From: Arcticibacter tournemirensis
Lineage (GTDB): Bacteria; Bacteroidota; Bacteroidia; Sphingobacteriales; Sphingobacteriaceae
NCBI RefSeq assembly: GCF_006716645.1
Contig: NZ_VFPL01000001.1
Span: forward strand, 868,001 to 932,000
Direction of reading: 5' to 3'
DNA length: 64,000 bases
The notes beneath the pieces are model-generated. The model searched no databases, was not told where the DNA came from, and saw only the letters and a list, made by a program, of their open reading frames with translations. Below, piece by piece: positions 1 through 64,000 of this stretch (the stretch's first letter is position 1; each line of letters begins with the position of its first letter). A program made the position numbers and the translations under genes.

Positions 1-230
1 TCACCACCTTTTGGAATGACAACATTGATCAGCAGTACAATCACCATCAGGCTGATGATAAGGGTCCACGTGCCTTTTTCAAGGAAATCGCCTGTTCTCT
101 GAACACCCATAATATTGTTGGAGCCTGCGAAGCCTGAAGTAAGGCCTCCTCCTTTTGGTTCCTGGATAAGTATAAGAAATGCTAATAATACACAAATGAC
201 AATTCCCAGGATGATAAGCACGTAAAACAT
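1..230 (-). CDS. secG: Preprotein translocase subunit SecG (partial, cut by window start)
   Basis: The minus-strand frame starts with ATG at 228-230 and is still open at base 1, so the C-terminus lies outside the window. The visible 76 residues begin MFYVLIILGIVICVLLAFLI, a first membrane segment. They continue with the SecG-typical polar linker QEPKGGGLTSGF, a further glycine-rich stretch, and a second membrane segment (TLIISLMVIVLLINVVIP). SecG is the small non-essential partner of SecYE in the inner-membrane translocon. The gene is 13 bp downstream of the TPR-like gene and probably belongs to the same minus-strand unit as lptE. The identification rests on the two-helix layout and the Q-x-P-K-G-G-G linker. 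Confidence 0.88.
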   Translation of the reverse strand, partial: MFYVLIILGIVICVLLAFLILIQEPKGGGLTSGFAGSNNIMGVQRTGDFLEKGTWTLIISLMVIVLLINVVIPKGG

Positions 231-243
231 AATATCTTATTTA

Positions 244-1449
244 TTAACTGATTTTCTTTTCTAATTCTTCAATTTGACCGGCAAAGTAAAGCTTTTTATC
301 CGGGAATTTCAAACTTAATTTCTTGTAAATTTCTATCGCTTTATGATAGAGCATCTGGTCTGTATAAATTTTAGCCAGGGTTTCTGATACAAGCTCGAAA
401 TTATCCTCGGCGCTTTTGCGGGCCTTGTTCTCTGTATCAAGTTTATTAGCGACAGGCGGCCTTATCTGAGGCTCCTCTTGTATAAACTTTTCTATTATTT
501 TATCTTCTTTCTTTTTAAGCTCAAACTCTATGGTCGTGGCTGCTGCAGCGGCCTCAAAGGTATTCAGCTCGGGTTGAATATGAAATATATTCTCGATAAT
601 CTGCTGATTCAGTTCTCCTGCAGGTGTTCTTTTAAGGTGGTGTGGATTTCTTACGAAAGGCTGATATGTTGCTGCGTGCTCCTTCCGTGTTTTATGAAGC
701 CACCATAAGAACGTGTACGGCATTGTGTCATCGTCATATTTGGCTATATCTGAGTCATGTCCAATGCCTGGAGTTATCACTTCCCCGCTCACCGCTTTCC
801 CTAATTCCGCTCCCTGAAGCGGATCTATAGGAGAACGGTCAAAAATAAAGTAATCCGAAGCTGCAATGCTTTCCAGGGCTATGGCGTTATTGCCTTCAAT
901 AACTTCTGTGGCCTCCTGCGGCTTCGCTTCTTCCTCTACCTCTTCAGAAATTTCAGTTACTTCTTCTATCAGATGTTCAACAACAGGGACCACCGTTTCT
1001 ATAGCAATACCTTCAACCGGAGTTACATAAAGTATTTCACTATCATGAGGAATCTGGCTGTCTTCGGCGCCTTCAATAATAACTCCAGTCGTTTCCTCCT
1101 CCGTTACTGCGGGTTCTGGAACAGACGCTTCCTGCATGAACGCTGAAGGACTGCTGCTTTCATCCAGACCAGATGAAACAGGATTATTATAGAATGACTC
1201 AGGATTATAAATAAAGCGATGTAAAACGTCCCGCCTCGGAGCATAAGCAGCAGCCTTTTGAAGATAAAAATCGTAATCTGGGGAGTCGGCATGCTTCAGG
1301 GCTGACAGATAAGCAAAATGTAAAGGCTGACAATAAGGGAATTTTAATACCAGGTATTTTAAAGCAGCAATATCAGCATCGTTCAGATCGTTCTGAGGCA
1401 AAAGGAATTTTAGAAATTCGCCGTCCCCTGTTACATTTAGTTCTCCCAC
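244..1449 (-). CDS. Uncharacterised protein with C-terminal TPR-like repeat
   Basis: This 401-residue protein has no signal peptide. Residues 1-90 form a helical segment rich in leucine and tyrosine (FPYCQPLHFAYLSALKHADS). A long acidic, low-complexity linker of roughly residues 100-200 (many E, V, P) follows. The C-terminal 50 residues look like one tetratricopeptide hairpin (LAKIYTDQMLYHKAIEIYKK) followed by a coiled-coil-like tail. Proteins of this layout occur beside lptE and secG in Sphingobacteriales. I know of no assigned function. A scaffold or adaptor role for envelope assembly is only a guess from the neighbours. It lies 64 bp downstream of lptE and 13 bp upstream of secG, so co-transcription is likely. 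Confidence 0.7.
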   Translation of the reverse strand: MGELNVTGDGEFLKFLLPQNDLNDADIAALKYLVLKFPYCQPLHFAYLSALKHADSPDYDFYLQKAAAYAPRRDVLHRFIYNPESFYNNPVSSGLDESSSPSAFMQEASVPEPAVTEEETTGVIIEGAEDSQIPHDSEILYVTPVEGIAIETVVPVVEHLIEEVTEISEEVEEEAKPQEATEVIEGNNAIALESIAASDYFIFDRSPIDPLQGAELGKAVSGEVITPGIGHDSDIAKYDDDTMPYTFLWWLHKTRKEHAATYQPFVRNPHHLKRTPAGELNQQIIENIFHIQPELNTFEAAAAATTIEFELKKKEDKIIEKFIQEEPQIRPPVANKLDTENKARKSAEDNFELVSETLAKIYTDQMLYHKAIEIYKKLSLKFPDKKLYFAGQIEELEKKIS

Positions 1450-1513
1450 TGTGCTATATATTAAAACTTAAATATTCTCTTATAATCATCCTTCAATGTC
1501 TTACCTCACCGAG

Positions 1514-2029
1514 CTACCAGTTTGCAAACGCCCGGTTAAAGATGTCCTCTGTTAATTGGCGATTGATATTTGCTATTGCTGTACCTTCCTGCGACTGTAT
1601 GTTACTACCCTGGAGCTGCTCGTATCTTGTGAACTGTTGCTCGAAACTAAGCTCGTTATCCAGAGTATTTATAAATTTTACACTTACCGTAATGGTTAGC
1701 CTCATTGCTTCAGCACGCTCATTTCCTGTAATTGCTGCCGGTTTAATGCTATAATCTGTGATACGGCCTTCAAAAATACCATCGCCATTTTCTCTCACAA
1801 TGCTTAGGCGCGACTGACTTCTGATTCGCTCTTTCAGCGCTTCGGTAAATTGCTGACTGAGGGTCGCCACTACTATTGGTGCGTTATTTTCGAAAAATTG
1901 AACGGTCACCGTTTTCATGTTAGCGGGAATTGACGCTCCGGAAAAGCTGTAGATCCCGCACGACTGTGATAAAAACAGGAAAGGAAGAATCAGCCAGAGG
2001 CTTTTTTGCTTAATAATTTTCATTTTCAA
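1514..2029 (-). CDS. lptE: LptE-family LPS assembly lipoprotein
   Basis: This 171-residue lipoprotein has a positively charged start (MKMKIIKQK), a hydrophobic stretch and the lipobox LSQSC, giving an acylated cysteine near residue 24. The mature part begins GIYSFSGASIPANMKTVTVQ, the pattern of Bacteroidota LptE. This is the outer-membrane partner of LptD that inserts LPS into the outer leaflet. The region with FTEALKERIRSQSRL fits the LptE fold. The start lies 1 bp after the stop of the sigma-54 activator gene, which argues for one transcript. Family assignment is from the lipobox, length and context. LptE sequences diverge strongly, so it is less certain than the fold suggests. Confidence 0.8.
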   Translation of the reverse strand: MKMKIIKQKSLWLILPFLFLSQSCGIYSFSGASIPANMKTVTVQFFENNAPIVVATLSQQFTEALKERIRSQSRLSIVRENGDGIFEGRITDYSIKPAAITGNERAEAMRLTITVSVKFINTLDNELSFEQQFTRYEQLQGSNIQSQEGTAIANINRQLTEDIFNRAFANW

Positions 2030-2030
2030 A

Positions 2031-3266
2031 TTAACTGAGGTTTAGCTCTTTTATTTTACGGTAAAGAGTACGTTCAGATATTCCCAGTTCCTGTGCTGCA
2101 AGCTTCCGTTTCCCTTTGTGTTTCTTCAGAGCTTTTTTTATCAGGTCTGATTCCTTTTCTATCAGCGAGAGCGACTCTTCCACTTCTTCCGTATGAGGGG
2201 CGAAGTTAAACTCACTCTTTTTATCTTTTTCCGGTTGATGCAGCAGAATGGGCTGCAGGTTTTGAGGCGCGGGCGGGAACTCGGGCTCGTGGTAGAGTTG
2301 ATTAAAAATCTGGGGATTTTCCCGTAAAGCTGAAGTGTTGCCTCCATCACGGATAATCTCCGCAACCAGTTTTTTCAGGTCTACCATATCCCTTTTCATA
2401 TCAAACAGAACTTTATAGAGAATATCTCTTTCTGAAAAGTCGTCTTTCGCATCCTGTTTGATCCTCATAGGTAAAGTAGAACCCTGATCCTGCGGTATAT
2501 AATGCAGAAGGTTTTGAGCAGTGAGGTTCCTGTCTTTTTCGAGCACTGCAATCTGTTCCGCCACGTTCTTTAGCTGCCGGACATTTCCCGGCCAGGAGTA
2601 ATTAGTTAACAGTTGCTGCGCGTCAGGATCAAGCTGGACAGAGGGACTTCTGTATTTGGCGGTGAAATCAGAAATAAATTTCCTGAAAATCAGGTGAATA
2701 TCTTCTTTTCGCTCTCGTAGAGGCGGTATTTTAAGGGGCACGGTACTTAAACGGTAATACAAGTCTTCCCTGAACTTTCCATTTTTTACCGCGTCGTAAA
2801 CATCTACGTTTGTTGCCGCAATTATACGCACATCAGTTTTTTGCACTTTGGAGGATCCTACTCTCAGGTATTCACCTGATTCAAGCACCCGTAAAAGTCG
2901 TGCCTGGGTTCCAACCGGAAGTTCCGCTACTTCATCCAGGAAAATAGTGCCACCATTTACTACTTCGAAGTAACCCTTTCGGGCCTCATGAGCTCCTGTA
3001 AAAGAGCCTTTCTCGTGACCGAATAATTCGGAGTCGATTGTACCTTCAGGAATTGCGCCGCAGTTCACAGCAATAAAGGGGCCGTGCTTTCGCGCACTCA
3101 GCTGATGGATAATATGCGAAAATACTTCTTTACCGCTTCCACTTTCGCCAGTGATCAGAACTGAAATATCTGTAGGTGCCACCTGCCGGGCAATATCTAT
3201 CGCCCTGTTAAGCAATGGTGAGTTGCCTATTATTCCGAAACGGTTTTTTATATCCTGAATATCCAT
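2031..3266 (-). CDS. Sigma-54-dependent transcriptional activator (AAA+ plus Fis HTH, no receiver domain)
   Basis: This 411-residue enhancer-binding protein begins directly with the AAA+ domain. The Walker A motif GESGSGKE is near residue 40, the sigma-54 contact loop reads GSFTGA near residue 86, and the Walker B FLDEVAEL is near residue 108. The arginine-finger region and the helical subdomain (YSWPGNVRQLKN) follow. A linker of about 100 residues leads to a Fis-type HTH in the last 40 residues (KKHKGKRKLAAQELGISERT). There is no N-terminal receiver, GAF or PAS domain, so activity must be controlled otherwise, as in PspF. Position between miaB and lptE suggests a conserved housekeeping cluster. 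The target genes are not visible here. Confidence 0.88.
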   Translation of the reverse strand: MDIQDIKNRFGIIGNSPLLNRAIDIARQVAPTDISVLITGESGSGKEVFSHIIHQLSARKHGPFIAVNCGAIPEGTIDSELFGHEKGSFTGAHEARKGYFEVVNGGTIFLDEVAELPVGTQARLLRVLESGEYLRVGSSKVQKTDVRIIAATNVDVYDAVKNGKFREDLYYRLSTVPLKIPPLRERKEDIHLIFRKFISDFTAKYRSPSVQLDPDAQQLLTNYSWPGNVRQLKNVAEQIAVLEKDRNLTAQNLLHYIPQDQGSTLPMRIKQDAKDDFSERDILYKVLFDMKRDMVDLKKLVAEIIRDGGNTSALRENPQIFNQLYHEPEFPPAPQNLQPILLHQPEKDKKSEFNFAPHTEEVEESLSLIEKESDLIKKALKKHKGKRKLAAQELGISERTLYRKIKELNLS

Positions 3267-3285
3267 GTATATTTAGTATCAAGTA

Positions 3286-3366
3286 GTTAGTATCAAGTAT
3301 CAAGATGCAAGTACCAAGAGCCATTTTTATTGTCCTGATACTTGCATCTTGTGTCTTGATACTAAC
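3286..3366. repeat. Inverted heptad-repeat hairpin (TATCAAG family) after miaB
   Basis: Left arm 3286-3315 and right arm 3336-3366 are near-perfect reverse complements (about 26 of 30 positions) around a 20-nt loop. Both arms are built of degenerate 7-bp units of the TATCAAG type. The right arm starts 4 bp after the miaB stop, so the hairpin would form in RNA just after miaB and before the sigma-54 activator gene. The same heptad consensus recurs 43 kb away between gldN and uvrC. Confidence 0.75.
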
Positions 3367-3369
3367 CTG

Positions 3370-4791
3370 CTATTCAACAATTTTACCAATAAGCGTTGCA
3401 GTCGTACAGCGTTCAACGAACACATTCACGTACTGCCCCGGTTTATAATTTTTGTCCGCCGGAAATACCACCGTTGCATTCTGATCACTCCTGCCTGCAT
3501 AATCAAGTTCTGACTTTTTCGAGAAACCCTCGATAAGTACTTTTTGAACTTTCCCTACCTGCTGAAGCAGCCGTTCGTGTGAATGCTGCTGCTGCTTCCT
3601 GACAATTTCATTCAGCCTGCGCTTCTTTACATCGTCAGGAATATCATCAGTGAATCTTTTAGCTGCCAGTGTTCCGGGTCTTTCAGAGTACATGAACATG
3701 TATGCAAAATCATACTTTACATAATCCATCATGCTCAGTGTATCCTTGTGCTCTTCTTCCGTTTCTGTACAAAAGCCGGCAATAACATCAGTGGAAATTG
3801 CGCATTCGGGGATGATACGACGAATGCTGTTTATTCTTTCTGTATACCATTCCCGGTCGTACGTGCGGTTCATTATTTCAAGTACCCTCGAATTGCCCGA
3901 CTGGATGGGCAAGTGGATATACTTACATATATTTTCATGCTGTGCCATGGTATATAACACTTCATCGGTAATATCTTTCGGATGCGAAGTTGAAAAACGG
4001 ATCCTAAGATCAGGACTTACAAGAGCAACCTGTTCAAGAAGGCCGGCGAAGTTTACGCTTTCTGTTCCATCTTCAGAAGTCCATTTATACGAATCTACGT
4101 TCTGTCCTAGCAAAGTCACTTCCCTGTAACCTAGGTCGAATAACTCCTGAGCCTCTTTAACGATAGAATGTGCATCGCGGCTGCGTTCCCGTCCTCTGGT
4201 GAAGGGAACAACACAAAAGGAACACATATTGTCACATCCCCTCATGATAGAGATGAATGCAGTGATTCCATTTGAATTTAGCCTCACCGGATTAATATCG
4301 GCATAGGTTTCTTCGCGCGAAAGCAGTACGTTGACAGCACGGCTACCGTCGTCCACTTTATCGATCAGGTTAGGAAGATCACGATACGCATCAGGCCCAA
4401 CAACCACATCTACCAGCTTTTCTTCCTCGAGGAACTTAGATTTCAGTCGTTCTGCCATACAGCCAAGTACGCCAACCACCATTCCCGGGTTCCTGCTTTT
4501 TACAGCACCAAACTCACGCAGGCGGTTTCGCACCCTTTGTTCAGCATTTTCACGAATAGAACAGGTATTGATGAAAATAACATCGGCTTCTTTGTAATCC
4601 GCGGTGGTTTCAAACCCCATATCCGTCATAATCGAAGCAACGATCTCGCTGTCGGAGAAGTTCATCGCGCAGCCATAACTTTCGATATAAAGCTTCCGGC
4701 CGTTATTTTTAGTGGAGGTACTTTCGAGCATTAACGCTTCTCCCTGCCTCGCTTCATCATGTTCTTTTACACTGCTCTGCAAATTGTACAT
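3370..4791 (-). CDS. miaB: tRNA-2-methylthio-N6-dimethylallyladenosine synthase MiaB
   Basis: MiaB is a radical-SAM methylthiotransferase that adds the 2-methylthio group to i6A37 of tRNAs reading UNN codons, using two 4Fe-4S clusters. In this 473-residue protein the N-terminal MTTase domain carries the three cysteines of the auxiliary cluster ([29 protein letters not shown]). The radical SAM triad is [25 protein letters not shown]-like RNA-binding tail ([20 protein letters not shown]) closes the protein. The first roughly 30 residues are charged and poorly conserved, so Met21 is a possible alternative start. A -7 box at 4811-4818 places the transcript start just ahead of the annotated ATG. 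Confidence 0.95.
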
Positions 4792-4810
4792 ACTATTCTG
4801 CTTTGAAGTG

Positions 4811-4818
4811 CAAAAGTA
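4811..4818 (-). promoter_or_regulatory. Bacteroidota -7 box for miaB
   Basis: On the minus strand this reads TACTTTTG, a full match to the Bacteroidota -7 consensus TAnnTTTG. It lies 19 bp upstream of the miaB ATG, predicting a leader of about a dozen bases. No convincing -33 TTTG is seen at the usual distance. Confidence 0.5.
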
Positions 4819-4893
4819 CGAACATTTTGTATAAATGACAGGATGGCAGGCAGGTTTTATTGAAGAGTTCGCTGGGTGCGATGCTTTATGATA

Positions 4894-4916
4894 GCAGGGG
4901 AGGATAGCTCCCCTGC
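4894..4916 (-). terminator. Hairpin downstream of ilvE
   Basis: A perfect 9-bp stem (GCAGGGGAG with CTCCCCTGC) encloses a 5-nt loop. It starts about 20 bp after the ilvE stop on the minus strand. It lacks a real U-tract, so it may be a processing or partial terminator hairpin rather than a strong intrinsic terminator. Confidence 0.5.
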
Positions 4917-4936
4917 ATATTCTCTATGTTTGGACT

Positions 4937-6001
4937 TTATACGGTATAGTTCCAGCCAAATTCGTCCGCTACTTTTCCATAGCGGATTTCATTAAGCGCT
5001 TTGAGTGTTCTGTTCGAAAACTCGGCTTTAGTGGTGTCAGGCAGGTGATAAAGTTCACCTTCCGACCCAATACTGGCAATCGGCGCAATGGTAGCTGCTG
5101 TTCCAACTCCGAAAGCTTCCGTTAATTTTCCGTTTTTAAGCGCGTCAATCACTTCAGCAACCGAAACACGTCTTTCTTCAACGGGAATACCCCATTTTCT
5201 CGCAAGTGTCAGAACACTGTCGCGGGTGACACCTTTGAGAATGGTATCCCGCGTAGACGGAGTGATCAGGGTACCATCAATCATGAACATAACATTTGCG
5301 GCTCCAAGCTCCTCGACGAATGCATGGTCGCGGCCATCTGTCCAGATAAGCTGATCGAAGCCTTCTTTCATGGCTTCCTGAGCTGGAAGCAATGATCCGG
5401 CGTAATTTCCTGCTGCTTTAGCAAACCCGAATCCGCCTTCACTTGCACGTGAGTATTTGGTTTCAACCTTCACCTTTAAAGGCTTTGAAAAATATGCTCC
5501 TACCGGTCCTGTAAGAACCATGTACTTATATGTCTTAGAAGGCTGAACTCCCAGGTAAGGATCTGTAGAGAACATGAATGGCCTGATATACAGCGAATGA
5601 TGTGCTGCTGTCGGGATCCAGTCCCGGTCGAGATCCACCAGCGCAGCTATGCTCTGCACAAAGATATCTTCGGGAAGCTCCGGAGCGCATAAGCGTTCTG
5701 CCGATTTATTAAAACGTTCTGCATTCTTGTACGGACGGAAAACAGTTACTTTTCCATCATCGTGTTTATAAGCCTTCAGTCCTTCAAAAAAAGCTTGCCC
5801 ATAATGGAGCACTGAAATAGCAGGACTAAAAGAGATATCGCCATAAGGGACTATCTGGAAATTTTTCCATTCGCCGTCTTCGTAATCGGCAGTAAACATG
5901 TGGTCGGAAAATACTTTTCCGAAGGGTAAATGACTGAAATCTGTTTCTTCCAGCCTTGACTTGTTCGTTTTTGTGATCTTTATATCAAGTGTATCTGTCA
6001 C
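4937..6001 (-). CDS. ilvE: Branched-chain amino acid aminotransferase
   Basis: This 354-residue fold-type IV PLP enzyme interconverts leucine, isoleucine and valine with their 2-oxoacids using glutamate/2-oxoglutarate. The sequence shows the BCAT hallmarks. These are LHYGQAFFEGLKAYKHDDGK near residue 66, FRPYKNAERFNKSAERLCAP, the PLP lysine in FGFAKAAGNYAGSLLPAQEA, and the phosphate-binding loop ELGAANVMFMIDG with TPSTRDTILKGVTRDS. The length is usual for the eukaryote-like BCAT subgroup common in Bacteroidota. It stands alone, with no ilv or leu neighbours. A hairpin follows the stop. No clear -7 box matches the consensus exactly; TTACTTTG lies upstream. Confidence 0.95.
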   Translation of the reverse strand: MTDTLDIKITKTNKSRLEETDFSHLPFGKVFSDHMFTADYEDGEWKNFQIVPYGDISFSPAISVLHYGQAFFEGLKAYKHDDGKVTVFRPYKNAERFNKSAERLCAPELPEDIFVQSIAALVDLDRDWIPTAAHHSLYIRPFMFSTDPYLGVQPSKTYKYMVLTGPVGAYFSKPLKVKVETKYSRASEGGFGFAKAAGNYAGSLLPAQEAMKEGFDQLIWTDGRDHAFVEELGAANVMFMIDGTLITPSTRDTILKGVTRDSVLTLARKWGIPVEERRVSVAEVIDALKNGKLTEAFGVGTAATIAPIASIGSEGELYHLPDTTKAEFSNRTLKALNEIRYGKVADEFGWNYTV

Positions 6002-6180
6002 GGCATCAGAGGTTTTATAGAATACTTTTACAAAGTAACAGTTTTTTGAGGAGTAAAAGGGGAGAATTTGCGAATTCTTTGTTTCTCTATAATTGTTAGC
6101 TGCCGGGTTATTTCACTTGTTTCAATAAACTAACTGTTTTGACTTATGTTATTTTAGAACACCGGAAGTAAAGAAATTCT

Positions 6181-6188
6181 TATATTTG
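6181..6188 (+). promoter_or_regulatory. -7 box of the toxin-antitoxin pair
   Basis: TATATTTG matches TAnnTTTG exactly and ends only 4 bp before the ATG at 6193. Transcription would start at about that ATG. The message is therefore leaderless, or translation begins at the next methionine (Met17, 6241). Confidence 0.5.
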
Positions 6189-6192
6189 AATA

Positions 6193-6444
6193 ATGAGAGC
6201 AACAGATTTGAATGGACGATTAATTGATACTTATCTTGAAATGCTCAGGAACCTAAGCCAGGATCATAAGCTTGATCTAATTTCTAAGCTTTCGGAATCA
6301 TTAAAAACTCAGCGGAATGGCTCTAGTACGGAGAAAGCTTTAAATGATCTTTACGGGGCTTTTAAATCGGAGGAACAGGCAGATGAAATAATTGCTGCTT
6401 TACGGGATTCCAGACGTTTTACACGTGGCATTGAAGAATTGTGA
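6193..6444 (+). CDS. Antitoxin of a VapBC-like pair
   Basis: This 83-residue acidic/basic helical protein sits directly upstream of a PIN-domain toxin. Its stop overlaps the toxin start as GTGA. It contains YLEMLRNLSQDHKLDLISKL, a short linker, and a C-terminal segment (ADEIIAALRDSRRFTRGIEE) of the kind that wraps the toxin active site in Bacteroidota VapBC pairs. No AbrB or RHH motif is obvious, so the DNA-binding fold is unclear. The assignment rests on size, position and the C-terminal toxin-neutralising look. Met17 is an alternative start, given how close the -7 box is. Confidence 0.72.
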   Translation: MRATDLNGRLIDTYLEMLRNLSQDHKLDLISKLSESLKTQRNGSSTEKALNDLYGAFKSEEQADEIIAALRDSRRFTRGIEEL

Positions 6445-6845
6445 AAAAATATCTCCTTGATACTAATATTTGCATTTATTTCCTCAAAGGCCTTTATGAC
6501 ATCCATTCAAGGATTGAAAAAGAGGGGATAGGTAATTGTTATATTTCAGAAATTACAGTTGCAGAGCTGAAATATGGTGCTGAGAATAGCAAAACTGAAA
6601 GGAAAACAGAGAATAGAAGAGTCGTCGCTGAGTTTATTCAGATGTTTACTATATTGCCAATTTTTAATAGCCTTGATATTTATGCTTCTGAAAAAGCGCG
6701 GTTAAGGAAATCTGGGCTTCCTGTGGACGACTTTGATCTCTTAATTGGTGCAACTTCAATAGCAAACCGCATGGTAATGGTTACGAATAATTATAATCAT
6801 TTTGAAAGAATTAAAGATATAAAGCTGGAAGACTGGACTAAATAG
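6441..6845 (+). CDS. vapC: VapC-type PIN-domain ribonuclease toxin
   Basis: This 134-residue PIN-domain protein has the expected acidic residues: D7 in LLDTNI, E42 in VAELKYG and D99 in DDFDLLIG. They are followed by VTNNYNHF, where many family members have T-x-D/N. PIN toxins are Mg-dependent RNases that cut tRNA or rRNA and are neutralised by the upstream antitoxin. The start is GTG at 6441, overlapping the antitoxin stop by 4 bases (GTGA), which suggests translational coupling. It runs convergently towards the serB gene, with 75 bp between stops and no strong terminator seen there. Confidence 0.88.
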   Translation: MKKYLLDTNICIYFLKGLYDIHSRIEKEGIGNCYISEITVAELKYGAENSKTERKTENRRVVAEFIQMFTILPIFNSLDIYASEKARLRKSGLPVDDFDLLIGATSIANRMVMVTNNYNHFERIKDIKLEDWTK

Positions 6846-6920
6846 GAGAAAGGTCTTGCAGTACCTGACCACCAAGATACTATAAAACCTATACATCAAC
6901 CCGGAATCACAACCCGGCCC

Positions 6921-8213
6921 TTAATACAATATCCTGAATTTAATCGTTTGCTCGATTTCTTTCAGTTCTTTCAGCACCTGCGGATCATATTCAGTAACCA
7001 CGTCGGTTATAGCATAACCTATCTGGTGATTAGTCATCAGGAACTGGCCAACAATGTTAATATTGTTGCGTGCGTATACCTGATTGATCTGCGCCATTAT
7101 TCCCGGAACATTTTTATGAATATGGATCAAACGATGGGCATTTCCAACTTTTGGTAATTGGAGGCTTGGAAAATTGCCGCTTAAATAGGTATCACCATTA
7201 TTAATAAAAGTCGCCATCCTTTTAGGGATAAACTGTGCGTTACGGGGATTCTGTTTAGGATCATCGAAAACTACAATCCCCATTTCCGTGGCTATTTCAT
7301 GAGATAATTTGTGCCGGCTGTTTCCAAGGTATCCTATTGTTTTCAACTTAACAGCCCTTTCAAGCTGAACATCGTCCAGTTTTTCGCCATCGCCCAGCAA
7401 TAGCATGCCTACATCTGCAACGTATTTTTCTTCAAAAGTTGGCTTTTGACGGATAGAGAAGCCGTCCTTGCTCAATACTTTTATCGCTTCTTCGGGCACA
7501 CCGCCCACGATCAGGCACAGGATTCGGTTCTTTGGATATGAAATAGCACGTGGAAGGTTATTGACGTATAAAAACTCATCGAAGCTTGGTGTAACATGAT
7601 CAGCCTTTTCAAGGATGCTCTGACGCGCAATATTCTCTGTAAATGCATAGAACTTTTGTATCAACCCGGATTCCTTTAGCTGGAAGTCAGAATGCCCATC
7701 ACCTATTCCAAAGATGTTTCCCTGTAATTGCAGCTGTTTCAATAATTTAACCTTTCCCCCCTCTTCCGAAAGCGGGTTCGTTTCATCGTACCCTATGATA
7801 TTGCCTTTATCATCAAACTTAAAAGTATTGGCATAAATATTCTCTCTTTTGATGTAGTAGGGGAGCACAACGGGAGTGATAAACTCCTTAAATCCTCCGG
7901 AAACAATCAAAACCTCATCTGCGTGTTTTTTGAAGAAATCACGGTTGCGCGAGAATGAAGATGACACTTTTTTCTTGAGGCGGCTTACAAGCAGTTTAAG
8001 ATGTTCTTCATTAGCATGAAGAAGCTGGACCCTTCCCGAAAGACTCTCCCGGAATGAAAGTTTTCCTTCCATAGCGGCATTGGTAAGATCTTCAATCTTC
8101 TTATATATAGCTTCCCTTTCAGGGTGTTTTTTTAAAGATATCCTTACCAGTTCGTCTAACGCCTCAACCTGCGTAAATGTGCTGTCAAAATCTATTATGT
8201 AATAATTCTTCAT
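6921..8213 (-). CDS. serB: SerB-like phosphatase fused to a SerA remnant with ACT domain
   Basis: This 430-residue protein combines two parts. Residues 1-215 are a HAD-IB phosphatase of the SerB type: the nucleophile motif DFDSTFT (D8, D10), the motif II loop LIVSGGFKEF and the motif IV GIGDGHSDFQ. Residues from about 230 resemble the outer half of the 3-phosphoglycerate dehydrogenase catalytic domain (LKTIGYLGNSRHKL, MGIVVFDDPKQNPRN). They then jump to the SerA C-terminus (FINNGDTYLSGNFPSLQLP, an ACT domain with HIHKNVPGIMAQINQVYA, ending RILY). The NAD-binding Rossmann domain and the catalytic Arg/His region are missing. It should dephosphorylate phosphoserine, the last serine step, with the ACT part possibly sensing serine. 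Confidence 0.85.
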   Translation of the reverse strand: MKNYYIIDFDSTFTQVEALDELVRISLKKHPEREAIYKKIEDLTNAAMEGKLSFRESLSGRVQLLHANEEHLKLLVSRLKKKVSSSFSRNRDFFKKHADEVLIVSGGFKEFITPVVLPYYIKRENIYANTFKFDDKGNIIGYDETNPLSEEGGKVKLLKQLQLQGNIFGIGDGHSDFQLKESGLIQKFYAFTENIARQSILEKADHVTPSFDEFLYVNNLPRAISYPKNRILCLIVGGVPEEAIKVLSKDGFSIRQKPTFEEKYVADVGMLLLGDGEKLDDVQLERAVKLKTIGYLGNSRHKLSHEIATEMGIVVFDDPKQNPRNAQFIPKRMATFINNGDTYLSGNFPSLQLPKVGNAHRLIHIHKNVPGIMAQINQVYARNNINIVGQFLMTNHQIGYAITDVVTEYDPQVLKELKEIEQTIKFRILY

Positions 8214-8230
8214 TTTATATTCGATAGGGA

Positions 8231-8238
8231 CAAAACTA
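8231..8238 (-). promoter_or_regulatory. -7 box for the serB fusion gene
   Basis: The minus strand reads TAGTTTTG, an exact TAnnTTTG match 18 bp upstream of the ATG at 8213. The expected leader is about a dozen bases. No -33 TTTG was found at standard spacing. Confidence 0.45.
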
Positions 8239-8322
8239 ATTTTGTTACCAACCCGTCAGCCCCTTTTTCTATTTACTTGCTATTTAATTTCAATACTATA
8301 ACTCACCGAAGCCATTGCTCAT

Positions 8323-8394
8323 CAACAATCGTCCCCTTTCAACTGTCCATTCTCAATTGTCCCCTGTCAATTGTCCATTTTCAATGATCCATTC
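8323..8394. repeat. Heptad array (TGTCCAT/TCTCAAT family) overlapping the SDR gene end
   Basis: About ten degenerate 7-bp units (for example TGTCCAT, TCTCAAT, TGTCCCC, TGTCAAT) run without spacers. The array covers the last dozen codons and the stop of the SDR gene at 8353, so it encodes that protein's C-terminal tail. Unlike the arrays near 3.3 and 47 kb, only one orientation is present. Confidence 0.7.
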
Positions 8395-9339
8395 TTTTAT
8401 GCTCTCCTTCACCGGTTTAAACCTGAAATCAGGAAAGAAGCGTAAGAATTTTTCTGAAGAGTAGCTCGTCTGTTTAGAAGCACTGTGTGCCGTATCCTTT
8501 GTCAGGCCGTATTTCTTACCCGTGAAAAATCCGGCGAGCCGGGTGAGCCGCCAGGCAATCGAGAGCAGCCAGGGTCTGGCCCTGATATTAGGCGTTTTAG
8601 TTCCAAGTGCGTGTGCTACTGTTTCAAATACCGTCTTGAAAGCGATGTTTTCTGAGTTAAGAATGAAGCGTTCAGAGCGAACGTCGGCTTCCATCAGCAA
8701 GATCATCGCCCTCGCAACATCTTCAACATCCGCCATTCCGCAAACACCATCTGTATAGAACTTTGATCCCTTCCGCGCCATGTCAAAAATTTGACCGCTT
8801 CCCTGGGTTCCCGCGTTTTTACCAATAATGATGGAGGGATTCACAATGACAGCGTTCAGTCCTTCTGCAATTCCCCGCCAAACTTCCATTTCACTTTCGT
8901 ATTTCGAAATAGAATAACCGTGCTGGCTTCCGTCAAATTCCCAAAAGCTCTTTTCATTTACAGCGTTTCCGTTCTTCGGATCTCCCAGCGCCGCCACAGA
9001 GCTAACATGCACCAGTTTCTCGACGCCGTGCTCCATGCACAGGTCAACAACATATGCGGTGCCTTCTTCATTTACTCTGATCATTTTCTTTTTGTCAGAT
9101 GGCTGAAATGAAATGGTGGCTGCACAATGGTACACGTGGCTGATCCCTGCAAATGCCTTTTCAAGAGAAAAATAGTCGAGCAGGTCGGAGTCGAACCACT
9201 CAATCTGAGGGATGGATTTTAAAGTATCGGGAATTACAGAGCTTTCGCGTTTCAATGCCCGAACCCTTTTCCCTTGTGCGTATAGTTGTCTTACTAATTC
9301 TGAACCTAAAAAACCTGTTGCGCCAGTAACCAATATCAT
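8353..9339 (-). CDS. Extended short-chain dehydrogenase/reductase (NAD-dependent epimerase/dehydratase family)
   Basis: This Rossmann-fold protein begins MILVTGATGFLGSELVRQLY, with the GxxGxxG cofactor motif. It has VYHCAATISF, then VSSVAALG, and the YSISKYESE active-site Tyr and Lys. It resembles dihydroflavonol-4-reductase/3-beta-HSD-like extended SDRs; the substrate is unknown. I chose the start at 9339 rather than the in-frame ATG at 9366 for two reasons. The -7 box at 9365-9372 would start transcription downstream of 9366, and the Rossmann strand begins at 9339. The last residues (IENGQLTGDN) are encoded by a heptad-repeat array, so the tail is probably not ancestral. Divergent from the arginase-fold gene. 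Confidence 0.85.
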   Translation of the reverse strand: MILVTGATGFLGSELVRQLYAQGKRVRALKRESSVIPDTLKSIPQIEWFDSDLLDYFSLEKAFAGISHVYHCAATISFQPSDKKKMIRVNEEGTAYVVDLCMEHGVEKLVHVSSVAALGDPKNGNAVNEKSFWEFDGSQHGYSISKYESEMEVWRGIAEGLNAVIVNPSIIIGKNAGTQGSGQIFDMARKGSKFYTDGVCGMADVEDVARAMILLMEADVRSERFILNSENIAFKTVFETVAHALGTKTPNIRARPWLLSIAWRLTRLAGFFTGKKYGLTKDTAHSASKQTSYSSEKFLRFFPDFRFKPVKESIKEWIIENGQLTGDN

Positions 9340-9364
9340 CCGGCAAAATTTTGAAAATGCTTTC

Positions 9365-9372
9365 AAAAGTAA
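9365..9372 (-). promoter_or_regulatory. -7 box for the SDR gene (decides its start)
   Basis: The minus strand reads TACTTTTG, an exact TAnnTTTG match. The predicted transcript start is about 9358, inside the longer version of the reading frame. That supports translation from the ATG at 9339. Confidence 0.5.
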
Positions 9373-9400
9373 ATGAATAAAATGGATATTTGGAGCGAAT

Positions 9401-10585
9401 ATGTCTTTAAACGATTTTTTCTCGCCTGTCGATCACGATAAAATTAGCCCCCAGTCAGGTTTTCTGCCTGGCCAGCTGGGTGCACGAGCTATAATTTATT
9501 CCGGCGAATTTCCCGAATTAAGTAAGGAAAACTTTGATATAGCTTTATTTGGGGTACTTGACGACAGGAATGCGGTAAACAATCAGGGATGTGCCCTCGG
9601 CCCCGATTATGTACGGGAAAAGCTATATAGTTTGTATGAGGGAACAGCGAACATGCGTATTGCAGATCTTGGCAATATTAAAGCTGGTCACACTGTTTCC
9701 GACACCTATATCGCCGTAAAGACGGTAGTTGCAGAACTTGTAAAAGAGAATATCCTTCCTGTCATTATTGGCGGGGGGCAAGATCTTACATACGCTCAAT
9801 ATATGGCCTACGAGGAGCTTGAGCAAAAGGCCGATCTTGTTGTTATCGATCCGAAATTCGACCTCGACGGTACTACTGATGTCTCTACCATTGAAACAAA
9901 GTCGGATGCTTATTTGAATAAGATCTTCCTTCATCAACCCAATTATCTTTTTAACTTCAGTAATATTGGTTATCAGAGTTATTACGTTAACCAGGACAGC
10001 CTTCGCGTGATGGAGCAGCTGTTATTTGACGTGAATCGACTTGGCGACTTTTACGGAAGAATTCCTGTTGCAGAACCTATTATTCGCAATGCTAACATAT
10101 TAAGCTTTGATATTTCAGCAATCCGGTCATCCGATGCAGGCGGAAACGCGAATGCCAATCCAAACGGTTTTTACGGCGAAGAAGCCTGCCAGTTATGTCG
10201 CTATGCCGGCATGAGCGACAAGCTGAGCTCTTTCGGATTGTACGAATTTAACCCGGCTTTTGACCGCAACGGACAAACAGCAATGTTACTTGCCCAAATG
10301 ATATGGTATCTTTTTGATGGATATTATCAGCGGAAAAGTGATTTTCCTCTTCAGCCTAAATCTCAATACCTCATTTACAGAGCAACACTCAGCGACAATA
10401 CCCATGAGCTTGTTTTTGTAAAAAGCAAAAAGTCGGATCGCTGGTGGATGCAGGTTCCTTATCCCACAAGTCATTCGGGGAACGACCGGTACCATCTTGT
10501 TCCCTGTCGCTACGACGATTATCAGACTGCCGTGAACGGCGAAATGCCAGACCTCTGGTGGCGTACCTATCAGAAGCTGGTGTAA
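9401..10585 (+). CDS. Arginase/formimidoylglutamase-fold protein with altered metal ligands
   Basis: This 394-residue protein follows the ureohydrolase pattern (FGVLDDRNAVNNQGCALGPD, then the three metal-site regions). In active enzymes those regions hold a G-G-x-H, a D-x-H-x-D and a D-x-D motif. Here they read IIGGGQDLTYAQY (His replaced by Gln), VVIDPKFDLD (His replaced by Phe or Lys) and LSFDISAIRSSDAG (one Asp lost). Dimanganese binding therefore looks impaired. Similar proteins are often labelled formimidoylglutamase in Bacteroidota. Here hydrolase activity is doubtful, and a binding or different catalytic role is possible. It is transcribed divergently from the SDR gene, with 61 bp between starts. 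No hut genes are nearby. Confidence 0.75.
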   Translation: MSLNDFFSPVDHDKISPQSGFLPGQLGARAIIYSGEFPELSKENFDIALFGVLDDRNAVNNQGCALGPDYVREKLYSLYEGTANMRIADLGNIKAGHTVSDTYIAVKTVVAELVKENILPVIIGGGQDLTYAQYMAYEELEQKADLVVIDPKFDLDGTTDVSTIETKSDAYLNKIFLHQPNYLFNFSNIGYQSYYVNQDSLRVMEQLLFDVNRLGDFYGRIPVAEPIIRNANILSFDISAIRSSDAGGNANANPNGFYGEEACQLCRYAGMSDKLSSFGLYEFNPAFDRNGQTAMLLAQMIWYLFDGYYQRKSDFPLQPKSQYLIYRATLSDNTHELVFVKSKKSDRWWMQVPYPTSHSGNDRYHLVPCRYDDYQTAVNGEMPDLWWRTYQKLV

Positions 10586-10592
10586 AAGGGAA

Positions 10593-10620
10593 TCTTGAGT
10601 CTGAGTCTTGGGACTTGAGT
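10593..10620. repeat. Short heptad-like array (TCTTGAG family)
   Basis: Four degenerate units (TCTTGAG, TCTGAG, TCTTGGG, ACTTGAG) lie 8 bp after the stop of the arginase-fold gene. This is the weakest member of the heptad set: one unit is 6 bp. Confidence 0.4.
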
Positions 10621-10670
10621 AAAAGCGAAAAGTAGAGAGCCCAATCTAATCTTAAATCTTTTTTTAAATA

Positions 10671-10683
10671 TTAACACTGTTAA
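10671..10683 (+). promoter_or_regulatory. Predicted TetR operator 1
   Basis: The 13-bp palindrome TTAACACTGTTAA sits immediately upstream of the -7 box of the tetR gene. It shares the core TTAACnnTGTTAA with the second palindrome in front of the tolC-like gene. That is what one expects for an autoregulating TetR repressor. Confidence 0.6.
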
Positions 10684-10684
10684 G

Positions 10685-10692
10685 TATATTTG
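10685..10692 (+). promoter_or_regulatory. -7 box of the efflux operon
   Basis: TATATTTG matches TAnnTTTG and starts one base after operator 1. The predicted transcript start is near 10699, only a few bases before the ATG at 10704, so the leader is nearly absent. Confidence 0.5.
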
Positions 10693-10703
10693 CGGTGTTA
10701 TTT

Positions 10704-11354
10704 ATGGGAATAAAAGAAAGAAAAGAACGGCATAAGGAAGATCTAAAGCAATTAATACTTGATACGGCCAAGGCCTTATTTATGAAATATGGCTATGAAG
10801 CGACCTCAATCCGTAAGATTGCAGCTGAGATAGAGTTTAGTCCTACTACTATTTATCTTTATTATAAGGATAAGAGCGATATCATTTATGCGCTTCATCA
10901 GGAAGGTTTTAAGCTGATGGGACAAAAGTTCAGTGCCCTGATTAACGTAGAACATCCTTTTGAGCGCTTGAAAGCGATGGGTAAAACCTATATGCAATTT
11001 GCTCTTGAGAATAGCGATTTCTATGAACTAATGTTCATCATGAAAGAGCCGCTTGAGTTTTTAGACAATAATTGTGGTGATACACCCGGCGGGGAGGGAT
11101 GGCCTGAAGGTTATAATACCTTTAATTCATTGTTGATGACAATAGAAGAATGCCAGCGGGTGGGTTATTTCAAAGGTCATGAACCCAGAGTCTTCGCTTT
11201 GATGGTATGGTCTACTATGCACGGTTTGTGCAGCCTTACAGTGCACGGACATTTAGGACACATGGCAAAGAGCCATAACTTTTTTGAGGATGGGGTAGAA
11301 GCCCTTGAAGCTGCATTTGCAAGCTATGTCCGATTGCTTGAAGGTGTGAAATAA
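10704..11354 (+). CDS. TetR/AcrR-family transcriptional repressor
   Basis: This 216-residue regulator has an N-terminal TetR HTH in residues 10-58 (TSIRKIAAEIEFSPTTIYLY followed by YKDKSDIIYAL) and an all-helical C-terminal ligand domain. It is the first gene of an RND efflux operon and almost certainly controls it. A GTG three codons upstream is possible, but the ATG at 10704 fits better because the -7 box ends at 10692. The C-terminal domain (MKEPLEFLDNNCGDTPGGEG, then FALMVWSTMHGLCSL) resembles TetR proteins with a WHG-like C-terminal domain. The inducing compound cannot be read from sequence. Confidence 0.9.
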   Translation: MGIKERKERHKEDLKQLILDTAKALFMKYGYEATSIRKIAAEIEFSPTTIYLYYKDKSDIIYALHQEGFKLMGQKFSALINVEHPFERLKAMGKTYMQFALENSDFYELMFIMKEPLEFLDNNCGDTPGGEGWPEGYNTFNSLLMTIEECQRVGYFKGHEPRVFALMVWSTMHGLCSLTVHGHLGHMAKSHNFFEDGVEALEAAFASYVRLLEGVK

Positions 11355-11369
11355 ATTTTTTTTATCCAC

Positions 11370-11388
11370 TTATTAACGGTGTTAATAA
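11370..11388 (+). promoter_or_regulatory. Predicted TetR operator 2, overlapping the tolC-like start codon
   Basis: A perfect inverted repeat, TTATTAAC - GGT - GTTAATAA, ends on the A of the ATG at 11388. Its core TTAACGGTGTTAA matches operator 1 at 11 of 13 positions. Bound protein would block a start site or the passage of polymerase between tetR and the efflux genes. Confidence 0.6.
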
Positions 11389-12767
11389 TGAGAACAGTAT
11401 TAATTGTATGTATGATTTTTTTATCCTGTTTGCCTTGCTCAATGAGCCATGCGCAGGTAGCGACGGAGAGAAATCCTCTTGACGCATATATTGCTGAGGG
11501 TTTAAAAAACAATATAGTCATTCAGCAGAAGGATATTTCGCTAGAGAAAGCTCTGCTTTCGCTTCAAACAGCGAAGAGCCTGTTTTTGCCTACCATAGCT
11601 TTCCAAATGAACTATCAGACAGCCGACGGCGGGCGGAATATTCCATTGCCCCTCGGCGATTTGCTGAACGGCGCTTATGCCACCTTAAATCAGTTGACAA
11701 ACTCTCAGAACTTTCCCCAACTCGAAAATCAGTCAATAACCTTTCTTCCGAAGAACTTCTACGATGCTAAACTACGTACTACGGTTCCTGTGATCAACTC
11801 CGACATTATCTACAATCGAAAGATCAGCGGGCAGCAGGTTGTTCTGCAGGAATTTGAAGTTGCAACCTATCGCAGGGAACTGGTTAAAAATATAAAGTCG
11901 GCCTATTTTAACTACCTCACAGCTCTCAACGCTGTGGACATCTATCAGTCGACCATAGACCTGGCAAACGAAGGAAAACGAGTAAACGAGAAGCTACTGG
12001 AGAACGGAAAGGGACTGCACGCTTATGTATTAAGGGCTAATAGTGAAATTGCCTCAGCACAGGCTCAGCTTACTCAGGCAAAACAGCAGGTTGAAAACGC
12101 AAAGTTATATTTCAATTCATTATTGAACCGTCCGGGCGATTCACCTGTCGATACCGCGTATAATGCCGACGCTGGTCTTATTCATGCTTCCGTGCAATTA
12201 AAAGAGGAAACAGGTCCCGCTGCGCGCGAAGAACTACAGTCACTGCAACAAGGAATTCGCATCAACGAAACAGTAGTGAAAATGAATAAAAGCTATTGGA
12301 TCCCCAAATTAAGTGGGTTTCTTGATCTCGGCTCTCAGGCTGAAGGATGGAAATATAACGACCAGTCTCGGTATTACCTCGCAGGCTTGCAACTCGATCT
12401 TCCTGTTTTTGCCGGAAACCGTAACCAGCAGAAGTTGAAACAAGCGGGCCTCGACGCCAGGAACGCGCAGCTGAATCTCGATCTGGTACAGCAACAGCTT
12501 GAGCTGAGCAGCAGCGTTGCCCGTAATAATCTAAAAGCGGCATGGGAGACTTATCGATCAGCGCAGGTGCAGCTAGAAGCAGCAGAGTCGTATCAGAGAC
12601 TCATCGAACGCGGCTTCAGAGCGGGTACAAACACCTATATAGAAACGGTAGACGCCCGTACCCAACTGACCTCTGCCCGGATGGCGGTCCTAATAAATAA
12701 GTATAATGTTCTTGCTGCTTCTGCAACCCTCGAACGGGAAACAGCTTCATACACGTTCAGTAAATAA
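11388..12767 (+). CDS. TolC-family outer-membrane efflux protein
   Basis: This 459-residue protein has a cleavable signal peptide (MRTVLIVCMIFLSCLPCSMS, then HAQ). Two OEP repeats of long helices and strands follow. The first repeat includes LVKNIKSAYFNYLTALNAVD and QAQLTQAKQQVENAKLYFNS; the second includes LAGLQLDLPVFAGNRNQQKL and RAGTNTYIETVDARTQLTSA. TolC-like channels form trimers that connect the RND pump and its adaptor to the outside. A GTG three codons upstream lies inside operator 2, so the ATG at 11388 is preferred. The gene is 33 bp after tetR and 6 bp before the adaptor gene, so a single operon is likely. Confidence 0.92.
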   Translation: MRTVLIVCMIFLSCLPCSMSHAQVATERNPLDAYIAEGLKNNIVIQQKDISLEKALLSLQTAKSLFLPTIAFQMNYQTADGGRNIPLPLGDLLNGAYATLNQLTNSQNFPQLENQSITFLPKNFYDAKLRTTVPVINSDIIYNRKISGQQVVLQEFEVATYRRELVKNIKSAYFNYLTALNAVDIYQSTIDLANEGKRVNEKLLENGKGLHAYVLRANSEIASAQAQLTQAKQQVENAKLYFNSLLNRPGDSPVDTAYNADAGLIHASVQLKEETGPAAREELQSLQQGIRINETVVKMNKSYWIPKLSGFLDLGSQAEGWKYNDQSRYYLAGLQLDLPVFAGNRNQQKLKQAGLDARNAQLNLDLVQQQLELSSSVARNNLKAAWETYRSAQVQLEAAESYQRLIERGFRAGTNTYIETVDARTQLTSARMAVLINKYNVLAASATLERETASYTFSK

Positions 12768-12773
12768 GATATC

Positions 12774-13823
12774 ATGAAAAAGACACTTTTTATTCATAGC
12801 ATAGGTTTGTTCTGCTCATTGCTGCTGTTCTCATGCGGTAATAATAAGCAGTCGGATGAGGCTGTACAGGAAGATATAATACCGGTAAGGCTGCAGCCGC
12901 TTGAGCTGGGCAGCGATGGAACGATAGTGCATGCTTCTGGTTTATTTACAACGGACGATGAAACCGTATTATCTTTTAAAACAGGCGGTGTCATAAACCG
13001 CATTTTTGTGAAAGAGGGCGATGCTGTAAAGGCGGGGCAGGTGTTGGCAACCCTGAATCTAACGGAGGTAAACGCAGGTGCACAGCAGGCCACTTTAGCA
13101 AAAGAGAAAGCACAACGGGACTATCAGAGAGCCTTTAGATTATATAAAGACAGCGTGGCGACGCTCGAGCAAATGCAGAATGCGCGTACAGCACTGGAAG
13201 TTGCAACTCAGCAGCTGAAGGCTGTCTCGTTCAACAAGCAGTATTCCGAAATCCGGGCGACGGTTAGTGGCTTTGTTCTCCAGAAGTTCGCTAACGAAGG
13301 CCAGATGGTAGGGCCGGGAACTCCCGTACTGCAGGTCAATGGGGCAGGTAAGGGGCAATGGTTGTTGAAAGTTGGGGTGAGTGACCGCCAATGGGCAGCT
13401 ATTGCCAGGGGAGACAAGGCTACCGTTCAGACGGATGCCCTGCCTGGAAAAGTATTGCAGGCATACGTATTCAAAAAGTCAGAAGGCATTGATCCTTCGT
13501 CCGGGACGTTCATTATTCATCTTAAACTAAATGCAAAGGCTGAAGGATTGGCGTCGGGTTTGTTTGGAAAAGCTGCCATTACGCCTTCTGTGAAAATAGT
13601 GAACACCTGGGCTATTCCTTATGACGCACTTCTGGATGGCGATGGCGGAAAGGGTTATGTATTTACTTCAGATGACCGCAAAACGGCAAAAAAAACAGAG
13701 GTAAAAATAGGAGAGATACACCAGGATAGTGTGACGATAACCGGCGGACTGGAGAATGCAAAGTTTTTGATTGTCTCCGGCAGTCCCTACCTGAACGACG
13801 GATCTAAAATCAAAGTGCAGTAA
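12774..13823 (+). CDS. RND efflux periplasmic adaptor (membrane fusion protein), lipoprotein
   Basis: This 349-residue protein has a lipobox (LLLFSCGNNK, Cys near residue 21). It should be anchored in the inner membrane and bridge the RND pump to the TolC-like channel. The barrel-sandwich hybrid is visible as GGVINRIFVKEGDAVKAGQV and the returning lipoyl half SGFVLQKFANEGQMVGPGTP. A short helical hairpin (QRDYQRAFRLYKDSVATLEQ) lies between them. A beta-barrel (VSDRQWAAIARGDKATVQTD) and a membrane-proximal domain follow. Both flanking genes are within 12 bp. Confidence 0.92.
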   Translation: MKKTLFIHSIGLFCSLLLFSCGNNKQSDEAVQEDIIPVRLQPLELGSDGTIVHASGLFTTDDETVLSFKTGGVINRIFVKEGDAVKAGQVLATLNLTEVNAGAQQATLAKEKAQRDYQRAFRLYKDSVATLEQMQNARTALEVATQQLKAVSFNKQYSEIRATVSGFVLQKFANEGQMVGPGTPVLQVNGAGKGQWLLKVGVSDRQWAAIARGDKATVQTDALPGKVLQAYVFKKSEGIDPSSGTFIIHLKLNAKAEGLASGLFGKAAITPSVKIVNTWAIPYDALLDGDGGKGYVFTSDDRKTAKKTEVKIGEIHQDSVTITGGLENAKFLIVSGSPYLNDGSKIKVQ

Positions 13824-13834
13824 GGAGGCGTACG

Positions 13835-16800
13835 ATGGATATTTCGAAATATGCAGTAAAAAACTATCAGTTTACCCTCATCATGGTGCTGATGGTAGTT
13901 GCGGTTGGTATAAGCACCTTGCTGACGATGCCAAGGGCAGAAGACCCGGACATGAAGACGCCACAGTTTCCCGTGGTGATAATATACCCCGGTACCAGTC
14001 CCAAAGACATGGAGCAACTGGTGGTAAAGCCGCTCGAGTCAAAACTTTATGGGCTGGATAATATCAAACGTATAAAGACAAATGTGCTGAACGGCCTGGC
14101 CGTAATCAATGTCGAATACAGGCATGGCAGTAATGTAGAGGATAAATATCAGGAACTGATCAGGGAGATAGGTGCGCTTCGCAGTCAGCTGCCCCAGGAT
14201 ATTTACAGCATAGATGTGCAGAAGGTGGAACCCTCCGGAGTGAACGTTCTGCAGATAGCGCTAATTTCGGAAAATGCATCTCGGGGCAAGATGAAAAAGT
14301 TCTCGGAAGATCTTCAGGATGAGCTTGAAAAGATATCTTCACTCAAGGATGTGAGGATCCACGGGTTGCCCCAACAACTCATCAGGATAGATGTACAGCC
14401 CGACCGGCTTGAACAATTACATATTCCACTTGCTACCGTTATGCAGGCGGTGCAAAGTGAAGCAGGCAATATACCGGGAGGAAGCATTATAGCAGGAGGA
14501 AAGTCTTTTAGCGTGAAGACCAGTGGAAATTATCAAAGCATAGAGCAGATAAAGAACACAATCATTTCCAGTAACGCAGGCAAGAATATTCTCCTGCGGG
14601 ATGTAGGCAATGTGTATCCTGATTATGCCCCGGAGACACATATGACCCGTCTTAACAGTCACCGTTGCCTTTTTGTAACGGCTGCCCAGAAGGAGGGTGA
14701 AAATATCAGTGCAACACAGGAAATGTATCTGCCCGTTATTGAGAAATTTAAAACGACCCTTCCCGCCAATATAGATCTGGTGGTGAACTTCGATCAGGCC
14801 GACAATGTAAACCATCGGCTGAAAGGCCTTGGTATCGACTTTGCCATAGCCGTTTTTTTGGTACTGATCACTTTGTTACCTCTGGGTTCAAGAGCTTCGT
14901 TGGTGGTGATGATTGCTATTCCCTTGTCGCTGTCCATCGGCGTTGTACTTGTACATCTTGCCGGTTTTAGTCTTAATCAGTTAAGTATTGTCGGTTTTGT
15001 TGTGGCATTGGGCTTACTGGTTGACGATAGTATTGTCGTTATTGAAAATATAGAACGCTGGATGAGGGAGGGGCATTCCCGGCTGGAAGCGGCGCTCAAA
15101 GCAACAAAGCAGATTGCAATGGCCGTTGTTGGGTGTACGGCCACTCTCGTTATTGCCTTTATGCCTCTGATGTTTATGCCGGAAGCTTCAGGTGATTTTA
15201 TAAGAAGTCTGCCTACAGCGGTGATCAGCTCTGTACTTGCATCCATGCTGATTGCGCTTACTGTAGTTCCTTTTCTGGCGAGCCGCATGCTTAAGCCGCA
15301 TGCGAACCCTGCGGGAAACGTTGTTTTACGCGCATTTCAAAAAGTAATTCATGGCACGTATTCTGTATTGTTGGATAAGGCGCTGAAGAAACCATGGCAT
15401 ACCATTGTCATTGCAGTGGTTATTTTCGGAGCGTCTCTATCACTCATTCCCGTTATTGGGTTCAGCCTGTTCCCTTCATCAGAAAAACCGCAATTCCTGA
15501 TAGATATTACAGCCCCTCTTCAGTCCAATATATACTATACCGACAGCATCACCAGGCAGATAGAACGAAAGTTAAAAAGCATGCCCGAAGTGAAGTATTA
15601 TTCGTCGAACGTTGGAAAGGGAAATCCCCGGATCTATTATAATGTAATCCAGCAGAATGAGAAGTCCGATCTTGCCGAGATCTTTGTTCAATTGCGACCC
15701 GATACCCGGGCCGACAGGAAGACGGAGATTATTGCAGAGCTAAGGAAGGCCTGGACGCCCTATCCCGGCGCTAAAATAGAAGTAAAGGATTTCGAACAGG
15801 GAATTCCTATGATCTCTCCTGTAGAAGTACGGCTTTTGGGCGACAATCTGGATACCCTTCGGAATCTGGCATCCAGGGTCGAAGCGCTGCTCAAAAACAC
15901 GGAGGGGGCAATCTATGTGAACAACCCGGTGAGAAACAATAAAACGGATATACGCGTAGATATCAACCGGCAAAAAGCGCTGGCTTTGGGTGTCCCCGCC
16001 GTAAATGTCGATCGCACGGTAAGAATGGCGCTGGCAGGTATCGACCTTGGAGTATTTTCAGATCCAGCTACTGATAATGATGATTATCTTTTGCGTATGA
16101 GTATTCCCAGGCCGTCCTATCCCGACTTGTCCGTTTTTGATGGTATCTATGTCAATAATGTGAAGGGAGGAGCGGTACCTCTGAATCAGCTTGCAACGCT
16201 CCGGTTAGAATCTTCGCCCTCAAATATCAATCATATTAATAAAGAGCGTACGGTTTCTGTCAATAGTTTTGTTCAGAAGGGCTATCAGAATGACCGTGTC
16301 ATTCAGGATGTGATCAGCAAAATGGATCAAATGACGTTTCCTGCCGGATATCATTACCAAATGGGAGGGGAGGTAGAGACCACCCAGGAGTCGTTTGGCG
16401 GCTTCGGGACCATCGTCCTTATTACCGTCTTCCTGTTTATCGCGGTGCTCGTACTCGAATTTAAGACATTCAAGAGTACCCTGATCGTTCTTTCGGTCAT
16501 TCCCTTAGGTATTGTGGGAGCCGTATTGGCTTTACTGGTTACAGGAAACACCCTTTCATTTGTCGCCACGGTTGGTATAGTTGCGCTTGCCGGTATTGAA
16601 GTGAAGAACACCATCCTTCTGGTCGACTTTACCAACCAGCTGCGGCGGGATGGAATGCCACTGAACGATGCGATTGAAAAAGCAGGTGAAATCCGTTTTC
16701 TGCCTATTATTCTAACCTCGCTGACCGCTATTGGCGGTTTATTGCCCATCGCCTGGTCTAGTAACCCATTAATCTCTCCTTTGGCGATTGTCATGATCGG

Positions 16801-16888
16801 AGGACTGATCAGTTCAACACTCCTGTCGAGGGTCGTAACGCCTGTGGTGTACAAATTGATGCCGCCGGTGATAAAGCACCCCCACTAA
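13835..16888 (+). CDS. RND (HAE1/AcrB-like) efflux permease
   Basis: This 1017-residue proton-driven pump has the usual duplicated layout. TM1 begins after residue 12, a first large periplasmic loop follows, and TM2-6 carry the proton-relay acidic pair in FVVALGLLVDDSIVVIENIE. TM7, a second periplasmic loop and TM8-12 complete it. The porter signature PQFPVVIIYPGTSPKDMEQL is near residue 45. It belongs to the branch typical of TetR-controlled pumps in Bacteroidota; the substrate is unknown. A strong Shine-Dalgarno AAGGAGG (13822-13828, spacing 6) precedes the ATG, which is unusual for this phylum. The stop overlaps the stop of the opposite-strand gene by 4 bases. Confidence 0.94.
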   Translation: MDISKYAVKNYQFTLIMVLMVVAVGISTLLTMPRAEDPDMKTPQFPVVIIYPGTSPKDMEQLVVKPLESKLYGLDNIKRIKTNVLNGLAVINVEYRHGSNVEDKYQELIREIGALRSQLPQDIYSIDVQKVEPSGVNVLQIALISENASRGKMKKFSEDLQDELEKISSLKDVRIHGLPQQLIRIDVQPDRLEQLHIPLATVMQAVQSEAGNIPGGSIIAGGKSFSVKTSGNYQSIEQIKNTIISSNAGKNILLRDVGNVYPDYAPETHMTRLNSHRCLFVTAAQKEGENISATQEMYLPVIEKFKTTLPANIDLVVNFDQADNVNHRLKGLGIDFAIAVFLVLITLLPLGSRASLVVMIAIPLSLSIGVVLVHLAGFSLNQLSIVGFVVALGLLVDDSIVVIENIERWMREGHSRLEAALKATKQIAMAVVGCTATLVIAFMPLMFMPEASGDFIRSLPTAVISSVLASMLIALTVVPFLASRMLKPHANPAGNVVLRAFQKVIHGTYSVLLDKALKKPWHTIVIAVVIFGASLSLIPVIGFSLFPSSEKPQFLIDITAPLQSNIYYTDSITRQIERKLKSMPEVKYYSSNVGKGNPRIYYNVIQQNEKSDLAEIFVQLRPDTRADRKTEIIAELRKAWTPYPGAKIEVKDFEQGIPMISPVEVRLLGDNLDTLRNLASRVEALLKNTEGAIYVNNPVRNNKTDIRVDINRQKALALGVPAVNVDRTVRMALAGIDLGVFSDPATDNDDYLLRMSIPRPSYPDLSVFDGIYVNNVKGGAVPLNQLATLRLESSPSNINHINKERTVSVNSFVQKGYQNDRVIQDVISKMDQMTFPAGYHYQMGGEVETTQESFGGFGTIVLITVFLFIAVLVLEFKTFKSTLIVLSVIPLGIVGAVLALLVTGNTLSFVATVGIVALAGIEVKNTILLVDFTNQLRRDGMPLNDAIEKAGEIRFLPIILTSLTAIGGLLPIAWSSNPLISPLAIVMIGGLISSTLLSRVVTPVVYKLMPPVIKHPH

Positions 16889-17871
16889 AACTTCACCCTC
16901 TTCCCCTTGAGGGAAGAGATATCGTTTATGCTGGCCTTTTCTCTTTTTCGTTGCCGGGATTGCACCTCTTTGGGAACCTTCTTTCCCTTAGGCCACATCG
17001 CTTCCCGCAGGACATCGTTGCCAAAGTACTCCAGCATATCAAACACCCGCTGGGGCCGCCCTGTAGATTTCATTTCCTTGTCGTCGTCTTCCACGCGCTT
17101 TGCTCCGTAGCCTGCAGGAGCTTCGCCTTCTGAGGCATAAGTGGCGATCAGGGCTGCGGGACAATACTCCTTCGTGTTCATGCTCTCATAGCGCAGCTCA
17201 TACTCATTGTAGCTCAGGCAACTGACCGAAGCTATCAGGATCAAAAGACTTCCCTGGGGGACCTCGCCGTCAAACAGCAGCTCCTGTGCTTCTATGGTGT
17301 CGTCCTTGTCTATCTCCACATCCTTTACCCCCACATATTCATAGAACTCCTGCCGGAAGTTGAAGGCCACCAGCATGAAGCGTAGCCGATACCGGTCGAT
17401 CTTCTCCTTTTTAAAGGGAGAAACAATATCCGTTTGGGCATTGATCTGCGGAAGACTTACCACCACCTGTCCCTGCTTATTACGCCGGACTGCCGGTTTT
17501 ACCTTCAGGCAGTCGGAGAGTTTACTGTTGAGGTTAAACTCCATCCCCTCCAGGAAACCCAGTTCACCGTCGTGCAGGTCGCGTTCCCCGCGTCCTTTGA
17601 TACGGCTGTTACGGATACACTGGTAGACCGCCCTGGAGAGGCGGTTGATCATGCCGCCGTCGTAAAGATCGCGGTATGCCGGAAGGAAAGCCTCGCGGAT
17701 GACCCTTCCGCAGCTGCTTGACATGCCAAACTCGGAGGCACTCTCACGGCTGGCTACTGTTTGTTTAAATCTTTTGGGCTGCCCCTGAACCACGGTCATG
17801 CCCCTGTACCTGCGATAGATAACGGTCCCAGCCTTGCCGTGGATACCGCCCTTATTGTCTAAAATTGCCAT
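16885..17871 (-). CDS. Protein of unknown function (N-terminus resembling the DUF6266 pattern)
   Basis: This 328-residue protein has no signal peptide or membrane segment. Its start (MAILDNKGGIHGKAGTVIYR, then RYRGMTVVQGQP) recalls the pattern of DUF6266 proteins, which open with a glycine-rich G-x-x-G-K-x-G-x-V segment followed by a basic-aromatic stretch. The rest (about residues 100-250) looks beta-rich and the C-terminus is very basic (KGKKVPKEVQSRQRKREKAS). I know no function for this family. It converges on the RND permease gene with a 4-base overlap (CTAA holds both stops) and is followed upstream by a long non-coding stretch. Base composition seems slightly richer in GC than its neighbours, a weak hint of transfer. 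Confidence 0.6.
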   Translation of the reverse strand: MAILDNKGGIHGKAGTVIYRRYRGMTVVQGQPKRFKQTVASRESASEFGMSSSCGRVIREAFLPAYRDLYDGGMINRLSRAVYQCIRNSRIKGRGERDLHDGELGFLEGMEFNLNSKLSDCLKVKPAVRRNKQGQVVVSLPQINAQTDIVSPFKKEKIDRYRLRFMLVAFNFRQEFYEYVGVKDVEIDKDDTIEAQELLFDGEVPQGSLLILIASVSCLSYNEYELRYESMNTKEYCPAALIATYASEGEAPAGYGAKRVEDDDKEMKSTGRPQRVFDMLEYFGNDVLREAMWPKGKKVPKEVQSRQRKREKASINDISSLKGKRVKF

Positions 17872-18316
17872 ATATTAAGTTATTCTGCTTTTGCAGCAGC
17901 CATCAGCAATACGGTAAAGGAAACAGCACTATCCGGGATAAAAGGTCTTGCAAATGCCTGCCTGCACAGAGAGTAAAGTTGAGGATAAAAAGAAAAAAAT
18001 GCAGGAAAAAGTACAATTTAAAACGAATATAAAATACAGAAAATGAAAACATTGGAGTGACCGGGATCCCACCGGTGACTGCCCCCATTGTGTATGTCGC
18101 AAAAAAGAACCACTACAGAAGCAGTAGTGAGTCCATGTTTCATATAAAAACGTGGACTTATCGGGGGTTTTGCATGGGATTAGTACTGGTTCATACAAAC
18201 GCCGGTTAGCACGGGGTTAGTGCCGGGGTTGAGATTGTCAAAAGGCATAAAAAGGCTACTATCGAAAGGCAGCAACTTTCGTGAATTTTCGCTCGCTTTA
18301 TAAGATACTGAAAAGG
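17872..18316. other. Non-coding stretch between the unknown gene and the GntR gene
   Basis: Over 445 bp I see no convincing gene. It holds a likely terminator hairpin on the minus strand (18101-18130). It also holds an imperfect 7-bp hairpin (18131-18157, GTCCATG with CGTGGAC), a small ACCGG/CCGGT stem near 18062-18078, and a GC-rich stretch with repeated GGTTAG/GGGGTT (18201-18231). None forms a tRNA cloverleaf. Confidence 0.5.
18101..18130 (-). terminator. Probable intrinsic terminator downstream of the GntR gene
   Basis: On the minus strand a CACTAC/GTAGTG stem with a small loop (18111-18129) is followed by a run of six Ts (18101-18106 on the plus strand is AAAAAA). It lies about 190 bp after the GntR stop. 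Confidence 0.5.
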
Positions 18317-19366
18317 CTACAAGGAGTTTCTTAGAATAACCTTCGAGGGGTCGCGCATCCGTATTATCCTTTTTTCGATGATTGCCTTAGCTGCTTCTTC
18401 TCCCATTTTATCAAAGTCTGTACTGATCACCGTTATCCCGTTTTCAAGAACTTCCTTCACGGCAGTATCGTTATATGAAAGAAGTCCTATGTCTTTTCCC
18501 AGCTTCCAGTTATTTTTTCTTGAGAGTTTTATTATGCTGACATCGTCCAGATCGTACCTTCCGAAAGTGATGTAGACATTACCCTTTTCAAACGCTTCTT
18601 CCTCGACTCTATGAGCGATCTTGTTTTTAAATTTATACTCTTTGCTAAACAGTTTAAAGCCAGCTATAACCGCATGAGCATGATAGGCCTCCTCGGGCGC
18701 GATGAGAATAAGTTGGTTGTATTTCTTAAGCCGGGGCAGCAGTTCCACCAACGAATCATAAATATTGGATTTAAAGTCCTGGTAAATAGATGTATAATCG
18801 CCACTCAGGTTCTTTTCGTCATAATCAATGATAATCCTTTTATGGGGCGGAATCTGGTTTAATAGCGCTGAAGGATCTTCCCTCAGAAAGGTGGTGATCA
18901 CAAAGTGCGTGTAATTATTTAAATTTTCATGGATTAGCTTTTCAAATACTTTGAAGTTATGATGGTGGAAAAACACGTCTACATCCGCAAAATCTTTAAT
19001 GGTATTCAGAAAGGAATAGTAGATACGGTCGCGAAGGATGTTCATCTTGTCGAGAAGAAAAAATATCCTGTATGGATGATGCTGTGCTTTTCTTCTAACA
19101 TAATAGCCTTTCCGATATACTGATTCGATGATGCCTTTTTCTGAAAGATAATTTAAACCTTTAAGGACGGTTTCCTTACTCATGCCGAGCTGCTCTTCCA
19201 ACTGCTTTAAAGAGGGGAGGCGGTCGTTCACATGCAATTGATCTGTTTCTATCTGGTGATTTATGTGCTCTGCCAGTTGCATGTATTTCATACGGTGATT
19301 GAATGGCTGAAGAGACTCGTCTGCTGAGATTTCAGTCGCTTCAGGGGCGTGCGGTGACGATTTCAT
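18317..19366 (-). CDS. GntR-family regulator with LacI-like sugar-binding domain
   Basis: This 349-residue regulator has an N-terminal winged helix in about residues 25-92 (VNDRLPSLKQLEEQLGMSKE, then GLNYLSEKGIIESVYRKGYY). A periplasmic-binding-protein-like domain follows to the end (RIFFLLDKMNILRDRIYYSF ... DIGLLSYNDTAVKEVLENGI, STDFDKMGEEAAKAIIEKRI). That layout is used by Bacteroidota regulators that sense a sugar ligand. It is divergent from the susC operon, with 338 bp between starts, and both divergent promoters carry an ACCAGACCA motif. It should control the downstream locus and itself. No AraC or hybrid two-component regulator is present, so ligand binding happens in the cytoplasm. 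Confidence 0.9.
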   Translation of the reverse strand: MKSSPHAPEATEISADESLQPFNHRMKYMQLAEHINHQIETDQLHVNDRLPSLKQLEEQLGMSKETVLKGLNYLSEKGIIESVYRKGYYVRRKAQHHPYRIFFLLDKMNILRDRIYYSFLNTIKDFADVDVFFHHHNFKVFEKLIHENLNNYTHFVITTFLREDPSALLNQIPPHKRIIIDYDEKNLSGDYTSIYQDFKSNIYDSLVELLPRLKKYNQLILIAPEEAYHAHAVIAGFKLFSKEYKFKNKIAHRVEEEAFEKGNVYITFGRYDLDDVSIIKLSRKNNWKLGKDIGLLSYNDTAVKEVLENGITVISTDFDKMGEEAAKAIIEKRIIRMRDPSKVILRNSL

Positions 19367-19376
19367 AATTTAAACG

Positions 19377-19410
19377 CAAAAGTAAACAAATATTTATTGT
19401 TTTAACCAAA
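19377..19410 (-). promoter_or_regulatory. Promoter of the GntR gene
   Basis: The minus strand has TTTG (19407-19410), a 22-bp gap and TACTTTTG (19377-19384), a good Bacteroidota -33/-7 pair. The -33 element lies within the predicted operator at 19404-19420, consistent with autorepression. Confidence 0.5.
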
Positions 19411-19420
19411 CCAGACCAGT
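19404..19420. promoter_or_regulatory. Predicted GntR-regulator site 1
   Basis: AACCAAACCAGACCAGT overlaps the -33 element of the GntR gene. The 9-mer ACCAGACCA recurs at 19509-19517 in front of susC. It contains the AGACCA half-site known from HutC-type GntR operators (TGGTCTAGACCA). Confidence 0.42.
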
Positions 19421-19464
19421 CATGTTGCAAAGCTCATCGATATAGATTTTTTAAAAAACCTTTT

Positions 19465-19491
19465 TTTGTTAATTAAGAATATGTATACTTG
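19465..19491 (+). promoter_or_regulatory. Candidate susC operon promoter
   Basis: TTTG (19465-19468) and TATACTTG (19484-19491, one mismatch to TAnnTTTG) are separated by 15 bp, a little short. The predicted transcript start near 19497 places the second ACCAGACCA site just downstream, a typical repressor position. Confidence 0.35.
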
Positions 19492-19505
19492 CCTCAGTAA
19501 ATATA

Positions 19506-19527
19506 TAGACCAGACCAAACCAAACTA
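19506..19527. promoter_or_regulatory. Predicted GntR-regulator site 2
   Basis: TAGACCAGACCAAACCAAAC is a run of roughly 5-bp ACCAR units that contains the 9-mer ACCAGACCA shared with site 1. It lies between the putative transcript start and the leader ORF. Confidence 0.42.
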
Positions 19528-19549
19528 TAACGTATATAAATAACCAGTT

Positions 19550-19708
19550 ATGAAACATTCTTTTTTAATGCAATTAAAATTTGGGGGCTCGCCGGGGATG
19601 GACCTTTCATGGTGTGCAAATCCATTATGGATTGACAGGATAGTATTACTATGCTGGACTTGTCTTTATAGACAGAATGCCGGCAGTTCAATAGACTTTA
19701 AAGGATGA
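19550..19708 (+). CDS. 52-codon leader ORF translationally coupled to susC
   Basis: An uninterrupted frame runs from ATG at 19550 to TGA at 19706-19708. It encodes 52 residues that start MKHSFLMQLKFGGSPGMDLS and contain a hydrophobic, Trp/Cys-rich core (WIDRIVLLCWTCLYRQ). Its stop overlaps the susC start as ATGA (19705-19708), the classical layout for translational coupling. I do not recognise the peptide. It could be a regulatory leader whose translation opens the susC start, or a chance frame. In favour are the exact overlap and its filling nearly the whole leader; against are the short length and the lack of a visible ribosome site. Confidence 0.42.
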   Translation: MKHSFLMQLKFGGSPGMDLSWCANPLWIDRIVLLCWTCLYRQNAGSSIDFKG

Positions 19709-22700
19709 ATTTTATGAAAAAACAAATACCAGTTTATTTAGGTGTGCTTATTTTTTTCCTCATTTGTTCGCCGGTGGTAACCGCCTATGCACAGCAGAAG
19801 GTTTTTAAAACCATTTCCGGAAAGGTTGCCGATGGAATGAATGAGCCGTTGGCGGGTGTAACGGTAATGATCAAAGGTAAACAGACTGCTGTACAGACCA
19901 ATAACGATGGCCTTTATTCGATACCCGTAGCTGATTCGATGAATGTGATGCTTCGTTTTTCTTACATGGGTTTTACTACTAGAGAGATATGGGTAGCTGC
20001 AAAAAACACCATATTAAACGTGGTGTTGCAGAGCGATGTAAAAGCGTTGGACGATGTGGTTATCATTGGCTATGGCTCTGTACGAAGAAGAGATTTAACG
20101 GGAGCCGTTGGGCAGGCTGACGTTGGAGATATGAAGAAAGCCCCCGTTCCCAGCTTTGCGGAAGCACTGGCCGGACGGGTGGCTGGTGTACAGGTGAACT
20201 CCAACGACGGGCAGCCTGGAAATGAAATGAATATCGTAGTAAGAGGAAACAATTCCGTTACTCAGGATAATTCGCCGTTGTATGTAATTGATGGATTTCC
20301 TGTGGAAACTGCTTCGAACAATATTATAAACCCCGAGGAAATAGAAAGTATTGAAGTCTTAAAGGATGCTTCCGCTACGGCTATATACGGAGCAAGAGGC
20401 GCCAATGGTGTAATCATGATTACAACAAAGAAAGGAAAGAAGGGCGAGCCTGTCATAAGCTATGATGGATGGGTTGGCAGCCATCAGGTCAATAAAAAGC
20501 AGGAAGTATTAAGTCCCTATGAGTTTGTAAAATATCAGCTTGAGCAAAATCCTACTGTCTATACTCCTATTTATCTGAACAACGGGAAAACAATCGAAGA
20601 TTACAGGGATGTAAAGGGAATTAATTGGCAGGATCAGGTTCTCAGGACGGCGTTGGTGCAGAATCATAACCTGGCGATCAGGGGAGGAAATGAGAAAACC
20701 CGATATTCGTTGTCCGGATCTTATTTAGATCAGCAAGGTGTTATTCTGAACAGCGGTTTCAGACGCTATCAGGGGCGGTTCGGCTTGGAGCAGGATGTTA
20801 GTACAAAATTCAGAGCTTCAGTGAATGTCAATTATTCTGCAACCAAACGTTACGGAACCATTGCTGCAGATGCACAGACCAGCCCAACCGCCAGTTTGAT
20901 GTATAGTATGTGGGGATTCAGGCCTGTGACCGGAGATTCGATCAAAGACGCTAATTTACTGGAGCAGCTTTTTGATCCTGATATAGATCCGAGCGCAAAT
21001 ACTGATCTGCGTATTAATCCCTTGCTGGCAACAATCAATGAGTATAATCCATTATTCAATAATGTTCTGATTGTAAATACTCTGGGAGAATATAAAATCA
21101 CAAAAGATCTGTCATTCCGTGTAACAGGTGGGTTGACAAGTACTAATCAGAGAAGGGAACTATTTAATAATTCTAATTCCCGTCTTGGCCATAATTATAC
21201 GAATAACAAAGTAAACGGAACAATCAGCAACCGGGAAATAACCAATCTTTTGAATGAAAATACTATCAGGTACAATAAAAGATTTAGCAAAGATCACAAT
21301 TTAAAAGTGCTTGCAGGGGTCACGATACAGGATATACGTGACTTTTCTAATGGCTTTACTTCAACGCTTGTTCCAAATGAATCTTTGGGTATTAAAGGAT
21401 TAGACGAGGGACAGATTACAGCAGCCCCGACCACTGATTTATCAAGTGGTTTACTGTCTTATTTGAGTCGTGTAGATTATTCTTATAGGAACCGATACTT
21501 GTTTACGGCTTCTATCAGAGCCGACGGATCATCGAAGTTTCTTAAAGAGAATCGCTGGGCATACTTTCCTTCCGCTGCATTTGCCTGGCGCATGAAGGAT
21601 GAAAGTTTCATGCAAAAACTCGAGTTTTTAAGCGAAGGAAAAGTAAGAATCGGCTACGGAGCTACCGGAAACAACAGGGTCGGCGAATATGCTGCTCTGA
21701 CGGCTTTACAGATCAATGCTTCGTCGGGATATGCCACTGGAAATAATGCCGGGCAGGGAATTGTGCCCACTAATCTGGGAAATACTGCGTTGAAATGGGA
21801 AACGACGGTTCAATCGAACGCCGGAATAGATCTGGGGTTTTTTAAAAACAGAATTAGTCTGACGGCCGATTACTATTACAAAGAAACGAAGGACCTGTTA
21901 TTAAGGGCTACCCTTGCACCCAGTATGGGGTTTTTGTATGCCTTTAAAAATATAGGGAGAGTTTCTAACCGTGGCCTTGAACTTACTTTGAGTACGATAA
22001 ATATTGAACGTAAGAATTTCTCGTGGTCATCAGATTTTAATATCGCCTTTAACCGGAATAAGGTACTGTCTTTGAATGAGGATGAACCTAGCCTGGCGAC
22101 GCGTGTAACATGGGGAAATTTTAATAATGCCTTCCCCTACATTGCAATTCCCGGAAAACCCATCGCTCTTTTTTACGGGATGCTTTTCGATGGCGTATAT
22201 CAATACAGTGATTTTGATGGTACTACTGGCAGAGGTTATGTTCTGAAAAGAGGAATCCCTAACAATGGGGTTGCGAGAGAAAATATAAAGCCGGGTGATG
22301 TAAGGTTTAAAGATATCAATGGTGACAGTCAGATAGATAATAATGATCTTACCATCATTGGCGACCCGAACCCGTTGCATACCGGTGGGTTCAATAATAA
22401 TTTGTCGTATAAAAAATTCGATCTGAATGTTTTTTTACAATGGAGTTATGGGGGAGATCTCCTAAATGCAAACAGGATAGAGTTCGAGGGCGGAGATCCG
22501 GTAACCAGGAATTTCCTTAATATGTTTGAATCGTTTGAAAATAGGTGGACTCCTGAAAATCAGACGAATGATTTGTACAGAGTGGGAGGGCAGGGGCCGG
22601 CGGTATATTCGTCAAGAACAATAGAGGACGGCTCTTTTCTCCGGTTGAAAACGCTTGCGCTTGGATATACGCTACCTGCTACGGTTTTGAAAAAAATTAA

Positions 22701-22872
22701 CGTCAAAACGTTAAGGATATATGCAGCTGCTCAGAATCTGGTTACCTGGACCAATTACTCAGGCCTGGATCCGGAAGTGTCTACCGTAAATTCGGCGCTA
22801 ACGCCAGGGTTTGACTGGTCTCCATATCCTCGTCCAAGGACAATCACACTGGGTTTAAATGCGACTTTTTAA
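19705..22872 (+). CDS. susC: SusC/RagA-type TonB-dependent outer-membrane transporter
   Basis: This 1055-residue protein has a signal peptide (IPVYLGVLIFFLICSPVVTA). A carboxypeptidase-regulatory-like beta domain of the N-terminal extension follows in about residues 36-112 (ISGKVADGMNEPLAGVTVMI). Then come a TonB box (DDVVIIGYGSVRRRDLTGAV), the plug domain (VIDGFPVETASNNIINPEEI; ATAIYGARGANGVIMITTKK) and a long beta-barrel ending in an aromatic strand (TITLGLNATF). SusC proteins are the TonB-driven barrels that import oligosaccharides capped by SusD. The start overlaps the stop of the leader ORF, and susD follows after 9 bp. Confidence 0.95.
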   Translation: MNFMKKQIPVYLGVLIFFLICSPVVTAYAQQKVFKTISGKVADGMNEPLAGVTVMIKGKQTAVQTNNDGLYSIPVADSMNVMLRFSYMGFTTREIWVAAKNTILNVVLQSDVKALDDVVIIGYGSVRRRDLTGAVGQADVGDMKKAPVPSFAEALAGRVAGVQVNSNDGQPGNEMNIVVRGNNSVTQDNSPLYVIDGFPVETASNNIINPEEIESIEVLKDASATAIYGARGANGVIMITTKKGKKGEPVISYDGWVGSHQVNKKQEVLSPYEFVKYQLEQNPTVYTPIYLNNGKTIEDYRDVKGINWQDQVLRTALVQNHNLAIRGGNEKTRYSLSGSYLDQQGVILNSGFRRYQGRFGLEQDVSTKFRASVNVNYSATKRYGTIAADAQTSPTASLMYSMWGFRPVTGDSIKDANLLEQLFDPDIDPSANTDLRINPLLATINEYNPLFNNVLIVNTLGEYKITKDLSFRVTGGLTSTNQRRELFNNSNSRLGHNYTNNKVNGTISNREITNLLNENTIRYNKRFSKDHNLKVLAGVTIQDIRDFSNGFTSTLVPNESLGIKGLDEGQITAAPTTDLSSGLLSYLSRVDYSYRNRYLFTASIRADGSSKFLKENRWAYFPSAAFAWRMKDESFMQKLEFLSEGKVRIGYGATGNNRVGEYAALTALQINASSGYATGNNAGQGIVPTNLGNTALKWETTVQSNAGIDLGFFKNRISLTADYYYKETKDLLLRATLAPSMGFLYAFKNIGRVSNRGLELTLSTINIERKNFSWSSDFNIAFNRNKVLSLNEDEPSLATRVTWGNFNNAFPYIAIPGKPIALFYGMLFDGVYQYSDFDGTTGRGYVLKRGIPNNGVARENIKPGDVRFKDINGDSQIDNNDLTIIGDPNPLHTGGFNNNLSYKKFDLNVFLQWSYGGDLLNANRIEFEGGDPVTRNFLNMFESFENRWTPENQTNDLYRVGGQGPAVYSSRTIEDGSFLRLKTLALGYTLPATVLKKINVKTLRIYAAAQNLVTWTNYSGLDPEVSTVNSALTPGFDWSPYPRPRTITLGLNATF

Positions 22873-22881
22873 TCTTCAATA

Positions 22882-24459
22882 ATGGTTAATATGAAAGGTT
22901 TACTTTTTTTTCTGATCACGGTAGTGCTCTGTTTTTCTTCCTGTTCAAAACTGTTGGACAAGGAGCCGGATTTTGTAACTCCTGACAAGTATTTTAATAC
23001 TGAAGACGAGTTAATGAAAAGTCTGAATGGGGTATACAATCGCCTGATCGATCCGAACGGCCGGATGTACAGCAGGGCATTGTTTAGCTATTTCGCTGTA
23101 AGCGATGAAGCATTTTTTAAGAATATATCAATAAATAACATCCGCGTAATGGCAATGGATGCGGCCGATCTTGATATAGGTCGTTTTTGGGAGGTTTGTT
23201 ACGAGGGCATTAACCGGGCTAACTTATTGATAGAACATGTTGATGGTGCGAATATAGATGCTCAACGGAGAGATGCCATCAAGGGAGAAGCTTTGTTTTT
23301 GCGGGGTTACTACTATTTTATACTGTGCGATTTCTTCGGGGCCGTTCCTTTAAAGCTGCAGGCGACTCAGTCGCCAAACGATCCGTTCCTGCCCCGGGCT
23401 TCGCTGTCAGAGGTATATAACCAGATCGTGAAGGACATGAAGGAGGCAGAAGGACTGGTGCACGATATCGATTATTTTTCCTATAATGAGCGTGTTTCTA
23501 AAACAGCGGTTCAGGCCATTCTTTCAAGAGTGTTTCTAAAAATGGCCGGGGAGCCATTAAAGGACGTATCTAAATTCAATGATGCGCTGGAATATGCCAA
23601 TAAGGTGATTGCCTCCGGAAAGCATTCGTTAAATCCGAGTTTCAGTCAGATCTTCATTAATCATTGCCAGAAAATCAATGAGCCGAAGGAATGTCTGTGG
23701 GAGATTGGGATGTATGGCAATAAAATTGGGAACGTTGATCTTGCCGGAATGGTGGGGGTTGAGAACGGTATTGAATGCCCGAGCGAGGCGATTGGATATT
23801 CTGGCGGTGCCATGCGTGTTACGGCCAAGTTGTACAATCTTTTTGGGAATGCGGATACATTGCGTCGTAATTGGAGCATTGCACCTTACAAATATGTGAC
23901 TTCGAATGGCGCGACAGTTCGCTCTTATTTTACGGGTCAGCAGTTGTATGACCGTAATCCGGGCAAGTGGCGGCGGGAATACGAAACGGGAACCAAGGCA
24001 CGAAGCTATAATGCAACGAATTTCCCGGTTATACGGTATGCCGATGTCCTGCTTATGAAGGCGGAGGCTGAAAACGAAGTACATGGCGGTCCGACCGAAG
24101 AAGCCTACAAAGCTATCAACCAAGTACGCAGGCGGGCATTCGGAAAACCCTTAGATGCAGCTAATCTGGTTTGCGATATTCCGCAGGGATTAGATAAAGA
24201 TCACTTTCTGACTGAAGTCCAGAACGAACGTGCCAGGGAGCTATGCTTTGAAGGTTTGCGTAAGCATGACCTGATCCGCTGGGGCAGCTATGTAACGACG
24301 ATGAATGTGACGGGAAGGGATATAGCGGCAACGGCTCCTTCTACTTACAGATATGCCGGCAACGCCGGGATCAATACCACTGCAAGGAATGTATTGTTCC
24401 CGATACCTAATACAGAAATAACTGTCAACAAACAGATAATCCAGAATACAGGATGGTAG
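22882..24459 (+). CDS. susD: SusD/RagB-type nutrient-binding lipoprotein
   Basis: This 525-residue surface lipoprotein has the lipobox FSSC (Cys near residue 21), then SKLLDKEPDFVTPDKYFNTE, the standard SusD N-terminus. TPR-like helices follow (IKGEALFLRGYYYFILCDFF) and the SusD C-terminal region (NERARELCFEGLRKHDLIRW). It caps the SusC barrel and binds glycan at the cell surface. The ATG at 22882 is used; the ATG at 22891 would shorten it by three residues and fits the signal peptide equally well. It overlaps the next frame by a few bases, but that gene probably starts at 24483. Confidence 0.95.
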   Translation: MVNMKGLLFFLITVVLCFSSCSKLLDKEPDFVTPDKYFNTEDELMKSLNGVYNRLIDPNGRMYSRALFSYFAVSDEAFFKNISINNIRVMAMDAADLDIGRFWEVCYEGINRANLLIEHVDGANIDAQRRDAIKGEALFLRGYYYFILCDFFGAVPLKLQATQSPNDPFLPRASLSEVYNQIVKDMKEAEGLVHDIDYFSYNERVSKTAVQAILSRVFLKMAGEPLKDVSKFNDALEYANKVIASGKHSLNPSFSQIFINHCQKINEPKECLWEIGMYGNKIGNVDLAGMVGVENGIECPSEAIGYSGGAMRVTAKLYNLFGNADTLRRNWSIAPYKYVTSNGATVRSYFTGQQLYDRNPGKWRREYETGTKARSYNATNFPVIRYADVLLMKAEAENEVHGGPTEEAYKAINQVRRRAFGKPLDAANLVCDIPQGLDKDHFLTEVQNERARELCFEGLRKHDLIRWGSYVTTMNVTGRDIAATAPSTYRYAGNAGINTTARNVLFPIPNTEITVNKQIIQNTGW

Positions 24460-24482
24460 GAATACCACAAAAGTTTTATCGT

Positions 24483-25364
24483 ATGCATAAGATCTTTTTA
24501 TACATTTTTTGTGTTTTCATCGCAGCGGGATGCTCGAAGGAAAAAGTAGTTGTACCTGATTTTGAAATTTCCACAGAATCTGGTACCTATAAGGTGGGCG
24601 ACACTATCACATTCAATTTCTCTGGAAAGCCCGATAATATTACGTTTTATTCGGGAGAACCCGGGCATAACTTTGACTACAGGTCGCGGACCGTCGCAGA
24701 TAATGACCTGCAGATCGAATTTAAAACGCTTGTACAGTATGCGGTCATCTATGACAATCTTAAACTATTGGTCTCTACGGATTTTAATGGTATTTATAGT
24801 GCCGATAATCTCAAACTGGCAACATGGACCGATATCTCTGATCGGGCAACTTTTTCAGCCGGACAGGATAATGTTTCTTCGGGGGTTATCAGCCTTAAGC
24901 CCTATGTCAGAGATAACAGCCTGCTATATGTGGCTTTTCACTATACGGACTACAAAAAGTCGCAAGGGCAGAACCGTTGGATAATACGAACATTTACCGC
25001 CGACAAAATATCACCGGAGGGGGTGGTATCCAATTTGGCGACAATGGCTACAGGCGGGTGGAAAGGTATTAGCTTACTGAACAGCACGCAGGTATGGACG
25101 ATCTCTTCGACTCAGTTATTAATGTATGGAGGAACAGCTGCCAATGAAGACAACGACGATTGGGTGATCTCTAAAGGTTTCGATTTCCAATCAGTAGAGC
25201 CCGACCTCGGGATCGCGCTGAAAAACGTTAGTACCAGATTGGATAGTTATCAACATGTTTATACAGAGCCTGGAACTTATAAAGTGGTGTTCGAAGCATC
25301 ATCCGTTAGGTACAATGGTGAGAAGCGGGTGGTCAAGGAGCTGTCGCTGCAAATAATGCCGTAA
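24483..25364 (+). CDS. DUF5017-type surface lipoprotein of the utilisation locus
   Basis: This 293-residue protein begins MHKIFLYIFCVFIAAGCSKE, a lipoprotein signal with lipobox IAAGC. The mature part starts VVVPDFEISTESGTYKVGDT and contains an immunoglobulin-like beta fold (DTITFNFSGKPDNITFYSGE). A jelly-roll-like second half ends in YTEPGTYKVVFEASSVRYNG. This matches the DUF5017 proteins that follow SusCD in many loci and are thought to bind glycan on the surface. An ATG at 24453 inside susD is in frame, but its first ten residues precede the signal peptide and look spurious. The ligand is unknown. Confidence 0.78.
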   Translation: MHKIFLYIFCVFIAAGCSKEKVVVPDFEISTESGTYKVGDTITFNFSGKPDNITFYSGEPGHNFDYRSRTVADNDLQIEFKTLVQYAVIYDNLKLLVSTDFNGIYSADNLKLATWTDISDRATFSAGQDNVSSGVISLKPYVRDNSLLYVAFHYTDYKKSQGQNRWIIRTFTADKISPEGVVSNLATMATGGWKGISLLNSTQVWTISSTQLLMYGGTAANEDNDDWVISKGFDFQSVEPDLGIALKNVSTRLDSYQHVYTEPGTYKVVFEASSVRYNGEKRVVKELSLQIMP

Positions 25365-25373
25365 TGTTCTGAT

Positions 25374-28064
25374 ATGATTGTTGAAAAAATCAATGAGGTT
25401 TTACCTGTTTTTATGAAGTGTATTCAAAAATATAGGATGGTTACGTTTTCTCAGCAGGGAATGGTTTTATGGAGGACATTTATCGTGGCTCTGATGTTTT
25501 TTTTGCCTGAATGGGGTTCAGCTCAGATGCGTGGCGATATTGATCTGCATAATGACGCGCTACAGTTAAGCTGGCAAAAAACAAAAAAAGGGTACCGGTT
25601 AGCTGACCTGAAAGTTCATAAAAAAGACGGATGGAGATCGGTGCCATCACCATCAGGTTGGTATACCGTCCTGTACGCAGCTGATAAACCCAGTGAAGCC
25701 CCAATCTCTATACGGGATAAACATAATATGGAGATTACTTTTCCGGAGGAGAAATACCGGTATATAACTCCGATATGGAAACAAGTGACCTCATCTGTTG
25801 AAATGAATACAGCAGGTTCTGCTGTTCATTTTTTACCTCGGAGTGTTGACCGGCATCATGAACAGCTAGTGTTCAGTGAGGATAACAGGCTGGCGGCTAT
25901 ACGGGCTGCCTGGTCGCTGGATGAGCGGTTTCAAAACGACATTCTGGTAACAATGACGCTCACCGCAAAAAAAGCCGGGTATTATTCGCTGTCATCACCC
26001 ACACTGGCAGCTTTAAGCAAACAACATCTGCAATGGGCCAGTGTTCCAGGTGTTTTTCAGGGAAATGCCATCGAGCCGGATTTTATCAGGGCCTTTGCAT
26101 ACGGTCAGGGAATTCCTGACAAGCCTGTTGTGGTAAGGGAACGAACTGTATCTACATTGTCGCCCCTGGTTACAACGGCCGATACGATCACTTTTGCCGT
26201 AATACCGGATCCAAAGACCGGCCGCGATCCATGGAAGTATGATAAGAAGACACAGTCCGATTGGCTGTTAGGCTTGTCTGTGATGAACCGGAAGGCAGAG
26301 CTTTCACCAACCGTCTATCATCCCGTATTAGGCGAGAAGCAATCTTTTTTGAAAGCGGGCGAAAGTGTGAGTTTTTCGTTCAGGTATACGGTGCAGCCTC
26401 AGGGCTGGTATCCGGTGTTTAAACATGCCATTAACGATATTTACCGGTTTAAGGATTTTCTGAAACTAAAAAAAGCCAGGCAGTCGCTCACCGACAGGCT
26501 TTTAGGACTGCATAATTATGTAGTAGACGATAGCTTGTCAAAATGGCGGCTTGACCAGTACAATGGAATGACGATCGGGGCGCAGGACTATTTAGGAGGA
26601 GTATACGGCTCTGAACGTGATGCACTGAAAAACTCCGACTATGGTGCGATGTGGATGCTGGCGAAAATAAGTGATGACAGCATCTTAAGAAACACCCGCT
26701 TGCCCTATGCCCGCAATTTTAAGTTGGCCCAGCAAAATAAAGAAAACGGTTTTTTCTACGGAGCGGCGGCTGGGCAGTACTATCTCAATAAAAGTAAAAG
26801 GTTTACAGAGGAGTGGGGGCCGTACTCTGAGCCTATCGGTTTGACTTATTATATGATGATGGACATAGGCAATATCCTGCTATTCGAACCCGGTGATAAA
26901 GTGCTGAAAGATGAACTACGCCTGGCCGCCGATAAGCTTTTAGCCTGGATGGGCAGTGACGGCCGGTGGCAGGTTGCCTATGATAATCACACTGGCAAAG
27001 CTCTGTTTACCGATCTGGAAGATCTAAGGCCGACATTTTACGGTATGGTTATCGCATATAAGGTTCTTCACGAGGCGAAATACCTGCAAGCGGCTATGAA
27101 AGGGGCCGACTGGTATATTCAGCACGCCGTTGATAAAGGCCGCTTTTTGGGTGTATGTGGCGATACCCGGTTTATGCCTGATTTTGCTACCGGGCAAAGT
27201 GTTCAGGCTCTTCTGGATCTGTTTGATCTTACACAGGAGGAAAAGTATAAAGAGGCTGCTGTCGCAGCTGCAAGGATTTATACCGCTTCCATCTATACCC
27301 ATCCGATTCCGACTTCCGAAAAGAAGGTGGTCAATGGGGTGGTTCGGGAAGATTGGGAAATAAGCCAGGCGGGCTTGAGCTTTGAGCATGGCGGAGTACT
27401 TGGATCGGCGAACCATCATGGGCCGATTTTACTGGCAAGCCATGCCGGGATGTTCGTGCGTTTGTTTGCGGAAACGAGAGACTCGTTGTTTTTAGACATG
27501 GCCAGGGCTGCGGCGCTCGGACGGGATGCTTTTGTTGAACCCAGGACGAACGTTGCATCTTATTATTGGGATGCGATGAATAACGGCGCCGGTCCCTTCC
27601 CCCACCATGCCTGGTGGCAAATTGGCTGGATTACTGATTACCTGTTGTCTGAAATTAAGGTCCGGTCGCTGAAACAAATTGACTTTCCAGGAGGCTTTAT
27701 TACACCTAAGGTTGGTCCGCATCAGTCCTATGGTTTTACGGGCGGCACGGTATACGGCACACAGGCTTCGTTGTTGTTAAAAGCCGGTGTCATTCATTTG
27801 GAAGATCCTTATGTTGATTATTTTATGGCCGCCAATGAGCATGAAAAGAAATTGTTCGTCATGTTACTGAACAATGACGACGAAAGGAGGGTAGCCAGCT
27901 TCTCGCTGGACTATAGTAAGGTATGGAAGGATAAGCAGATTACGCCGGTTTCAATTTTTGGAATAGATGAGGGGGGAAGCAGGCGGGAATTACCGACGAA
28001 CCCCGGCCTGGCTCTTCCCCTGGAGCCGTATGGCTTACAGACGATAGAGATAAGGTATAAATGA
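25374..28064 (+). CDS. Large secreted protein, possible helical-toroid enzyme, function unknown
   Basis: This protein of up to 896 residues has a signal peptide late in the frame (MVLWRTFIVALMFFLPEWGS, then AQ). The real start may therefore be Met22 (25437) or Met30 (25461). The N-terminal 350 residues look beta-rich. The middle (about 360-740) has repeated helix pairs ending in aromatic-rich loops (LLGLHNYVVDDSLSKWRLDQ; GMVIAYKVLHEAKYLQAAMK), as in (alpha/alpha) toroid enzymes. The C-terminus is a beta-sandwich-like tail. It parallels the next gene in order and in many segments (QAGLSFEHGG versus PVGLGFEQPF), so the two are paralogues. I recognise no characterised family. Position in the locus points to a polysaccharide lyase or hydrolase, but no catalytic motif is assigned. 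Confidence 0.6.
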   Translation: MIVEKINEVLPVFMKCIQKYRMVTFSQQGMVLWRTFIVALMFFLPEWGSAQMRGDIDLHNDALQLSWQKTKKGYRLADLKVHKKDGWRSVPSPSGWYTVLYAADKPSEAPISIRDKHNMEITFPEEKYRYITPIWKQVTSSVEMNTAGSAVHFLPRSVDRHHEQLVFSEDNRLAAIRAAWSLDERFQNDILVTMTLTAKKAGYYSLSSPTLAALSKQHLQWASVPGVFQGNAIEPDFIRAFAYGQGIPDKPVVVRERTVSTLSPLVTTADTITFAVIPDPKTGRDPWKYDKKTQSDWLLGLSVMNRKAELSPTVYHPVLGEKQSFLKAGESVSFSFRYTVQPQGWYPVFKHAINDIYRFKDFLKLKKARQSLTDRLLGLHNYVVDDSLSKWRLDQYNGMTIGAQDYLGGVYGSERDALKNSDYGAMWMLAKISDDSILRNTRLPYARNFKLAQQNKENGFFYGAAAGQYYLNKSKRFTEEWGPYSEPIGLTYYMMMDIGNILLFEPGDKVLKDELRLAADKLLAWMGSDGRWQVAYDNHTGKALFTDLEDLRPTFYGMVIAYKVLHEAKYLQAAMKGADWYIQHAVDKGRFLGVCGDTRFMPDFATGQSVQALLDLFDLTQEEKYKEAAVAAARIYTASIYTHPIPTSEKKVVNGVVREDWEISQAGLSFEHGGVLGSANHHGPILLASHAGMFVRLFAETRDSLFLDMARAAALGRDAFVEPRTNVASYYWDAMNNGAGPFPHHAWWQIGWITDYLLSEIKVRSLKQIDFPGGFITPKVGPHQSYGFTGGTVYGTQASLLLKAGVIHLEDPYVDYFMAANEHEKKLFVMLLNNDDERRVASFSLDYSKVWKDKQITPVSIFGIDEGGSRRELPTNPGLALPLEPYGLQTIEIRYK

Positions 28065-28088
28065 ATCTGAAGTAATATAAGTTTCGAA

Positions 28089-31000
28089 ATGAGAAAACGA
28101 TCGGTATTGATCCTGCTCCTATGCTGGTGTGGTGTGTTGGTAGCACAAACCAACACCTATTTGGTTGAAGCAGAAAGTTTCCAGTTTAAAGGCGGTTGGT
28201 TTGTTGAAAGGAGCGGTCTGTGTACAGGATCTGCCATGCTGAGGGTGTTAGGAAGTAAAGTAGGTGCGGCGGATGCCCTCACGGTGATCGATGTGAAAGA
28301 AAAAGGTAGGTATCAGATATGGGTTAGGTCGGCTGATTACGCCTTACAGCAGGGAACCAGGTTATTTCAGATGGAAGTCAATAATATTGCTATGGAGGCA
28401 AGTGGTAAGCACGGACATGAAGGTTTCTTCTGGGAAAAAGCGGGAGAACTTGATCTGGAAGCAAAACCGGTTTTATTAAGGTTGAAAGACATTAGGAAAA
28501 ACTATGGGCGTTGTGATGCCATTATGCTGTCTTCCGACCCTGGTGTTGATCCTAATGAGGCTAAGCTCTTTGAACTGGCGAAGTTCAGAGTGCAGCCGGC
28601 TGATATGCAGGCGACCTCTGCAGGAACACAGGCTATTTCACCGCCTTTGGCGGTATCCCCGAATGCCGCTGTGACAGCAGAGATCAGCAACGAATACCTG
28701 CGTTTACGTTTTGCAAGGGCCGGCGCGGGAAATAAGAGTATTGCTGCAAGAACGGAGATCAGAACAGGCGATCGCTGGCAGGCATTGCATGCTTTTAACG
28801 AGGACCATAAAGTATTCCTCATTTCTTCGGCGCAACCGGACTTTCATTATTCAAATTTCTTTCCCGCCTGGGGCGGTTCTATTGCGCGCAGCTATTTTAC
28901 GTGGAATAACAAACAGGTGTTCCTGCAGCAATCCGACGATTTGACTAACCCGTTTACGGCAGGAAACTTAAGTGAGGCGATTCCGGTCAGTGCAGAAAAG
29001 GTAAATGAAAGTACCATAAAGGTTTCCTATGTTACAATGGACGGTTCTATGGTGACCGGCTTTTGGTCGCTCGATAAAGAAACCCGCCACTTTCATGTGA
29101 GGCTAAGTTGTGTTACAGCGAATGCGGGGTATTACAGCATGGGCATTACGGCCTTTCAACCAGTTGATAGTGAAAAGGTTGCCAATGTGTTGTTGCCGCC
29201 GATGTTTCAATACAAACGGGTGTCGCCTAAACCGGTGATGTTAACCTCATCCATGATGCAGCAACCGTTGGCCATCGTTGAGTCGCGTTTGGGCGAGGGA
29301 TTTGTGTCGGTTTTCGCTGCCGCGGATGCAGACAGCTTTCCTTTGGAATGGGGTAATTCTGATAACGCTCGGATAGGATTCTCCATAAAGAACGTATCCA
29401 ATCAAATACAGGCTACAGCTTTTTCACCGGTATTGGGACTTGCCGATTCCAGGATGCGACAAGGAGATACTTTAGAACGGTCGTTTATTATAGGTGCTTT
29501 GCCTGAAAGATGGAACGCTGCGCTGGAATATGTTTCAAACAATGTTTTTCATGTAAGAGATTACCGTACACAATCGGTTTCATTAACAGATGCGATTTTT
29601 AATATGGTTGATCTTGTCAAAAACGATGATGCCAGTGGATGGGATGCCCGACTAAAAGGCTTCTATGACATTGAAGCGAACCCTGCTGCTGACCCTACTG
29701 TAGTGCAGGCTTCTCCGCTTAGCCTGCTCTCGACCGCTTTGATAACGAACGATGAAGATCTCTTCATCAAACGTGCCCTGCCTGCAATAGAATACACTTT
29801 ATCGCGCAGCGGATACCGGTCGACGGCTGCAGCGCCGGACGATAATAAAACAGACCGGTCGCAGGTGTTTGATCCGTTTCGGTCGCAGTTTACAACAGCT
29901 TATTTTGAAGGATTGCATACCCTGCTCGCGAAAGCGAACCCCTGGATAAAAGACGTCGCACTTCCTGGTAATAAGATAAGAGACGCCGCCGGATATTCGG
30001 TCAAAATTCCCGACTGGGTACAGGAACTAGCTGCCTATAAGCTGACAAACGACGGTAAATGGCTTCAATCAGCCCGTGAAGGCGCCGATAAATTCGTGAA
30101 ACAACAGGTATATAGTAATACCCGGACTCCGTTAGGTAAAGGAGGCTTTTACAACACCTCGTTCTATGCTTACTGGTGGGACCTATTGGATCTATACGAA
30201 TTAACAAAAGATAAGCAGTATTTAGACGGCGCAGAATTCAGCGCATTCCATACCATCGCCGGCATACGCAGCTACCCCGTTGTAAAGAACGCTTCGCAGG
30301 TTATCCATCCGGATGGTAAATATACTGGTAATACCTCGCTATGGTGGAAAGGGGACAGGAAATACCGGTTAGGATTTCCCAGACGTCCGGATGATTCTCC
30401 GGAAAAGCAGGTTGCTCAATGGACCGTTTCGCCCGTTGGACTGGGATTCGAACAGCCGTTTACTTATTTCGAAGTGGGTAAAACAGTAAGGCCCGTTTTC
30501 ATGAGTAGCTGGGCTCCGCATTTATTAAGGCTGTATCAACTTACCAGACGCCCGATTTTCAACGTATATGCCCGTAATGCCGTGATCGGTCGTTTTGCCA
30601 ATTATCCGGGATATTATGCGACAGGGTATACCGATATTCCCATGCAATCTGATTTTCCCTATAAAGGTCCCGATGTCAGCTCCATTTATTATCATCATAT
30701 TCCCCCGCACATGGCTTTTTCCTGGGACTACCTCATCACGGAGGCTATACAGCGCTCCTGTGGCAGGATCAGCTTTCCTTACGGCAAACAGGAGGGATTT
30801 GTATGGTTTACTAACCATGTATTCGGGCAAGGTGCGGGAGAGATCTTTGGAGATCAGCAGGCACGCTTATGGATGAAAAGAGGCCTTGTCTCCCTTGACT
30901 CTCCCCAGATAAATTATATCACAGCCATATCGGACAATAAGTTTTGGGTTATCTTATTGAATGAGTCAGATAAGAGAATTCCGGTGACTGTTAGGGTGGG

Positions 31001-31469
31001 CGACGAGGCTGGGATCCTTAAAAACGGAACTATTAAAGGATACCGGAATGATCAGGTTAAAGTTTTTAATATGCCGATAGCAAACGCAGAAGCAACAGTT
31101 GAAACAGATGGAAAAAGCGTATTAGCACTGGCTTATCCTCTAAAAAACAGCCTGGCAAGTAAGCCCATCCCCGAAGTGAAACAAGGTATGCGGGTTGTGG
31201 ATTTGGGTGAACCCTGGGGTAAACTATATATGTACAGGATAAGATCCACCTTCGGATGGGATGCGATATATGGATATGTCAGCTCCCAGAAACTTACCGG
31301 TGCAACGATCGATGTGTCGTGCAACGGCCAGACGGTAACCAGGAAGAGCTATCCTTTCGAATGGAGTTTTCATAAAATCGGGATGACCGGGAAGGCGGCT
31401 GTAAAGATAAAGCTGCAGGCGGCAGACAGGCCTGAAAGGGAAGAGCATATTGTTTTTGATGTGAAATAA
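28089..31469 (+). CDS. Large secreted protein with golvesin-like carbohydrate-binding domain and possible toroid domain
   Basis: This 1126-residue protein has a signal peptide (RSVLILLLCWCGVLVAQ). Residues 20-150 resemble the golvesin-C/xly-type carbohydrate-binding domain (YLVEAESFQFKGGWFVERSG ... YGRCDAIMLSSD). A Pro/Ala-rich linker follows. Then come a beta-rich region (about 200-480), a helical region (LSTALITNDEDLFIKRALPA; LWWKGDRKYRLGFPRRPDDS) and a C-terminal beta tail. The helical part aligns in order with the preceding gene product. In other phyla the same N-terminal domain is found fused to FAD-dependent oxidoreductases; here that oxidoreductase is a separate gene 4.7 kb downstream. 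Activity is unknown; a polysaccharide-degrading role is inferred only from context. Confidence 0.6.
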   Translation: MRKRSVLILLLCWCGVLVAQTNTYLVEAESFQFKGGWFVERSGLCTGSAMLRVLGSKVGAADALTVIDVKEKGRYQIWVRSADYALQQGTRLFQMEVNNIAMEASGKHGHEGFFWEKAGELDLEAKPVLLRLKDIRKNYGRCDAIMLSSDPGVDPNEAKLFELAKFRVQPADMQATSAGTQAISPPLAVSPNAAVTAEISNEYLRLRFARAGAGNKSIAARTEIRTGDRWQALHAFNEDHKVFLISSAQPDFHYSNFFPAWGGSIARSYFTWNNKQVFLQQSDDLTNPFTAGNLSEAIPVSAEKVNESTIKVSYVTMDGSMVTGFWSLDKETRHFHVRLSCVTANAGYYSMGITAFQPVDSEKVANVLLPPMFQYKRVSPKPVMLTSSMMQQPLAIVESRLGEGFVSVFAAADADSFPLEWGNSDNARIGFSIKNVSNQIQATAFSPVLGLADSRMRQGDTLERSFIIGALPERWNAALEYVSNNVFHVRDYRTQSVSLTDAIFNMVDLVKNDDASGWDARLKGFYDIEANPAADPTVVQASPLSLLSTALITNDEDLFIKRALPAIEYTLSRSGYRSTAAAPDDNKTDRSQVFDPFRSQFTTAYFEGLHTLLAKANPWIKDVALPGNKIRDAAGYSVKIPDWVQELAAYKLTNDGKWLQSAREGADKFVKQQVYSNTRTPLGKGGFYNTSFYAYWWDLLDLYELTKDKQYLDGAEFSAFHTIAGIRSYPVVKNASQVIHPDGKYTGNTSLWWKGDRKYRLGFPRRPDDSPEKQVAQWTVSPVGLGFEQPFTYFEVGKTVRPVFMSSWAPHLLRLYQLTRRPIFNVYARNAVIGRFANYPGYYATGYTDIPMQSDFPYKGPDVSSIYYHHIPPHMAFSWDYLITEAIQRSCGRISFPYGKQEGFVWFTNHVFGQGAGEIFGDQQARLWMKRGLVSLDSPQINYITAISDNKFWVILLNESDKRIPVTVRVGDEAGILKNGTIKGYRNDQVKVFNMPIANAEATVETDGKSVLALAYPLKNSLASKPIPEVKQGMRVVDLGEPWGKLYMYRIRSTFGWDAIYGYVSSQKLTGATIDVSCNGQTVTRKSYPFEWSFHKIGMTGKAAVKIKLQAADRPEREEHIVFDVK

Positions 31470-31484
31470 GCAGGTACCGTAATC

Positions 31485-32909
31485 GTGAGGTTCAAAAAAA
31501 GATTGATCATTTTATACTTATTGCTGAAAGTCTGTACCGTTAACGGGCAGGACGCAGAAGAACTCCAGCGGATCAGCGCTTCTCAGGCTGGTGCATCTCC
31601 CCTGTATTTTATTGCGAATGAAGAGGCGCCGTCAGTCGCGCCCGGATTGTTCTACAAAGACGACGAGTGTAAGGTACGCAGCGGCCTGAAGAATTTCTTC
31701 ACAAAGATAAGAGATGGAAAAGCCGTTACTGTTGGGTTTATAGGCGGCAGCATTACACAGGCTGAATATTGCTACAGAATGCAGACGGCAAAGTTCATAG
31801 CAGCTGCCTGTCCGATGATGAACTTTAAATGGTTAAATGCGGGCATCTCAGGTACGGGTACCGATCTTGGCGCCTGCAGGATAAACGAACAATTGCTGCA
31901 ATATAACCCTGATCTGGTATTTATAGAATTTGCTGTAAATGGCGCTTATGCAGCCGGCATGGAAGGGATGGTCAGGCAAATCATCAGGAATAACCCTGCT
32001 ACTGATATTTGTTTTATTTATACTGTTCTTAAAGACCAGATTAGCGTGTATCAAAAGGGCGGTATTCCCTTCAATATTCAGCGGCTTGAAGAAATCGCCT
32101 GTCATTATCAATTGCCTTCTATTCATTTAGGTATGGAGGCGGCACAAATGGAAAAAGACAGCCTGTTGATCTGGAAAGGCAAGACCGGCCCGGCGGCGGG
32201 CAAAATTTTGTTTTCAGAAGATGGTATTCATCCGGTGACTTCGGGAGGAAATCTCTATGCCGCGGCTATTACCAGAGGTTTTATAAAGATGAGGACGACT
32301 GCCCTTGCCGAATCACATCCTCTTCCTCAGCCGTTGTTGCCTGATAACTGGGAGGATGCAAAAATGCTGGATCCGATGACGATTGCCTCATTTGACGATC
32401 ACTGGAAAAGGATGAATACAAAGGAGCATGATTTTCTGAAGCAGTTTTTGGGATGGTTTCCTTATATCGCTTATTCTGAGAAGGCAAACAGCTCTTTTAG
32501 TTTCAGGTTCAAAGGAACCGCGTTCGGCCTGTTTGACATAGGCGGTCCGGAAGCAGGTCAACTGTATATTGCAGTGGATGGCCGTCCGGTGAAACTCGAG
32601 AAGATCTCTGCCAATGGCTATCAGGCCTGGAGGGCGAATCAATCGACAGGCGATGAGGTTTTGAACCGGTTCAACAGATTCTGTAACAACCGCTACCGGG
32701 GACAGTATGATTTCGTGGAACTGGAGGACGGCGTACATACTGTGACGATCACCATTTCAGCACAAAAAGCGGATAAAAGGCACATTCTCGGGGCGGAGCA
32801 ACTCAGCGATATTCGGAAAAACCCGGAAAGATATGAGAAAACAGCTGTTTTCCTCGGGAAAATATTGCTTAGAGGGGAGCTTGCACAGAACAATACTAAA
32901 ACGAAATAA
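31485..32909 (+). CDS. SGNH-fold esterase/hydrolase with C-terminal beta domain
   Basis: This 474-residue secreted protein has a signal peptide (RLIILYLLLKVCTVNGQ). The SGNH blocks are all present: Ser in VGFIGGSITQAEY, Gly in NAGISGTGTDLG, Asn in IEFAVNGAY (where many have GxND), and the Asp/His pair in SEDGIHPVTSGG. The last 180 residues form a beta-rich module (SFSFRFKGTAFGLFDIGGPE) that may bind carbohydrate. SGNH enzymes in such loci remove acetyl or other acyl groups from glycans. The start is GTG at 31485. The gene is 15 bp after the previous one and 1 bp before the next, so they share a transcript. Confidence 0.82.
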   Translation: MRFKKRLIILYLLLKVCTVNGQDAEELQRISASQAGASPLYFIANEEAPSVAPGLFYKDDECKVRSGLKNFFTKIRDGKAVTVGFIGGSITQAEYCYRMQTAKFIAAACPMMNFKWLNAGISGTGTDLGACRINEQLLQYNPDLVFIEFAVNGAYAAGMEGMVRQIIRNNPATDICFIYTVLKDQISVYQKGGIPFNIQRLEEIACHYQLPSIHLGMEAAQMEKDSLLIWKGKTGPAAGKILFSEDGIHPVTSGGNLYAAAITRGFIKMRTTALAESHPLPQPLLPDNWEDAKMLDPMTIASFDDHWKRMNTKEHDFLKQFLGWFPYIAYSEKANSSFSFRFKGTAFGLFDIGGPEAGQLYIAVDGRPVKLEKISANGYQAWRANQSTGDEVLNRFNRFCNNRYRGQYDFVELEDGVHTVTITISAQKADKRHILGAEQLSDIRKNPERYEKTAVFLGKILLRGELAQNNTKTK

Positions 32910-32910
32910 C

Positions 32911-33576
32911 ATGACAAAAGTGATTTTAATGGTAGCGGCGGTTTTTGCTTTTAACGCAGCCGTTGCGCAGCAAAAGAAATTGACGCAAAAGGAAAAATGG
33001 GAACAAAAGGTGGCAGCCTATGAACGTAAGGATGCTGCTGATTTTCCAGGGAAGGGTATTGTAGTATTCACCGGCAGTTCGTCTGTGGAAAACTGGAAAA
33101 CGCTGCAGCGGGATTTTCCGGATAAGAAAGTACTAAACAGGGGAATTTCAGGTACTAAGACCACTGATCTGGGTCAGTATATCGCAAGGGTCATTACTCC
33201 ATATAAACCCAGGCAGATCTTTTTGTACATAGGCGATAATGATATCGGCTATAAGCATGTGCCCGATACGATCTTAAGAGATTTCAAACAGCTTTTCTTC
33301 GCTATCAGGAAAGACAATAAAAAGGCGGAGATCGTTTTTATGGCCATTAAGCCCAGCCCTGTTCGAATGAAATATCTGGACAATATTGAGCAAACGAATG
33401 AGCTGATCAGGAGCTTTATGGCTATTCAGCCGCAAACGGTATATGCCGATACCTTTCACCCGCTGTTAACCGACAACAAGCAAATCGTTCCTGAATACTA
33501 TTCAAAGGACGGATTGCATATGACGGCGGAAGGATACAAAATTTGGGCCGATGTGATAAGACCTTTAATTAAATGA
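32911..33576 (+). CDS. GDSL/SGNH-family secreted hydrolase
   Basis: This 221-residue protein has a signal peptide (MTKVILMVAAVFAFNAAVAQ). Block I is VVFTGSSSVENW (Ser), block II NRGISGTKTTDL (Gly), block III LYIGDNDIG (Asn), and block V SKDGLHMTAEGY (Asp and His). All four catalytic or oxyanion positions are kept. The ATG at 32911 is chosen over an in-frame ATG at 32833 because the longer version runs through the end of the previous gene, and the signal peptide begins at 32911. It is probably a carbohydrate esterase partner of the preceding SGNH enzyme. Confidence 0.87.
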   Translation: MTKVILMVAAVFAFNAAVAQQKKLTQKEKWEQKVAAYERKDAADFPGKGIVVFTGSSSVENWKTLQRDFPDKKVLNRGISGTKTTDLGQYIARVITPYKPRQIFLYIGDNDIGYKHVPDTILRDFKQLFFAIRKDNKKAEIVFMAIKPSPVRMKYLDNIEQTNELIRSFMAIQPQTVYADTFHPLLTDNKQIVPEYYSKDGLHMTAEGYKIWADVIRPLIK

Positions 33577-33604
33577 CACCAGGGGTTCTGGAAAAAAGAT
33601 TGAT

Positions 33605-36109
33605 ATGAATTTAAAGCTAATAAAGTCCTTTAATGCTGTATGTTGTCTGATGGTTTCTCTCAATTTGTCTGCCCAGGTTTACAGGGACAGCACAGCGGAT
33701 GTTGAGGGGAGAGTGAACGACCTGCTTTCGAGAATGACCCGCGAGGAAAAGATTGACTATATAGGTGGTTATAACGGGTTTTACATCAGGGGAATTGAAC
33801 GACTGGGACTGCCTGAAATAAAATTGACCGATGGGCCGGTTGGAACGCATAAAGACGGGAAATCAACAGCATATCCTGCAAGCGTCCTTTCTGCCGCAAC
33901 GTGGGACACGAGTTTGGTGTATCAACTAGGAAAACAACTCGGCAGAGATGCAAAAGCACGGGCAGTACATGTTTTGCTGGCTCCAGGAGTGAATATCATA
34001 CGTGCGCCGATGGGTGGCCGGAACTTTGAATATTTTAGTGAAGACCCATTTTTAAATGCACGCATGGCTGTGGCGTATATTAAAGGACTACAGGATGAAA
34101 AGGTAGTGGCCACAGTTAAGCATTACGCAGCAAATAACCAGGAATGGGACAGAAATAATGTAAGCAGCGATATTGATGAACGTACCTTACATGAAATATA
34201 CCTGCCCGCCTTTAAAGCCAGTGTCCGGGAGGCGAGGGCGGGGTCTGTGATGAACAGCTATAATCCGGTAAACGGAGTTTATACGACACAAAGCGATGTT
34301 CTGAATAACAAGATATTAAAAGGAATGTGGGGATTTGATGGTTTTGTGATGAGCGATTGGTCGTCTACCTACGATGGTATTGCGGCCGCGAACGGCGGGC
34401 TGGATTTAGAAATGCCGCGGGCCAGGTTTATGACAAAAGACATATTGCTTCCGGCTATTGCGGACGGCCGCGTGGCCATGTCGACTATTGACGATAAAGT
34501 GCGGCGTATATTAAGGATTATTTTTCGTTTCGGCTTCTTCGATAAGGCTCAGCTGGATAGATCGATCCCGCTAGACAACCCTGATGCCGCTGAAGTAGCG
34601 GCCAATCTCGCGAGGGGAGGAATTGTATTGTTGAAAAATAAAAACAACACTTTGCCTTTCTCTGCTGCCCAGATCAAAACGCTGGCTGTAATTGGGCCTA
34701 ATGCGAATTCTTATATAGCCGGAGGAGGCAGTTCTTATACATTTCCTTTTCATTCAGTATCGGTTTTGGAAGGGATCAATAAGATTGCCCCTGATATAAG
34801 GACTATTTATGCCGCGGGAATTCCTACGTTGCCAGACGTGGTGGCCTCATCTATTTTTTATACAGGGAGAAATAGCCCGATAAGAGGTTTAAAAGGTGAG
34901 TATTTTAATAATATCAGGCTGATCGGCCAACCTGAGAAGATTGTGACTGATACCACGGTCAGCATCAATAACGGTTGGCATATTGCTGCTGAGAAACAAG
35001 GCATTCCGTTTGATCATTGTTCCATACGCTGGACGGGTGTGATCAGACCGCAGAAAACCGCACGATATCGTTTTACAGTCCGGGGGTTTGATGGATTCAG
35101 GCTATTCGTAGATTCAAAGCAGGTTATCAATGAGTGGCGTGATCAGGGAATTACCACAAAAGAAGCCGTTGTGGTGTTAGAGGCCGGAAAAGAATACGAC
35201 ATCCGTTTAGAGTACTTTGCCAATGTTCACCCGGTAGATATTGTACTGGCCTGGCGCGAAGATAAACTGCTCTTTGAAGAAGCTGTTCGTGCTGCCGCAT
35301 CAGCTGATGCCGCTGTGGTCTGCATGGGCTTTAACGAGAGCAGCGAGCGCGAGAGTAATGATCGCACATTCTCCTTGCCTGAATTTCAGGATAGTCTGAT
35401 TAGCTGTATTGTAAGAGCGAACCCTAAAACGGTAGTATTGCTCAATGCCGGGGGTAACGTTGACATGAATGGCTGGATAGACAGTATTCCGGCCCTGTTG
35501 CATCTATGGTATCCCGGGCAGGAAGGAGGGACCGCAGTTGCGGAGCTCTTATTCGGTTATATAAGTCCAAGCGGTAAGCTGCCTGTGAGTTTTGAGAGAA
35601 GGTGGGAAGATAATCCCGTTCACGACAGCTATTATGATCCCGCGAACACCAAAAGGATAGCCTACAAGGAGGGTTTGTTTGTAGGCTACAGGCATTACGA
35701 CATCAGTGCTGTCAAACCCAGGTTCCCTTTTGGGTTTGGCTTGTCATATACCAGCTTCAGATATAGTAATCTATCCATTGCAGATCAGGGTAAGCCTGGG
35801 TTTCCTGATATAAGAGTGACGTTTACTCTTACAAATACCGGTGGCGTGGACGGGGCAGAAGCGGCACAAATTTATGTGAGGGAACTTAAGTCAAAAGCGC
35901 TGCGGCCATTTAAAGAGCTCAAAGGATTTTCAAAGACATTTCTTAAAAAGGGCGAATCTAAAAGAGTATCTGTGCGCCTTGATGCAAACGCTTTTTCGTA
36001 TTACAGACCGGAGAGGGGAGTTTTTGATTACAATCCTGGAAGGTTTGAGGTACTTGTCGGTGCCTCTTCAGAAGACATCAGGCTAAGGAAACCGGTAGCG
36101 GTAAAATGA
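33605..36109 (+). CDS. Glycoside hydrolase family 3 enzyme with inserted PA14 domain
   Basis: This 834-residue secreted protein has a signal peptide (SFNAVCCLMVSLNLSAQ). The GH3 TIM-barrel domain spans about residues 30-320, with TDGPVGTHKDGKSTAY, KHYAANNQEWDRNN and the nucleophile Asp251 in GFDGFVMSDWSS. A second alpha/beta domain supplies the acid/base region (GFNESSERESNDRT). A PA14 domain is inserted (about 425-565: LKGEYFNNIRLIG, YRFTVRGFDGFRLFVD), and a fibronectin-III-like domain ends the protein. PA14-containing GH3 enzymes are usually exo-acting beta-glucosidases or relatives with a modified glycone pocket. It probably acts in the periplasm on fragments made by the upstream enzymes. 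Confidence 0.93.
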   Translation: MNLKLIKSFNAVCCLMVSLNLSAQVYRDSTADVEGRVNDLLSRMTREEKIDYIGGYNGFYIRGIERLGLPEIKLTDGPVGTHKDGKSTAYPASVLSAATWDTSLVYQLGKQLGRDAKARAVHVLLAPGVNIIRAPMGGRNFEYFSEDPFLNARMAVAYIKGLQDEKVVATVKHYAANNQEWDRNNVSSDIDERTLHEIYLPAFKASVREARAGSVMNSYNPVNGVYTTQSDVLNNKILKGMWGFDGFVMSDWSSTYDGIAAANGGLDLEMPRARFMTKDILLPAIADGRVAMSTIDDKVRRILRIIFRFGFFDKAQLDRSIPLDNPDAAEVAANLARGGIVLLKNKNNTLPFSAAQIKTLAVIGPNANSYIAGGGSSYTFPFHSVSVLEGINKIAPDIRTIYAAGIPTLPDVVASSIFYTGRNSPIRGLKGEYFNNIRLIGQPEKIVTDTTVSINNGWHIAAEKQGIPFDHCSIRWTGVIRPQKTARYRFTVRGFDGFRLFVDSKQVINEWRDQGITTKEAVVVLEAGKEYDIRLEYFANVHPVDIVLAWREDKLLFEEAVRAAASADAAVVCMGFNESSERESNDRTFSLPEFQDSLISCIVRANPKTVVLLNAGGNVDMNGWIDSIPALLHLWYPGQEGGTAVAELLFGYISPSGKLPVSFERRWEDNPVHDSYYDPANTKRIAYKEGLFVGYRHYDISAVKPRFPFGFGLSYTSFRYSNLSIADQGKPGFPDIRVTFTLTNTGGVDGAEAAQIYVRELKSKALRPFKELKGFSKTFLKKGESKRVSVRLDANAFSYYRPERGVFDYNPGRFEVLVGASSEDIRLRKPVAVK

Positions 36110-36164
36110 TTTACATACGCTGGCGAACAGTGAAAGTACAAGAAAGAACATTGAGATTTTATAT

Positions 36165-38450
36165 ATGATTCAAAGTATAGAAAAGAATAAAAGAGAGTTG
36201 CAGCAAAAAACGATGTATTCAGACCTTGTCATTGTAGGTGGAGGCCTGGCTGGAATATGCAGTTCAATCACAGCTGCCCGGGCTGGCATTAAAGTAATCC
36301 TTGTACAGGACCGGCCAGTTTTAGGAGGCAATGCTTCAAGCGAGATACGGCTTTGGATGTTAGGAGCGACTTCACATATGGGTAATAATAATCGCTGGTC
36401 GCGTGAAGGCGGAGTAATTGATGAGATTCTGGTAGAAAATACTTATCGTAATCCCGAGGGTAATCCTGTTATACTGGATATGCTCTTACTTGATAAAGTA
36501 ATGAAGGAATCTAATATTACTTTATTGTTGAACACGGCGGTTTATGAAGCAGAGAAGGAAGACGCTGATACAATAAATTTATTAAAGGCGTTTTGCAGTC
36601 AAAACTCTACGGAGTATATTCTGAAGGCCCCTTTGTTCTGCGATGCATCAGGGGACGGCATTGTTGGATTTCTGTCGGGGGCAGCCTTCAGGATGGGAGC
36701 GGAAAGCAAAGAAGAATTTGGAGAACAAATGGCACCTGACACTGAGTATGGAGAATTGCTTGGCCACTCTCTGTACTTTTATAGTAAGGACACAGGGAAA
36801 CCGGTGAAATTTATTCCTCCTTCTTTTGCTTTAGGCGATATCACTAAAGTACCTCGCTACCGTAACTTCAATGCTAAGGAGCATGGCTGCAAGCTCTGGT
36901 GGGTAGAATATGGTGGCCGGCTGGATACTGTACATGACACCGAGAAGATTAAATGGGAGCTTTGGAAGGTAATTTATGGAGTATGGAACCATATAAAGAA
37001 CTCAGGAGAGTTTCCGGAGGCAGAAACGATGACGCTAGAGTGGGTAGGAACTATACCCGGAAAAAGAGAGAGTAGGCGTTTTGAGGGCGATTATATTTTA
37101 AGACAACAGGACCTGATTGAGCAGCGGACACATGAAGACGCGGTGGCTTACGGAGGCTGGTCGATAGATCTTCATCCAGCAGACGGAGTGTTTAGTGAAA
37201 AGCCGGGATGCAACCAATGGCATAGTAAGGGCATTTTTCAAATCCCTTACCGCTCACTTTACAGCCGGAATATAAATAATCTTTTTCTTGCAGGCAGAAT
37301 CATCAGTGTTAGTCATGTTGCCTTCGGAGCTACACGTGTTATGGCTACCTGTGCCTACGTCGGACAGGCAGTAGGTATGGCAGCAAAGATTTGCATTGAA
37401 AATAATTTAAATCCGCGCGACATCCTAAGCAATGGCTTAATGCTAACCCTGCAGAGGGAATTAATGAAAACCGGACAATTTATACCCGGCTTGATATTGA
37501 AAGATCAGCGCGATATCATACAGAAAGGCAGGGCTATCGCGAGTAGTGAGATACGTTTTAAGGGATTCCTGCATGAGGGGCTTTGGAAAGCACTGGATTG
37601 GTCCTCGGCACAGATGTTTCCTGTTGATACAGGAGAAATTCCTTCCTTTAGTATGGATGTAAATGCGTTAAAGGATACTATGTTGGAAACTGAGCTAAGG
37701 ATCAGCAGCCGCAACGGAAATTATACACCCGACTTAAGCCTCTCTAAAAAACAATTCAGCCTTAAAGCTGGACAGCAAACGGTAGGAATTCATTTTGATT
37801 CTATCTTAAAAGAACCGGCCTATGTATACCTGATAGTGAGCAAAAATCCGGAGATACAGTTGGGTTATACAGAGAAGCGGGTTACAGGCGTTCTTTCGGT
37901 GTTTAATCTGGTTAATAAAGCAGTATCAAATTACGGTAAGCAATCTCCTCCTGAAGACTCAGGAGTAGATGAATTTGAATTTTGGTGTCCTCAACGGCGG
38001 CCCGGGGGGCATAACTTTGCTATAGAAATGAGCCGGGCACAACAGGTATTCGGAGCAGCGAACATCGCCAATGGGATAGACCGGCCGACTACAGGGCCGA
38101 ATGCGTGGGTAGCGGATCCGGACGACCCATCGCCTGTGCTTACAATTGAGTGGGATGAGCCAAAGAAAATTGGTAAAATCGAGTTGTTCTTTGATACGGA
38201 TTATGACCATCCCATGGAATCGGTGCTGATGACGCATCCGGAGAATGTAATGCCGTTCTGTGTGAGGAATTATAAAGTGAAAGATGATAAGGGGAATATC
38301 TTATTTGAGAAAGAGGATAACTACCAGACGCGCAATACCATCATATTTAAAGAGCCGGTAGTCACCAGTAAAATACAGATAGAAGCAGAGCATCCATCCG
38401 CCAATGTTCCTGCTGCTATATTTTCGGTAAGATGTTACAGGGATATTTAA
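36165..38450 (+). CDS. FAD-dependent oxidoreductase (FAD_oxidored type) with C-terminal discoidin-like domain
   Basis: This 761-residue protein has an N-terminal dinucleotide-binding fold (DLVIVGGGLAGICSSITAAR). The linked family motif VQDRPVLGGNASSEIRLWML and the C-terminal part of the FAD domain (NLFLAGRIISVSHVAFGATR) follow. The final 150 residues look like an F5/8-type C (discoidin) beta-sandwich (VLTIEWDEPKKIGKIELFF). No signal peptide is visible, so it seems cytoplasmic. Met17 (36213) is an alternative start closer to the Rossmann strand. Relatives are often misnamed xanthan lyase. The substrate is unknown; position before a sugar symporter suggests oxidation of an imported sugar or glycoside. 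Confidence 0.82.
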   Translation: MIQSIEKNKRELQQKTMYSDLVIVGGGLAGICSSITAARAGIKVILVQDRPVLGGNASSEIRLWMLGATSHMGNNNRWSREGGVIDEILVENTYRNPEGNPVILDMLLLDKVMKESNITLLLNTAVYEAEKEDADTINLLKAFCSQNSTEYILKAPLFCDASGDGIVGFLSGAAFRMGAESKEEFGEQMAPDTEYGELLGHSLYFYSKDTGKPVKFIPPSFALGDITKVPRYRNFNAKEHGCKLWWVEYGGRLDTVHDTEKIKWELWKVIYGVWNHIKNSGEFPEAETMTLEWVGTIPGKRESRRFEGDYILRQQDLIEQRTHEDAVAYGGWSIDLHPADGVFSEKPGCNQWHSKGIFQIPYRSLYSRNINNLFLAGRIISVSHVAFGATRVMATCAYVGQAVGMAAKICIENNLNPRDILSNGLMLTLQRELMKTGQFIPGLILKDQRDIIQKGRAIASSEIRFKGFLHEGLWKALDWSSAQMFPVDTGEIPSFSMDVNALKDTMLETELRISSRNGNYTPDLSLSKKQFSLKAGQQTVGIHFDSILKEPAYVYLIVSKNPEIQLGYTEKRVTGVLSVFNLVNKAVSNYGKQSPPEDSGVDEFEFWCPQRRPGGHNFAIEMSRAQQVFGAANIANGIDRPTTGPNAWVADPDDPSPVLTIEWDEPKKIGKIELFFDTDYDHPMESVLMTHPENVMPFCVRNYKVKDDKGNILFEKEDNYQTRNTIIFKEPVVTSKIQIEAEHPSANVPAAIFSVRCYRDI

Positions 38451-38497
38451 GTAGGACAATCCTTTTCACTTCAGTAAACGAGGGATAAACCATAATC

Positions 38498-40177
38498 ATG
38501 AACTCATTAATCGACACTTCTGTCATCGTTGTATTTTCAGTATTTATCATGCTCATAGGTTTCATGTTTGCCCGTACGGGCCGAAACCTTAAATCATTTT
38601 TTGCAGGTGGAGAGGCTGTGCCCTGGTTCATCGGGGGGCTTTCTCTCTTTATGAGTTTCTTTTCGGCGGGAACCTTTGTAGCTTGGGGATCTATTGCCTA
38701 CAAATACGGCTGGGTGGCAGTAACCATTCAGTGGACCATGTGCATAGGGGGGCTGGTAACAGGTCTTTATCTTGCACCTAAATGGAAGGCTACCGGTAAC
38801 CTTACTGCAGCAGAGTTTATTAAGGAAAGGCTGGGAGATAAGGTGCAGAAGAGCTTTATATATATCTTTATGCTGGTATCGTTGTTTATAAAAGGCTCGG
38901 TCCTGTATTCGGTAGCCAGGCTGGTGGGCTCTTCACTGGACTTTCCCCTCGTGCCGGTTACCGTGGTGCTGGGTATCTTCATGATCGCTTATACGGCAGT
39001 AGGAGGACTATGGGCAGTAATGGTGACTGATATTCTTCAGTTTGTGATCCTTACGGCAGCGGTGCTTCTGATCATTCCACTGGCGTTTTCAGAGGCGGGA
39101 GGTGTAAACGTGGTTTTAGAACGTGTTCCTGAGAACTTCTTTCATATAGTGAATGGAGAGTATACCTGGGGCTTTATTGTGGCTTTTGCTCTGTATCACA
39201 TCTTTTATATTGGCGGAAACTGGACCTTTGTACAGCGCTATACCAGTGTGGATACGCCCAAGTCGGCATCAAAGGTGGCCTTTCTTTTTGCAGGACTATA
39301 TATAATCAGTCCGGTGCTGTGGATGCTTCCACCGATGATTTACCGGACGATGAACCCGGGACTGACTGGATTGGAAACGGAGAATGCGTATCTGATGGTA
39401 TGCAAGCAGGTGCTGCCGGCAGGACTAATGGGATTGATTTTAACAGGTATGTATTTCTCCACTTCGGCATCGGCCAATACGGCGTTGAATGTTGTCTCGG
39501 CAGTATTTACTAATGATATTTATAAAGGGATCAACCCGCATGCTTCAGACAGGAAGTTGATGAAAGTGGCAAGATTGTCATCCTGGTTCTTTGGGATAGG
39601 GATGATCATCATTGCATTGATTGTACCTTATATTGGAGGTATAGTTGAATTTACTCTAAGTGTGGGGGCTATAACAGGTGGCCCGTTACTTGCTCCGCCA
39701 ATTTGGGCGCTTTTTTCTAAGCGGATTACCGGAAGAGCAACGATATATATTACAGTGATCAGTCTGATAGTGAATCTTATATTTAAGATGGTTCTGCCCC
39801 TGCTTATGGATTATAAACTGAGCAGAGCCAGTGAGATGTTGCTGGGTGTGTTGCTCCCCTGTATTCTGTTGCTGTTATATGAAGTATATGCAGCATCGAA
39901 GGGCTGGATCAGTGAAGAATATCAGCAGCTTCAGGACAGACGGGCGGCACAGAAAACCGAAGTAGCAGAGATTGATGCGACAGAAGCATTAGAGATTAAG
40001 CGTCAGAACAGGTTTGGGTTGCAGGTTATAGCATTTGCACTGGCTTTTATTGCCTTGCTGTTGTATGTCTTGTGCGCCTTTACTACCAAGGGAACTATTC
40101 TGGTAGCCGGGATTGCAACAGTAATCCTGTTATGCTCGTTGATCCCGTTCTTTGCCTCCCGAAAAGTCGTCGTATAA
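38498..40177 (+). CDS. Sodium/solute symporter (SSS family)
   Basis: This 559-residue inner-membrane transporter has about 13-14 predicted helices starting with TSVIVVFSVFIMLIGFMFAR. SSS-family features include RNLKSFFAGGEAVPWFIGGL, FFSAGTFVAWGSIAYKYGW and MYFSTSASANTALNVVSAVF. The last contains the conserved small-residue Na2-site region. A charged cytoplasmic segment (about 470-500) precedes the last two helices. It ends the utilisation operon and probably imports the monosaccharide or small glycoside released by the GH3 and upstream enzymes. No terminator hairpin is evident after it. Confidence 0.9.
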   Translation: MNSLIDTSVIVVFSVFIMLIGFMFARTGRNLKSFFAGGEAVPWFIGGLSLFMSFFSAGTFVAWGSIAYKYGWVAVTIQWTMCIGGLVTGLYLAPKWKATGNLTAAEFIKERLGDKVQKSFIYIFMLVSLFIKGSVLYSVARLVGSSLDFPLVPVTVVLGIFMIAYTAVGGLWAVMVTDILQFVILTAAVLLIIPLAFSEAGGVNVVLERVPENFFHIVNGEYTWGFIVAFALYHIFYIGGNWTFVQRYTSVDTPKSASKVAFLFAGLYIISPVLWMLPPMIYRTMNPGLTGLETENAYLMVCKQVLPAGLMGLILTGMYFSTSASANTALNVVSAVFTNDIYKGINPHASDRKLMKVARLSSWFFGIGMIIIALIVPYIGGIVEFTLSVGAITGGPLLAPPIWALFSKRITGRATIYITVISLIVNLIFKMVLPLLMDYKLSRASEMLLGVLLPCILLLLYEVYAASKGWISEEYQQLQDRRAAQKTEVAEIDATEALEIKRQNRFGLQVIAFALAFIALLLYVLCAFTTKGTILVAGIATVILLCSLIPFFASRKVVV

Positions 40178-40228
40178 CTTAATCATATAACAGACGTCCC
40201 TTTACTTTCTTTGAATCAATTATTCAGG

Positions 40229-40236
40229 TACATTTG
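40229..40236 (+). promoter_or_regulatory. -7 box of the DUF4271-hemD unit
   Basis: TACATTTG is an exact TAnnTTTG match 20 bp before the ATG at 40257. A TTTG lies at 40210-40213, 15 bp upstream, slightly closer than usual. Confidence 0.5.
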
Positions 40237-40256
40237 CGGTTCAAAGAGATTGAAGG

Positions 40257-41273
40257 ATGCCTGTTAAATACCTTTTATTGCTTCTTTTTACGGTTTTTTC
40301 GGGACTTACCGTGTTTTCCCAGGTTGATTCTCAGGCCACCCGGGGGGCAACGACAGTTGAAGCCGGCAGTGTTGCCAGGCAACCGGCATACCGGGATTCT
40401 GCGTCTATTGCGCGCTGGATGCTCAGGCGCGACTCAATCAGGTATGCAAGAGATTCAATCAGGGCCGTTGCCGACTCTTTGAACCTGGCATCGGTAAAGA
40501 TACCTGACCCTAAACGCCCGAATCTCTTTCGTGATAGCCTGGTGCGATATTACATGGTGAAAGGTGTTGATTTTCAGGGATGGTCGCGCAGGTTTACAAA
40601 GCTTTCTAAATACGAAGAGGGCAGGCTACGGGCAAAGGGAGAGCTGTGGGTCGTTGCCTTTATATTTGTGCTTCTAATGCTTTTCGCCGTATTGAGGAAT
40701 GCCTTTAATAAGGAATTGTCGGCTATGATTCATGCTTTTTTTAGCAACAGAGTTTTAGGGCAGATCAATAAAGAGGAGAACTTTTTTAATTCCTGGCCTT
40801 TTGTATTCCTGTACCTTTTGTTTGGCTTTACTATAGGAATGTTTCTCTATCAATGCGGGAAATATTTTCAGTTGTCGTATGGCTATAGCGGTGTAAGCTG
40901 GTTTTTCAGGCTATCATTTATCGTCATCGGCTTATATACTTTAAAAATAATAATAATAAAGATACTGGGATTCTTATTTGATGCGGGGAAAATAGTGAAG
41001 GAATATATTTCCATTTTATTTATGAGCTACTTTAACCTTGCCTTGCTGTTTTTGCCAATAGTTATTGCTTTTAGCTTGACGCCGGCGAGGTTTGCGCCTT
41101 ATTATATCTACTTGTCGTTCATATTAATAGGTTTTATTTTCTTTTTCCAGTTTCTCAGAGCAATAACGAACATATTATCCGGGTATAGGTTTCCTAAAGT
41201 TTATTTATTTATCTATCTTTGTGCCCTCGAAATTTGCCCATTATTAATATTAATTAAGGCGCTCAGGTTCTAA
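40257..41273 (+). CDS. DUF4271-family membrane protein
   Basis: This 338-residue protein has a signal-like N-terminus (YLLLLLFTVFSGLTVFSQ). A roughly 90-residue charged extracytoplasmic segment follows (RDSASIARWMLRRDSIRYAR). The membrane domain has about six helices from residue 125 on (VAFIFVLLMLFAVLRNAFNK; FVFLYLLFGFTIGMFLYQC). DUF4271 proteins are a Bacteroidota family regularly found next to hemD; no function is established that I know of. It is 8 bp upstream of hemD and shares its promoter. The assignment rests on topology, length and this adjacency. Confidence 0.78.
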   Translation: MPVKYLLLLLFTVFSGLTVFSQVDSQATRGATTVEAGSVARQPAYRDSASIARWMLRRDSIRYARDSIRAVADSLNLASVKIPDPKRPNLFRDSLVRYYMVKGVDFQGWSRRFTKLSKYEEGRLRAKGELWVVAFIFVLLMLFAVLRNAFNKELSAMIHAFFSNRVLGQINKEENFFNSWPFVFLYLLFGFTIGMFLYQCGKYFQLSYGYSGVSWFFRLSFIVIGLYTLKIIIIKILGFLFDAGKIVKEYISILFMSYFNLALLFLPIVIAFSLTPARFAPYYIYLSFILIGFIFFFQFLRAITNILSGYRFPKVYLFIYLCALEICPLLILIKALRF

Positions 41274-41281
41274 AGGAAGAT

Positions 41282-42046
41282 ATGCAATCAGAAGCTAGAA
41301 AGAGAAAAGTAAAAAGTATTTTGGTAACCCTGCCAAAGCCCGATACGGAAAAATCGCCTTATTTTGAGCTGGCTAAGAAATACAATGTTAAGGTCGATTT
41401 TCGCTCATTTATCCATGTTGAAGGTGTTCCAGCCAAGGATTTTCGAAAAGAGAGGATTAATCTGGCGGATTATACAGCGGTTATTTTCACAAGTCGCAAC
41501 GCTGCGGATCATTTTTTCAGGATATGCGAAGAGATGAGACACGAAGTGCCTGCAGAAATGAAATATTTCTGTCTGTCGGAAAACATTGCGTTGTACCTTC
41601 AGAAGTATATTCAATATAGGAAGAGGAAGATATTCTTTGGAAAACAGACAGCCTCGGATCTTGCTGAGGTATTAAAAAAGAACGCTGCTGAGAAATTCTT
41701 GTATCCATGTTCGGATGTTGCGACAGAAGAAACGCAAAAGTTTTTGCAGGAGAATGGGTATAATTTTACCACTGCGGTATTGTTTCGTACCGTATGCAGT
41801 GATTTATCCGATCTGGCGAATGTGTTTTACGATATCATCGTTTTCTTTAGTCCATCGAGCATTCAATCCTTATATAAGAACTTCCCTGATTTTGAACAGA
41901 ATACGACGCGGATAGCCGCTTTTGGTGCTAGTACGCAGAAAGCAATTCAGGAAAGAAACCTCATTGTAGATATTCCCGCGCCTATGCCTAACGCCCCAAG
42001 TATGACCATGGCTATAGAGCAATATATTAAGATGGTAAACAAATAA
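41282..42046 (+). CDS. hemD: Uroporphyrinogen-III synthase
   Basis: This 254-residue protein shows the loose HemD pattern. It has two Rossmann-like halves, with KSILVTLPKPDTEKSPYFEL at the start, YTAVIFTSRNAADHFFRICE in the first half, and IIVFFSPSSIQSLYKNFPDF plus RIAAFGASTQKAIQERNL in the second. HemD closes hydroxymethylbilane with inversion of ring D, a step of heme and siroheme synthesis. The sequence is weakly conserved across bacteria, so identification relies on these SR-N and SPS-type motifs and on the DUF4271 neighbour. Confidence 0.85.
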   Translation: MQSEARKRKVKSILVTLPKPDTEKSPYFELAKKYNVKVDFRSFIHVEGVPAKDFRKERINLADYTAVIFTSRNAADHFFRICEEMRHEVPAEMKYFCLSENIALYLQKYIQYRKRKIFFGKQTASDLAEVLKKNAAEKFLYPCSDVATEETQKFLQENGYNFTTAVLFRTVCSDLSDLANVFYDIIVFFSPSSIQSLYKNFPDFEQNTTRIAAFGASTQKAIQERNLIVDIPAPMPNAPSMTMAIEQYIKMVNK

Positions 42047-42215
42047 TACGGCCTTCTGCGAATTTTTATCCCCGAATTGTGAAACCTTCGCCTCTATCCT
42101 TCGTAAAAACCCACATACTTATCGGGCAATAGAAAACCATGATAATGTTTTTAGGTTTAGATGGTTAAGAATTGTATATTAGGCAGGTTTTTTTAAGCAA
42201 GAGTTCAAAACATCA

Positions 42216-43532
42216 ATGAGAAAATTATATATTATCGCTCTCGCAACCATTTCAGCGTTTTCAAGTGGCTGCGGGAAGGGCGGTGCAGGTGGAGAACTGG
42301 TTGGAGTAAGAACTAAAAAAGTGAATAGCAGCAGAGTGCCTTATGGTATGGTTTATATACCGGCAGGTACTTTTGTTATGGGACAAACTGATCAGGATAT
42401 TACTTTTGCCCAGATTGCACAGAATAAACAGGTAACCGTTCAGGCATTCTACATGGACGAAACCGAAATCACAAACAACGAATACAAGCAATTTGTGAAC
42501 TGGGTAAGGGACTCCATTGCTATAACCGATTATTTACAGGATCCTAAGCTTTACATCCAGACAAAAGGACAGGCAGCTAATGCCGGCGGTCCTAAATATA
42601 TCGACTGGAAAAAAGTTGGAGATGGCTCTGTTATCTGGAATACCAGAAAAAATGCTGCCAATGCAAATAAACTGCAAGCGATGTATTATCAGGGAGAAGA
42701 TCGTGTGTTTGATCGAAATGAGATTGATGTACGTCTTCTGAAGTATAACTTCGCAATCATGAATTACCGGGAAGCTGCGAACTACCGGGGAGATAAAAGC
42801 AAGAAACGGTCTGACTTCATTTTCCGCGATACTGTAGGTGTATATCCCGATACTCTTGTATGGCTGGCTGACTTTGCTTATGCGCAGAATGATCCGATGA
42901 CGGAAGGGTATTTTTCTCACCCCTCTTATGCAAGTTATCCTGTGGTAGGTATTACCTGGCGTCAGGCGAGAGCGTTCACCATTTGGCGGACCCGTTTGTA
43001 TGAAGGAAGCGAACAAGGATCAAGAAATCCGCGGTTACCTTTTGAGCTACCGTCGGAGGCAGAGTTTGAATATGCAGCGAGGGGAGGTCGCGTGGGAACA
43101 GATTATCCATGGGGCGGCCCATATATCAGGAATGCAAAGGGGTGCTTAATGGCTAACTTTAAGCCTGGACGGGGGAATTACAATGACGACGGCGGGTCTG
43201 TGACTGTAAATGCCCGCTCGTACTATCCGAATGACTTTGGATTATACAATATGGCCGGTAATGTGGCCGAATGGACAGCGTCGGCTTATGATGAGTCTGC
43301 ATCCACTTTTGTACATGATCTGAATCCTACGTTTAGCTATGAGGCTAAAGCGAGTGATCCGGAGGTAATGAAAAGAAAAGTAGTAAGAGGAGGTTCATGG
43401 AAAGATATAGGTTATTTCCTTCAAAACTCTACCAGGGCCTTCGAGTATCAGGATACGGCAAAATCATATATTGGCTTCCGCTGCGTGACCCGCTTTCCAG
43501 GAAGAGATATCAGAGATAAAAGTTCTTTTTAA
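42216..43532 (+). CDS. gldK: Gliding motility / type IX secretion lipoprotein GldK
   Basis: This 438-residue lipoprotein has the lipobox AFSSGC (Cys near residue 19) and a formylglycine-generating-enzyme-like fold. Motifs include MVYIPAGTFVMGQTDQDITF, FYMDETEITNNEYKQFVNWV, RLPFELPSEAEFEYAARGGR and KVVRGGSWKD. GldK (PorK in Porphyromonas) forms, with GldN, the outer-membrane-associated ring of the type IX secretion system. It is not expected to be a sulfatase-maturing enzyme. It is the first gene of a gldKLMN block. The promoter region 42047-42215 shows only a weak -7-like TATATTAG. Confidence 0.94.
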   Translation: MRKLYIIALATISAFSSGCGKGGAGGELVGVRTKKVNSSRVPYGMVYIPAGTFVMGQTDQDITFAQIAQNKQVTVQAFYMDETEITNNEYKQFVNWVRDSIAITDYLQDPKLYIQTKGQAANAGGPKYIDWKKVGDGSVIWNTRKNAANANKLQAMYYQGEDRVFDRNEIDVRLLKYNFAIMNYREAANYRGDKSKKRSDFIFRDTVGVYPDTLVWLADFAYAQNDPMTEGYFSHPSYASYPVVGITWRQARAFTIWRTRLYEGSEQGSRNPRLPFELPSEAEFEYAARGGRVGTDYPWGGPYIRNAKGCLMANFKPGRGNYNDDGGSVTVNARSYYPNDFGLYNMAGNVAEWTASAYDESASTFVHDLNPTFSYEAKASDPEVMKRKVVRGGSWKDIGYFLQNSTRAFEYQDTAKSYIGFRCVTRFPGRDIRDKSSF

Positions 43533-43561
43533 CAATACATCTTCACTATTATTATTTTACT

Positions 43562-44371
43562 ATGGCTAACAAGAAAAAATTCAAATTAGAGCCCCTGCAT
43601 ACAGCGATTTCATGGGGTGCAAGTGTGGTTATTATTGGAGCATTATTTAAGATCCTCCATATTGGCGGTATATTAGGTAATTATATGATTGGTGTGGGAC
43701 TTGGAGTGGAAGCATTCCTTTTCTTCATAACCGGATTTGTTCCTCCTGCTAAAGATCCTGAATGGACAAGGGTATACCCTGAGCTGGATGACGAGTTTAC
43801 GGGTGAACTGCCTGCAGCAAGTGCGCGTCCTGCTTTGGCTGCTCCTTCTACATCAGCAGCTTTGGATAAAATGCTGGCAGATGCAAAGATCGGACCTGAG
43901 CTTATTGAAAGCCTGGGATCAGGACTAAGGACATTTGGTGATAAGGTTGCTGCTATTTCTAATGTTTCGGATGCTACCATCGCTACCAACGAATTTACCG
44001 GTAAACTGAAAACTGCTTCGGCAAGTTTTGATAATTTGAGTGTTGCTTTTGACAAAGCTTCTGCCGGACTGGTGGAAATGGGGAATTCGGGGATCGACTC
44101 TAAGTTATATCACGAACAGGTAAATAGCCTTGCTAAAAATCTTTCTGCTTTGAATGCTGTTTACGAACTGGAGTTGCAGGACTCAAGCGCTCATTTAAAG
44201 TCGATGAATAAATTCTATCAGAACCTTTCATTAACCATGCAGAACTTTAATGAATCTCTGGAAGACTCGAAACAGTTCAAAGAGGAAGTGGGAAGACTGG
44301 CCAAGAACCTGGGATCATTGAATTCTGTATACGGTAATATGCTTTCCGCTATGAATCAACCACGGGTTTAA
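43562..44371 (+). CDS. gldL: Gliding motility motor protein GldL
   Basis: This 269-residue inner-membrane protein has two helices near the N-terminus (about residues 15-60). They include ISWGASVVIIGALFKILHIG and MIGVGLGVEAFLFFITGFVP, with the membrane Glu at residue 50 that GldL proteins use for proton-driven rotation. The rest is a cytoplasmic helical domain. GldL forms a pentamer around a GldM dimer and powers the type IX secretion system and gliding. Spacing to gldK is 29 bp and to gldM 57 bp. Confidence 0.94.
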   Translation: MANKKKFKLEPLHTAISWGASVVIIGALFKILHIGGILGNYMIGVGLGVEAFLFFITGFVPPAKDPEWTRVYPELDDEFTGELPAASARPALAAPSTSAALDKMLADAKIGPELIESLGSGLRTFGDKVAAISNVSDATIATNEFTGKLKTASASFDNLSVAFDKASAGLVEMGNSGIDSKLYHEQVNSLAKNLSALNAVYELELQDSSAHLKSMNKFYQNLSLTMQNFNESLEDSKQFKEEVGRLAKNLGSLNSVYGNMLSAMNQPRV

Positions 44372-44428
44372 TAGCGGAATATAACAATTTGTCATTTATC
44401 TAAATTAAAGCAACAAATCTAAAAAAGC

Positions 44429-45961
44429 ATGGCCGGAGGAAAAGAAACAACAAGACAGCGGATGATCAATATCATGTATTTGGTATTGCTCGCTATGCTG
44501 GCCTTGAATGTCTCAGATACTATTTTAAATGCGTTTAAAAATATAAACGATAGTTTAGAACTTTCAAAGTCAAACGTCAACACTAGTGTAGATCAGATGT
44601 TTGCCGCTTTCGAAAGCACGAAGCTGAAAGACGAACCCGAGCGGGCGAGGCCTATTTACGAAAATGCAAAAAAAGCAAAGGCCCTTTCAGACGATCTGAA
44701 TAACTATATAGAATCCATAAAAAAGGAGTTCGCCCGTCAGGGCCAGGGATATGATCCCGAAACCGGAGACTTGAAAGCACGGGATAATCTGGATATTGCA
44801 CCGGGGATCATGATCAATAAAAAGAAGGGTAAGGAGTTAAAGGCAAAAATCAATGAGACCCGCGAAAAGCTGATCGCTCTTCTTGATGAGAAGGAACGTC
44901 AGACGGTATCATTATCACTCGTGGCAAAAGATCCTGCAAAGTCTATTGAAGGAAAGAGGACCTGGGAGGACGTAAACTTCGGTGAAGGCACTCCTTTGAC
45001 AGCTGCGATGACCATCTTAACGAAGATTCAAACCGACAACAAGAACGCAGAAGCGGATGTTGTTAAACGGATATTGGGTAAAATGGATCAGGCTGTAGTG
45101 AATCTTGACAAGTTCTCAGCTGTGGCGGTTGCCCCTACATCTTATTTGATCCAGGGCCAGCCATATACTGCAGAGGTATTTCTTACTGCTTACGATTCGA
45201 GGTCTAATCCTACTATTACAGTGGGCGGATCTACTCTTCCAGTAAAGGACGGAAAGGGTGTGTATACTGTTTCGACGAATAAAGAAGGCGTTTTCTCCTG
45301 GATTGGGAAGGTCAGGGTAAAACAAACGGATGGTTCAATTAAAGAATATCCAACTACAGAGCAGAAGTACCAGGTAGCGCGGCCGTCGGCTGTAGTATCA
45401 CCTGATAAAATGAATGTATTTTACATCGGTGTTCCTAATCCTGTATCTATATCGGCGCCAGGAATTCCAAAAGAAAATATGCGTGTAAGCATGAGCGGTG
45501 GTAGTATTTCCGGAGCGAATGGAAAGTACACTGTGAAGGTCAGTTCTCCCGGAAAGGCAACTGTATCTGTGGCTGCAGAAATTGCACCCGGTAAAGTGCA
45601 GACTATCGGAACAACAGAGTTCAGAGTTAAGCGAATCCCTGACCCAGTAGCTAAATTTGCAGGCAAAACCGGCGGTGTTCTTAGCTCGGTAGCAATAAAG
45701 GCGCAGAACAATGTATTTGCGATGCTTGAAGGTTTTGACTTCGATGCAAAATTCTCTGTCACCCGATTTAGTCTTATCATAGCGAAGCCACGGGCAGATG
45801 CTATTGTTCTTCAGACGTCTGGAAACTCGCTTAGTGGTGCTATGAGAACCGCGCTTTCGGGAATAGGCCCTGGTGCAAGGGTGATATTTGATAACATCGT
45901 GGCTGTTGGTCCCGATGGGTCTCCAAGGGCATTAAACTCAATAGCTTTAACGGCTAATTAA
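44429..45961 (+). CDS. gldM: Gliding motility / type IX secretion protein GldM
   Basis: This 510-residue protein has a single N-terminal helix (MINIMYLVLLAMLALNVSDT) that sits in the GldL pentamer. A long periplasmic stalk of four domains follows, first helical (LSKSNVNTSVDQMFAAFEST) and then beta-rich (AVAPTSYLIQGQPYTAEVFL; VSPDKMNVFYIGVPNPVSIS). GldM transmits torque from GldL to the GldKN ring. It ends 6 bp before gldN. Confidence 0.94.
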   Translation: MAGGKETTRQRMINIMYLVLLAMLALNVSDTILNAFKNINDSLELSKSNVNTSVDQMFAAFESTKLKDEPERARPIYENAKKAKALSDDLNNYIESIKKEFARQGQGYDPETGDLKARDNLDIAPGIMINKKKGKELKAKINETREKLIALLDEKERQTVSLSLVAKDPAKSIEGKRTWEDVNFGEGTPLTAAMTILTKIQTDNKNAEADVVKRILGKMDQAVVNLDKFSAVAVAPTSYLIQGQPYTAEVFLTAYDSRSNPTITVGGSTLPVKDGKGVYTVSTNKEGVFSWIGKVRVKQTDGSIKEYPTTEQKYQVARPSAVVSPDKMNVFYIGVPNPVSISAPGIPKENMRVSMSGGSISGANGKYTVKVSSPGKATVSVAAEIAPGKVQTIGTTEFRVKRIPDPVAKFAGKTGGVLSSVAIKAQNNVFAMLEGFDFDAKFSVTRFSLIIAKPRADAIVLQTSGNSLSGAMRTALSGIGPGARVIFDNIVAVGPDGSPRALNSIALTAN

Positions 45962-45967
45962 AAGAAT

Positions 45968-46846
45968 ATGAAAAGAATTTGCATAACCGGTTTATTCAGT
46001 ATGTTGGGAGCGATGCTTTACGCGCAGCAGCCTAATATGAATAACTCAACCATTCCGGTACCTGTAGATACGGCACAGGAAAGACCTGTAGACGGTTACT
46101 TCAGAAAGAGCAATATAGAGAATGCTAAAGTAACTCCTTATGCCAATCTTAGGGACGTGGATGTGATGTTCTCAAAAAGAATATGGCGTGAGATTGATGT
46201 AAGGGAAAAGATGAACTCGGCGTATGCTTCTCCTAAGTCCCGTTTGATTGATATCATCATGAATGCTGTGACAGCAGGCGAGCTTAGAGCCTATGATGCA
46301 GTAAGTACCAAGGATGATCCTAACGGCGACTCTTTCGCTACCGTTCTCAAGCCGGAACAGGTGATGGGTAAGTTTGCTGATAGCGTTCTTATACCCGACT
46401 TTAATGCAAATGGCGAGCAAATAGGGTCACACATGGCTACAGGGGAGTTTAACCCTGACAGCGTGGTGAAATTCCAGATAAAAGAGGACTGGATATTTGA
46501 TAAGAACCGTTCAGTATATGAGCCAAGAATTATCGGTATCGCACCAATGGTGAAAATTAAGGCTGCCGGGCAGGACCTTGGAGAGCAACCTGCTTTCTGG
46601 ATCTATTTTCCTGAAGCCCGTCATATCTTCGTCACCAAGCCGGTGACTACAAGAAACAATGACGCTACGGGATTAAGCTACGACGATATTTTCATGAAGC
46701 GGCTTTTTTCAAGTTATATTGTAAAAGAGTCAAATCCTGAAGACCTGAGGATAAAGGATTACGCCCAGGGCATAGATCGCCTCTACGAATCTGAACGGAT
46801 CAAAAAAGAGCTGCTCGACTACGAGCATGATTTATGGTCGTATTAG
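45968..46846 (+). CDS. gldN: Gliding motility / type IX secretion protein GldN
   Basis: This 292-residue periplasmic protein has a signal peptide (ITGLFSMLGAMLYAQQ) and the GldN/PorN core. That core includes NLRDVDVMFSKRIWREIDVR, TAGELRAYDAVSTKDDPNGD and the conserved SYDDIFMKRLFSSYIVKESN near the C-terminus. It pairs with GldK in the outer ring of the secretion system. It is the last gene of the block; a bidirectional terminator embedded in a heptad-repeat structure follows. Confidence 0.94.
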   Translation: MKRICITGLFSMLGAMLYAQQPNMNNSTIPVPVDTAQERPVDGYFRKSNIENAKVTPYANLRDVDVMFSKRIWREIDVREKMNSAYASPKSRLIDIIMNAVTAGELRAYDAVSTKDDPNGDSFATVLKPEQVMGKFADSVLIPDFNANGEQIGSHMATGEFNPDSVVKFQIKEDWIFDKNRSVYEPRIIGIAPMVKIKAAGQDLGEQPAFWIYFPEARHIFVTKPVTTRNNDATGLSYDDIFMKRLFSSYIVKESNPEDLRIKDYAQGIDRLYESERIKKELLDYEHDLWSY

Positions 46847-46850
46847 GTGT

Positions 46851-47048
46851 TTAGTATTTAGTATCAAGTATCAAGATTCAGGTATCAAGATTCAAGTATC
46901 AAGTATCAAGAAGCAATTGGGAGCAGGTCTTGCCTGCTAAGAGATAGATTAACTACAGTAAAAAAGCCGGGAGATTAGCATCTTTCCGGCTTTTTTGCTG
47001 TCATGCCAGGCATTTAGTCTTGATACTTGATACTAAATACTTGATACT
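46851..47048. repeat. Inverted heptad arrays flanking the gldN/uvrC terminator
   Basis: A left array of TATCAAG-type 7-bp units (46851-46910) and a right array in inverse orientation (47013-47048) bracket the terminator at 46960-46996. A 24-bp stretch (from AGTATTTAGTATC to CAAGA) is a perfect inverted match between the arms. The consensus is the same as at 3.3 kb. Confidence 0.78.
46960..46996. terminator. Bidirectional intrinsic terminator between gldN and uvrC
   Basis: The 11-bp stem AAAAAAGCCGG / CCGGCTTTTTT with a 15-nt loop gives a T-tract on both strands. It serves gldN (plus) and uvrC (minus), which converge here. Confidence 0.9.
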
Positions 47049-47057
47049 AATTGATAA

Positions 47058-48857
47058 TTATCCTTCCCCAAAATACCCCAGGAGGGAATCTACTTGTTTT
47101 TTATTAAGGACGGCCAGGAGCTCATCGCTTGTGGCTTCCCGGATCTTTTTTACCGATCTGAAGTGTTGCAGCAACTTCTCTGCAGTGGTTTTACCGATGC
47201 CGGGAATGTTCTTTAGTTCTGTTGCCAGGGTAGCTTTGTTTCGCTTGAGACGATGAAATGTAATTCCAAAGCGGTGAGCTTCATCGCGGAGCTGCTGTAT
47301 GATCTTGAGTGTTTCCGATTTTTTATCAAGATAGAGAGGGTACTGGTCGCCGGGATAAAAGAGTTCTTCAAGCCTTTTAGCAATCCCGATGACGGTAAGC
47401 TGGTTTTCAATTCCAAGCAACTTCAGGCTTTTTAGGGCAGCCGACAGTTGTCCTTTGCCGCCGTCGATGATGACCAGTTGCGGAAGGGGTGATCCTTCTT
47501 CAATCATTCTTTTGTACCTCCTGTAAACAGCTTCCTCCATCGTGGCAAAATCATTTGGCCCCTCTACAGTTTTCACGTTGAAGTGCCTGTAATCTTTTTT
47601 CGAAGGCTTTGCATCCTTAAACACCACGATCGCCGAAACGGGGTATTTACCCTGGAAATTGGAGTTATCAAAGCATTCTATATGCCGTGGGAGCTGGTTT
47701 AACCTCAAATCCTTCATCATTTGGCTAAGCAGCCGGTCGGTTCGAACCTCAGGGTTCAATTTTTCATACTGTTCTATCCTCTCACGCTTAAAGAAGCTTA
47801 CGTTCTTTTGTGAAAGATCGAGGAGTTTTTTCTTTTCACCCAGTTTGGGTACTGTGAACCGTATCCCCGGGTCGTCGAGATCAATTTCAAAGGGAACGAT
47901 GATTTCTTTTGAATGGCTGTTAAATCTACTCCTGAACTCGGAGATAGCGAAGCTTAATAACTCCTCGTCGGTCTCGTCGAGTCGTTTCTTTAGTTCAAGA
48001 GTCTGCGTTTGAATGACAGTTCCGTTCATTACTTTGAGGAAATTTACAAAAGCATATTTCTCTTCTGACGCAATACTGAAGACATCAACATCGGAGATGG
48101 AAGAGTTTACGATAGTCGATTTGCTCTGATAGCGGTCCAGTAAATCATATTGATGTTTAAGGCGATGGGCCTGTTCGAAGTTCAGGCTTGCAGCTGCTGT
48201 CTCAAGATCGTTTTTAACGCCCCGTATTACCGCGCCAGTTTTGCCATTCAGGATGTCCTTTATATTATCGATATTATGATTGTAATCCTCTTCGGTCTGA
48301 TAAGCCTGGCAGGGGCCTTTGCAGTTCCCGATCTGGTATTCGAGGCAGACTTTAAACTTGCCCGCTGCAATGTTTTCTTTCGTCAGGGGAAGATTACAGG
48401 TGCGTAAAGGGTAGATCTCCTTAACAAGATCAAGGATCGTGTGCATCATGCTCACGGAGGCGTAAGGACCAAGGTATTTAGAACCATCCTTTATGATGCG
48501 GCGGGTCCAGAAGATCCTTGGAAATGGTTCGTTCTTGATGACAATCCATGGATAGGTCTTGTCATCCTTAAGCATGATGTTGTATCGCGGCTGGTGCTTC
48601 TTTATAAGGCTATTCTCGAGCAGCCAGGCATCGATCTCGGTGTCGACTATAGTAAAGGTAATATTAGCAATCTTGCTCACTAATACCCTCGTTTTTGCGT
48701 TCACCCTATAGCTATCCTTGTTGAAATAACTCCCAACCCTGTTTCTGAGATTCTTAGCCTTCCCGATATAGATCAGCTCGCCACTTTCATTCCAGAACTG
48801 GTAAACACCCGGTTTGGGCGGGATCTTCTTTAATGCTTCGCGGTAGTCGAATTCCAT
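47058..48857 (-). CDS. uvrC: Excinuclease ABC subunit C
   Basis: UvrC makes both incisions in nucleotide excision repair. The protein has the GIY-YIG nuclease domain at the N-terminus (PKPGVYQFWNESGELIYIGK), the cysteine region (FKVCLEYQIGNCKGPCQAY) and a UVR motif (LNFEQAHRLKHQYDLLDRYQ). The RNase-H-like domain includes HIECFDNSNFQGKYPVSAIV and LVIIDGGKGQLSAAL, and a C-terminal helix-hairpin-helix includes LKNIPGIGKTTAEKLLQHF. I start at the ATG at 48857 (599 residues, MEFDYREALKKIPP). Longer versions from 48875 or 48908 add residues encoded in or next to a heptad-repeat array and are unlikely. Confidence 0.95.
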   Translation of the reverse strand: MEFDYREALKKIPPKPGVYQFWNESGELIYIGKAKNLRNRVGSYFNKDSYRVNAKTRVLVSKIANITFTIVDTEIDAWLLENSLIKKHQPRYNIMLKDDKTYPWIVIKNEPFPRIFWTRRIIKDGSKYLGPYASVSMMHTILDLVKEIYPLRTCNLPLTKENIAAGKFKVCLEYQIGNCKGPCQAYQTEEDYNHNIDNIKDILNGKTGAVIRGVKNDLETAAASLNFEQAHRLKHQYDLLDRYQSKSTIVNSSISDVDVFSIASEEKYAFVNFLKVMNGTVIQTQTLELKKRLDETDEELLSFAISEFRSRFNSHSKEIIVPFEIDLDDPGIRFTVPKLGEKKKLLDLSQKNVSFFKRERIEQYEKLNPEVRTDRLLSQMMKDLRLNQLPRHIECFDNSNFQGKYPVSAIVVFKDAKPSKKDYRHFNVKTVEGPNDFATMEEAVYRRYKRMIEEGSPLPQLVIIDGGKGQLSAALKSLKLLGIENQLTVIGIAKRLEELFYPGDQYPLYLDKKSETLKIIQQLRDEAHRFGITFHRLKRNKATLATELKNIPGIGKTTAEKLLQHFRSVKKIREATSDELLAVLNKKQVDSLLGYFGEG

Positions 48858-48885
48858 GTTTGTGTTACTGGTCATTGGCTCCTGG

Positions 48886-48926
48886 CAATTAGCATTAGCT
48901 ATCAGCATTTAGCTATCAGCAGTCAG
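48886..48926. repeat. Heptad array (GCTATCA family) upstream of uvrC
   Basis: Six degenerate 7-bp units (CATTAGC, TATCAGC, ATTTAGC, TATCAGC, AGTCAGA and a partial one) lie between the uvrC start and the IS110 element. The array reads in frame with uvrC for some distance, which creates a false longer start. Confidence 0.65.
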
Positions 48927-49004
48927 ATTCTGTGTTAAGAACCAAATAATAAAATTAATTTATTTGTATTTTTGTATAACCAAGGCGGCCTTGAGCCAGC
49001 CTCT

Positions 49005-49035
49005 TTAGAGTAGCGGTCTGTGACTGCTACTCTAA
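49005..49035 (-). terminator. Hairpin just after the IS110 transposase
   Basis: A perfect 10-bp stem (TTAGAGTAGC / GCTACTCTAA) with an 11-nt loop lies 5 bp past the transposase stop. A second palindrome (CAAGGC-G-GCCTTG) is at 48981-48993. No long U-tract follows, so it may be part of the element's right end rather than a classical terminator. Confidence 0.5.
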
Positions 49036-49040
49036 CTATT

Positions 49041-50096
49041 TTAAGCTGTTTGTCGTCGTTCCGCCTCATTCTTTTCTATCTGTATTTTTTGAAGATAATC
49101 TTTGTCGTATTCTTTGCCACTACGGTATAAGGTGTACATTAAAGCCAGTATTTTTCTTTGTACCGCCACGGCAGCTTTCATCTTGATTCCTTGTTTCTCC
49201 ACTATCCTGAGATACACTGCTTTAAAGTGCACATCGTGCCTGATGGCTGTAAGCGCAGGGAAGTGCATCGCCTTTCTCAAGTGCCGGTTTCCTCTTTTAG
49301 ATATCTGCGCTTTCCCCCTTACGGAAGTTCCCGACTGCTTTTCTTTGACGTCCAGTCCTGCGTAGGCGGTAAGTTGCTTCTGATTGCGTATCAGATCAAA
49401 GCCATTGGTTTCTGCCAGTACGGTCACTGCCGTAAGGGCACCTACACCTGGAATAGAGGTGAGCTGTTTTACAGTTGCACTCACTTTTTGATTTTTGGCA
49501 AGCATCTCTCTGATTTCCTCCCAGATCTCTGCGGCCTGGTCCTTTAATAGTTTAATCCGTTTGTCAAGCCGGATAAGCGTGCCTTCATTGGGCTCTGCTT
49601 CAGCCAGTTCTGCATGTTTTTGGTTTCGCAACTGGTTCAGCTCCTGCTGCAACTGGTCCCTTTCACGGGTAAGTTGCCTGAGTGTTTTATACAGCGGTGC
49701 AGGCCGCTTCCAATCATCCAGCTTACGTTCAAGGCCAAACAGACAGATGGCTTCGCTGGCGCTTTTGTCTGTAATGGTCCTTACTTTCAGGGTCCTGAAA
49801 TAATTACTGATTTTATTGGGCAGGACAATACTCACTGCACATCCTTCCCCTGAAAGATAATAAGCCAAAGCTTCATGATACACTCCGGTGGATTCCATAA
49901 CATAACGTACTTCAACCTGATCTTCACACTGTTTACTGACCCAGGCACGCAATTCATTAAAACCCTTACTGTTATTAGTGAAGGTCTTATGTCCTACGAT
50001 CTTAGGGGTCCATTGCTGATCCATTTTTCCTAGTGATACAACTAATTCTTTTTGTGCTACATCAATGCCTGCTACCTGTTTTACTACGGTTTTCAT
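49041..50096 (-). CDS. IS110-family transposase (DEDD plus serine recombinase)
   Basis: This 351-residue recombinase has an N-terminal RuvC-like DEDD domain (VAGIDVAQKELVVSLG with D12; VMESTGVYHEALAYYL; RTITDKSASEAICLFG). A coiled-coil linker follows (about 130-190, LRQLTRERDQLQQELNQLRN). The C-terminal Tnp_20 domain carries LTSIPGVGALTAVTVLAETN and the catalytic-serine block KQSGTSVRGKAQISKRGNRH. IS110 enzymes use a structured RNA made from the element to pair donor and target DNA. The frame is intact. One oddity: in the third acidic motif the usual D-x-x-D appears as D-K-S-A, so the fourth carboxylate is not obvious. Otherwise the length and domain order are normal. Confidence 0.93.
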   Translation of the reverse strand: MKTVVKQVAGIDVAQKELVVSLGKMDQQWTPKIVGHKTFTNNSKGFNELRAWVSKQCEDQVEVRYVMESTGVYHEALAYYLSGEGCAVSIVLPNKISNYFRTLKVRTITDKSASEAICLFGLERKLDDWKRPAPLYKTLRQLTRERDQLQQELNQLRNQKHAELAEAEPNEGTLIRLDKRIKLLKDQAAEIWEEIREMLAKNQKVSATVKQLTSIPGVGALTAVTVLAETNGFDLIRNQKQLTAYAGLDVKEKQSGTSVRGKAQISKRGNRHLRKAMHFPALTAIRHDVHFKAVYLRIVEKQGIKMKAAVAVQRKILALMYTLYRSGKEYDKDYLQKIQIEKNEAERRQTA

Positions 50097-50139
50097 ACCA
50101 ATCTTTTCTTTTTGTTTTGAAAGTGAAGGTCTCTCTCCG

Positions 50140-50300
50140 TTTTTTCTCCTGTTGGATATTCTGGATATACCCCAGGGGTATTCCTTACATTCTGTTCAAA
50201 CTCTAAGAGAGTAAAAAAGGTGAGGCTGTAATCTGACTGCCTGCATACCTTTAAGGCTGCTTAGCCATCGGTGCGCTCTCACCCTTTTTCACTTTTTTTC
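50140..50300 (-). ncRNA. Candidate IS110 bridge RNA region
   Basis: Upstream of the transposase, on its strand, the non-coding end holds several nested hairpins. A perfect 15-bp palindrome ATACCCCAGGGGTAT lies at 50167-50181 and an ACTCT/AGAGT stem at 50200-50212. A long hairpin has arms at 50211-50224 and 50278-50292 (about 11 of 12 paired in the core) and encloses a roughly 55-nt internal region that could present target- and donor-pairing loops. In IS110 elements the bridge RNA is encoded at this position. Exact ends and loops are inferred. Confidence 0.5.
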
Positions 50301-50439
50301 CTTCAAATTTATTGGTATCTTATCTTTTTTATCTCCTTTTTTTTCTGCTGTAAACATAGGAGCCATCAGTACTTCAATTCTTTGTTTACGAGATCTTCTT
50401 TTCTTGCAACCATCAATATATAAATTCAAGTCGCACCCG
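50301..50439. other. A/T-rich stretch upstream of the IS110 element
   Basis: The region contains T-rich runs on the plus strand and no open frame or hairpin of note. The element's left end probably lies somewhere in it. Confidence 0.35.
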
Positions 50440-50486
50440 ATAATTCATAACACCCACTCATAACTCATAATTCATAACTCCATAAT
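50440..50486. repeat. Heptad array (ATTCATA/ACTCATA family) after the PBP1A gene
   Basis: Six to seven 7-bp units (ATTCATA, ACTCATA, ACTCATA, ATTCATA, ACTCCATA) lie within the first 85 bp downstream of the PBP1A stop (minus strand). A 10-bp direct repeat ACAACCTGCA follows between the array and the stop. Confidence 0.65.
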
Positions 50487-50522
50487 ACAACCTGCAACAC
50501 ACCACACACAACCTGCATCCCA

Positions 50523-52772
50523 TTACGGGTTCGGTTCTGTTGCGGGTACTCCAGCCGAGTCGGTAACAGATTTCGGAACATAGGCATCACAGTTGAGTGT
50601 TATGCTCATTCCTCCTTTCGGAGTAGGGAAGTCGCCTTTGGTGTATTTAAGTGTGGGATCCGCATATACCTTTTTCATGTACAAGGCAAATACGGGCAGC
50701 GCTGAATTAGCTCCCTCGCCCTGGCTTGTAGACAGGAAGTGAATAGCGCGGTCCTCAGCTCCGGTCCAGACGCCGGTAACCAACTGTGGCGTTATACCTA
50801 TAAACCAGCCGTCGGAATTACGCTGAGTGGTGCCGGTTTTACCTCCGATAGGGTTCGTCAGCCGGTATTTATACTGAATGCGGCGCCCTGTTCCCCGCTG
50901 GACCACTCCCTTGAGCATGTCCGTCATCGCATAGGCTGTTTGTTCATTCAGCGCAACGGTTACTTTCGGCTTCCGTTCGTAGATCACTGTGCCATTCTTA
51001 TCCTCGATCCGAAGAAGATAGATCGGTTCATTTAAAACCCCATGGTTTACAAATGTTGAATAAGCTCCCGTCATATCCAATAAAGAAGCGTCAAAAGTCC
51101 CAAGACAGATTGCAGGATAAGGATCGAGATTTGGTGAATTGATCCCCATCTTTTTAAGCAAGGTAACCACAGCGGTGGGTCCTACCTGCTTCATCATATA
51201 GGCTGTTACATAGTTCTGTGAATAAGCTAAAGCGGTTTTAAGCGTGATATAACCGGGTATAGGCTTATAGGCACGGGGAGTCCATCCATCAATTGTAACC
51301 GGTTCATTGGGGGCCTGGTAGCAAGGGGAGAATCCCTGGTTCTCTATAGCGACGGCATAAGTAAATGGTTTTGCCGTTGATCCTACCTGGCGGGTTCCCA
51401 TCTTTACCTGATCATATTTGAAATGTTCGAAATTTATTCCTCCAACCCAGGCTCTCACATAGCCAACAGATGGACTGTCTCCTGCCTCTATGGATACCAA
51501 CGCATTTCTTAGCATCAATTTATAGTATTTGATGGAGTCCATAGGAGTCATCACTGTATCTATATTTCCTTTCCAACTGAAAACATTCATTTTGACGGGC
51601 GTATTAAATGATTTCAGTATGTCGCCTTCGGTAAGACCTTCGTCTTTGAGGTATTTATAGCGGTCAGAACGTTTCATTCCCTGTTCAAGCAATATCTCTG
51701 CTTCTCCTTTGAACGGATTCCGTCCCTTCCATACCTTGTTAAACTGAGTCTGCAGCGTACGTATATATTCACTCTGCGCTTCTTCGGCATACTTCTGCAT
51801 ATGCGAGTTGATGGTTGTGTAGATCTTTAAGCCGTCCCGGTCAAGGTCGTATGGTGTATCGTCGGCCTTTTTAATGTTTTGTTCTTCAAAAATCTTCTGA
51901 ATATCTTTCTTAAGCACAGCCCTGAAATACGCTGCGTATCCTTCATTATGATTAATCGGTCTGAACTTCAGAACCAACGGTGTTTGTTTTAGTTCTTCAG
52001 CCTCGGGATCGGACAAGTAACCTGCTTTACGCATATTTTCGAGAACGGTATTCCTTCTGGCCAGCGATCTTTCCGGATTCCGCACCGGAGAGAAGAAGGA
52101 AGGTCCTTTCAACATTCCAACAAGAACCGCTGCCTGCTCCGGCTTTAGCTTGTCGGGCGTGGTGTTAAAATACGTTTGCGAAGCTGCCTTTATACCAAAG
52201 CTGTTATAAGAACCGAAGTCGACCGTGTTAAGGTACATCGTTATTATTTCTTCTTTGGTATAGTTTCTTTCGAGCTTTATGGCTATGATCCATTCCTGGA
52301 GTTTTTGAATAAAACGTTTGAAGACATTGTGGGCGCGGCCTTCTTCCTGAAACAGATTTAAAGCAAGCTGCTGTGTAATAGTACTTGCTCCCTGTTTTTT
52401 CCCAATGAGATTATAGAAAATGATTGTAAAGGTTCGTTTAAAGTCAATGCCTGAGTGACTGTAATACCTGACGTCTTCCGTCGCAATCAAAGCGTTGATT
52501 ACATTAGGGGATATCTGGTCGTAACGAACGTTTGAACGGTTTTGCACAAAGTAGGAGCCCAGTACCACGCCGTCGTCAGAAATGACGTCCGACGCAAGGT
52601 TGCTTTTAGGATTTTCGAGATCGCGGAAAGATGGTAGCGTTCCGAACAGGCCAAGTCCGACACTAAATATCAGAATGATTCCAAAGGCTATGCAGCCAAG
52701 AACGATCTTCCAGAATGTGACTGTATAACGGCGTGTTTCTTCTTTAGTTAAATGAGCTTTTCTTTGCTGCAT
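50523..52772 (-). CDS. mrcA: Class A penicillin-binding protein (PBP1A-like transglycosylase/transpeptidase)
   Basis: This 749-residue bifunctional enzyme polymerises and cross-links peptidoglycan. It has an N-terminal membrane anchor (FWKIVLGCIAFGIILIFSVG). The GT51 glycosyltransferase has catalytic Glu in LIATEDVRYYSHSGIDFKRT, plus KKQGASTITQQLALNLF and KLERNYTKEEIITMYLNTVD. The transpeptidase has SxxK in GSTAKPFTYAVA, the SxN-type YSQNYVTAY and KTG in GGKTGTTQRNSDGWF. The C-terminus is short and Pro/Thr-rich. It starts 1 bp after the stop of the PorW/SprE-like gene, so the two are co-transcribed. Confidence 0.94.
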   Translation of the reverse strand: MQQRKAHLTKEETRRYTVTFWKIVLGCIAFGIILIFSVGLGLFGTLPSFRDLENPKSNLASDVISDDGVVLGSYFVQNRSNVRYDQISPNVINALIATEDVRYYSHSGIDFKRTFTIIFYNLIGKKQGASTITQQLALNLFQEEGRAHNVFKRFIQKLQEWIIAIKLERNYTKEEIITMYLNTVDFGSYNSFGIKAASQTYFNTTPDKLKPEQAAVLVGMLKGPSFFSPVRNPERSLARRNTVLENMRKAGYLSDPEAEELKQTPLVLKFRPINHNEGYAAYFRAVLKKDIQKIFEEQNIKKADDTPYDLDRDGLKIYTTINSHMQKYAEEAQSEYIRTLQTQFNKVWKGRNPFKGEAEILLEQGMKRSDRYKYLKDEGLTEGDILKSFNTPVKMNVFSWKGNIDTVMTPMDSIKYYKLMLRNALVSIEAGDSPSVGYVRAWVGGINFEHFKYDQVKMGTRQVGSTAKPFTYAVAIENQGFSPCYQAPNEPVTIDGWTPRAYKPIPGYITLKTALAYSQNYVTAYMMKQVGPTAVVTLLKKMGINSPNLDPYPAICLGTFDASLLDMTGAYSTFVNHGVLNEPIYLLRIEDKNGTVIYERKPKVTVALNEQTAYAMTDMLKGVVQRGTGRRIQYKYRLTNPIGGKTGTTQRNSDGWFIGITPQLVTGVWTGAEDRAIHFLSTSQGEGANSALPVFALYMKKVYADPTLKYTKGDFPTPKGGMSITLNCDAYVPKSVTDSAGVPATEPNP

Positions 52773-52773
52773 G

Positions 52774-55533
52774 TTATTTGTAGTTCTTATAAAATTCCAT
52801 GTACGAGTTTATCATCGCACGGGTATTTAACTTCTCCAGTTCCCGTTTACTAATTACAAAAGTATTATATCTTTCGGAAGCTATCTTCATAATATCGTTT
52901 ATTAACGGAAGAATGCTTCTTTCATAATTAGTAACGTCTTTACGACTAAAGAACGGGCCTACAAATATCAACTGATTTTCGTTATTAACTGTTTTTAATT
53001 GATGTTTTATTGAAGATCCGGCGAATTTCGACCGGTTAAACTGGCCTATGCCGAATCGGGAAGGGCTCAAATTAACACCGGGTGAGAGAACGTTCACTAC
53101 AAAATAGTATTCAGCTGAATCAGGCAGGCTGTACATTGCCGGTGGCAGGGCCGCTTTAGGCTCAGTAGTAGTTTTAACTGGTGCGGTATCTGTGGTCGGC
53201 GTTTCAACCTTTTGTCCTTGCCCGGCAGGCACTGTCTCTGAAGGTTTATTCGCGGGTGATGTTGTTAGAGGGCGCTTTTCATTTGCGGCGAATGACTGAA
53301 CAGGCTCAGGCTCCATAAAAATATTCATGGGGTCGTATTCGAGAAGGGCCGTAGGCCGGCTATTCATTTCCTCCCTGTGACTGCTGATATATTCAAGGTG
53401 CTGGCGTACAATCGGAGCGATTAACTGGTCGGTAGCGAATGTATCGGCCAGCGCCTGAAGTGCCGTTTCAAAAGGGGGAAGTTTTTGAATATGGCCTGCT
53501 GCCAGAGCCTTCAGGTAGGCAAATTGCGGTGAAAGCTTGTTTTTTCCGAAAAGTCTTTCTGCTTTTGAAATTTCATCTATTACCTGCGGGTATTTCCGTG
53601 ACGTGTAAAGAAGGTATACTGAATTATAAGTTTGATTGATTGCTGCCTCCTTTTCATCCGCCTCCCGTCCATATCTTGGGTTGAGAACAGTTTTTGCGTA
53701 AGCTGTTTCAGGGTACTGTTTCAGGAGCATGTCGCGGTAAACATCTGACTGCTGGCGGTTCGTCTGCGCGTACAAGAGGTAAAGATTGTAATAAACAGCA
53801 GGGGTGTAGGAACTTTCGGGAACACGTTTTAGCAGTTCCTGAAACGTACGTATCGCTTCGTCTTTGTCTTTCATCTCGTCGCGGTAAAAGCCGGCAATAT
53901 CGTAGTATGCCGCGGCGATTCTTTCATTTGAGAGGCGAAGGGCCTGAGGGCTAAGCGGCACCTCTGCGATGTACGCTTTACGCCTCTCATCGGGTGAAGA
54001 AGGGGTTTGATTTTGAGTGAGTGTTCCTGTGCCCGACTGGTTTTGCACTGTTTCGGTAACGTCGGAGGCTGTTTTATTACTTCTTCGCCAATTATCTGCG
54101 GGTGGCCGGCTTCCCCATTTTCGTTGAAAGTCTGAGAATCCCTGACTTATAGCAGTTGAGTTATTGAAATAAAACTTTCCTTCCTTCTGCCGAATGTTGG
54201 GGTTGTCTATAGCAGCTATAAAGGCGTCGGGATTGACAGGAGAGCCCGATTCATTTATTGTTTTTTGAGCCTGCTCACGGACAAGCTGCCCGATCCGCTC
54301 TTCCCTGTCGGCCTCATTCATTCTCGCCAGAGCCTGAAGGGTGTCTTCTTTTGCAATGATCCGGAAGCGGTCGGCAAGTAACTCCAGATTCCCGCTTTTA
54401 CGCCTGATCTGGTCATATCCATGAAACGTTGGAGGCAGCGTGTTCAGGGTAGTATCATAATAAGATTTAGCCTTAGTATAGTTTCCTGTTCTGAAATATA
54501 TTTCAGCGAGTTTCAGATAAGATAACCCTTTATGTACCTGGCTTTTGGTGTTTTGTTTCGTCGCCTTTTGGTAGCTCATAATGGCTTCGCTTAGTTGTTG
54601 CCGTTCAAGATAAACGTCGCCGATACGGTAATAGATCTGATCTGAGAAATCCAGGTATTTGTCGCTTTTAAGCATTGATCTAAGGCTGGCTATCTTGTCG
54701 TTTTTACGGTTGCCCTCTTCGTCCCTCATGCGGACCCGGTTTAGCTCTGCATTAAATGCCATCTCGAAAGACGCGTTACTTTTTGCAATCCTGGAGTAGT
54801 TTAAAAAAGCATCGTCTCTCTGGTTGTTAGCTTCCTGTAGTTGCGCGAGAATATAAGTCCACCGTATTCTATACTTCTTAGGAGGATTTGTATCCAGGGC
54901 TTTTCCGAGCACTTCAAGTGCTTGTGGTGCCTTGCCTGTTCGTATCAGGAGCTGGGCATAAGACGTATAAACTTCAGTTGCCTGTTTGCTGGAAGAGTCA
55001 AGATACTTGAGCGCACTGTCAATGGTAGCTCCTGCTTCTTCAAGATAGTTCAGCTGAATTAGCGCCCGTGTTTTCCATGCCAGTGAGGAGAGCTTGAGTT
55101 CTTTCTCCGCAGGATATGTTTTAATTACGTAAGAGAAAAATTCTGAAGCATCGTAAAAATTCGCTTTCAAATAGTTAGCCTTGGCTATCAGATAGTAAGC
55201 ATCATCAATATATTTACTTTGAGTCTTTTCATTAACGATGGTATTTGCTTTCTTAATCGCCGAATCAATAATGGGAGCTACAGAAGGGGCCTCCCTTTCA
55301 GAGGGGTCTTTATATATGGGTAATATCTGACTGAAATCATCATAGTATGTGTTTTCGATAGTAAGCAGACTCTCTTCAAGAAGCAAATTAGCATTGTATA
55401 GAATATTGTAACGTGTGGTAAGGTTCTGAAGGCCACGGTTTAATGTAGTATCTTTCTGTGATCTGCATCCTATGGACAGAATACAAAAAAGAGCCATGCC
55501 GGGAATATATTTTAAAGATGAGAAGATTTTCAA
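52774..55533 (-). CDS. sprE: PorW/SprE-like TPR lipoprotein (type IX secretion, gliding)
   Basis: This 919-residue lipoprotein has the lipobox LSIGC (Cys near residue 23). The family-typical start LQNLTTRYNILYNANLLLEE follows, then many TPR units (DDAYYLIAKANYLKANFYDA; GLSYLKLAEIYFRTGNYTKA; FLNYSRIAKSNASFEMAFNA). The Thr/Pro/Lys-rich linker is near 740-790. The C-terminal domain (EYYFVVNVLSPGVNLSPSRF ... NTRAMINSYMEFYKNYK) is also found in PorW/SprE. That protein links the cytoplasmic-membrane motor to the outer-membrane translocon of the type IX system. It is upstream of PBP1A in one unit and divergent from the atp operon. Confidence 0.85.
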   Translation of the reverse strand: MKIFSSLKYIPGMALFCILSIGCRSQKDTTLNRGLQNLTTRYNILYNANLLLEESLLTIENTYYDDFSQILPIYKDPSEREAPSVAPIIDSAIKKANTIVNEKTQSKYIDDAYYLIAKANYLKANFYDASEFFSYVIKTYPAEKELKLSSLAWKTRALIQLNYLEEAGATIDSALKYLDSSSKQATEVYTSYAQLLIRTGKAPQALEVLGKALDTNPPKKYRIRWTYILAQLQEANNQRDDAFLNYSRIAKSNASFEMAFNAELNRVRMRDEEGNRKNDKIASLRSMLKSDKYLDFSDQIYYRIGDVYLERQQLSEAIMSYQKATKQNTKSQVHKGLSYLKLAEIYFRTGNYTKAKSYYDTTLNTLPPTFHGYDQIRRKSGNLELLADRFRIIAKEDTLQALARMNEADREERIGQLVREQAQKTINESGSPVNPDAFIAAIDNPNIRQKEGKFYFNNSTAISQGFSDFQRKWGSRPPADNWRRSNKTASDVTETVQNQSGTGTLTQNQTPSSPDERRKAYIAEVPLSPQALRLSNERIAAAYYDIAGFYRDEMKDKDEAIRTFQELLKRVPESSYTPAVYYNLYLLYAQTNRQQSDVYRDMLLKQYPETAYAKTVLNPRYGREADEKEAAINQTYNSVYLLYTSRKYPQVIDEISKAERLFGKNKLSPQFAYLKALAAGHIQKLPPFETALQALADTFATDQLIAPIVRQHLEYISSHREEMNSRPTALLEYDPMNIFMEPEPVQSFAANEKRPLTTSPANKPSETVPAGQGQKVETPTTDTAPVKTTTEPKAALPPAMYSLPDSAEYYFVVNVLSPGVNLSPSRFGIGQFNRSKFAGSSIKHQLKTVNNENQLIFVGPFFSRKDVTNYERSILPLINDIMKIASERYNTFVISKRELEKLNTRAMINSYMEFYKNYK

Positions 55534-55555
55534 ACTAAAGTAATTTGGTTCTAAA

Positions 55556-55563
55556 CAAAAATA
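55556..55563 (-). promoter_or_regulatory. -7 box of the PorW/SprE-PBP1A unit
   Basis: The minus strand reads TATTTTTG, an exact TAnnTTTG match 23 bp upstream of the ATG at 55533. No -33 TTTG at the expected distance. Confidence 0.5.
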
Positions 55564-55699
55564 CGATTTTCACAGATACGAAGCTGTATAACTCTTGTAC
55601 GCAGAACATAGGAAAGGTTTACAGAAAATAGAATATTCATTATCGGAGTTCAGTCATCGGGGGCCTTAAGACAGTCGTTTCGTCGTAAGGGGTGGAGGG

Positions 55700-55735
55700 T
55701 AAACTTGTTTTTAAATACAAGTTTATCTAAGTTTG
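55700..55735 (+). promoter_or_regulatory. Promoter of the ATP synthase operon with overlapping inverted repeat
   Basis: CTTG (55704-55707), a 20-bp gap and TAAGTTTG (55728-55735, exact TAnnTTTG) make a good -33/-7 pair. An 8-bp inverted repeat (TAAACTTG at 55700-55707 and CAAGTTTA at 55718-55725) spans the -33 element and spacer and could bind a regulator. The transcript start should be near 55742, 16 bp before atpZ, and GGAGGA lies at 55751-55756. Confidence 0.6.
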
Positions 55736-55757
55736 AAGCTGTATAATCCCGGAGGAG

Positions 55758-56009
55758 ATGGCAGACGAGAAGAGTAACAGCACGGACCAAAATCAAAGCA
55801 GCGGAAAGAAGGCGCTTAACAGTTATGCCTACTACACCAGTATGGGTTTTCAAATGATTGCTGTGATAGGAGTTTTTGCGTTTATCGGATATAAAATTGA
55901 TGAGGGGCAGGCTTCGAAAACTCCGCTTTTTACTGCATTCTTCAGTCTTGCGGGGGTTTTCATATCCTTGTATCTGGTTATCCGCTCTGTTAAAAAAAAT
56001 AAATCTTGA
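55758..56009 (+). CDS. atpZ: AtpZ/AtpI-family small membrane protein
   Basis: This 83-residue protein has a polar N-terminus (about 25 residues) and two helices (YTSMGFQMIAVIGVFAFIGY; LFTAFFSLAGVFISLYLVIR). The G-Y-K-I-D-E-G linker is typical of AtpZ. Members assist ATP synthase assembly or supply Mg2+ or Ca2+ and usually open the atp operon, as here. A GGAGGA site ends one base before the ATG, unusually close. The stop overlaps the next start as TTGA. Confidence 0.82.
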   Translation: MADEKSNSTDQNQSSGKKALNSYAYYTSMGFQMIAVIGVFAFIGYKIDEGQASKTPLFTAFFSLAGVFISLYLVIRSVKKNKS

Positions 56010-56395
56010 GTATACTTCGCTTTACTTTTTTATTCGCTGTTTTTGTAACCTGTATCGGTTTACTTTTTGTGCTTTTAGATTCTGGCTTAGGTATTTCACT
56101 TTTAATCCCTAAATTCTGGGTCATTTTCGGCGGGCTCGCAGTCCTTACCTTAATGGCCTATTATTTCTCATTGACAGGCATCCGAAAAGGCGGCGAATTT
56201 TCTGTATATGCCATCCTTGGAGCCATCATTGTAAAGCTTTTGATTAGCATGCTTTTTGCTCTTGTTTACCTGCTCAGAATAAATGTTGATAAAGTGATTT
56301 TCGTCATTGATTTTATTTCAATTTATTTCTTGTTTAGTGGCTTTGAAATATGGGTGTTGTTAACTAACTTGCGCGACCAAAATAAATCGGAATAA
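56006..56395 (+). CDS. Small membrane protein of the atp operon (AtpI-like)
   Basis: This 129-residue protein has four predicted helices (FTFLFAVFVTCIGLLFVLLD; FWVIFGGLAVLTLMAYYFSL; YAILGAIIVKLLISMLFALV; VIFVIDFISIYFLFSGFEIW). It begins with TTG at 56006, overlapping the atpZ stop by 4 bases, and ends 11 bp before atpB. Position and topology match the subunit-I-type protein of ATP synthase operons, thought to aid c-ring assembly. Sequence similarity to AtpI is weak, so the function is inferred from context. Confidence 0.65.
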   Translation: MSILRFTFLFAVFVTCIGLLFVLLDSGLGISLLIPKFWVIFGGLAVLTLMAYYFSLTGIRKGGEFSVYAILGAIIVKLLISMLFALVYLLRINVDKVIFVIDFISIYFLFSGFEIWVLLTNLRDQNKSE

Positions 56396-56406
56396 TCACG
56401 TATTAA

Positions 56407-57537
56407 ATGGATTTTAGCGATATTTTTAAACTAAGAAAAACAGGGATAAGTGCAGTTGCCGCTCTTTTTTTATTTCTACTTAACGTTACCGACATAAAAG
56501 CCCAGCATCAAGACAGCGATACAACCTTTAGTTCTGCTGTTGAAAGTGATGCTCAGATTCCTGCTACCGAACATAAAGAAGGAGGGCATGCGGAGGGTAA
56601 ATTTGATCCAACTTCAGCTATCATGGATCACATCGCAGATTCACATTACTGGCATCTTTGGGGAGAGACTTCTTTACCACTTCCGGTGATATTGATTACT
56701 GACAAAGGGGCGGAGGTTTTCTCATCTGCAAAATTCCATCATGGTGAGGATGCTTATGAAGGCAAGTACTACACATACAAGCTTATAGAAGACAAGATCT
56801 TTGCCGTTAATGCTTCGGGAGAGATAGACAAAGCTGCGTCTTCGAATGTATATGATTTTTCAATCACAAAAAATATCGCGGCGATATGGGTTGCCGTTAT
56901 CCTGCTTGTACTGATATTCACGTCTGTATCCTCTGCTTATAAAAAGCGTGAAGGGAAGGCGCCGAAAGGATTTCAGTCGCTTATTGAGCCGATCATACTT
57001 TTTGTACGCGACGATATAGCAATTCCAAACATCGGTTACAAGTACACTAAATACATGCCGTTGTTATTGACGCTGTTCTTTTTCATCTGGATAAACAACA
57101 TGCTTGGCCTGCTGCCTATCTTCCCGGGAGGAGCCAACGTTACGGGGAATATATTTATGACCTTCGTGCTGGCTTTTATAGTGCTTCTTGTCGTTAATTT
57201 TAGTGGTAACAAGTATTACTGGAAACATATCTTATTACCTGATGTACCCTGGTGGCTTTATCCAATCATGATCCCAGTTGAAATAATCGGTGTAATATCA
57301 AAGCCGTTTGCATTAATGATTCGTTTGTATGCGAATATTTCTGCGGGGCATATTATTGTACTTAGCTTAATTTCATTGATCTTCATCTTCAAGTCGCTCG
57401 CCATAGCGCCTGTCTCAGTCGCATTTGTACTGTTTATGGACGTTCTGGAGCTTCTGGTTGCATTTCTGCAGGCATTTATATTTACGATGCTTACAGCCCT
57501 GTTTATAGGGACTGCAGTTGATGAACATCATCATTAA
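56407..57537 (+). CDS. atpB: ATP synthase F0 subunit a
   Basis: This 376-residue subunit a has the essential Arg in LMIRLYANISAGHIIVLSLI and the C-terminal helix pair (FVLFMDVLELLVAFLQAFIF). The N-terminus is extended: a signal-like segment (AVAALFLFLLNVTDIKAQ) and roughly 110 extra polar, histidine-rich residues (EHKEGGHAEGKFDPT) come before the first conserved helix. That is long compared with the usual 240-270 residues but seen in Bacteroidota. With the c-ring it forms the proton path. It ends 41 bp before atpE. Confidence 0.95.
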   Translation: MDFSDIFKLRKTGISAVAALFLFLLNVTDIKAQHQDSDTTFSSAVESDAQIPATEHKEGGHAEGKFDPTSAIMDHIADSHYWHLWGETSLPLPVILITDKGAEVFSSAKFHHGEDAYEGKYYTYKLIEDKIFAVNASGEIDKAASSNVYDFSITKNIAAIWVAVILLVLIFTSVSSAYKKREGKAPKGFQSLIEPIILFVRDDIAIPNIGYKYTKYMPLLLTLFFFIWINNMLGLLPIFPGGANVTGNIFMTFVLAFIVLLVVNFSGNKYYWKHILLPDVPWWLYPIMIPVEIIGVISKPFALMIRLYANISAGHIIVLSLISLIFIFKSLAIAPVSVAFVLFMDVLELLVAFLQAFIFTMLTALFIGTAVDEHHH

Positions 57538-57566
57538 TAATAAGGAAACATTTTTAAACTATATAA

Positions 57567-57794
<228 letters not shown>

Positions 57795-57817
57795 GAAAGG
57801 GACTTCGGTCTGAAAAG

Positions 57818-57860
57818 AGGCCGGAGAATTAACGATTGGTTATTTTTCCGGCCTTTATTT
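57818..57860 (+). terminator. Terminator-like hairpin between atpE and atpF
   Basis: The 8-bp stem AGGCCGGA / TCCGGCCT with a 21-nt loop is followed by TTATTT. It lies 23 bp after the atpE stop and 31 bp before atpF. Partial termination or RNA stabilisation here would raise the level of the c-subunit message relative to downstream genes. Confidence 0.6.
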
Positions 57861-57890
57861 ATGAAGAAAAGACAATAAAAGATAGAAAAA

Positions 57891-58400
57891 ATGGGAGAAT
57901 TATTTGAGGGTATACTTAACCACCATTTAGGTTTTGTAGTTTGGTCGACTCTGGCATTCCTTCTGCTTTTGGTTATTTTAAGAAAATTCGCGTGGAAGCC
58001 TATCCTGAGTTCTATTAATGAACGCGAGCGTTCCATTGAAAATGCTCTTGCATCAGCTGAAAAGGCCAAGGAGGAAATGAGCAGGTTAACCAGCCAGAAC
58101 GAAACTTTGCTGAAAGAGGCTCGTGCGGAACGTGACCATATTTTGAAGGAAGCAAAGGAGCTCAAAGATAAAATCATTGCTGAAGCCAGAACGAGTGCTC
58201 AAGCTGAAGGCACTAAGATGATTGAAAAGGCAAAACAGGAAATAGACAGTCAGAAAACGGCCGCCCTGAACGAAGTAAAAGGTCAGGTAGCTGCGTTATC
58301 GCTTGAGATCGCTGAGAAGGTATTACGCCGCCAGTTTGAAGATCATGCTAAACAGGAAGCACTGGTTACTGATTTGTTAAAAGAAGTAAAATTGAGTTAA
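57891..58400 (+). CDS. atpF: ATP synthase F0 subunit b
   Basis: This 169-residue subunit has one N-terminal helix (LGFVVWSTLAFLLLLVILRK) followed by a long amphipathic coiled coil (ENALASAEKAKEEMSRLTSQ; KAKQEIDSQKTAALNEVKGQ) and a delta-contacting end. It is the peripheral stalk that holds F1 against rotation. A heptad array starts at its stop codon and fills the gap to atpH. Confidence 0.95.
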   Translation: MGELFEGILNHHLGFVVWSTLAFLLLLVILRKFAWKPILSSINERERSIENALASAEKAKEEMSRLTSQNETLLKEARAERDHILKEAKELKDKIIAEARTSAQAEGTKMIEKAKQEIDSQKTAALNEVKGQVAALSLEIAEKVLRRQFEDHAKQEALVTDLLKEVKLS

Positions 58401-58470
58401 GAGGTAAGAGTTAAGAGTTTAGAGTTTGCCAAATCAAAAACCCGCAACTCTGAACCTTGAACCTTGAACT
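58398..58470. repeat. Heptad arrays (GAGTTTA / CCTTGAA) between atpF and atpH
   Basis: The left array (GAGGTAA, GAGTTAA, GAGTTTA, GAGTTTG) and right array (CTCTGAA, CCTTGAA, CCTTGAA) are separated by about 20 bp. The arms are partly complementary (GTTTAGAGTT with AACTCTGAAC), so a weak hairpin is possible in the operon message. Confidence 0.68.
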
Positions 58471-58481
58471 AATAGAAGAAG

Positions 58482-59030
58482 ATGTCTGAAATACAAGTAG
58501 CATCAAGATACGCTAAGTCATTAATAGATCTGGCTGAAGAGCAAAAGGCGCTTGAGCCTATTAAAGCTGATATCGATTCGTTTCTCCGTGTTGTGAAAAT
58601 GAACTCGCAATTAGCTGCTATTCTCAGAAACCCTATTATCAGTCCTGATAAAAAACTTTCTATTCTGAATGAGCTGTTTGGAAAAACATTTCATAAAGTG
58701 GTTTTATCATTTTTCAGGATAGTAGTGAACAAAGGTCGTTCTGAAGTTCTTTACGCAACCGCAAGGGAGTTTGTAAATGAGTATAACCTGCGTAAAGGGA
58801 TCATTAAGGCAACGGTAACTTCTGCCGCTCCTCTAAGTGAGTCGAACAGAAACCAAATCGTGCAGGCGGTTACAGAGGCTACCAAGTGTCAGGTAATTCT
58901 TGATGCGAAGGTGGATAAAGACCTGATAGGAGGCTTTGTACTCACGGTTGGCGACAAGCAGTATGATGCTACTATCCTGAACAGCTTGAACAAACTAAGG
59001 AAAGATTTCTCGCAGAAAGTGTCTGTTTAA
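58482..59030 (+). CDS. atpH: ATP synthase F1 subunit delta
   Basis: This 182-residue protein has the N-terminal helical bundle (IQVASRYAKSLIDLAEEQKA, then NSQLAAILRNPIISPDKKLS) and the C-terminal signature DKDLIGGFVLTVGDKQYDAT. Delta connects the peripheral stalk to the alpha subunits. It lies between two heptad-containing gaps, 81 bp after atpF and 65 bp before atpA. Confidence 0.94.
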   Translation: MSEIQVASRYAKSLIDLAEEQKALEPIKADIDSFLRVVKMNSQLAAILRNPIISPDKKLSILNELFGKTFHKVVLSFFRIVVNKGRSEVLYATAREFVNEYNLRKGIIKATVTSAAPLSESNRNQIVQAVTEATKCQVILDAKVDKDLIGGFVLTVGDKQYDATILNSLNKLRKDFSQKVSV

Positions 59031-59095
59031 TCTACCCAATGAGATAATTAGAACAACAATTTTAAAGCATAAAATAAAAAATTAAGATAAAAAAT

Positions 59096-60670
59096 ATGGT
59101 AGAGGTAAGACCAGATGAAGTTTCGGCGATATTGCGTGAGCAGTTGTCGGGCTTTAAATCAGAGGCCGAACTTGAAGAAGTAGGTACCGTGTTACAGGTG
59201 GGCGATGGTATTGCCCGGGTATACGGCCTCACCAAAGTTCAATCAGGCGAGCTGGTTGAATTTGATAACGGACTACAAGGCGTGGTATTGAACCTTGAAG
59301 AGGATAACGTGGGTGTGGTTTTATTAGGCCCTGCTGATGAGGTTAAAGAAGGTGACACCATCAAGCGTACTAAGAGAATTGCTTCTATCCGGGTAGGAGA
59401 AGGTATGCTTGGCCGTGTTGTAAATACACTGGGACAGCCAATTGATGGTAAAGGTCCGATCACCGGCGAAACATATGAAATGCCGATCGAACGTAAAGCT
59501 CCGGGAGTAATTTATCGCCAGCCGGTAAATGAGCCTCTGCAGACTGGTATTAAAGCAATTGACGCAATGATACCGATCGGCCGCGGACAGCGCGAGCTGG
59601 TTATCGGCGATCGTCAGACTGGCAAGACTGCTGTTTGTATTGATACCATTATTAACCAGAAAGAGTTTCATGCTGCAGGAAAGCCTGTTTATTGTATTTA
59701 TGTTGCTATAGGGCAGAAAAACTCTACCGTAGCCAACATTGTACGTACGCTTGAAGAAAACGGTGCTATGCCGTACTCTATAATAGTAGCTGCTTCTGCT
59801 GCAGATCCTGCTCCGATGCAGTTCTTTGCTCCGTTTGCCGGCGCTGCTATCGGCGAGTTCTTCCGCGATACCGGACGACCTGCACTTATCATTTATGATG
59901 ATCTGTCAAAGCAGGCAGTTGCATACCGCGAAGTTTCCTTGTTACTTCGTCGTCCTCCGGGCCGTGAAGCTTATCCGGGTGACGTGTTCTATCTGCACAG
60001 CCGCTTGCTCGAAAGAGCAGCAAGAGTCACAAGTGCCGACAATATCGCCCGGCAGATGAATGACCTTCCGGATTCTATTAAGCACCTTGTAAAAGGTGGT
60101 GGTTCGCTTACAGCGCTTCCTATTATTGAAACTCAGGCAGGCGACGTATCGGCTTATATCCCGACCAACGTGATCTCTATTACCGATGGTCAGATATTTC
60201 TTGAATCTAACCTGTTTAACGCAGGGGTTCGCCCGGCGATTAACGTAGGTATTTCGGTATCCCGCGTAGGGGGAAATGCGCAGATCAAGTCGATGAAGAA
60301 AGTAGCAGGTACCTTAAAGCTCGATCAGGCTCAGTACCGCGAGTTGGAGGCCTTCTCTAAATTTGGATCCGACCTTGATGCGGCTACCAAATCGGTACTC
60401 GATAAGGGTGCGAGAAATGTGGAGATCCTAAAGCAGGGACAATTCTCACCAGTAACTGTAGAAAAGCAGGTAGCTATAATATATGCTGGTACGAAAGGCC
60501 TGTTACGTCAGGTACCTGTGAATAAAGTGAAACAGTTTGAAGCAGAATATACCCAGCAGCTGGAAGTACGTCATCCTGAAGTATTACAGGCACTAAAAGC
60601 TGGAAAATTTGATGACAGCATTACCGGCGTACTTGAAACAGTAGCTAAGGAATTGGCAGCAAATTATTAA
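59096..60670 (+). CDS. atpA: ATP synthase F1 subunit alpha
   Basis: This 524-residue subunit has a beta-barrel N-terminal domain ([20 protein letters not shown]). The P-loop is [18 protein letters not shown] near residue 170. The alpha-subunit signature [20 protein letters not shown] and a helical C-terminal domain follow. Alpha subunits hold the non-catalytic nucleotide sites of F1. The matching beta gene is not in this operon. Confidence 0.97.
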
Positions 60671-60680
60671 TGTAGTTATT

Positions 60681-60758
60681 AGATAGGAGAGGTGAGATAA
60701 GAGATAGGAGAACCAGTAACGGGTCTCAGGTCTCAGATCTCAGATCTCATATCTCATC
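60681..60758. repeat. Inverted heptad arrays (GATAAGA / GATCTCA) between atpA and atpG
   Basis: The left array (GATAGGA, GAGGTGA, GATAAGA, GATAGGA) and right array (GGTCTCA, GGTCTCA, GATCTCA, GATCTCA, TATCTCA) fill nearly the whole 96-bp gap. A 13-base segment pairs with one mismatch (TGAGATAAGAGAT against the complement of ATCTCATATCTCA). Confidence 0.75.
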
Positions 60759-60766
60759 AAAAGAGA

Positions 60767-61654
60767 ATGGCTAATTTAAAAGAAGTAAGAAACAGGATCA
60801 CATCTGTAAGTTCGACGCAGCAGATTACAAAAGCCATGAAGATGGTTTCGGCAGCAAAGCTTAAAAGAGCCACAAATGCCATTGTTCAACTGCGACCTTA
60901 CGCCAACAAACTAAGAGATATACTGGGAAATCTTTCGGCAAGCCTTGAGGATTCGTCGTCCCCGTATATTCAGGAGCGTGAACCTGTAAGAGTGTTGATT
61001 GTTGCGGTTTCTTCAAACCGGGGACTTGCTGGTGCTTTTAATGCCAATGTTATTAAGTCGGTTAATCAGTTAATTGCTGATAAATACAAGGAGCAGTATC
61101 AGAATGGAAACGTGAGCATTGTAGCAATTGGAAAGAAGGTGCAGGATTATTTCGAACGGCGTAAATACAACGTTATTGGAAATAACACAGAACTATATAC
61201 TGCACTTACTTTTGAGAATGTTTCTGCTGTTACAGAATCTATCATGCTGGGTTTCGTCAATGGAGATTACGACAGAGTAGAAGTGGTCTATAACCATTTC
61301 AGGAATGCGGCAGTTCAATATCTGATCACAGAACAGCTTCTTCCACTGCCCCGCAACACTGAAGCCCCCGACGCCGCAAAAGCTTCGAAGGTTGACTATA
61401 TCCTTGAGCCTTCGCAGGAGGAGATTGTCAATGAACTGATTCCTAAGTCGATTAAGATTCAGTTATATAAAGCGGTACTAGACTCGCATGCCTCCGAGCA
61501 TGGAGCCCGAATGACAGCTATGGATAAGGCGACTGATAATGCAGGCGAGTTAATACGCGCTCTTAAACTTTCGTATAACCAGGCTAGACAGGCAGCTATC
61601 ACTACAGAACTTACTGAAATAGTAAGCGGCGCTGCAGCGCTATCAAACGGATAG
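60767..61654 (+). CDS. atpG: ATP synthase F1 subunit gamma
   Basis: This 295-residue central-stalk subunit has the N-terminal coiled-coil start (NRITSVSSTQQITKAMKMVS, then AAKLKRA), the middle Rossmann-like part (VSSNRGLAGAFNANVIKSVN) and the C-terminal helix (ASEHGARMTAMDKATDNAGE). It turns inside the alpha3beta3 ring. It is the last gene of the operon; a strong terminator follows after 24 bp. No beta or epsilon genes come after it. Confidence 0.96.
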   Translation: MANLKEVRNRITSVSSTQQITKAMKMVSAAKLKRATNAIVQLRPYANKLRDILGNLSASLEDSSSPYIQEREPVRVLIVAVSSNRGLAGAFNANVIKSVNQLIADKYKEQYQNGNVSIVAIGKKVQDYFERRKYNVIGNNTELYTALTFENVSAVTESIMLGFVNGDYDRVEVVYNHFRNAAVQYLITEQLLPLPRNTEAPDAAKASKVDYILEPSQEEIVNELIPKSIKIQLYKAVLDSHASEHGARMTAMDKATDNAGELIRALKLSYNQARQAAITTELTEIVSGAAALSNG

Positions 61655-61678
61655 TATTGCTATTTATCTAAAATTATT

Positions 61679-61722
61679 AAGTCAGCTACCCGAAGGTATA
61701 CTTTCAGGTAGCTGACTTTTTT
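61679..61722 (+). terminator. Intrinsic terminator of the ATP synthase operon
   Basis: A perfect 12-bp stem (AAGTCAGCTACC / GGTAGCTGACTT) with a 16-nt loop is followed by further Ts. The A-rich 5' side means it may also serve the convergent SGNH gene. Confidence 0.93.
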
Positions 61723-61749
61723 ATGGGGTTATTTGTGTTTAGCAGATAG

Positions 61750-62829
61750 TCAGACAATGCCGTATTTACTGAGGATAGCTTTTATTTGGGGCTCTATTTT
61801 TTGCAGCATACGATCGAAACCCAGGTCGTTCGGATGAGTACCGTCAGTGGTACCTTCGTGGTCATCACCAATGAGCCCTTTGGCGTCGATAAAGTAAAGG
61901 TCTTTTACCCCCTGTTTTTGCAACAGCTCGTATTGCTTCCGCATATTTTCGTTTTGAAGTTTCATGCGGGATGTCCACTGCTTATCAATGAAACTGATTT
62001 CCCTGATAATGCTTTGAATTATGATGATTGGAGCTTTGGGATGCCTGGCTCTGATGCTTCGGACCAGGTAGGCCGTTCTTTCTGTGATCTCCTCCGGAGA
62101 AGAGTTGGGCACACAGTCGAGGATATAAGCATCAGCATCGAGTTCTGCCACCACATCAGCGACAGGTTTTTCCATTTTAGCGCTTCCGGAAAGCCCAAAG
62201 TTTATAAAATGAAGACCGGTACGTCGCGATAGTCGGGCTGGATAAGCCATGCCTGGCCGACTTGCTGAAGCGCCCTGAACAATGCTCGATCCATAGATCA
62301 GGATTCGCTTTTTAAACGGCTCAGCCCCAGCGTGGAGCTCAGATCCTTCTTCGATTCCAATTTCCAGTTTGTTCAGTTCGTCATATAGTGGGAGATAAAG
62401 GAGGAATTCTTTTGTTCCACCTTCCATGTTTTTGGTGATCTGATAGTTTGAGCACTGACCAGAAGGTCTGCCTACACCAGCAAATTGCCACTTGCCATCC
62501 CGTTTTACATATAAGTCAAGACCTTTATTGGCAATGGCTGTCATGTTTTCATTAGTCTTCGATTTAGAAACACACCATTTGGCCCATATTGTCGTACTAC
62601 TGGTAGTAAAGGTCACGGCGATTCCGGCGGCATTTGTCAAAAGATGCTTTACACCGGGAGGTAGGGCCGGATAAGCGGCTGTATCAAGGCGATGAAACCC
62701 AGGAGCGTTTTCCTTTAATTTTCCGGTTATGTGAAGTGCAGAAGCCTCGGTATACTTGATTTCTTTTTGTGCAAAGGATGAATAGCTTATACCTGTCAGC
62801 AGAATAAGGATGATTAAAAAAGATTTCAT
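61750..62829 (-). CDS. Secreted SGNH/GDSL hydrolase with N-terminal beta domain
   Basis: This 359-residue protein has a signal peptide (FLIILILLTGISYSSFAQ). A roughly 150-residue beta-sandwich N-terminal domain follows (VKHLLTNAAGIAVTFTTSST). The SGNH catalytic domain has Ser in RILIYGSSIVQGAS, Gly in NFGLSGSAKM, Asn in LDCVPNSSPEE, and the Asp/His pair in TTDGTHPNDLGF. The two-domain layout is like carbohydrate esterases of the CE2/SGNH_3 kind. It stands alone, convergent with the atp operon, and is not adjacent to the utilisation locus. Substrate unknown; a sugar acyl group is likely. Confidence 0.85.
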   Translation of the reverse strand: MKSFLIILILLTGISYSSFAQKEIKYTEASALHITGKLKENAPGFHRLDTAAYPALPPGVKHLLTNAAGIAVTFTTSSTTIWAKWCVSKSKTNENMTAIANKGLDLYVKRDGKWQFAGVGRPSGQCSNYQITKNMEGGTKEFLLYLPLYDELNKLEIGIEEGSELHAGAEPFKKRILIYGSSIVQGASASRPGMAYPARLSRRTGLHFINFGLSGSAKMEKPVADVVAELDADAYILDCVPNSSPEEITERTAYLVRSIRARHPKAPIIIIQSIIREISFIDKQWTSRMKLQNENMRKQYELLQKQGVKDLYFIDAKGLIGDDHEGTTDGTHPNDLGFDRMLQKIEPQIKAILSKYGIV

Positions 62830-63122
62830 GACTCTATGTAAATTGATTTTAGTGTTTGCTTTTTTTTAATGCCCTCCGATCTTTGCCTATCGAGCGGTTA
62901 GACATTGAGATATGTAGCAGGGCAAGGCTTCATATTGATGTTGATCTATATTCTGTCGTTGTTGCATTTAACTAATTTTCCCCGAGATGGGTGTTGCTAA
63001 TTTATGCATTTTTAAGGTAAAGGCAGGTGCTTGAATCACCGCGCCGAAATGACCCTTTTTTGACGCCTTAAAGCCGATTAAAAACTTAATATTGTGCTGC
63101 GTGTTAGTCAAAATAAACAAAT
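62830..63122. other. Intergenic region between SGNH hydrolase and aldo/keto reductase
   Basis: This region of about 290 bp lies between divergent genes. I see no small gene or clear hairpin. A near -7 match TAATATTG (63087-63094) lies 28 bp before the reductase start. Confidence 0.35.
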
Positions 63123-64000
63123 ATGGAATACAGGAAATTAGGCGAATCTGACCTTGAGCTCTCCGTGATAACTTTTGGTTCGTGGGCTGCGGGAGGATGG
63201 ATGTGGGGAGGTACTGAACGCTCAGATGCTGTGGATGCAATTAAAGCTTCTTATGATCTGGGAGTAACTTCAATTGACACAGCGCCAGTATATGGGCAGG
63301 GGTTAAGCGAAGAAATTGTAGGCGAAGCAATCAAGGGGCTACCCCGTGATAAGGTGCAAATACTCACCAAATACGGAATGCGATGGGATCTGGAAAAAGG
63401 GAGCCTTGCCTTTAAAAGCAAAAATAACGACGGGCAGGATATTGATATCTACAAATATGCTGGCAAGGAGAGTATAATTGAAGAATGTGAGAGCAGTCTG
63501 AGAAGGCTTGGAACTGATTATATAGATCTATATCAGATACACTGGCCTGATGTAACGACTCCGATCGAAGAAAGTATGGAAGCGGTGCAGCGACTGATTG
63601 AGCAAGGGAAGGTAAGGTACGCCGGCGTCTGCAATTATGATGCTGAACAGATGAAAACTGCTGAAAGTGCAATCCGTCTTGCTTCTAATCAGGTTCCCTA
63701 TAGTATGGTAAACCGGGGGATAGAGGAGGTTGTTGTTCCATACTGCCTGGCTAATAAAAAGGCAGTTTTAGCTTACAGTCCCCTTGAGAGAGGCTTGTTA
63801 ACCGGAAAGATAAAGCCGGGGCACCACTTTCAGGAGGGCGACCACCGGGCTCAGCATAAATATTTTAGTGAAGATAATGTAAAACGGGTGAATGTTTTTC
63901 TCGACAAACTACGGCCTATGGCTTTAGATAAGGGTGCATCGTTGGGCCAGTTGGTTCTGCGATGGACTATCGAGAAGCCCGGGATCACTGTTGCACTCGT
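63123..64000 (+). CDS. Aldo/keto reductase (partial, cut by window end)
   Basis: The frame opens at ATG 63123 and is still open at base 64000, giving 292 visible residues. It begins MEYRKLGESDLELSVITFGS and has the AKR active-site pattern: Asp and Tyr in SIDTAPVYGQGLSEE, Lys in ILTKYGMRWD, His in LYQIHWPD. The NADP-binding loop follows (LAYSPLERGLLTGKIKPG). It resembles the YajO/Tas-like bacterial AKRs that reduce aldehydes or sugars with NADPH. The C-terminus is missing. Confidence 0.92.
   Translation, partial: MEYRKLGESDLELSVITFGSWAAGGWMWGGTERSDAVDAIKASYDLGVTSIDTAPVYGQGLSEEIVGEAIKGLPRDKVQILTKYGMRWDLEKGSLAFKSKNNDGQDIDIYKYAGKESIIEECESSLRRLGTDYIDLYQIHWPDVTTPIEESMEAVQRLIEQGKVRYAGVCNYDAEQMKTAESAIRLASNQVPYSMVNRGIEEVVVPYCLANKKAVLAYSPLERGLLTGKIKPGHHFQEGDHRAQHKYFSEDNVKRVNVFLDKLRPMALDKGASLGQLVLRWTIEKPGITVAL

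Follow-up and report, generated by a model that had tools for sequence, protein, structure and literature searches.

REP/BIME elements are hairpins dispersed over operon gaps and the 3' ends of genes but seldom seen in divergent gaps, and intrinsic terminators place a hairpin behind the stop codon. Heptamer repeats have long been on record in bacteria, with no generally accepted role. Excerpts of PMC4692102 describe heptanucleotide long simple sequence repeats (LSSR/STRR), with units GGGAATC in Xanthomonas and GGGGA(C/T)T in Nostoc, as one G-run unit type per genome, discussed as G-quadruplex. Excerpts of PMC4679880 report TAACTGA repeats from Beggiatoaceae, cyanobacteria and some Bacteroidetes; forward units stand before start codons, and one reverse set lies directly behind a stop codon.

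A preliminary description of a 64-kb stretch of the Arcticibacter tournemirensis genome (the window) reported eight intergenic arrays of degenerate 7-nt repeats. These share with REP/BIME elements the dispersed hairpins of gene 3' ends and operon gaps and the rarity in divergent gaps, and they are likewise high-copy extragenic palindromes, judged by unit matches and by the presence of a hairpin in 42 of 52 array gaps (10 of 52 lacked an inverted partner). Unlike REP/BIME elements, they have no fixed consensus over the whole stem, their units and arm lengths vary between loci, they are built in tandem 7-nt steps, and the genome has no Y1 transposase. A hairpin behind the stop codon is also common to intrinsic terminators, but here no U-run follows the 3' arm on average, arrays also occur inside operons, and at 46847-47057 the heptamer arms flank a separate terminator. 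Like the LSSR/STRR, the arrays are tandem 7-nt units longer than chance (six of the eight in the window) and intergenic (23/238 gaps against 2/337 coding regions in the 464 kb sampled below); they differ in having many AT-rich unit families and no G-runs, in being anchored within 10 nt of a stop codon and in forming hairpins at orthologous gaps across genera. As in the excerpts of PMC4679880, heptamer arrays occur in Bacteroidetes and near relatives can lack them in the same gap, and the TAACTGA set behind the stop has the polarity seen here by its ACT/AGT core. Unlike here, TAACTGA is one unit with equal G and C, for which those excerpts propose a binding-site role, and it forms mostly direct repeats upstream of starts (2-6 copies, Orange Guaymas genome). 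The preliminary comparison with cyanobacterial heptanucleotide repeats was apt, as Xanthomonas, Nostoc and Beggiatoaceae heptamers are placed similarly (excerpts of PMC4692102 and PMC4679880). Heptamer repeats are thus already known; neither stop anchoring nor site retention was found for them in the literature searched.

For each gap, the best lag-7 score was compared with 500 dinucleotide shuffles and the hairpin score with 100 shuffles. Six of the eight arrays stood far above the shuffles, with 0/500 reaching the score in gaps 3267-3369, 8214-8400, 46847-47057, 50440-50522, 58401-58481 and 60671-60766. Two were weak as period-7 arrays: gap 10586-10703 (25/500), where Tandem Repeats Finder run on the window returned nothing at 10593-10620, and gap 48862-49040 (15/500), where the same program found a good period-14 repeat at 48886-48926 (2.3 copies, 94% matches). 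That several arrays are inverted and paired was borne out by hairpin scores of 24, 25 and 17 at 3267, 46847 and 60671 (0/100 shuffles each) and 10 at 58401 (2/100); at gaps 8214 and 50440 the hairpin was not above shuffles (88/100 and 100/100). The intergenic placement stands with two qualifications: some 40 nt of the array at 8326-8395 lie within the ORF 8353-9339, covering its 3'-terminal ~13 codons and the stop, and the uvrC start that 48886-48926 overlaps is over-long, the matches of four congeners beginning only at residue 14-17. Each array was said to have its own consensus, which is true locally, but the AGTATCAAGAATCAAG unit is common to the arrays at 3267 and 46847. In the window, Rfam gave 0 families at gathering score and ARAGORN 0 tRNA and 0 tmRNA genes.

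Table 1. Repeat arrays and hairpins in the window, with strand and basis; fractions are shuffles reaching the score.
Feature	Position	Strand	Basis
TATCAAG-family inverted heptamer array (hairpin)	3270..3366	-	lag-7 11.8, 0/500; hairpin 24, 0/100
Direct heptamer array TCAATTG/TGTCCAT	8326..8395	-	TRF; lag-7 10.4, 0/500
Weak candidate array TCTTGAG, not clearly above chance	10593..10620	.	lag-7 6.0, 25/500
5' arm, G-type, GTATCAA units	46847..46916	+	lag-7 30.0
Ordinary bidirectional terminator-like hairpin AAAAAAGCCGG...CCGGCTTTTTT	46960..46996	.	sequence and fold
3' arm, CTTGATA units	47019..47048	-	lag-7 14.2
Period-14 repeat AGCATTTAGCTATC	48886..48926	.	TRF; lag-7 6.2, 15/500
Heptamer array ACTCATA/ATTCATA	50440..50512	-	lag-7 14.8, 0/500
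Inverted heptamer hairpin, atpF-atpH gap	58394..58469	+	lag-7 18.0, 0/500; hairpin 10, 2/100; Pfam
Inverted heptamer hairpin GAGATAG / ATCTCAG, atpA-atpG gap	60673..60757	+	lag-7 27.4, 0/500; hairpin 17, 0/100; Pfam

The first array has a MiaB/RimO-type radical SAM gene on its stop side (3370) and a sigma54-activator gene on its start side (3266; both by Pfam), and its sense strand folds as RNA at -45.4 kcal/mol. In gap 46847-47057, the 5' arm begins immediately after the gldN stop codon and the 3' arm lies 9 nt from the opposite-strand uvrC stop codon (GldN and UvrC by Pfam), with the terminator-like hairpin between both arms. The array at 50440 is G-type on the sense strand of a transglycosylase/transpeptidase gene ending at 50523 (Pfam) and is adjoined by an IS110 element; no inverted partner was found for it or for the array at 8326. 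An IS110-family element cuts the period-14 repeat, similarity to a second IS copy starting at 48911 (IS comparison). The atpF stop codon falls within the first GAGTTAA unit of the atpF-atpH hairpin, whilst the atpA-atpG hairpin folds at -32.7 kcal/mol into stems of 4-6 bp with 2-nt internal loops between them.

To sample the genome (5.66 Mb) more widely, we added 20 stretches of 20 kb each to the window, 464 kb in all, with genes called by a simple caller of our own, not an annotation. Only period 7 and its multiples were enriched between genes. Exact period-7 runs numbered 18 in 55 kb of intergenic DNA, compared with 0.2 in shuffles and with 0-2 runs for each of periods 5, 6 and 8-13, and their density was 32.5 per 100 kb of intergenic against 0.5 of coding DNA. 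The excess of period-7 arrays between genes, on which the preliminary description had staked its claim, therefore survives on this 8% of the genome. In 40 stretches from other genomes, 9 of which hold the atp locus (their contigs being known for it), the excess outside atp regions was smaller: 2/34 gaps in congeners (period 10 also 2), 7/113 in the family and 11/106 in the class (period 8: 5). An E. coli K-12 control gave 0 arrays at periods 5-11 in 26 gaps (50 kb). A common generating mechanism had been suggested for the arrays; the shared period is real and specific over unrelated units, but such a mechanism alone leaves their anchoring unexplained.

The first reading did not include the stop-codon anchor, the fixed polarity or the retention of hairpins at orthologous places. 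In same-direction gaps, 30 of 36 arrays begin no further than 10 nt from the upstream stop codon (uniform expectation 11.1); the figures were 12/14 in this genome alone (expected 4.8) and 21/25 with the atp regions left out (expected 5.1). Of the 16 arrays with at least 100 nt of free space, 13 started at most 10 nt from the stop (expected 0.6) and none near the next start. Because arrays keep to the stop even in long gaps, we rejected a neutral filling of whatever space the coding sequences leave free. Hairpins without arrays lay at the upstream stop in 8 of 73 cases (expected 3.3). Arrays were present in 13/80 convergent, 36/390 same-direction and 3/104 divergent gaps, and their polarity was fixed, the G-rich arm coming first (56 vs 17).

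Retention was assessed at 170 atp loci, taken as the best AtpA matches, mostly from Sphingobacteriaceae, in which the same species may occur twice (unique sequences: 160/169 for atpA-atpG, 146/166 for atpF-atpH); arrays in this tally had a lag-7 score of at least 9. Among gaps of at least 60 nt in Bacteroidota loci, a hairpin was present in 124/129 and period 7 in 97/129 for atpA-atpG, in 79/97 and 76/97 for atpF-atpH, and in 15/64 and 26/64 for atpH-atpA. Gaps shorter than 30 nt had none (0/107), and those of atpF-atpH and atpA-atpG were mostly either short and bare or at least 60 nt long with a hairpin. The unit sequence at one boundary can differ widely between related species. At atpA-atpG, congeners G001 and G005 keep the hairpin without period 7, the hairpin of G003 scores a borderline 9.8 for period 7, and G002, the nearest congener by AtpA, carries another heptamer family (identity to our sequence 0.47; shuffles 0.43). 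At the atpF-atpH and atpA-atpG boundaries the place is thus kept and the letters are not. The expectation that arrays appear and vanish in homologous gaps proved true for two gaps compared with three congeners, in which they measure ~14-16 and 24-48 nt, against 103 and 211 nt here (lengths approximate, ends being taken from alignment ends; G002 gave no match for two gaps, and G004 had a run of N in one gap). Since the arrays are absent there, their function is not essential at these two places.

We regard the arrays, at a probability of roughly 0.45, as REP-like stem-loops of gene 3' ends with a putative function, rebuilt by exchange among dispersed heptamer families. Immediately after the stop codon, the sense strand shows a series of 7-nt units, in each of which a single G is usually constant. 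Most arrays have an inverted, complementary partner further on, and with it the mRNA (and the DNA) could fold into a stem. By analogy with REP elements, such a hairpin would act on the RNA, shielding the upstream message from 3'-to-5' decay, and may also insulate that message from the downstream cistron. Of the three atp boundaries studied, the hairpin is common at the two with a drop in subunit stoichiometry (b2 to delta1 and alpha3 to gamma1) and rarer at delta1 to alpha3, where there is a rise; the argument from stoichiometry is weakened by period 7 in 22 of 35 atpH-atpA gaps of at least 110 nt. Period 7 itself would stem from arm building and exchange, not from a sequence code, the arms presumably arising by tandem duplication, with the many same-family arrays of the genome exchanging sequence through template switching or conversion. 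Hairpin function leaves the choice of 7 rather than 6 or 8 unexplained. That relatives keep a hairpin at some gene boundaries through changes of its letters hints at a gene-end function. Anchoring at stop codons and retention of places within the ATP synthase operon make the arrays a testable gene-end element instead of a repeat curiosity. If hairpins do set mRNA stability or subunit ratios, they would form a widespread post-transcriptional device in Bacteroidota.

In an alternative credited to Mrazek et al. 2007, the polymerase slips during replication, with a preference for steps of 7 nt; arrays would arise in this way and persist, neutrally, where nothing else is needed. Papers citing that study, in the excerpts consulted, give heptamers as the commonest long repeat in many genomes, arrays do come and go between congeners, and their scarcity in coding DNA and in divergent gaps is what purging alone would leave. 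Slippage takes no account of stop codons, however, and 13 of the 16 arrays with free space start no more than 10 nt from one; nor does it predict their fixed polarity. In a strict alignment of 34 disjoint orthologous pairs at species level, only 4 of 46 indels were multiples of 7 and 32 of 46 were of 1-2 nt, so between species the arms show no visible rate of slippage (the indel spectrum from a loose alignment was set aside as uninformative, because the alignments were over-gapped). In coding DNA of this genome, unit lengths 5, 7 and 8 occurred in 2/336 genes each (lengths 6, 9 and 15 in 5, 4 and 5), and this equal rarity shows no built-in preference for 7 there. We consider slippage doubtful; the near-exclusiveness of period 7 in this genome, where slippage has left little sign, calls for a specific generating process.

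Mobile elements of MITE or REP type, dispersed by insertion behind stop codons, could account for the two unit families, AGTATCAAGAATCAAG (at most one mismatch) and a second one, with 71 and 79 genome matches, respectively, overlapping ones counted. By eye, 9 and 8 close pairs of opposite strand were counted within ~320 bp, all plus then minus. Uniform polarity fits descent of a self-complementary element, and a different family stands at the same atpA-atpG place in the nearest congener. The Y1 (RAYT/TnpA-REP) transposase profile PF01797, however, had 0 matches in this genome (control matches in 5 of 14 genomes), and RAYT-driven REPs were rejected on this ground; unit number, arm length and flanks vary, with no fixed ends seen by eye at 11 loci, and very different units occupy the same gap in different species. 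Such insertion is unlikely.

To much the same degree, we find it improbable that the arrays are binding sites for a protein taking one 7-nt unit per subunit, such as a cold-shock or S1-type RNA-binding protein. MacGregor suggested a protein of this kind for TAACTGA, and CspB, cited in the same source, binds heptamer repeats with one protein per unit (excerpts of PMC4679880). A G in fixed phase in at least 80% of units was found in 88% of 168 first arms (C 12%, A 87%, T 81%); the dinucleotide AG kept a constant phase in 55 of 84 arms, compared with 28 (sd 4) when phases were permuted. The other bases vary widely by locus and species, where a sequence-specific binder would keep the unit constant, and the same place can carry a heptamer-free hairpin (G001, G005). 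Multi-frame stop signals, 7 being 1 modulo 3 so that a unit's stop triplet is met in all frames, are suggested by the units TTAGTAT, TTGAGAT and GAGTTAA and by arrays beginning at a stop codon, but were rejected as highly implausible, stop triplets not being enriched over phase-permuted units (2.97 vs 3.32, sd 0.20, in 38 anchored arrays; 3.62 vs 3.64 in 168 atp arrays).

A wider proposal, which we also hold doubtful, is that the heptamer arrays of Bacteroidota, Xanthomonas, cyanobacteria and Beggiatoaceae may form one convergent class of stop-anchored 3'-end elements with fixed polarity (the AG- or G-bearing strand away from the stop). In such a class a cellular machine would read or make the 7-nt step itself rather than the sequence, and the hairpin module would be kept at chosen boundaries while whole sets of letters are exchanged among dispersed families. 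A search of plasmids with a Nostoc-type heptamer found no match, of which the low-complexity filter may be the cause, and the cross-phylum part therefore draws on the excerpts of PMC4692102 and PMC4679880.

Returning to the gene-3'-end stem-loops, we compared what follows the 3' arm. The next 8 nt were richer in A (0.41) than T (0.27) in 33 array hairpins, with T 0.37 and A 0.32 after 143 other hairpins. With A rather than U following on average, the arrays are not typical intrinsic terminators, and that identity was rejected. Among single changes in the stems, G-U exceeded A-C at atpA-atpG (55 vs 28, p 0.004), as expected if RNA pairing matters; at atpF-atpH the test was not consistent with this (22 vs 19). 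A static tally of G-U and A-C over four sets gave 50 / 33, 17 / 37 (opposite, p 0.009), 38 / 44 and 20 / 10, and double changes restoring a Watson-Crick pair were few (5 and 4). With such mixed results, an excess of G-U over A-C was rejected as proof of RNA function. The arms were more conserved than the rest of the gap, at 0.118 vs 0.148 and 0.093 vs 0.163 substitutions per site.

The preliminary description had listed eight intergenic arrays of tandem heptamers, each with its own consensus. When gaps were shuffled with their dinucleotide composition kept, six arrays stood (0/500 shuffles per gap reached the score), whilst two proved weak (see table). The proposed excess of period 7 in intergenic DNA, both over shuffles and over genes, held in a 464 kb scan of the same genome (G000; 5.66 Mb in two contigs), which comprised the window and twenty 20-kb stretches and held 238 gaps (55 kb of gap DNA). 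Exact lag runs of at least 10 in these gaps numbered 18 at period 7 and 16, 14 and 10 at periods 14, 21 and 28, with 0–2 at any other period from 2 to 30 and a mean of 0.2 period-7 runs in 20 shuffles. Per 100 kb there were 32.5 period-7 runs in gaps vs 0.5 in coding DNA, and a tolerant score found period-7 arrays in 23/238 gaps and 2/337 genes (shuffles 0.6).

Forty stretches from other genomes, nine of them chosen for their atp locus, gave period-7 gaps in 4/61 (congeners), 13/156 (family) and 12/120 (class); in the same gaps period 6 occurred in 2, 1 and 2, and period 8 in 0, 3 and 5. Once the nine atp stretches were dropped, the counts were 2/34, 7/113 and 11/106 at period 7, 0, 2 and 5 at period 8, and 2, 2 and 1 at period 10. 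The excess is overwhelming in G000 and is present in the family and class; in the random congener gaps left without the atp stretches it was not evident. An E. coli K-12 control of 26 gaps contained no arrays. The arrays are real, not due to chance, and kin to a known kind of repeat.

Features of the window, with positions and strand
Feature	Positions	Strand	Observation
Weak array	10593-10620		25/500 dinucleotide shuffles reach score
Weak array	48886-48926		15/500 dinucleotide shuffles reach score
Array at epimerase-type ORF (8353-9339)	8326-8395		spans the stop codon; last ~13 codons are heptamer sequence
uvrC ORF start	48861-48908		probably over-long: four congeners align only from residue 14-17 on; surplus codons fall in repeat DNA
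IS110-family copy	48911-50362 (transposase 49041-50096)	-	one of two found in G000; the other at locus L264
Hairpin at atpE/atpF, inside operon	57814-57858		terminator-like, GGCCGGA...TCCGGCC, T-rich tail

The position of the arrays followed the upstream gene. In same-direction gaps 30/36 arrays began no more than 10 nt from the upstream stop codon (anchored), ten of them at distance 0. Where gaps offered 100 nt or more of free space, 13/16 arrays were anchored vs 0.6 expected under uniform placement, and in none of the 16 did the array end 10 nt or less before the following start. Array-free hairpins began that close to the upstream stop in 8/73 cases (3.3 expected). Leaving out the atp regions gave 21/25 anchored (expected 5.1) with the free-space gaps unchanged at 13/16, and the own genome alone gave 12/14 and 4/5. 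Mean period-7 identity over 38 anchored arrays climbed from about 9 nt before the gene end and reached a plateau past the stop. Arrays occurred in 13/80 convergent, 36/390 same-direction and 3/104 divergent gaps (convergent vs divergent, p = 0.0025), and in 8/13 convergent gaps, counted by eye, at least one of the two flanking stops had an array no more than 10 nt away. At the convergent gldN/uvrC gap the arms start 0 and 9 nt from the stop of their own gene, with a normal terminator between them.

Heptamer repeats have been reported in Beggiatoaceae, Xanthomonas, Nostoc and some Bacteroidetes (PMC4679880, PMC4692102). PMC4692102 describes inverted pairs; its repeats lie close to the 5′ neighboring ORF, at a mean of 28 nt, and are rare between divergent ORFs. 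PMC4679880 places TAACTGA ahead of starts, with one reverse set immediately past a stop codon. Among the matches listed in our literature searches there was no report of stop-codon anchoring or of retention at orthologous gaps; anchoring is a sharp anatomical rule for which we found no printed account in the literature searched.

Units in G000 include TATCAAG, GAGTTAA, GAGATAG, GTTGYRG, TTATGAG, GTTGAAA, GTCAGCA and others, so they do differ between loci, but they are not private to one locus as a separate consensus for each had implied. Counting overlapping matches, AGTATCAAGAATCAAG with up to one mismatch matched 71 times in the genome and GTTGYRGGTTGYRG exactly 79 times; their backward-read patterns had 0 matches there. 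A hairpin was present in 42/52 array gaps. Predicted folds are stems, some near perfect, and others have 4–6 bp stems with 2-nt internal loops recurring every 7 nt. The pairs were also polar, with G > C in the left arm or C > G in the right in 56/73 segments (p = 5e-6), whilst array-free hairpins were closer to balance (111 vs 86, 41 equal). In a set of 168 distinct arrays from atp gaps, 88% of the first arms kept G at a single phase in 80% or more of their units, and 12% kept C in this way. This polarity matches the heptamers of PMC4692102, and the TAACTGA of PMC4679880 by its ACT/AGT core only. By eye, the arms at loci L232 and L242 come from different heptamer families (e.g. TATCAAG vs CTCATAA/CCCACAA) with the G-to-C polarity retained.

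Pfam confirmed atpB, E, F, H, A and G in the window. Its AtpA is 93–96% identical to that of five genomes of the same genus, 90–91% to two Parapedobacter proteins and 87–90% to Pedobacter, Mucilaginibacter and Sphingobacterium. We place G000 in the Sphingobacteriaceae, near Parapedobacter. Three atp gaps were compared at up to 169 Bacteroidota loci (array score of at least 9). At atpA-atpG, 31 gaps below 30 nt had neither hairpin nor array, and 129 gaps of at least 60 nt had a hairpin in 124 and period 7 in 97 (period 6 in 2, period 8 in 10). At atpF-atpH the figures were 50 short gaps with neither, and 97 long gaps with 79 hairpins and 76 period-7 arrays. At atpH-atpA, 64 long gaps had 15 hairpins and 26 arrays, the latter sitting in the longest gaps (22/35 of those of at least 110 nt). 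Carriers include Pedobacter, Mucilaginibacter, Sphingobacterium and Hymenobacter, with units differing at the same place. The atpA-atpG gap carries a GAGATAG array in G000, a GTTGTGG array in G002, the nearest congener by AtpA (identity 0.47, shuffles 0.43), and a related GAGAT array in G004 (0.69, shuffles 0.52); G001 and G005 have a hairpin without period 7, and G003 a hairpin with a borderline period-7 score of 9.8. Since letters and period vary whilst the hairpin recurs, the hairpin is what persists. In some Mucilaginibacter loci (L208, L220, L222, L225, L230) a different palindrome, with GCACAT words and words such as ATTTGCACATC and GATGTGCA, occupies the place of the relatives' heptamer hairpins at atpA-atpG. 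The atpF-atpH gap of G002 (L102) holds, by eye, the heptamer hairpin as two similar tandem copies (156 nt).

Arrays come and go between homologous gaps: in two gaps compared with congeners the array was lost along with the gap. Between the MiaB/RimO-type and sigma54 activator genes the gap is 103 nt in G000; G004 has 77 nt and retains a single arm, and three other congeners have 14–16 nt; gldN-uvrC measures 211 nt in G000, 192 nt without an array in G004 (partly N) and 24–48 nt in three others. The period of 7 may stem from the process that builds arrays. Ongoing slippage left no sign in 34 disjoint orthologous pairs, where 4/46 indels were multiples of 7 and 32/46 were 1–2 nt. Exchange among the many arrays of one family could instead replace an array at a fixed place with its polarity fixed. 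Arms changed more slowly than the remainder of the gap (0.118 vs 0.148; 0.093 vs 0.163). Pair changes to G-U vs A-C numbered 55 vs 28 at atpA-atpG and 22 vs 19 at atpF-atpH, and the static tally was mixed, with atpF-atpH opposite (17 vs 37); the pattern gives RNA pairing weak support.

Stop anchoring, avoidance of divergent gaps and hairpin retention at chosen operon boundaries together argue for a role at mRNA 3′ ends. As there is on average no U-run after the array hairpin, and operons run on past arrays, we favor a REP-like role, in which the hairpins would shield the upstream message and may insulate it from the next cistron. ATP synthase contains b2, delta1, alpha3 and gamma1. The favored atp boundaries are those where subunit number drops (b2 to delta1, alpha3 to gamma1) and the less favored one is a rise, although three boundaries are too few for proof.

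Both IS110-family copies start at a AGCTATCAGC / AGCTTTCAGC-like heptamer sequence, and each has a period-7 array within about 150 nt. Some IS110 elements target REP palindromes, which the association of IS110 with heptamers here recalls.
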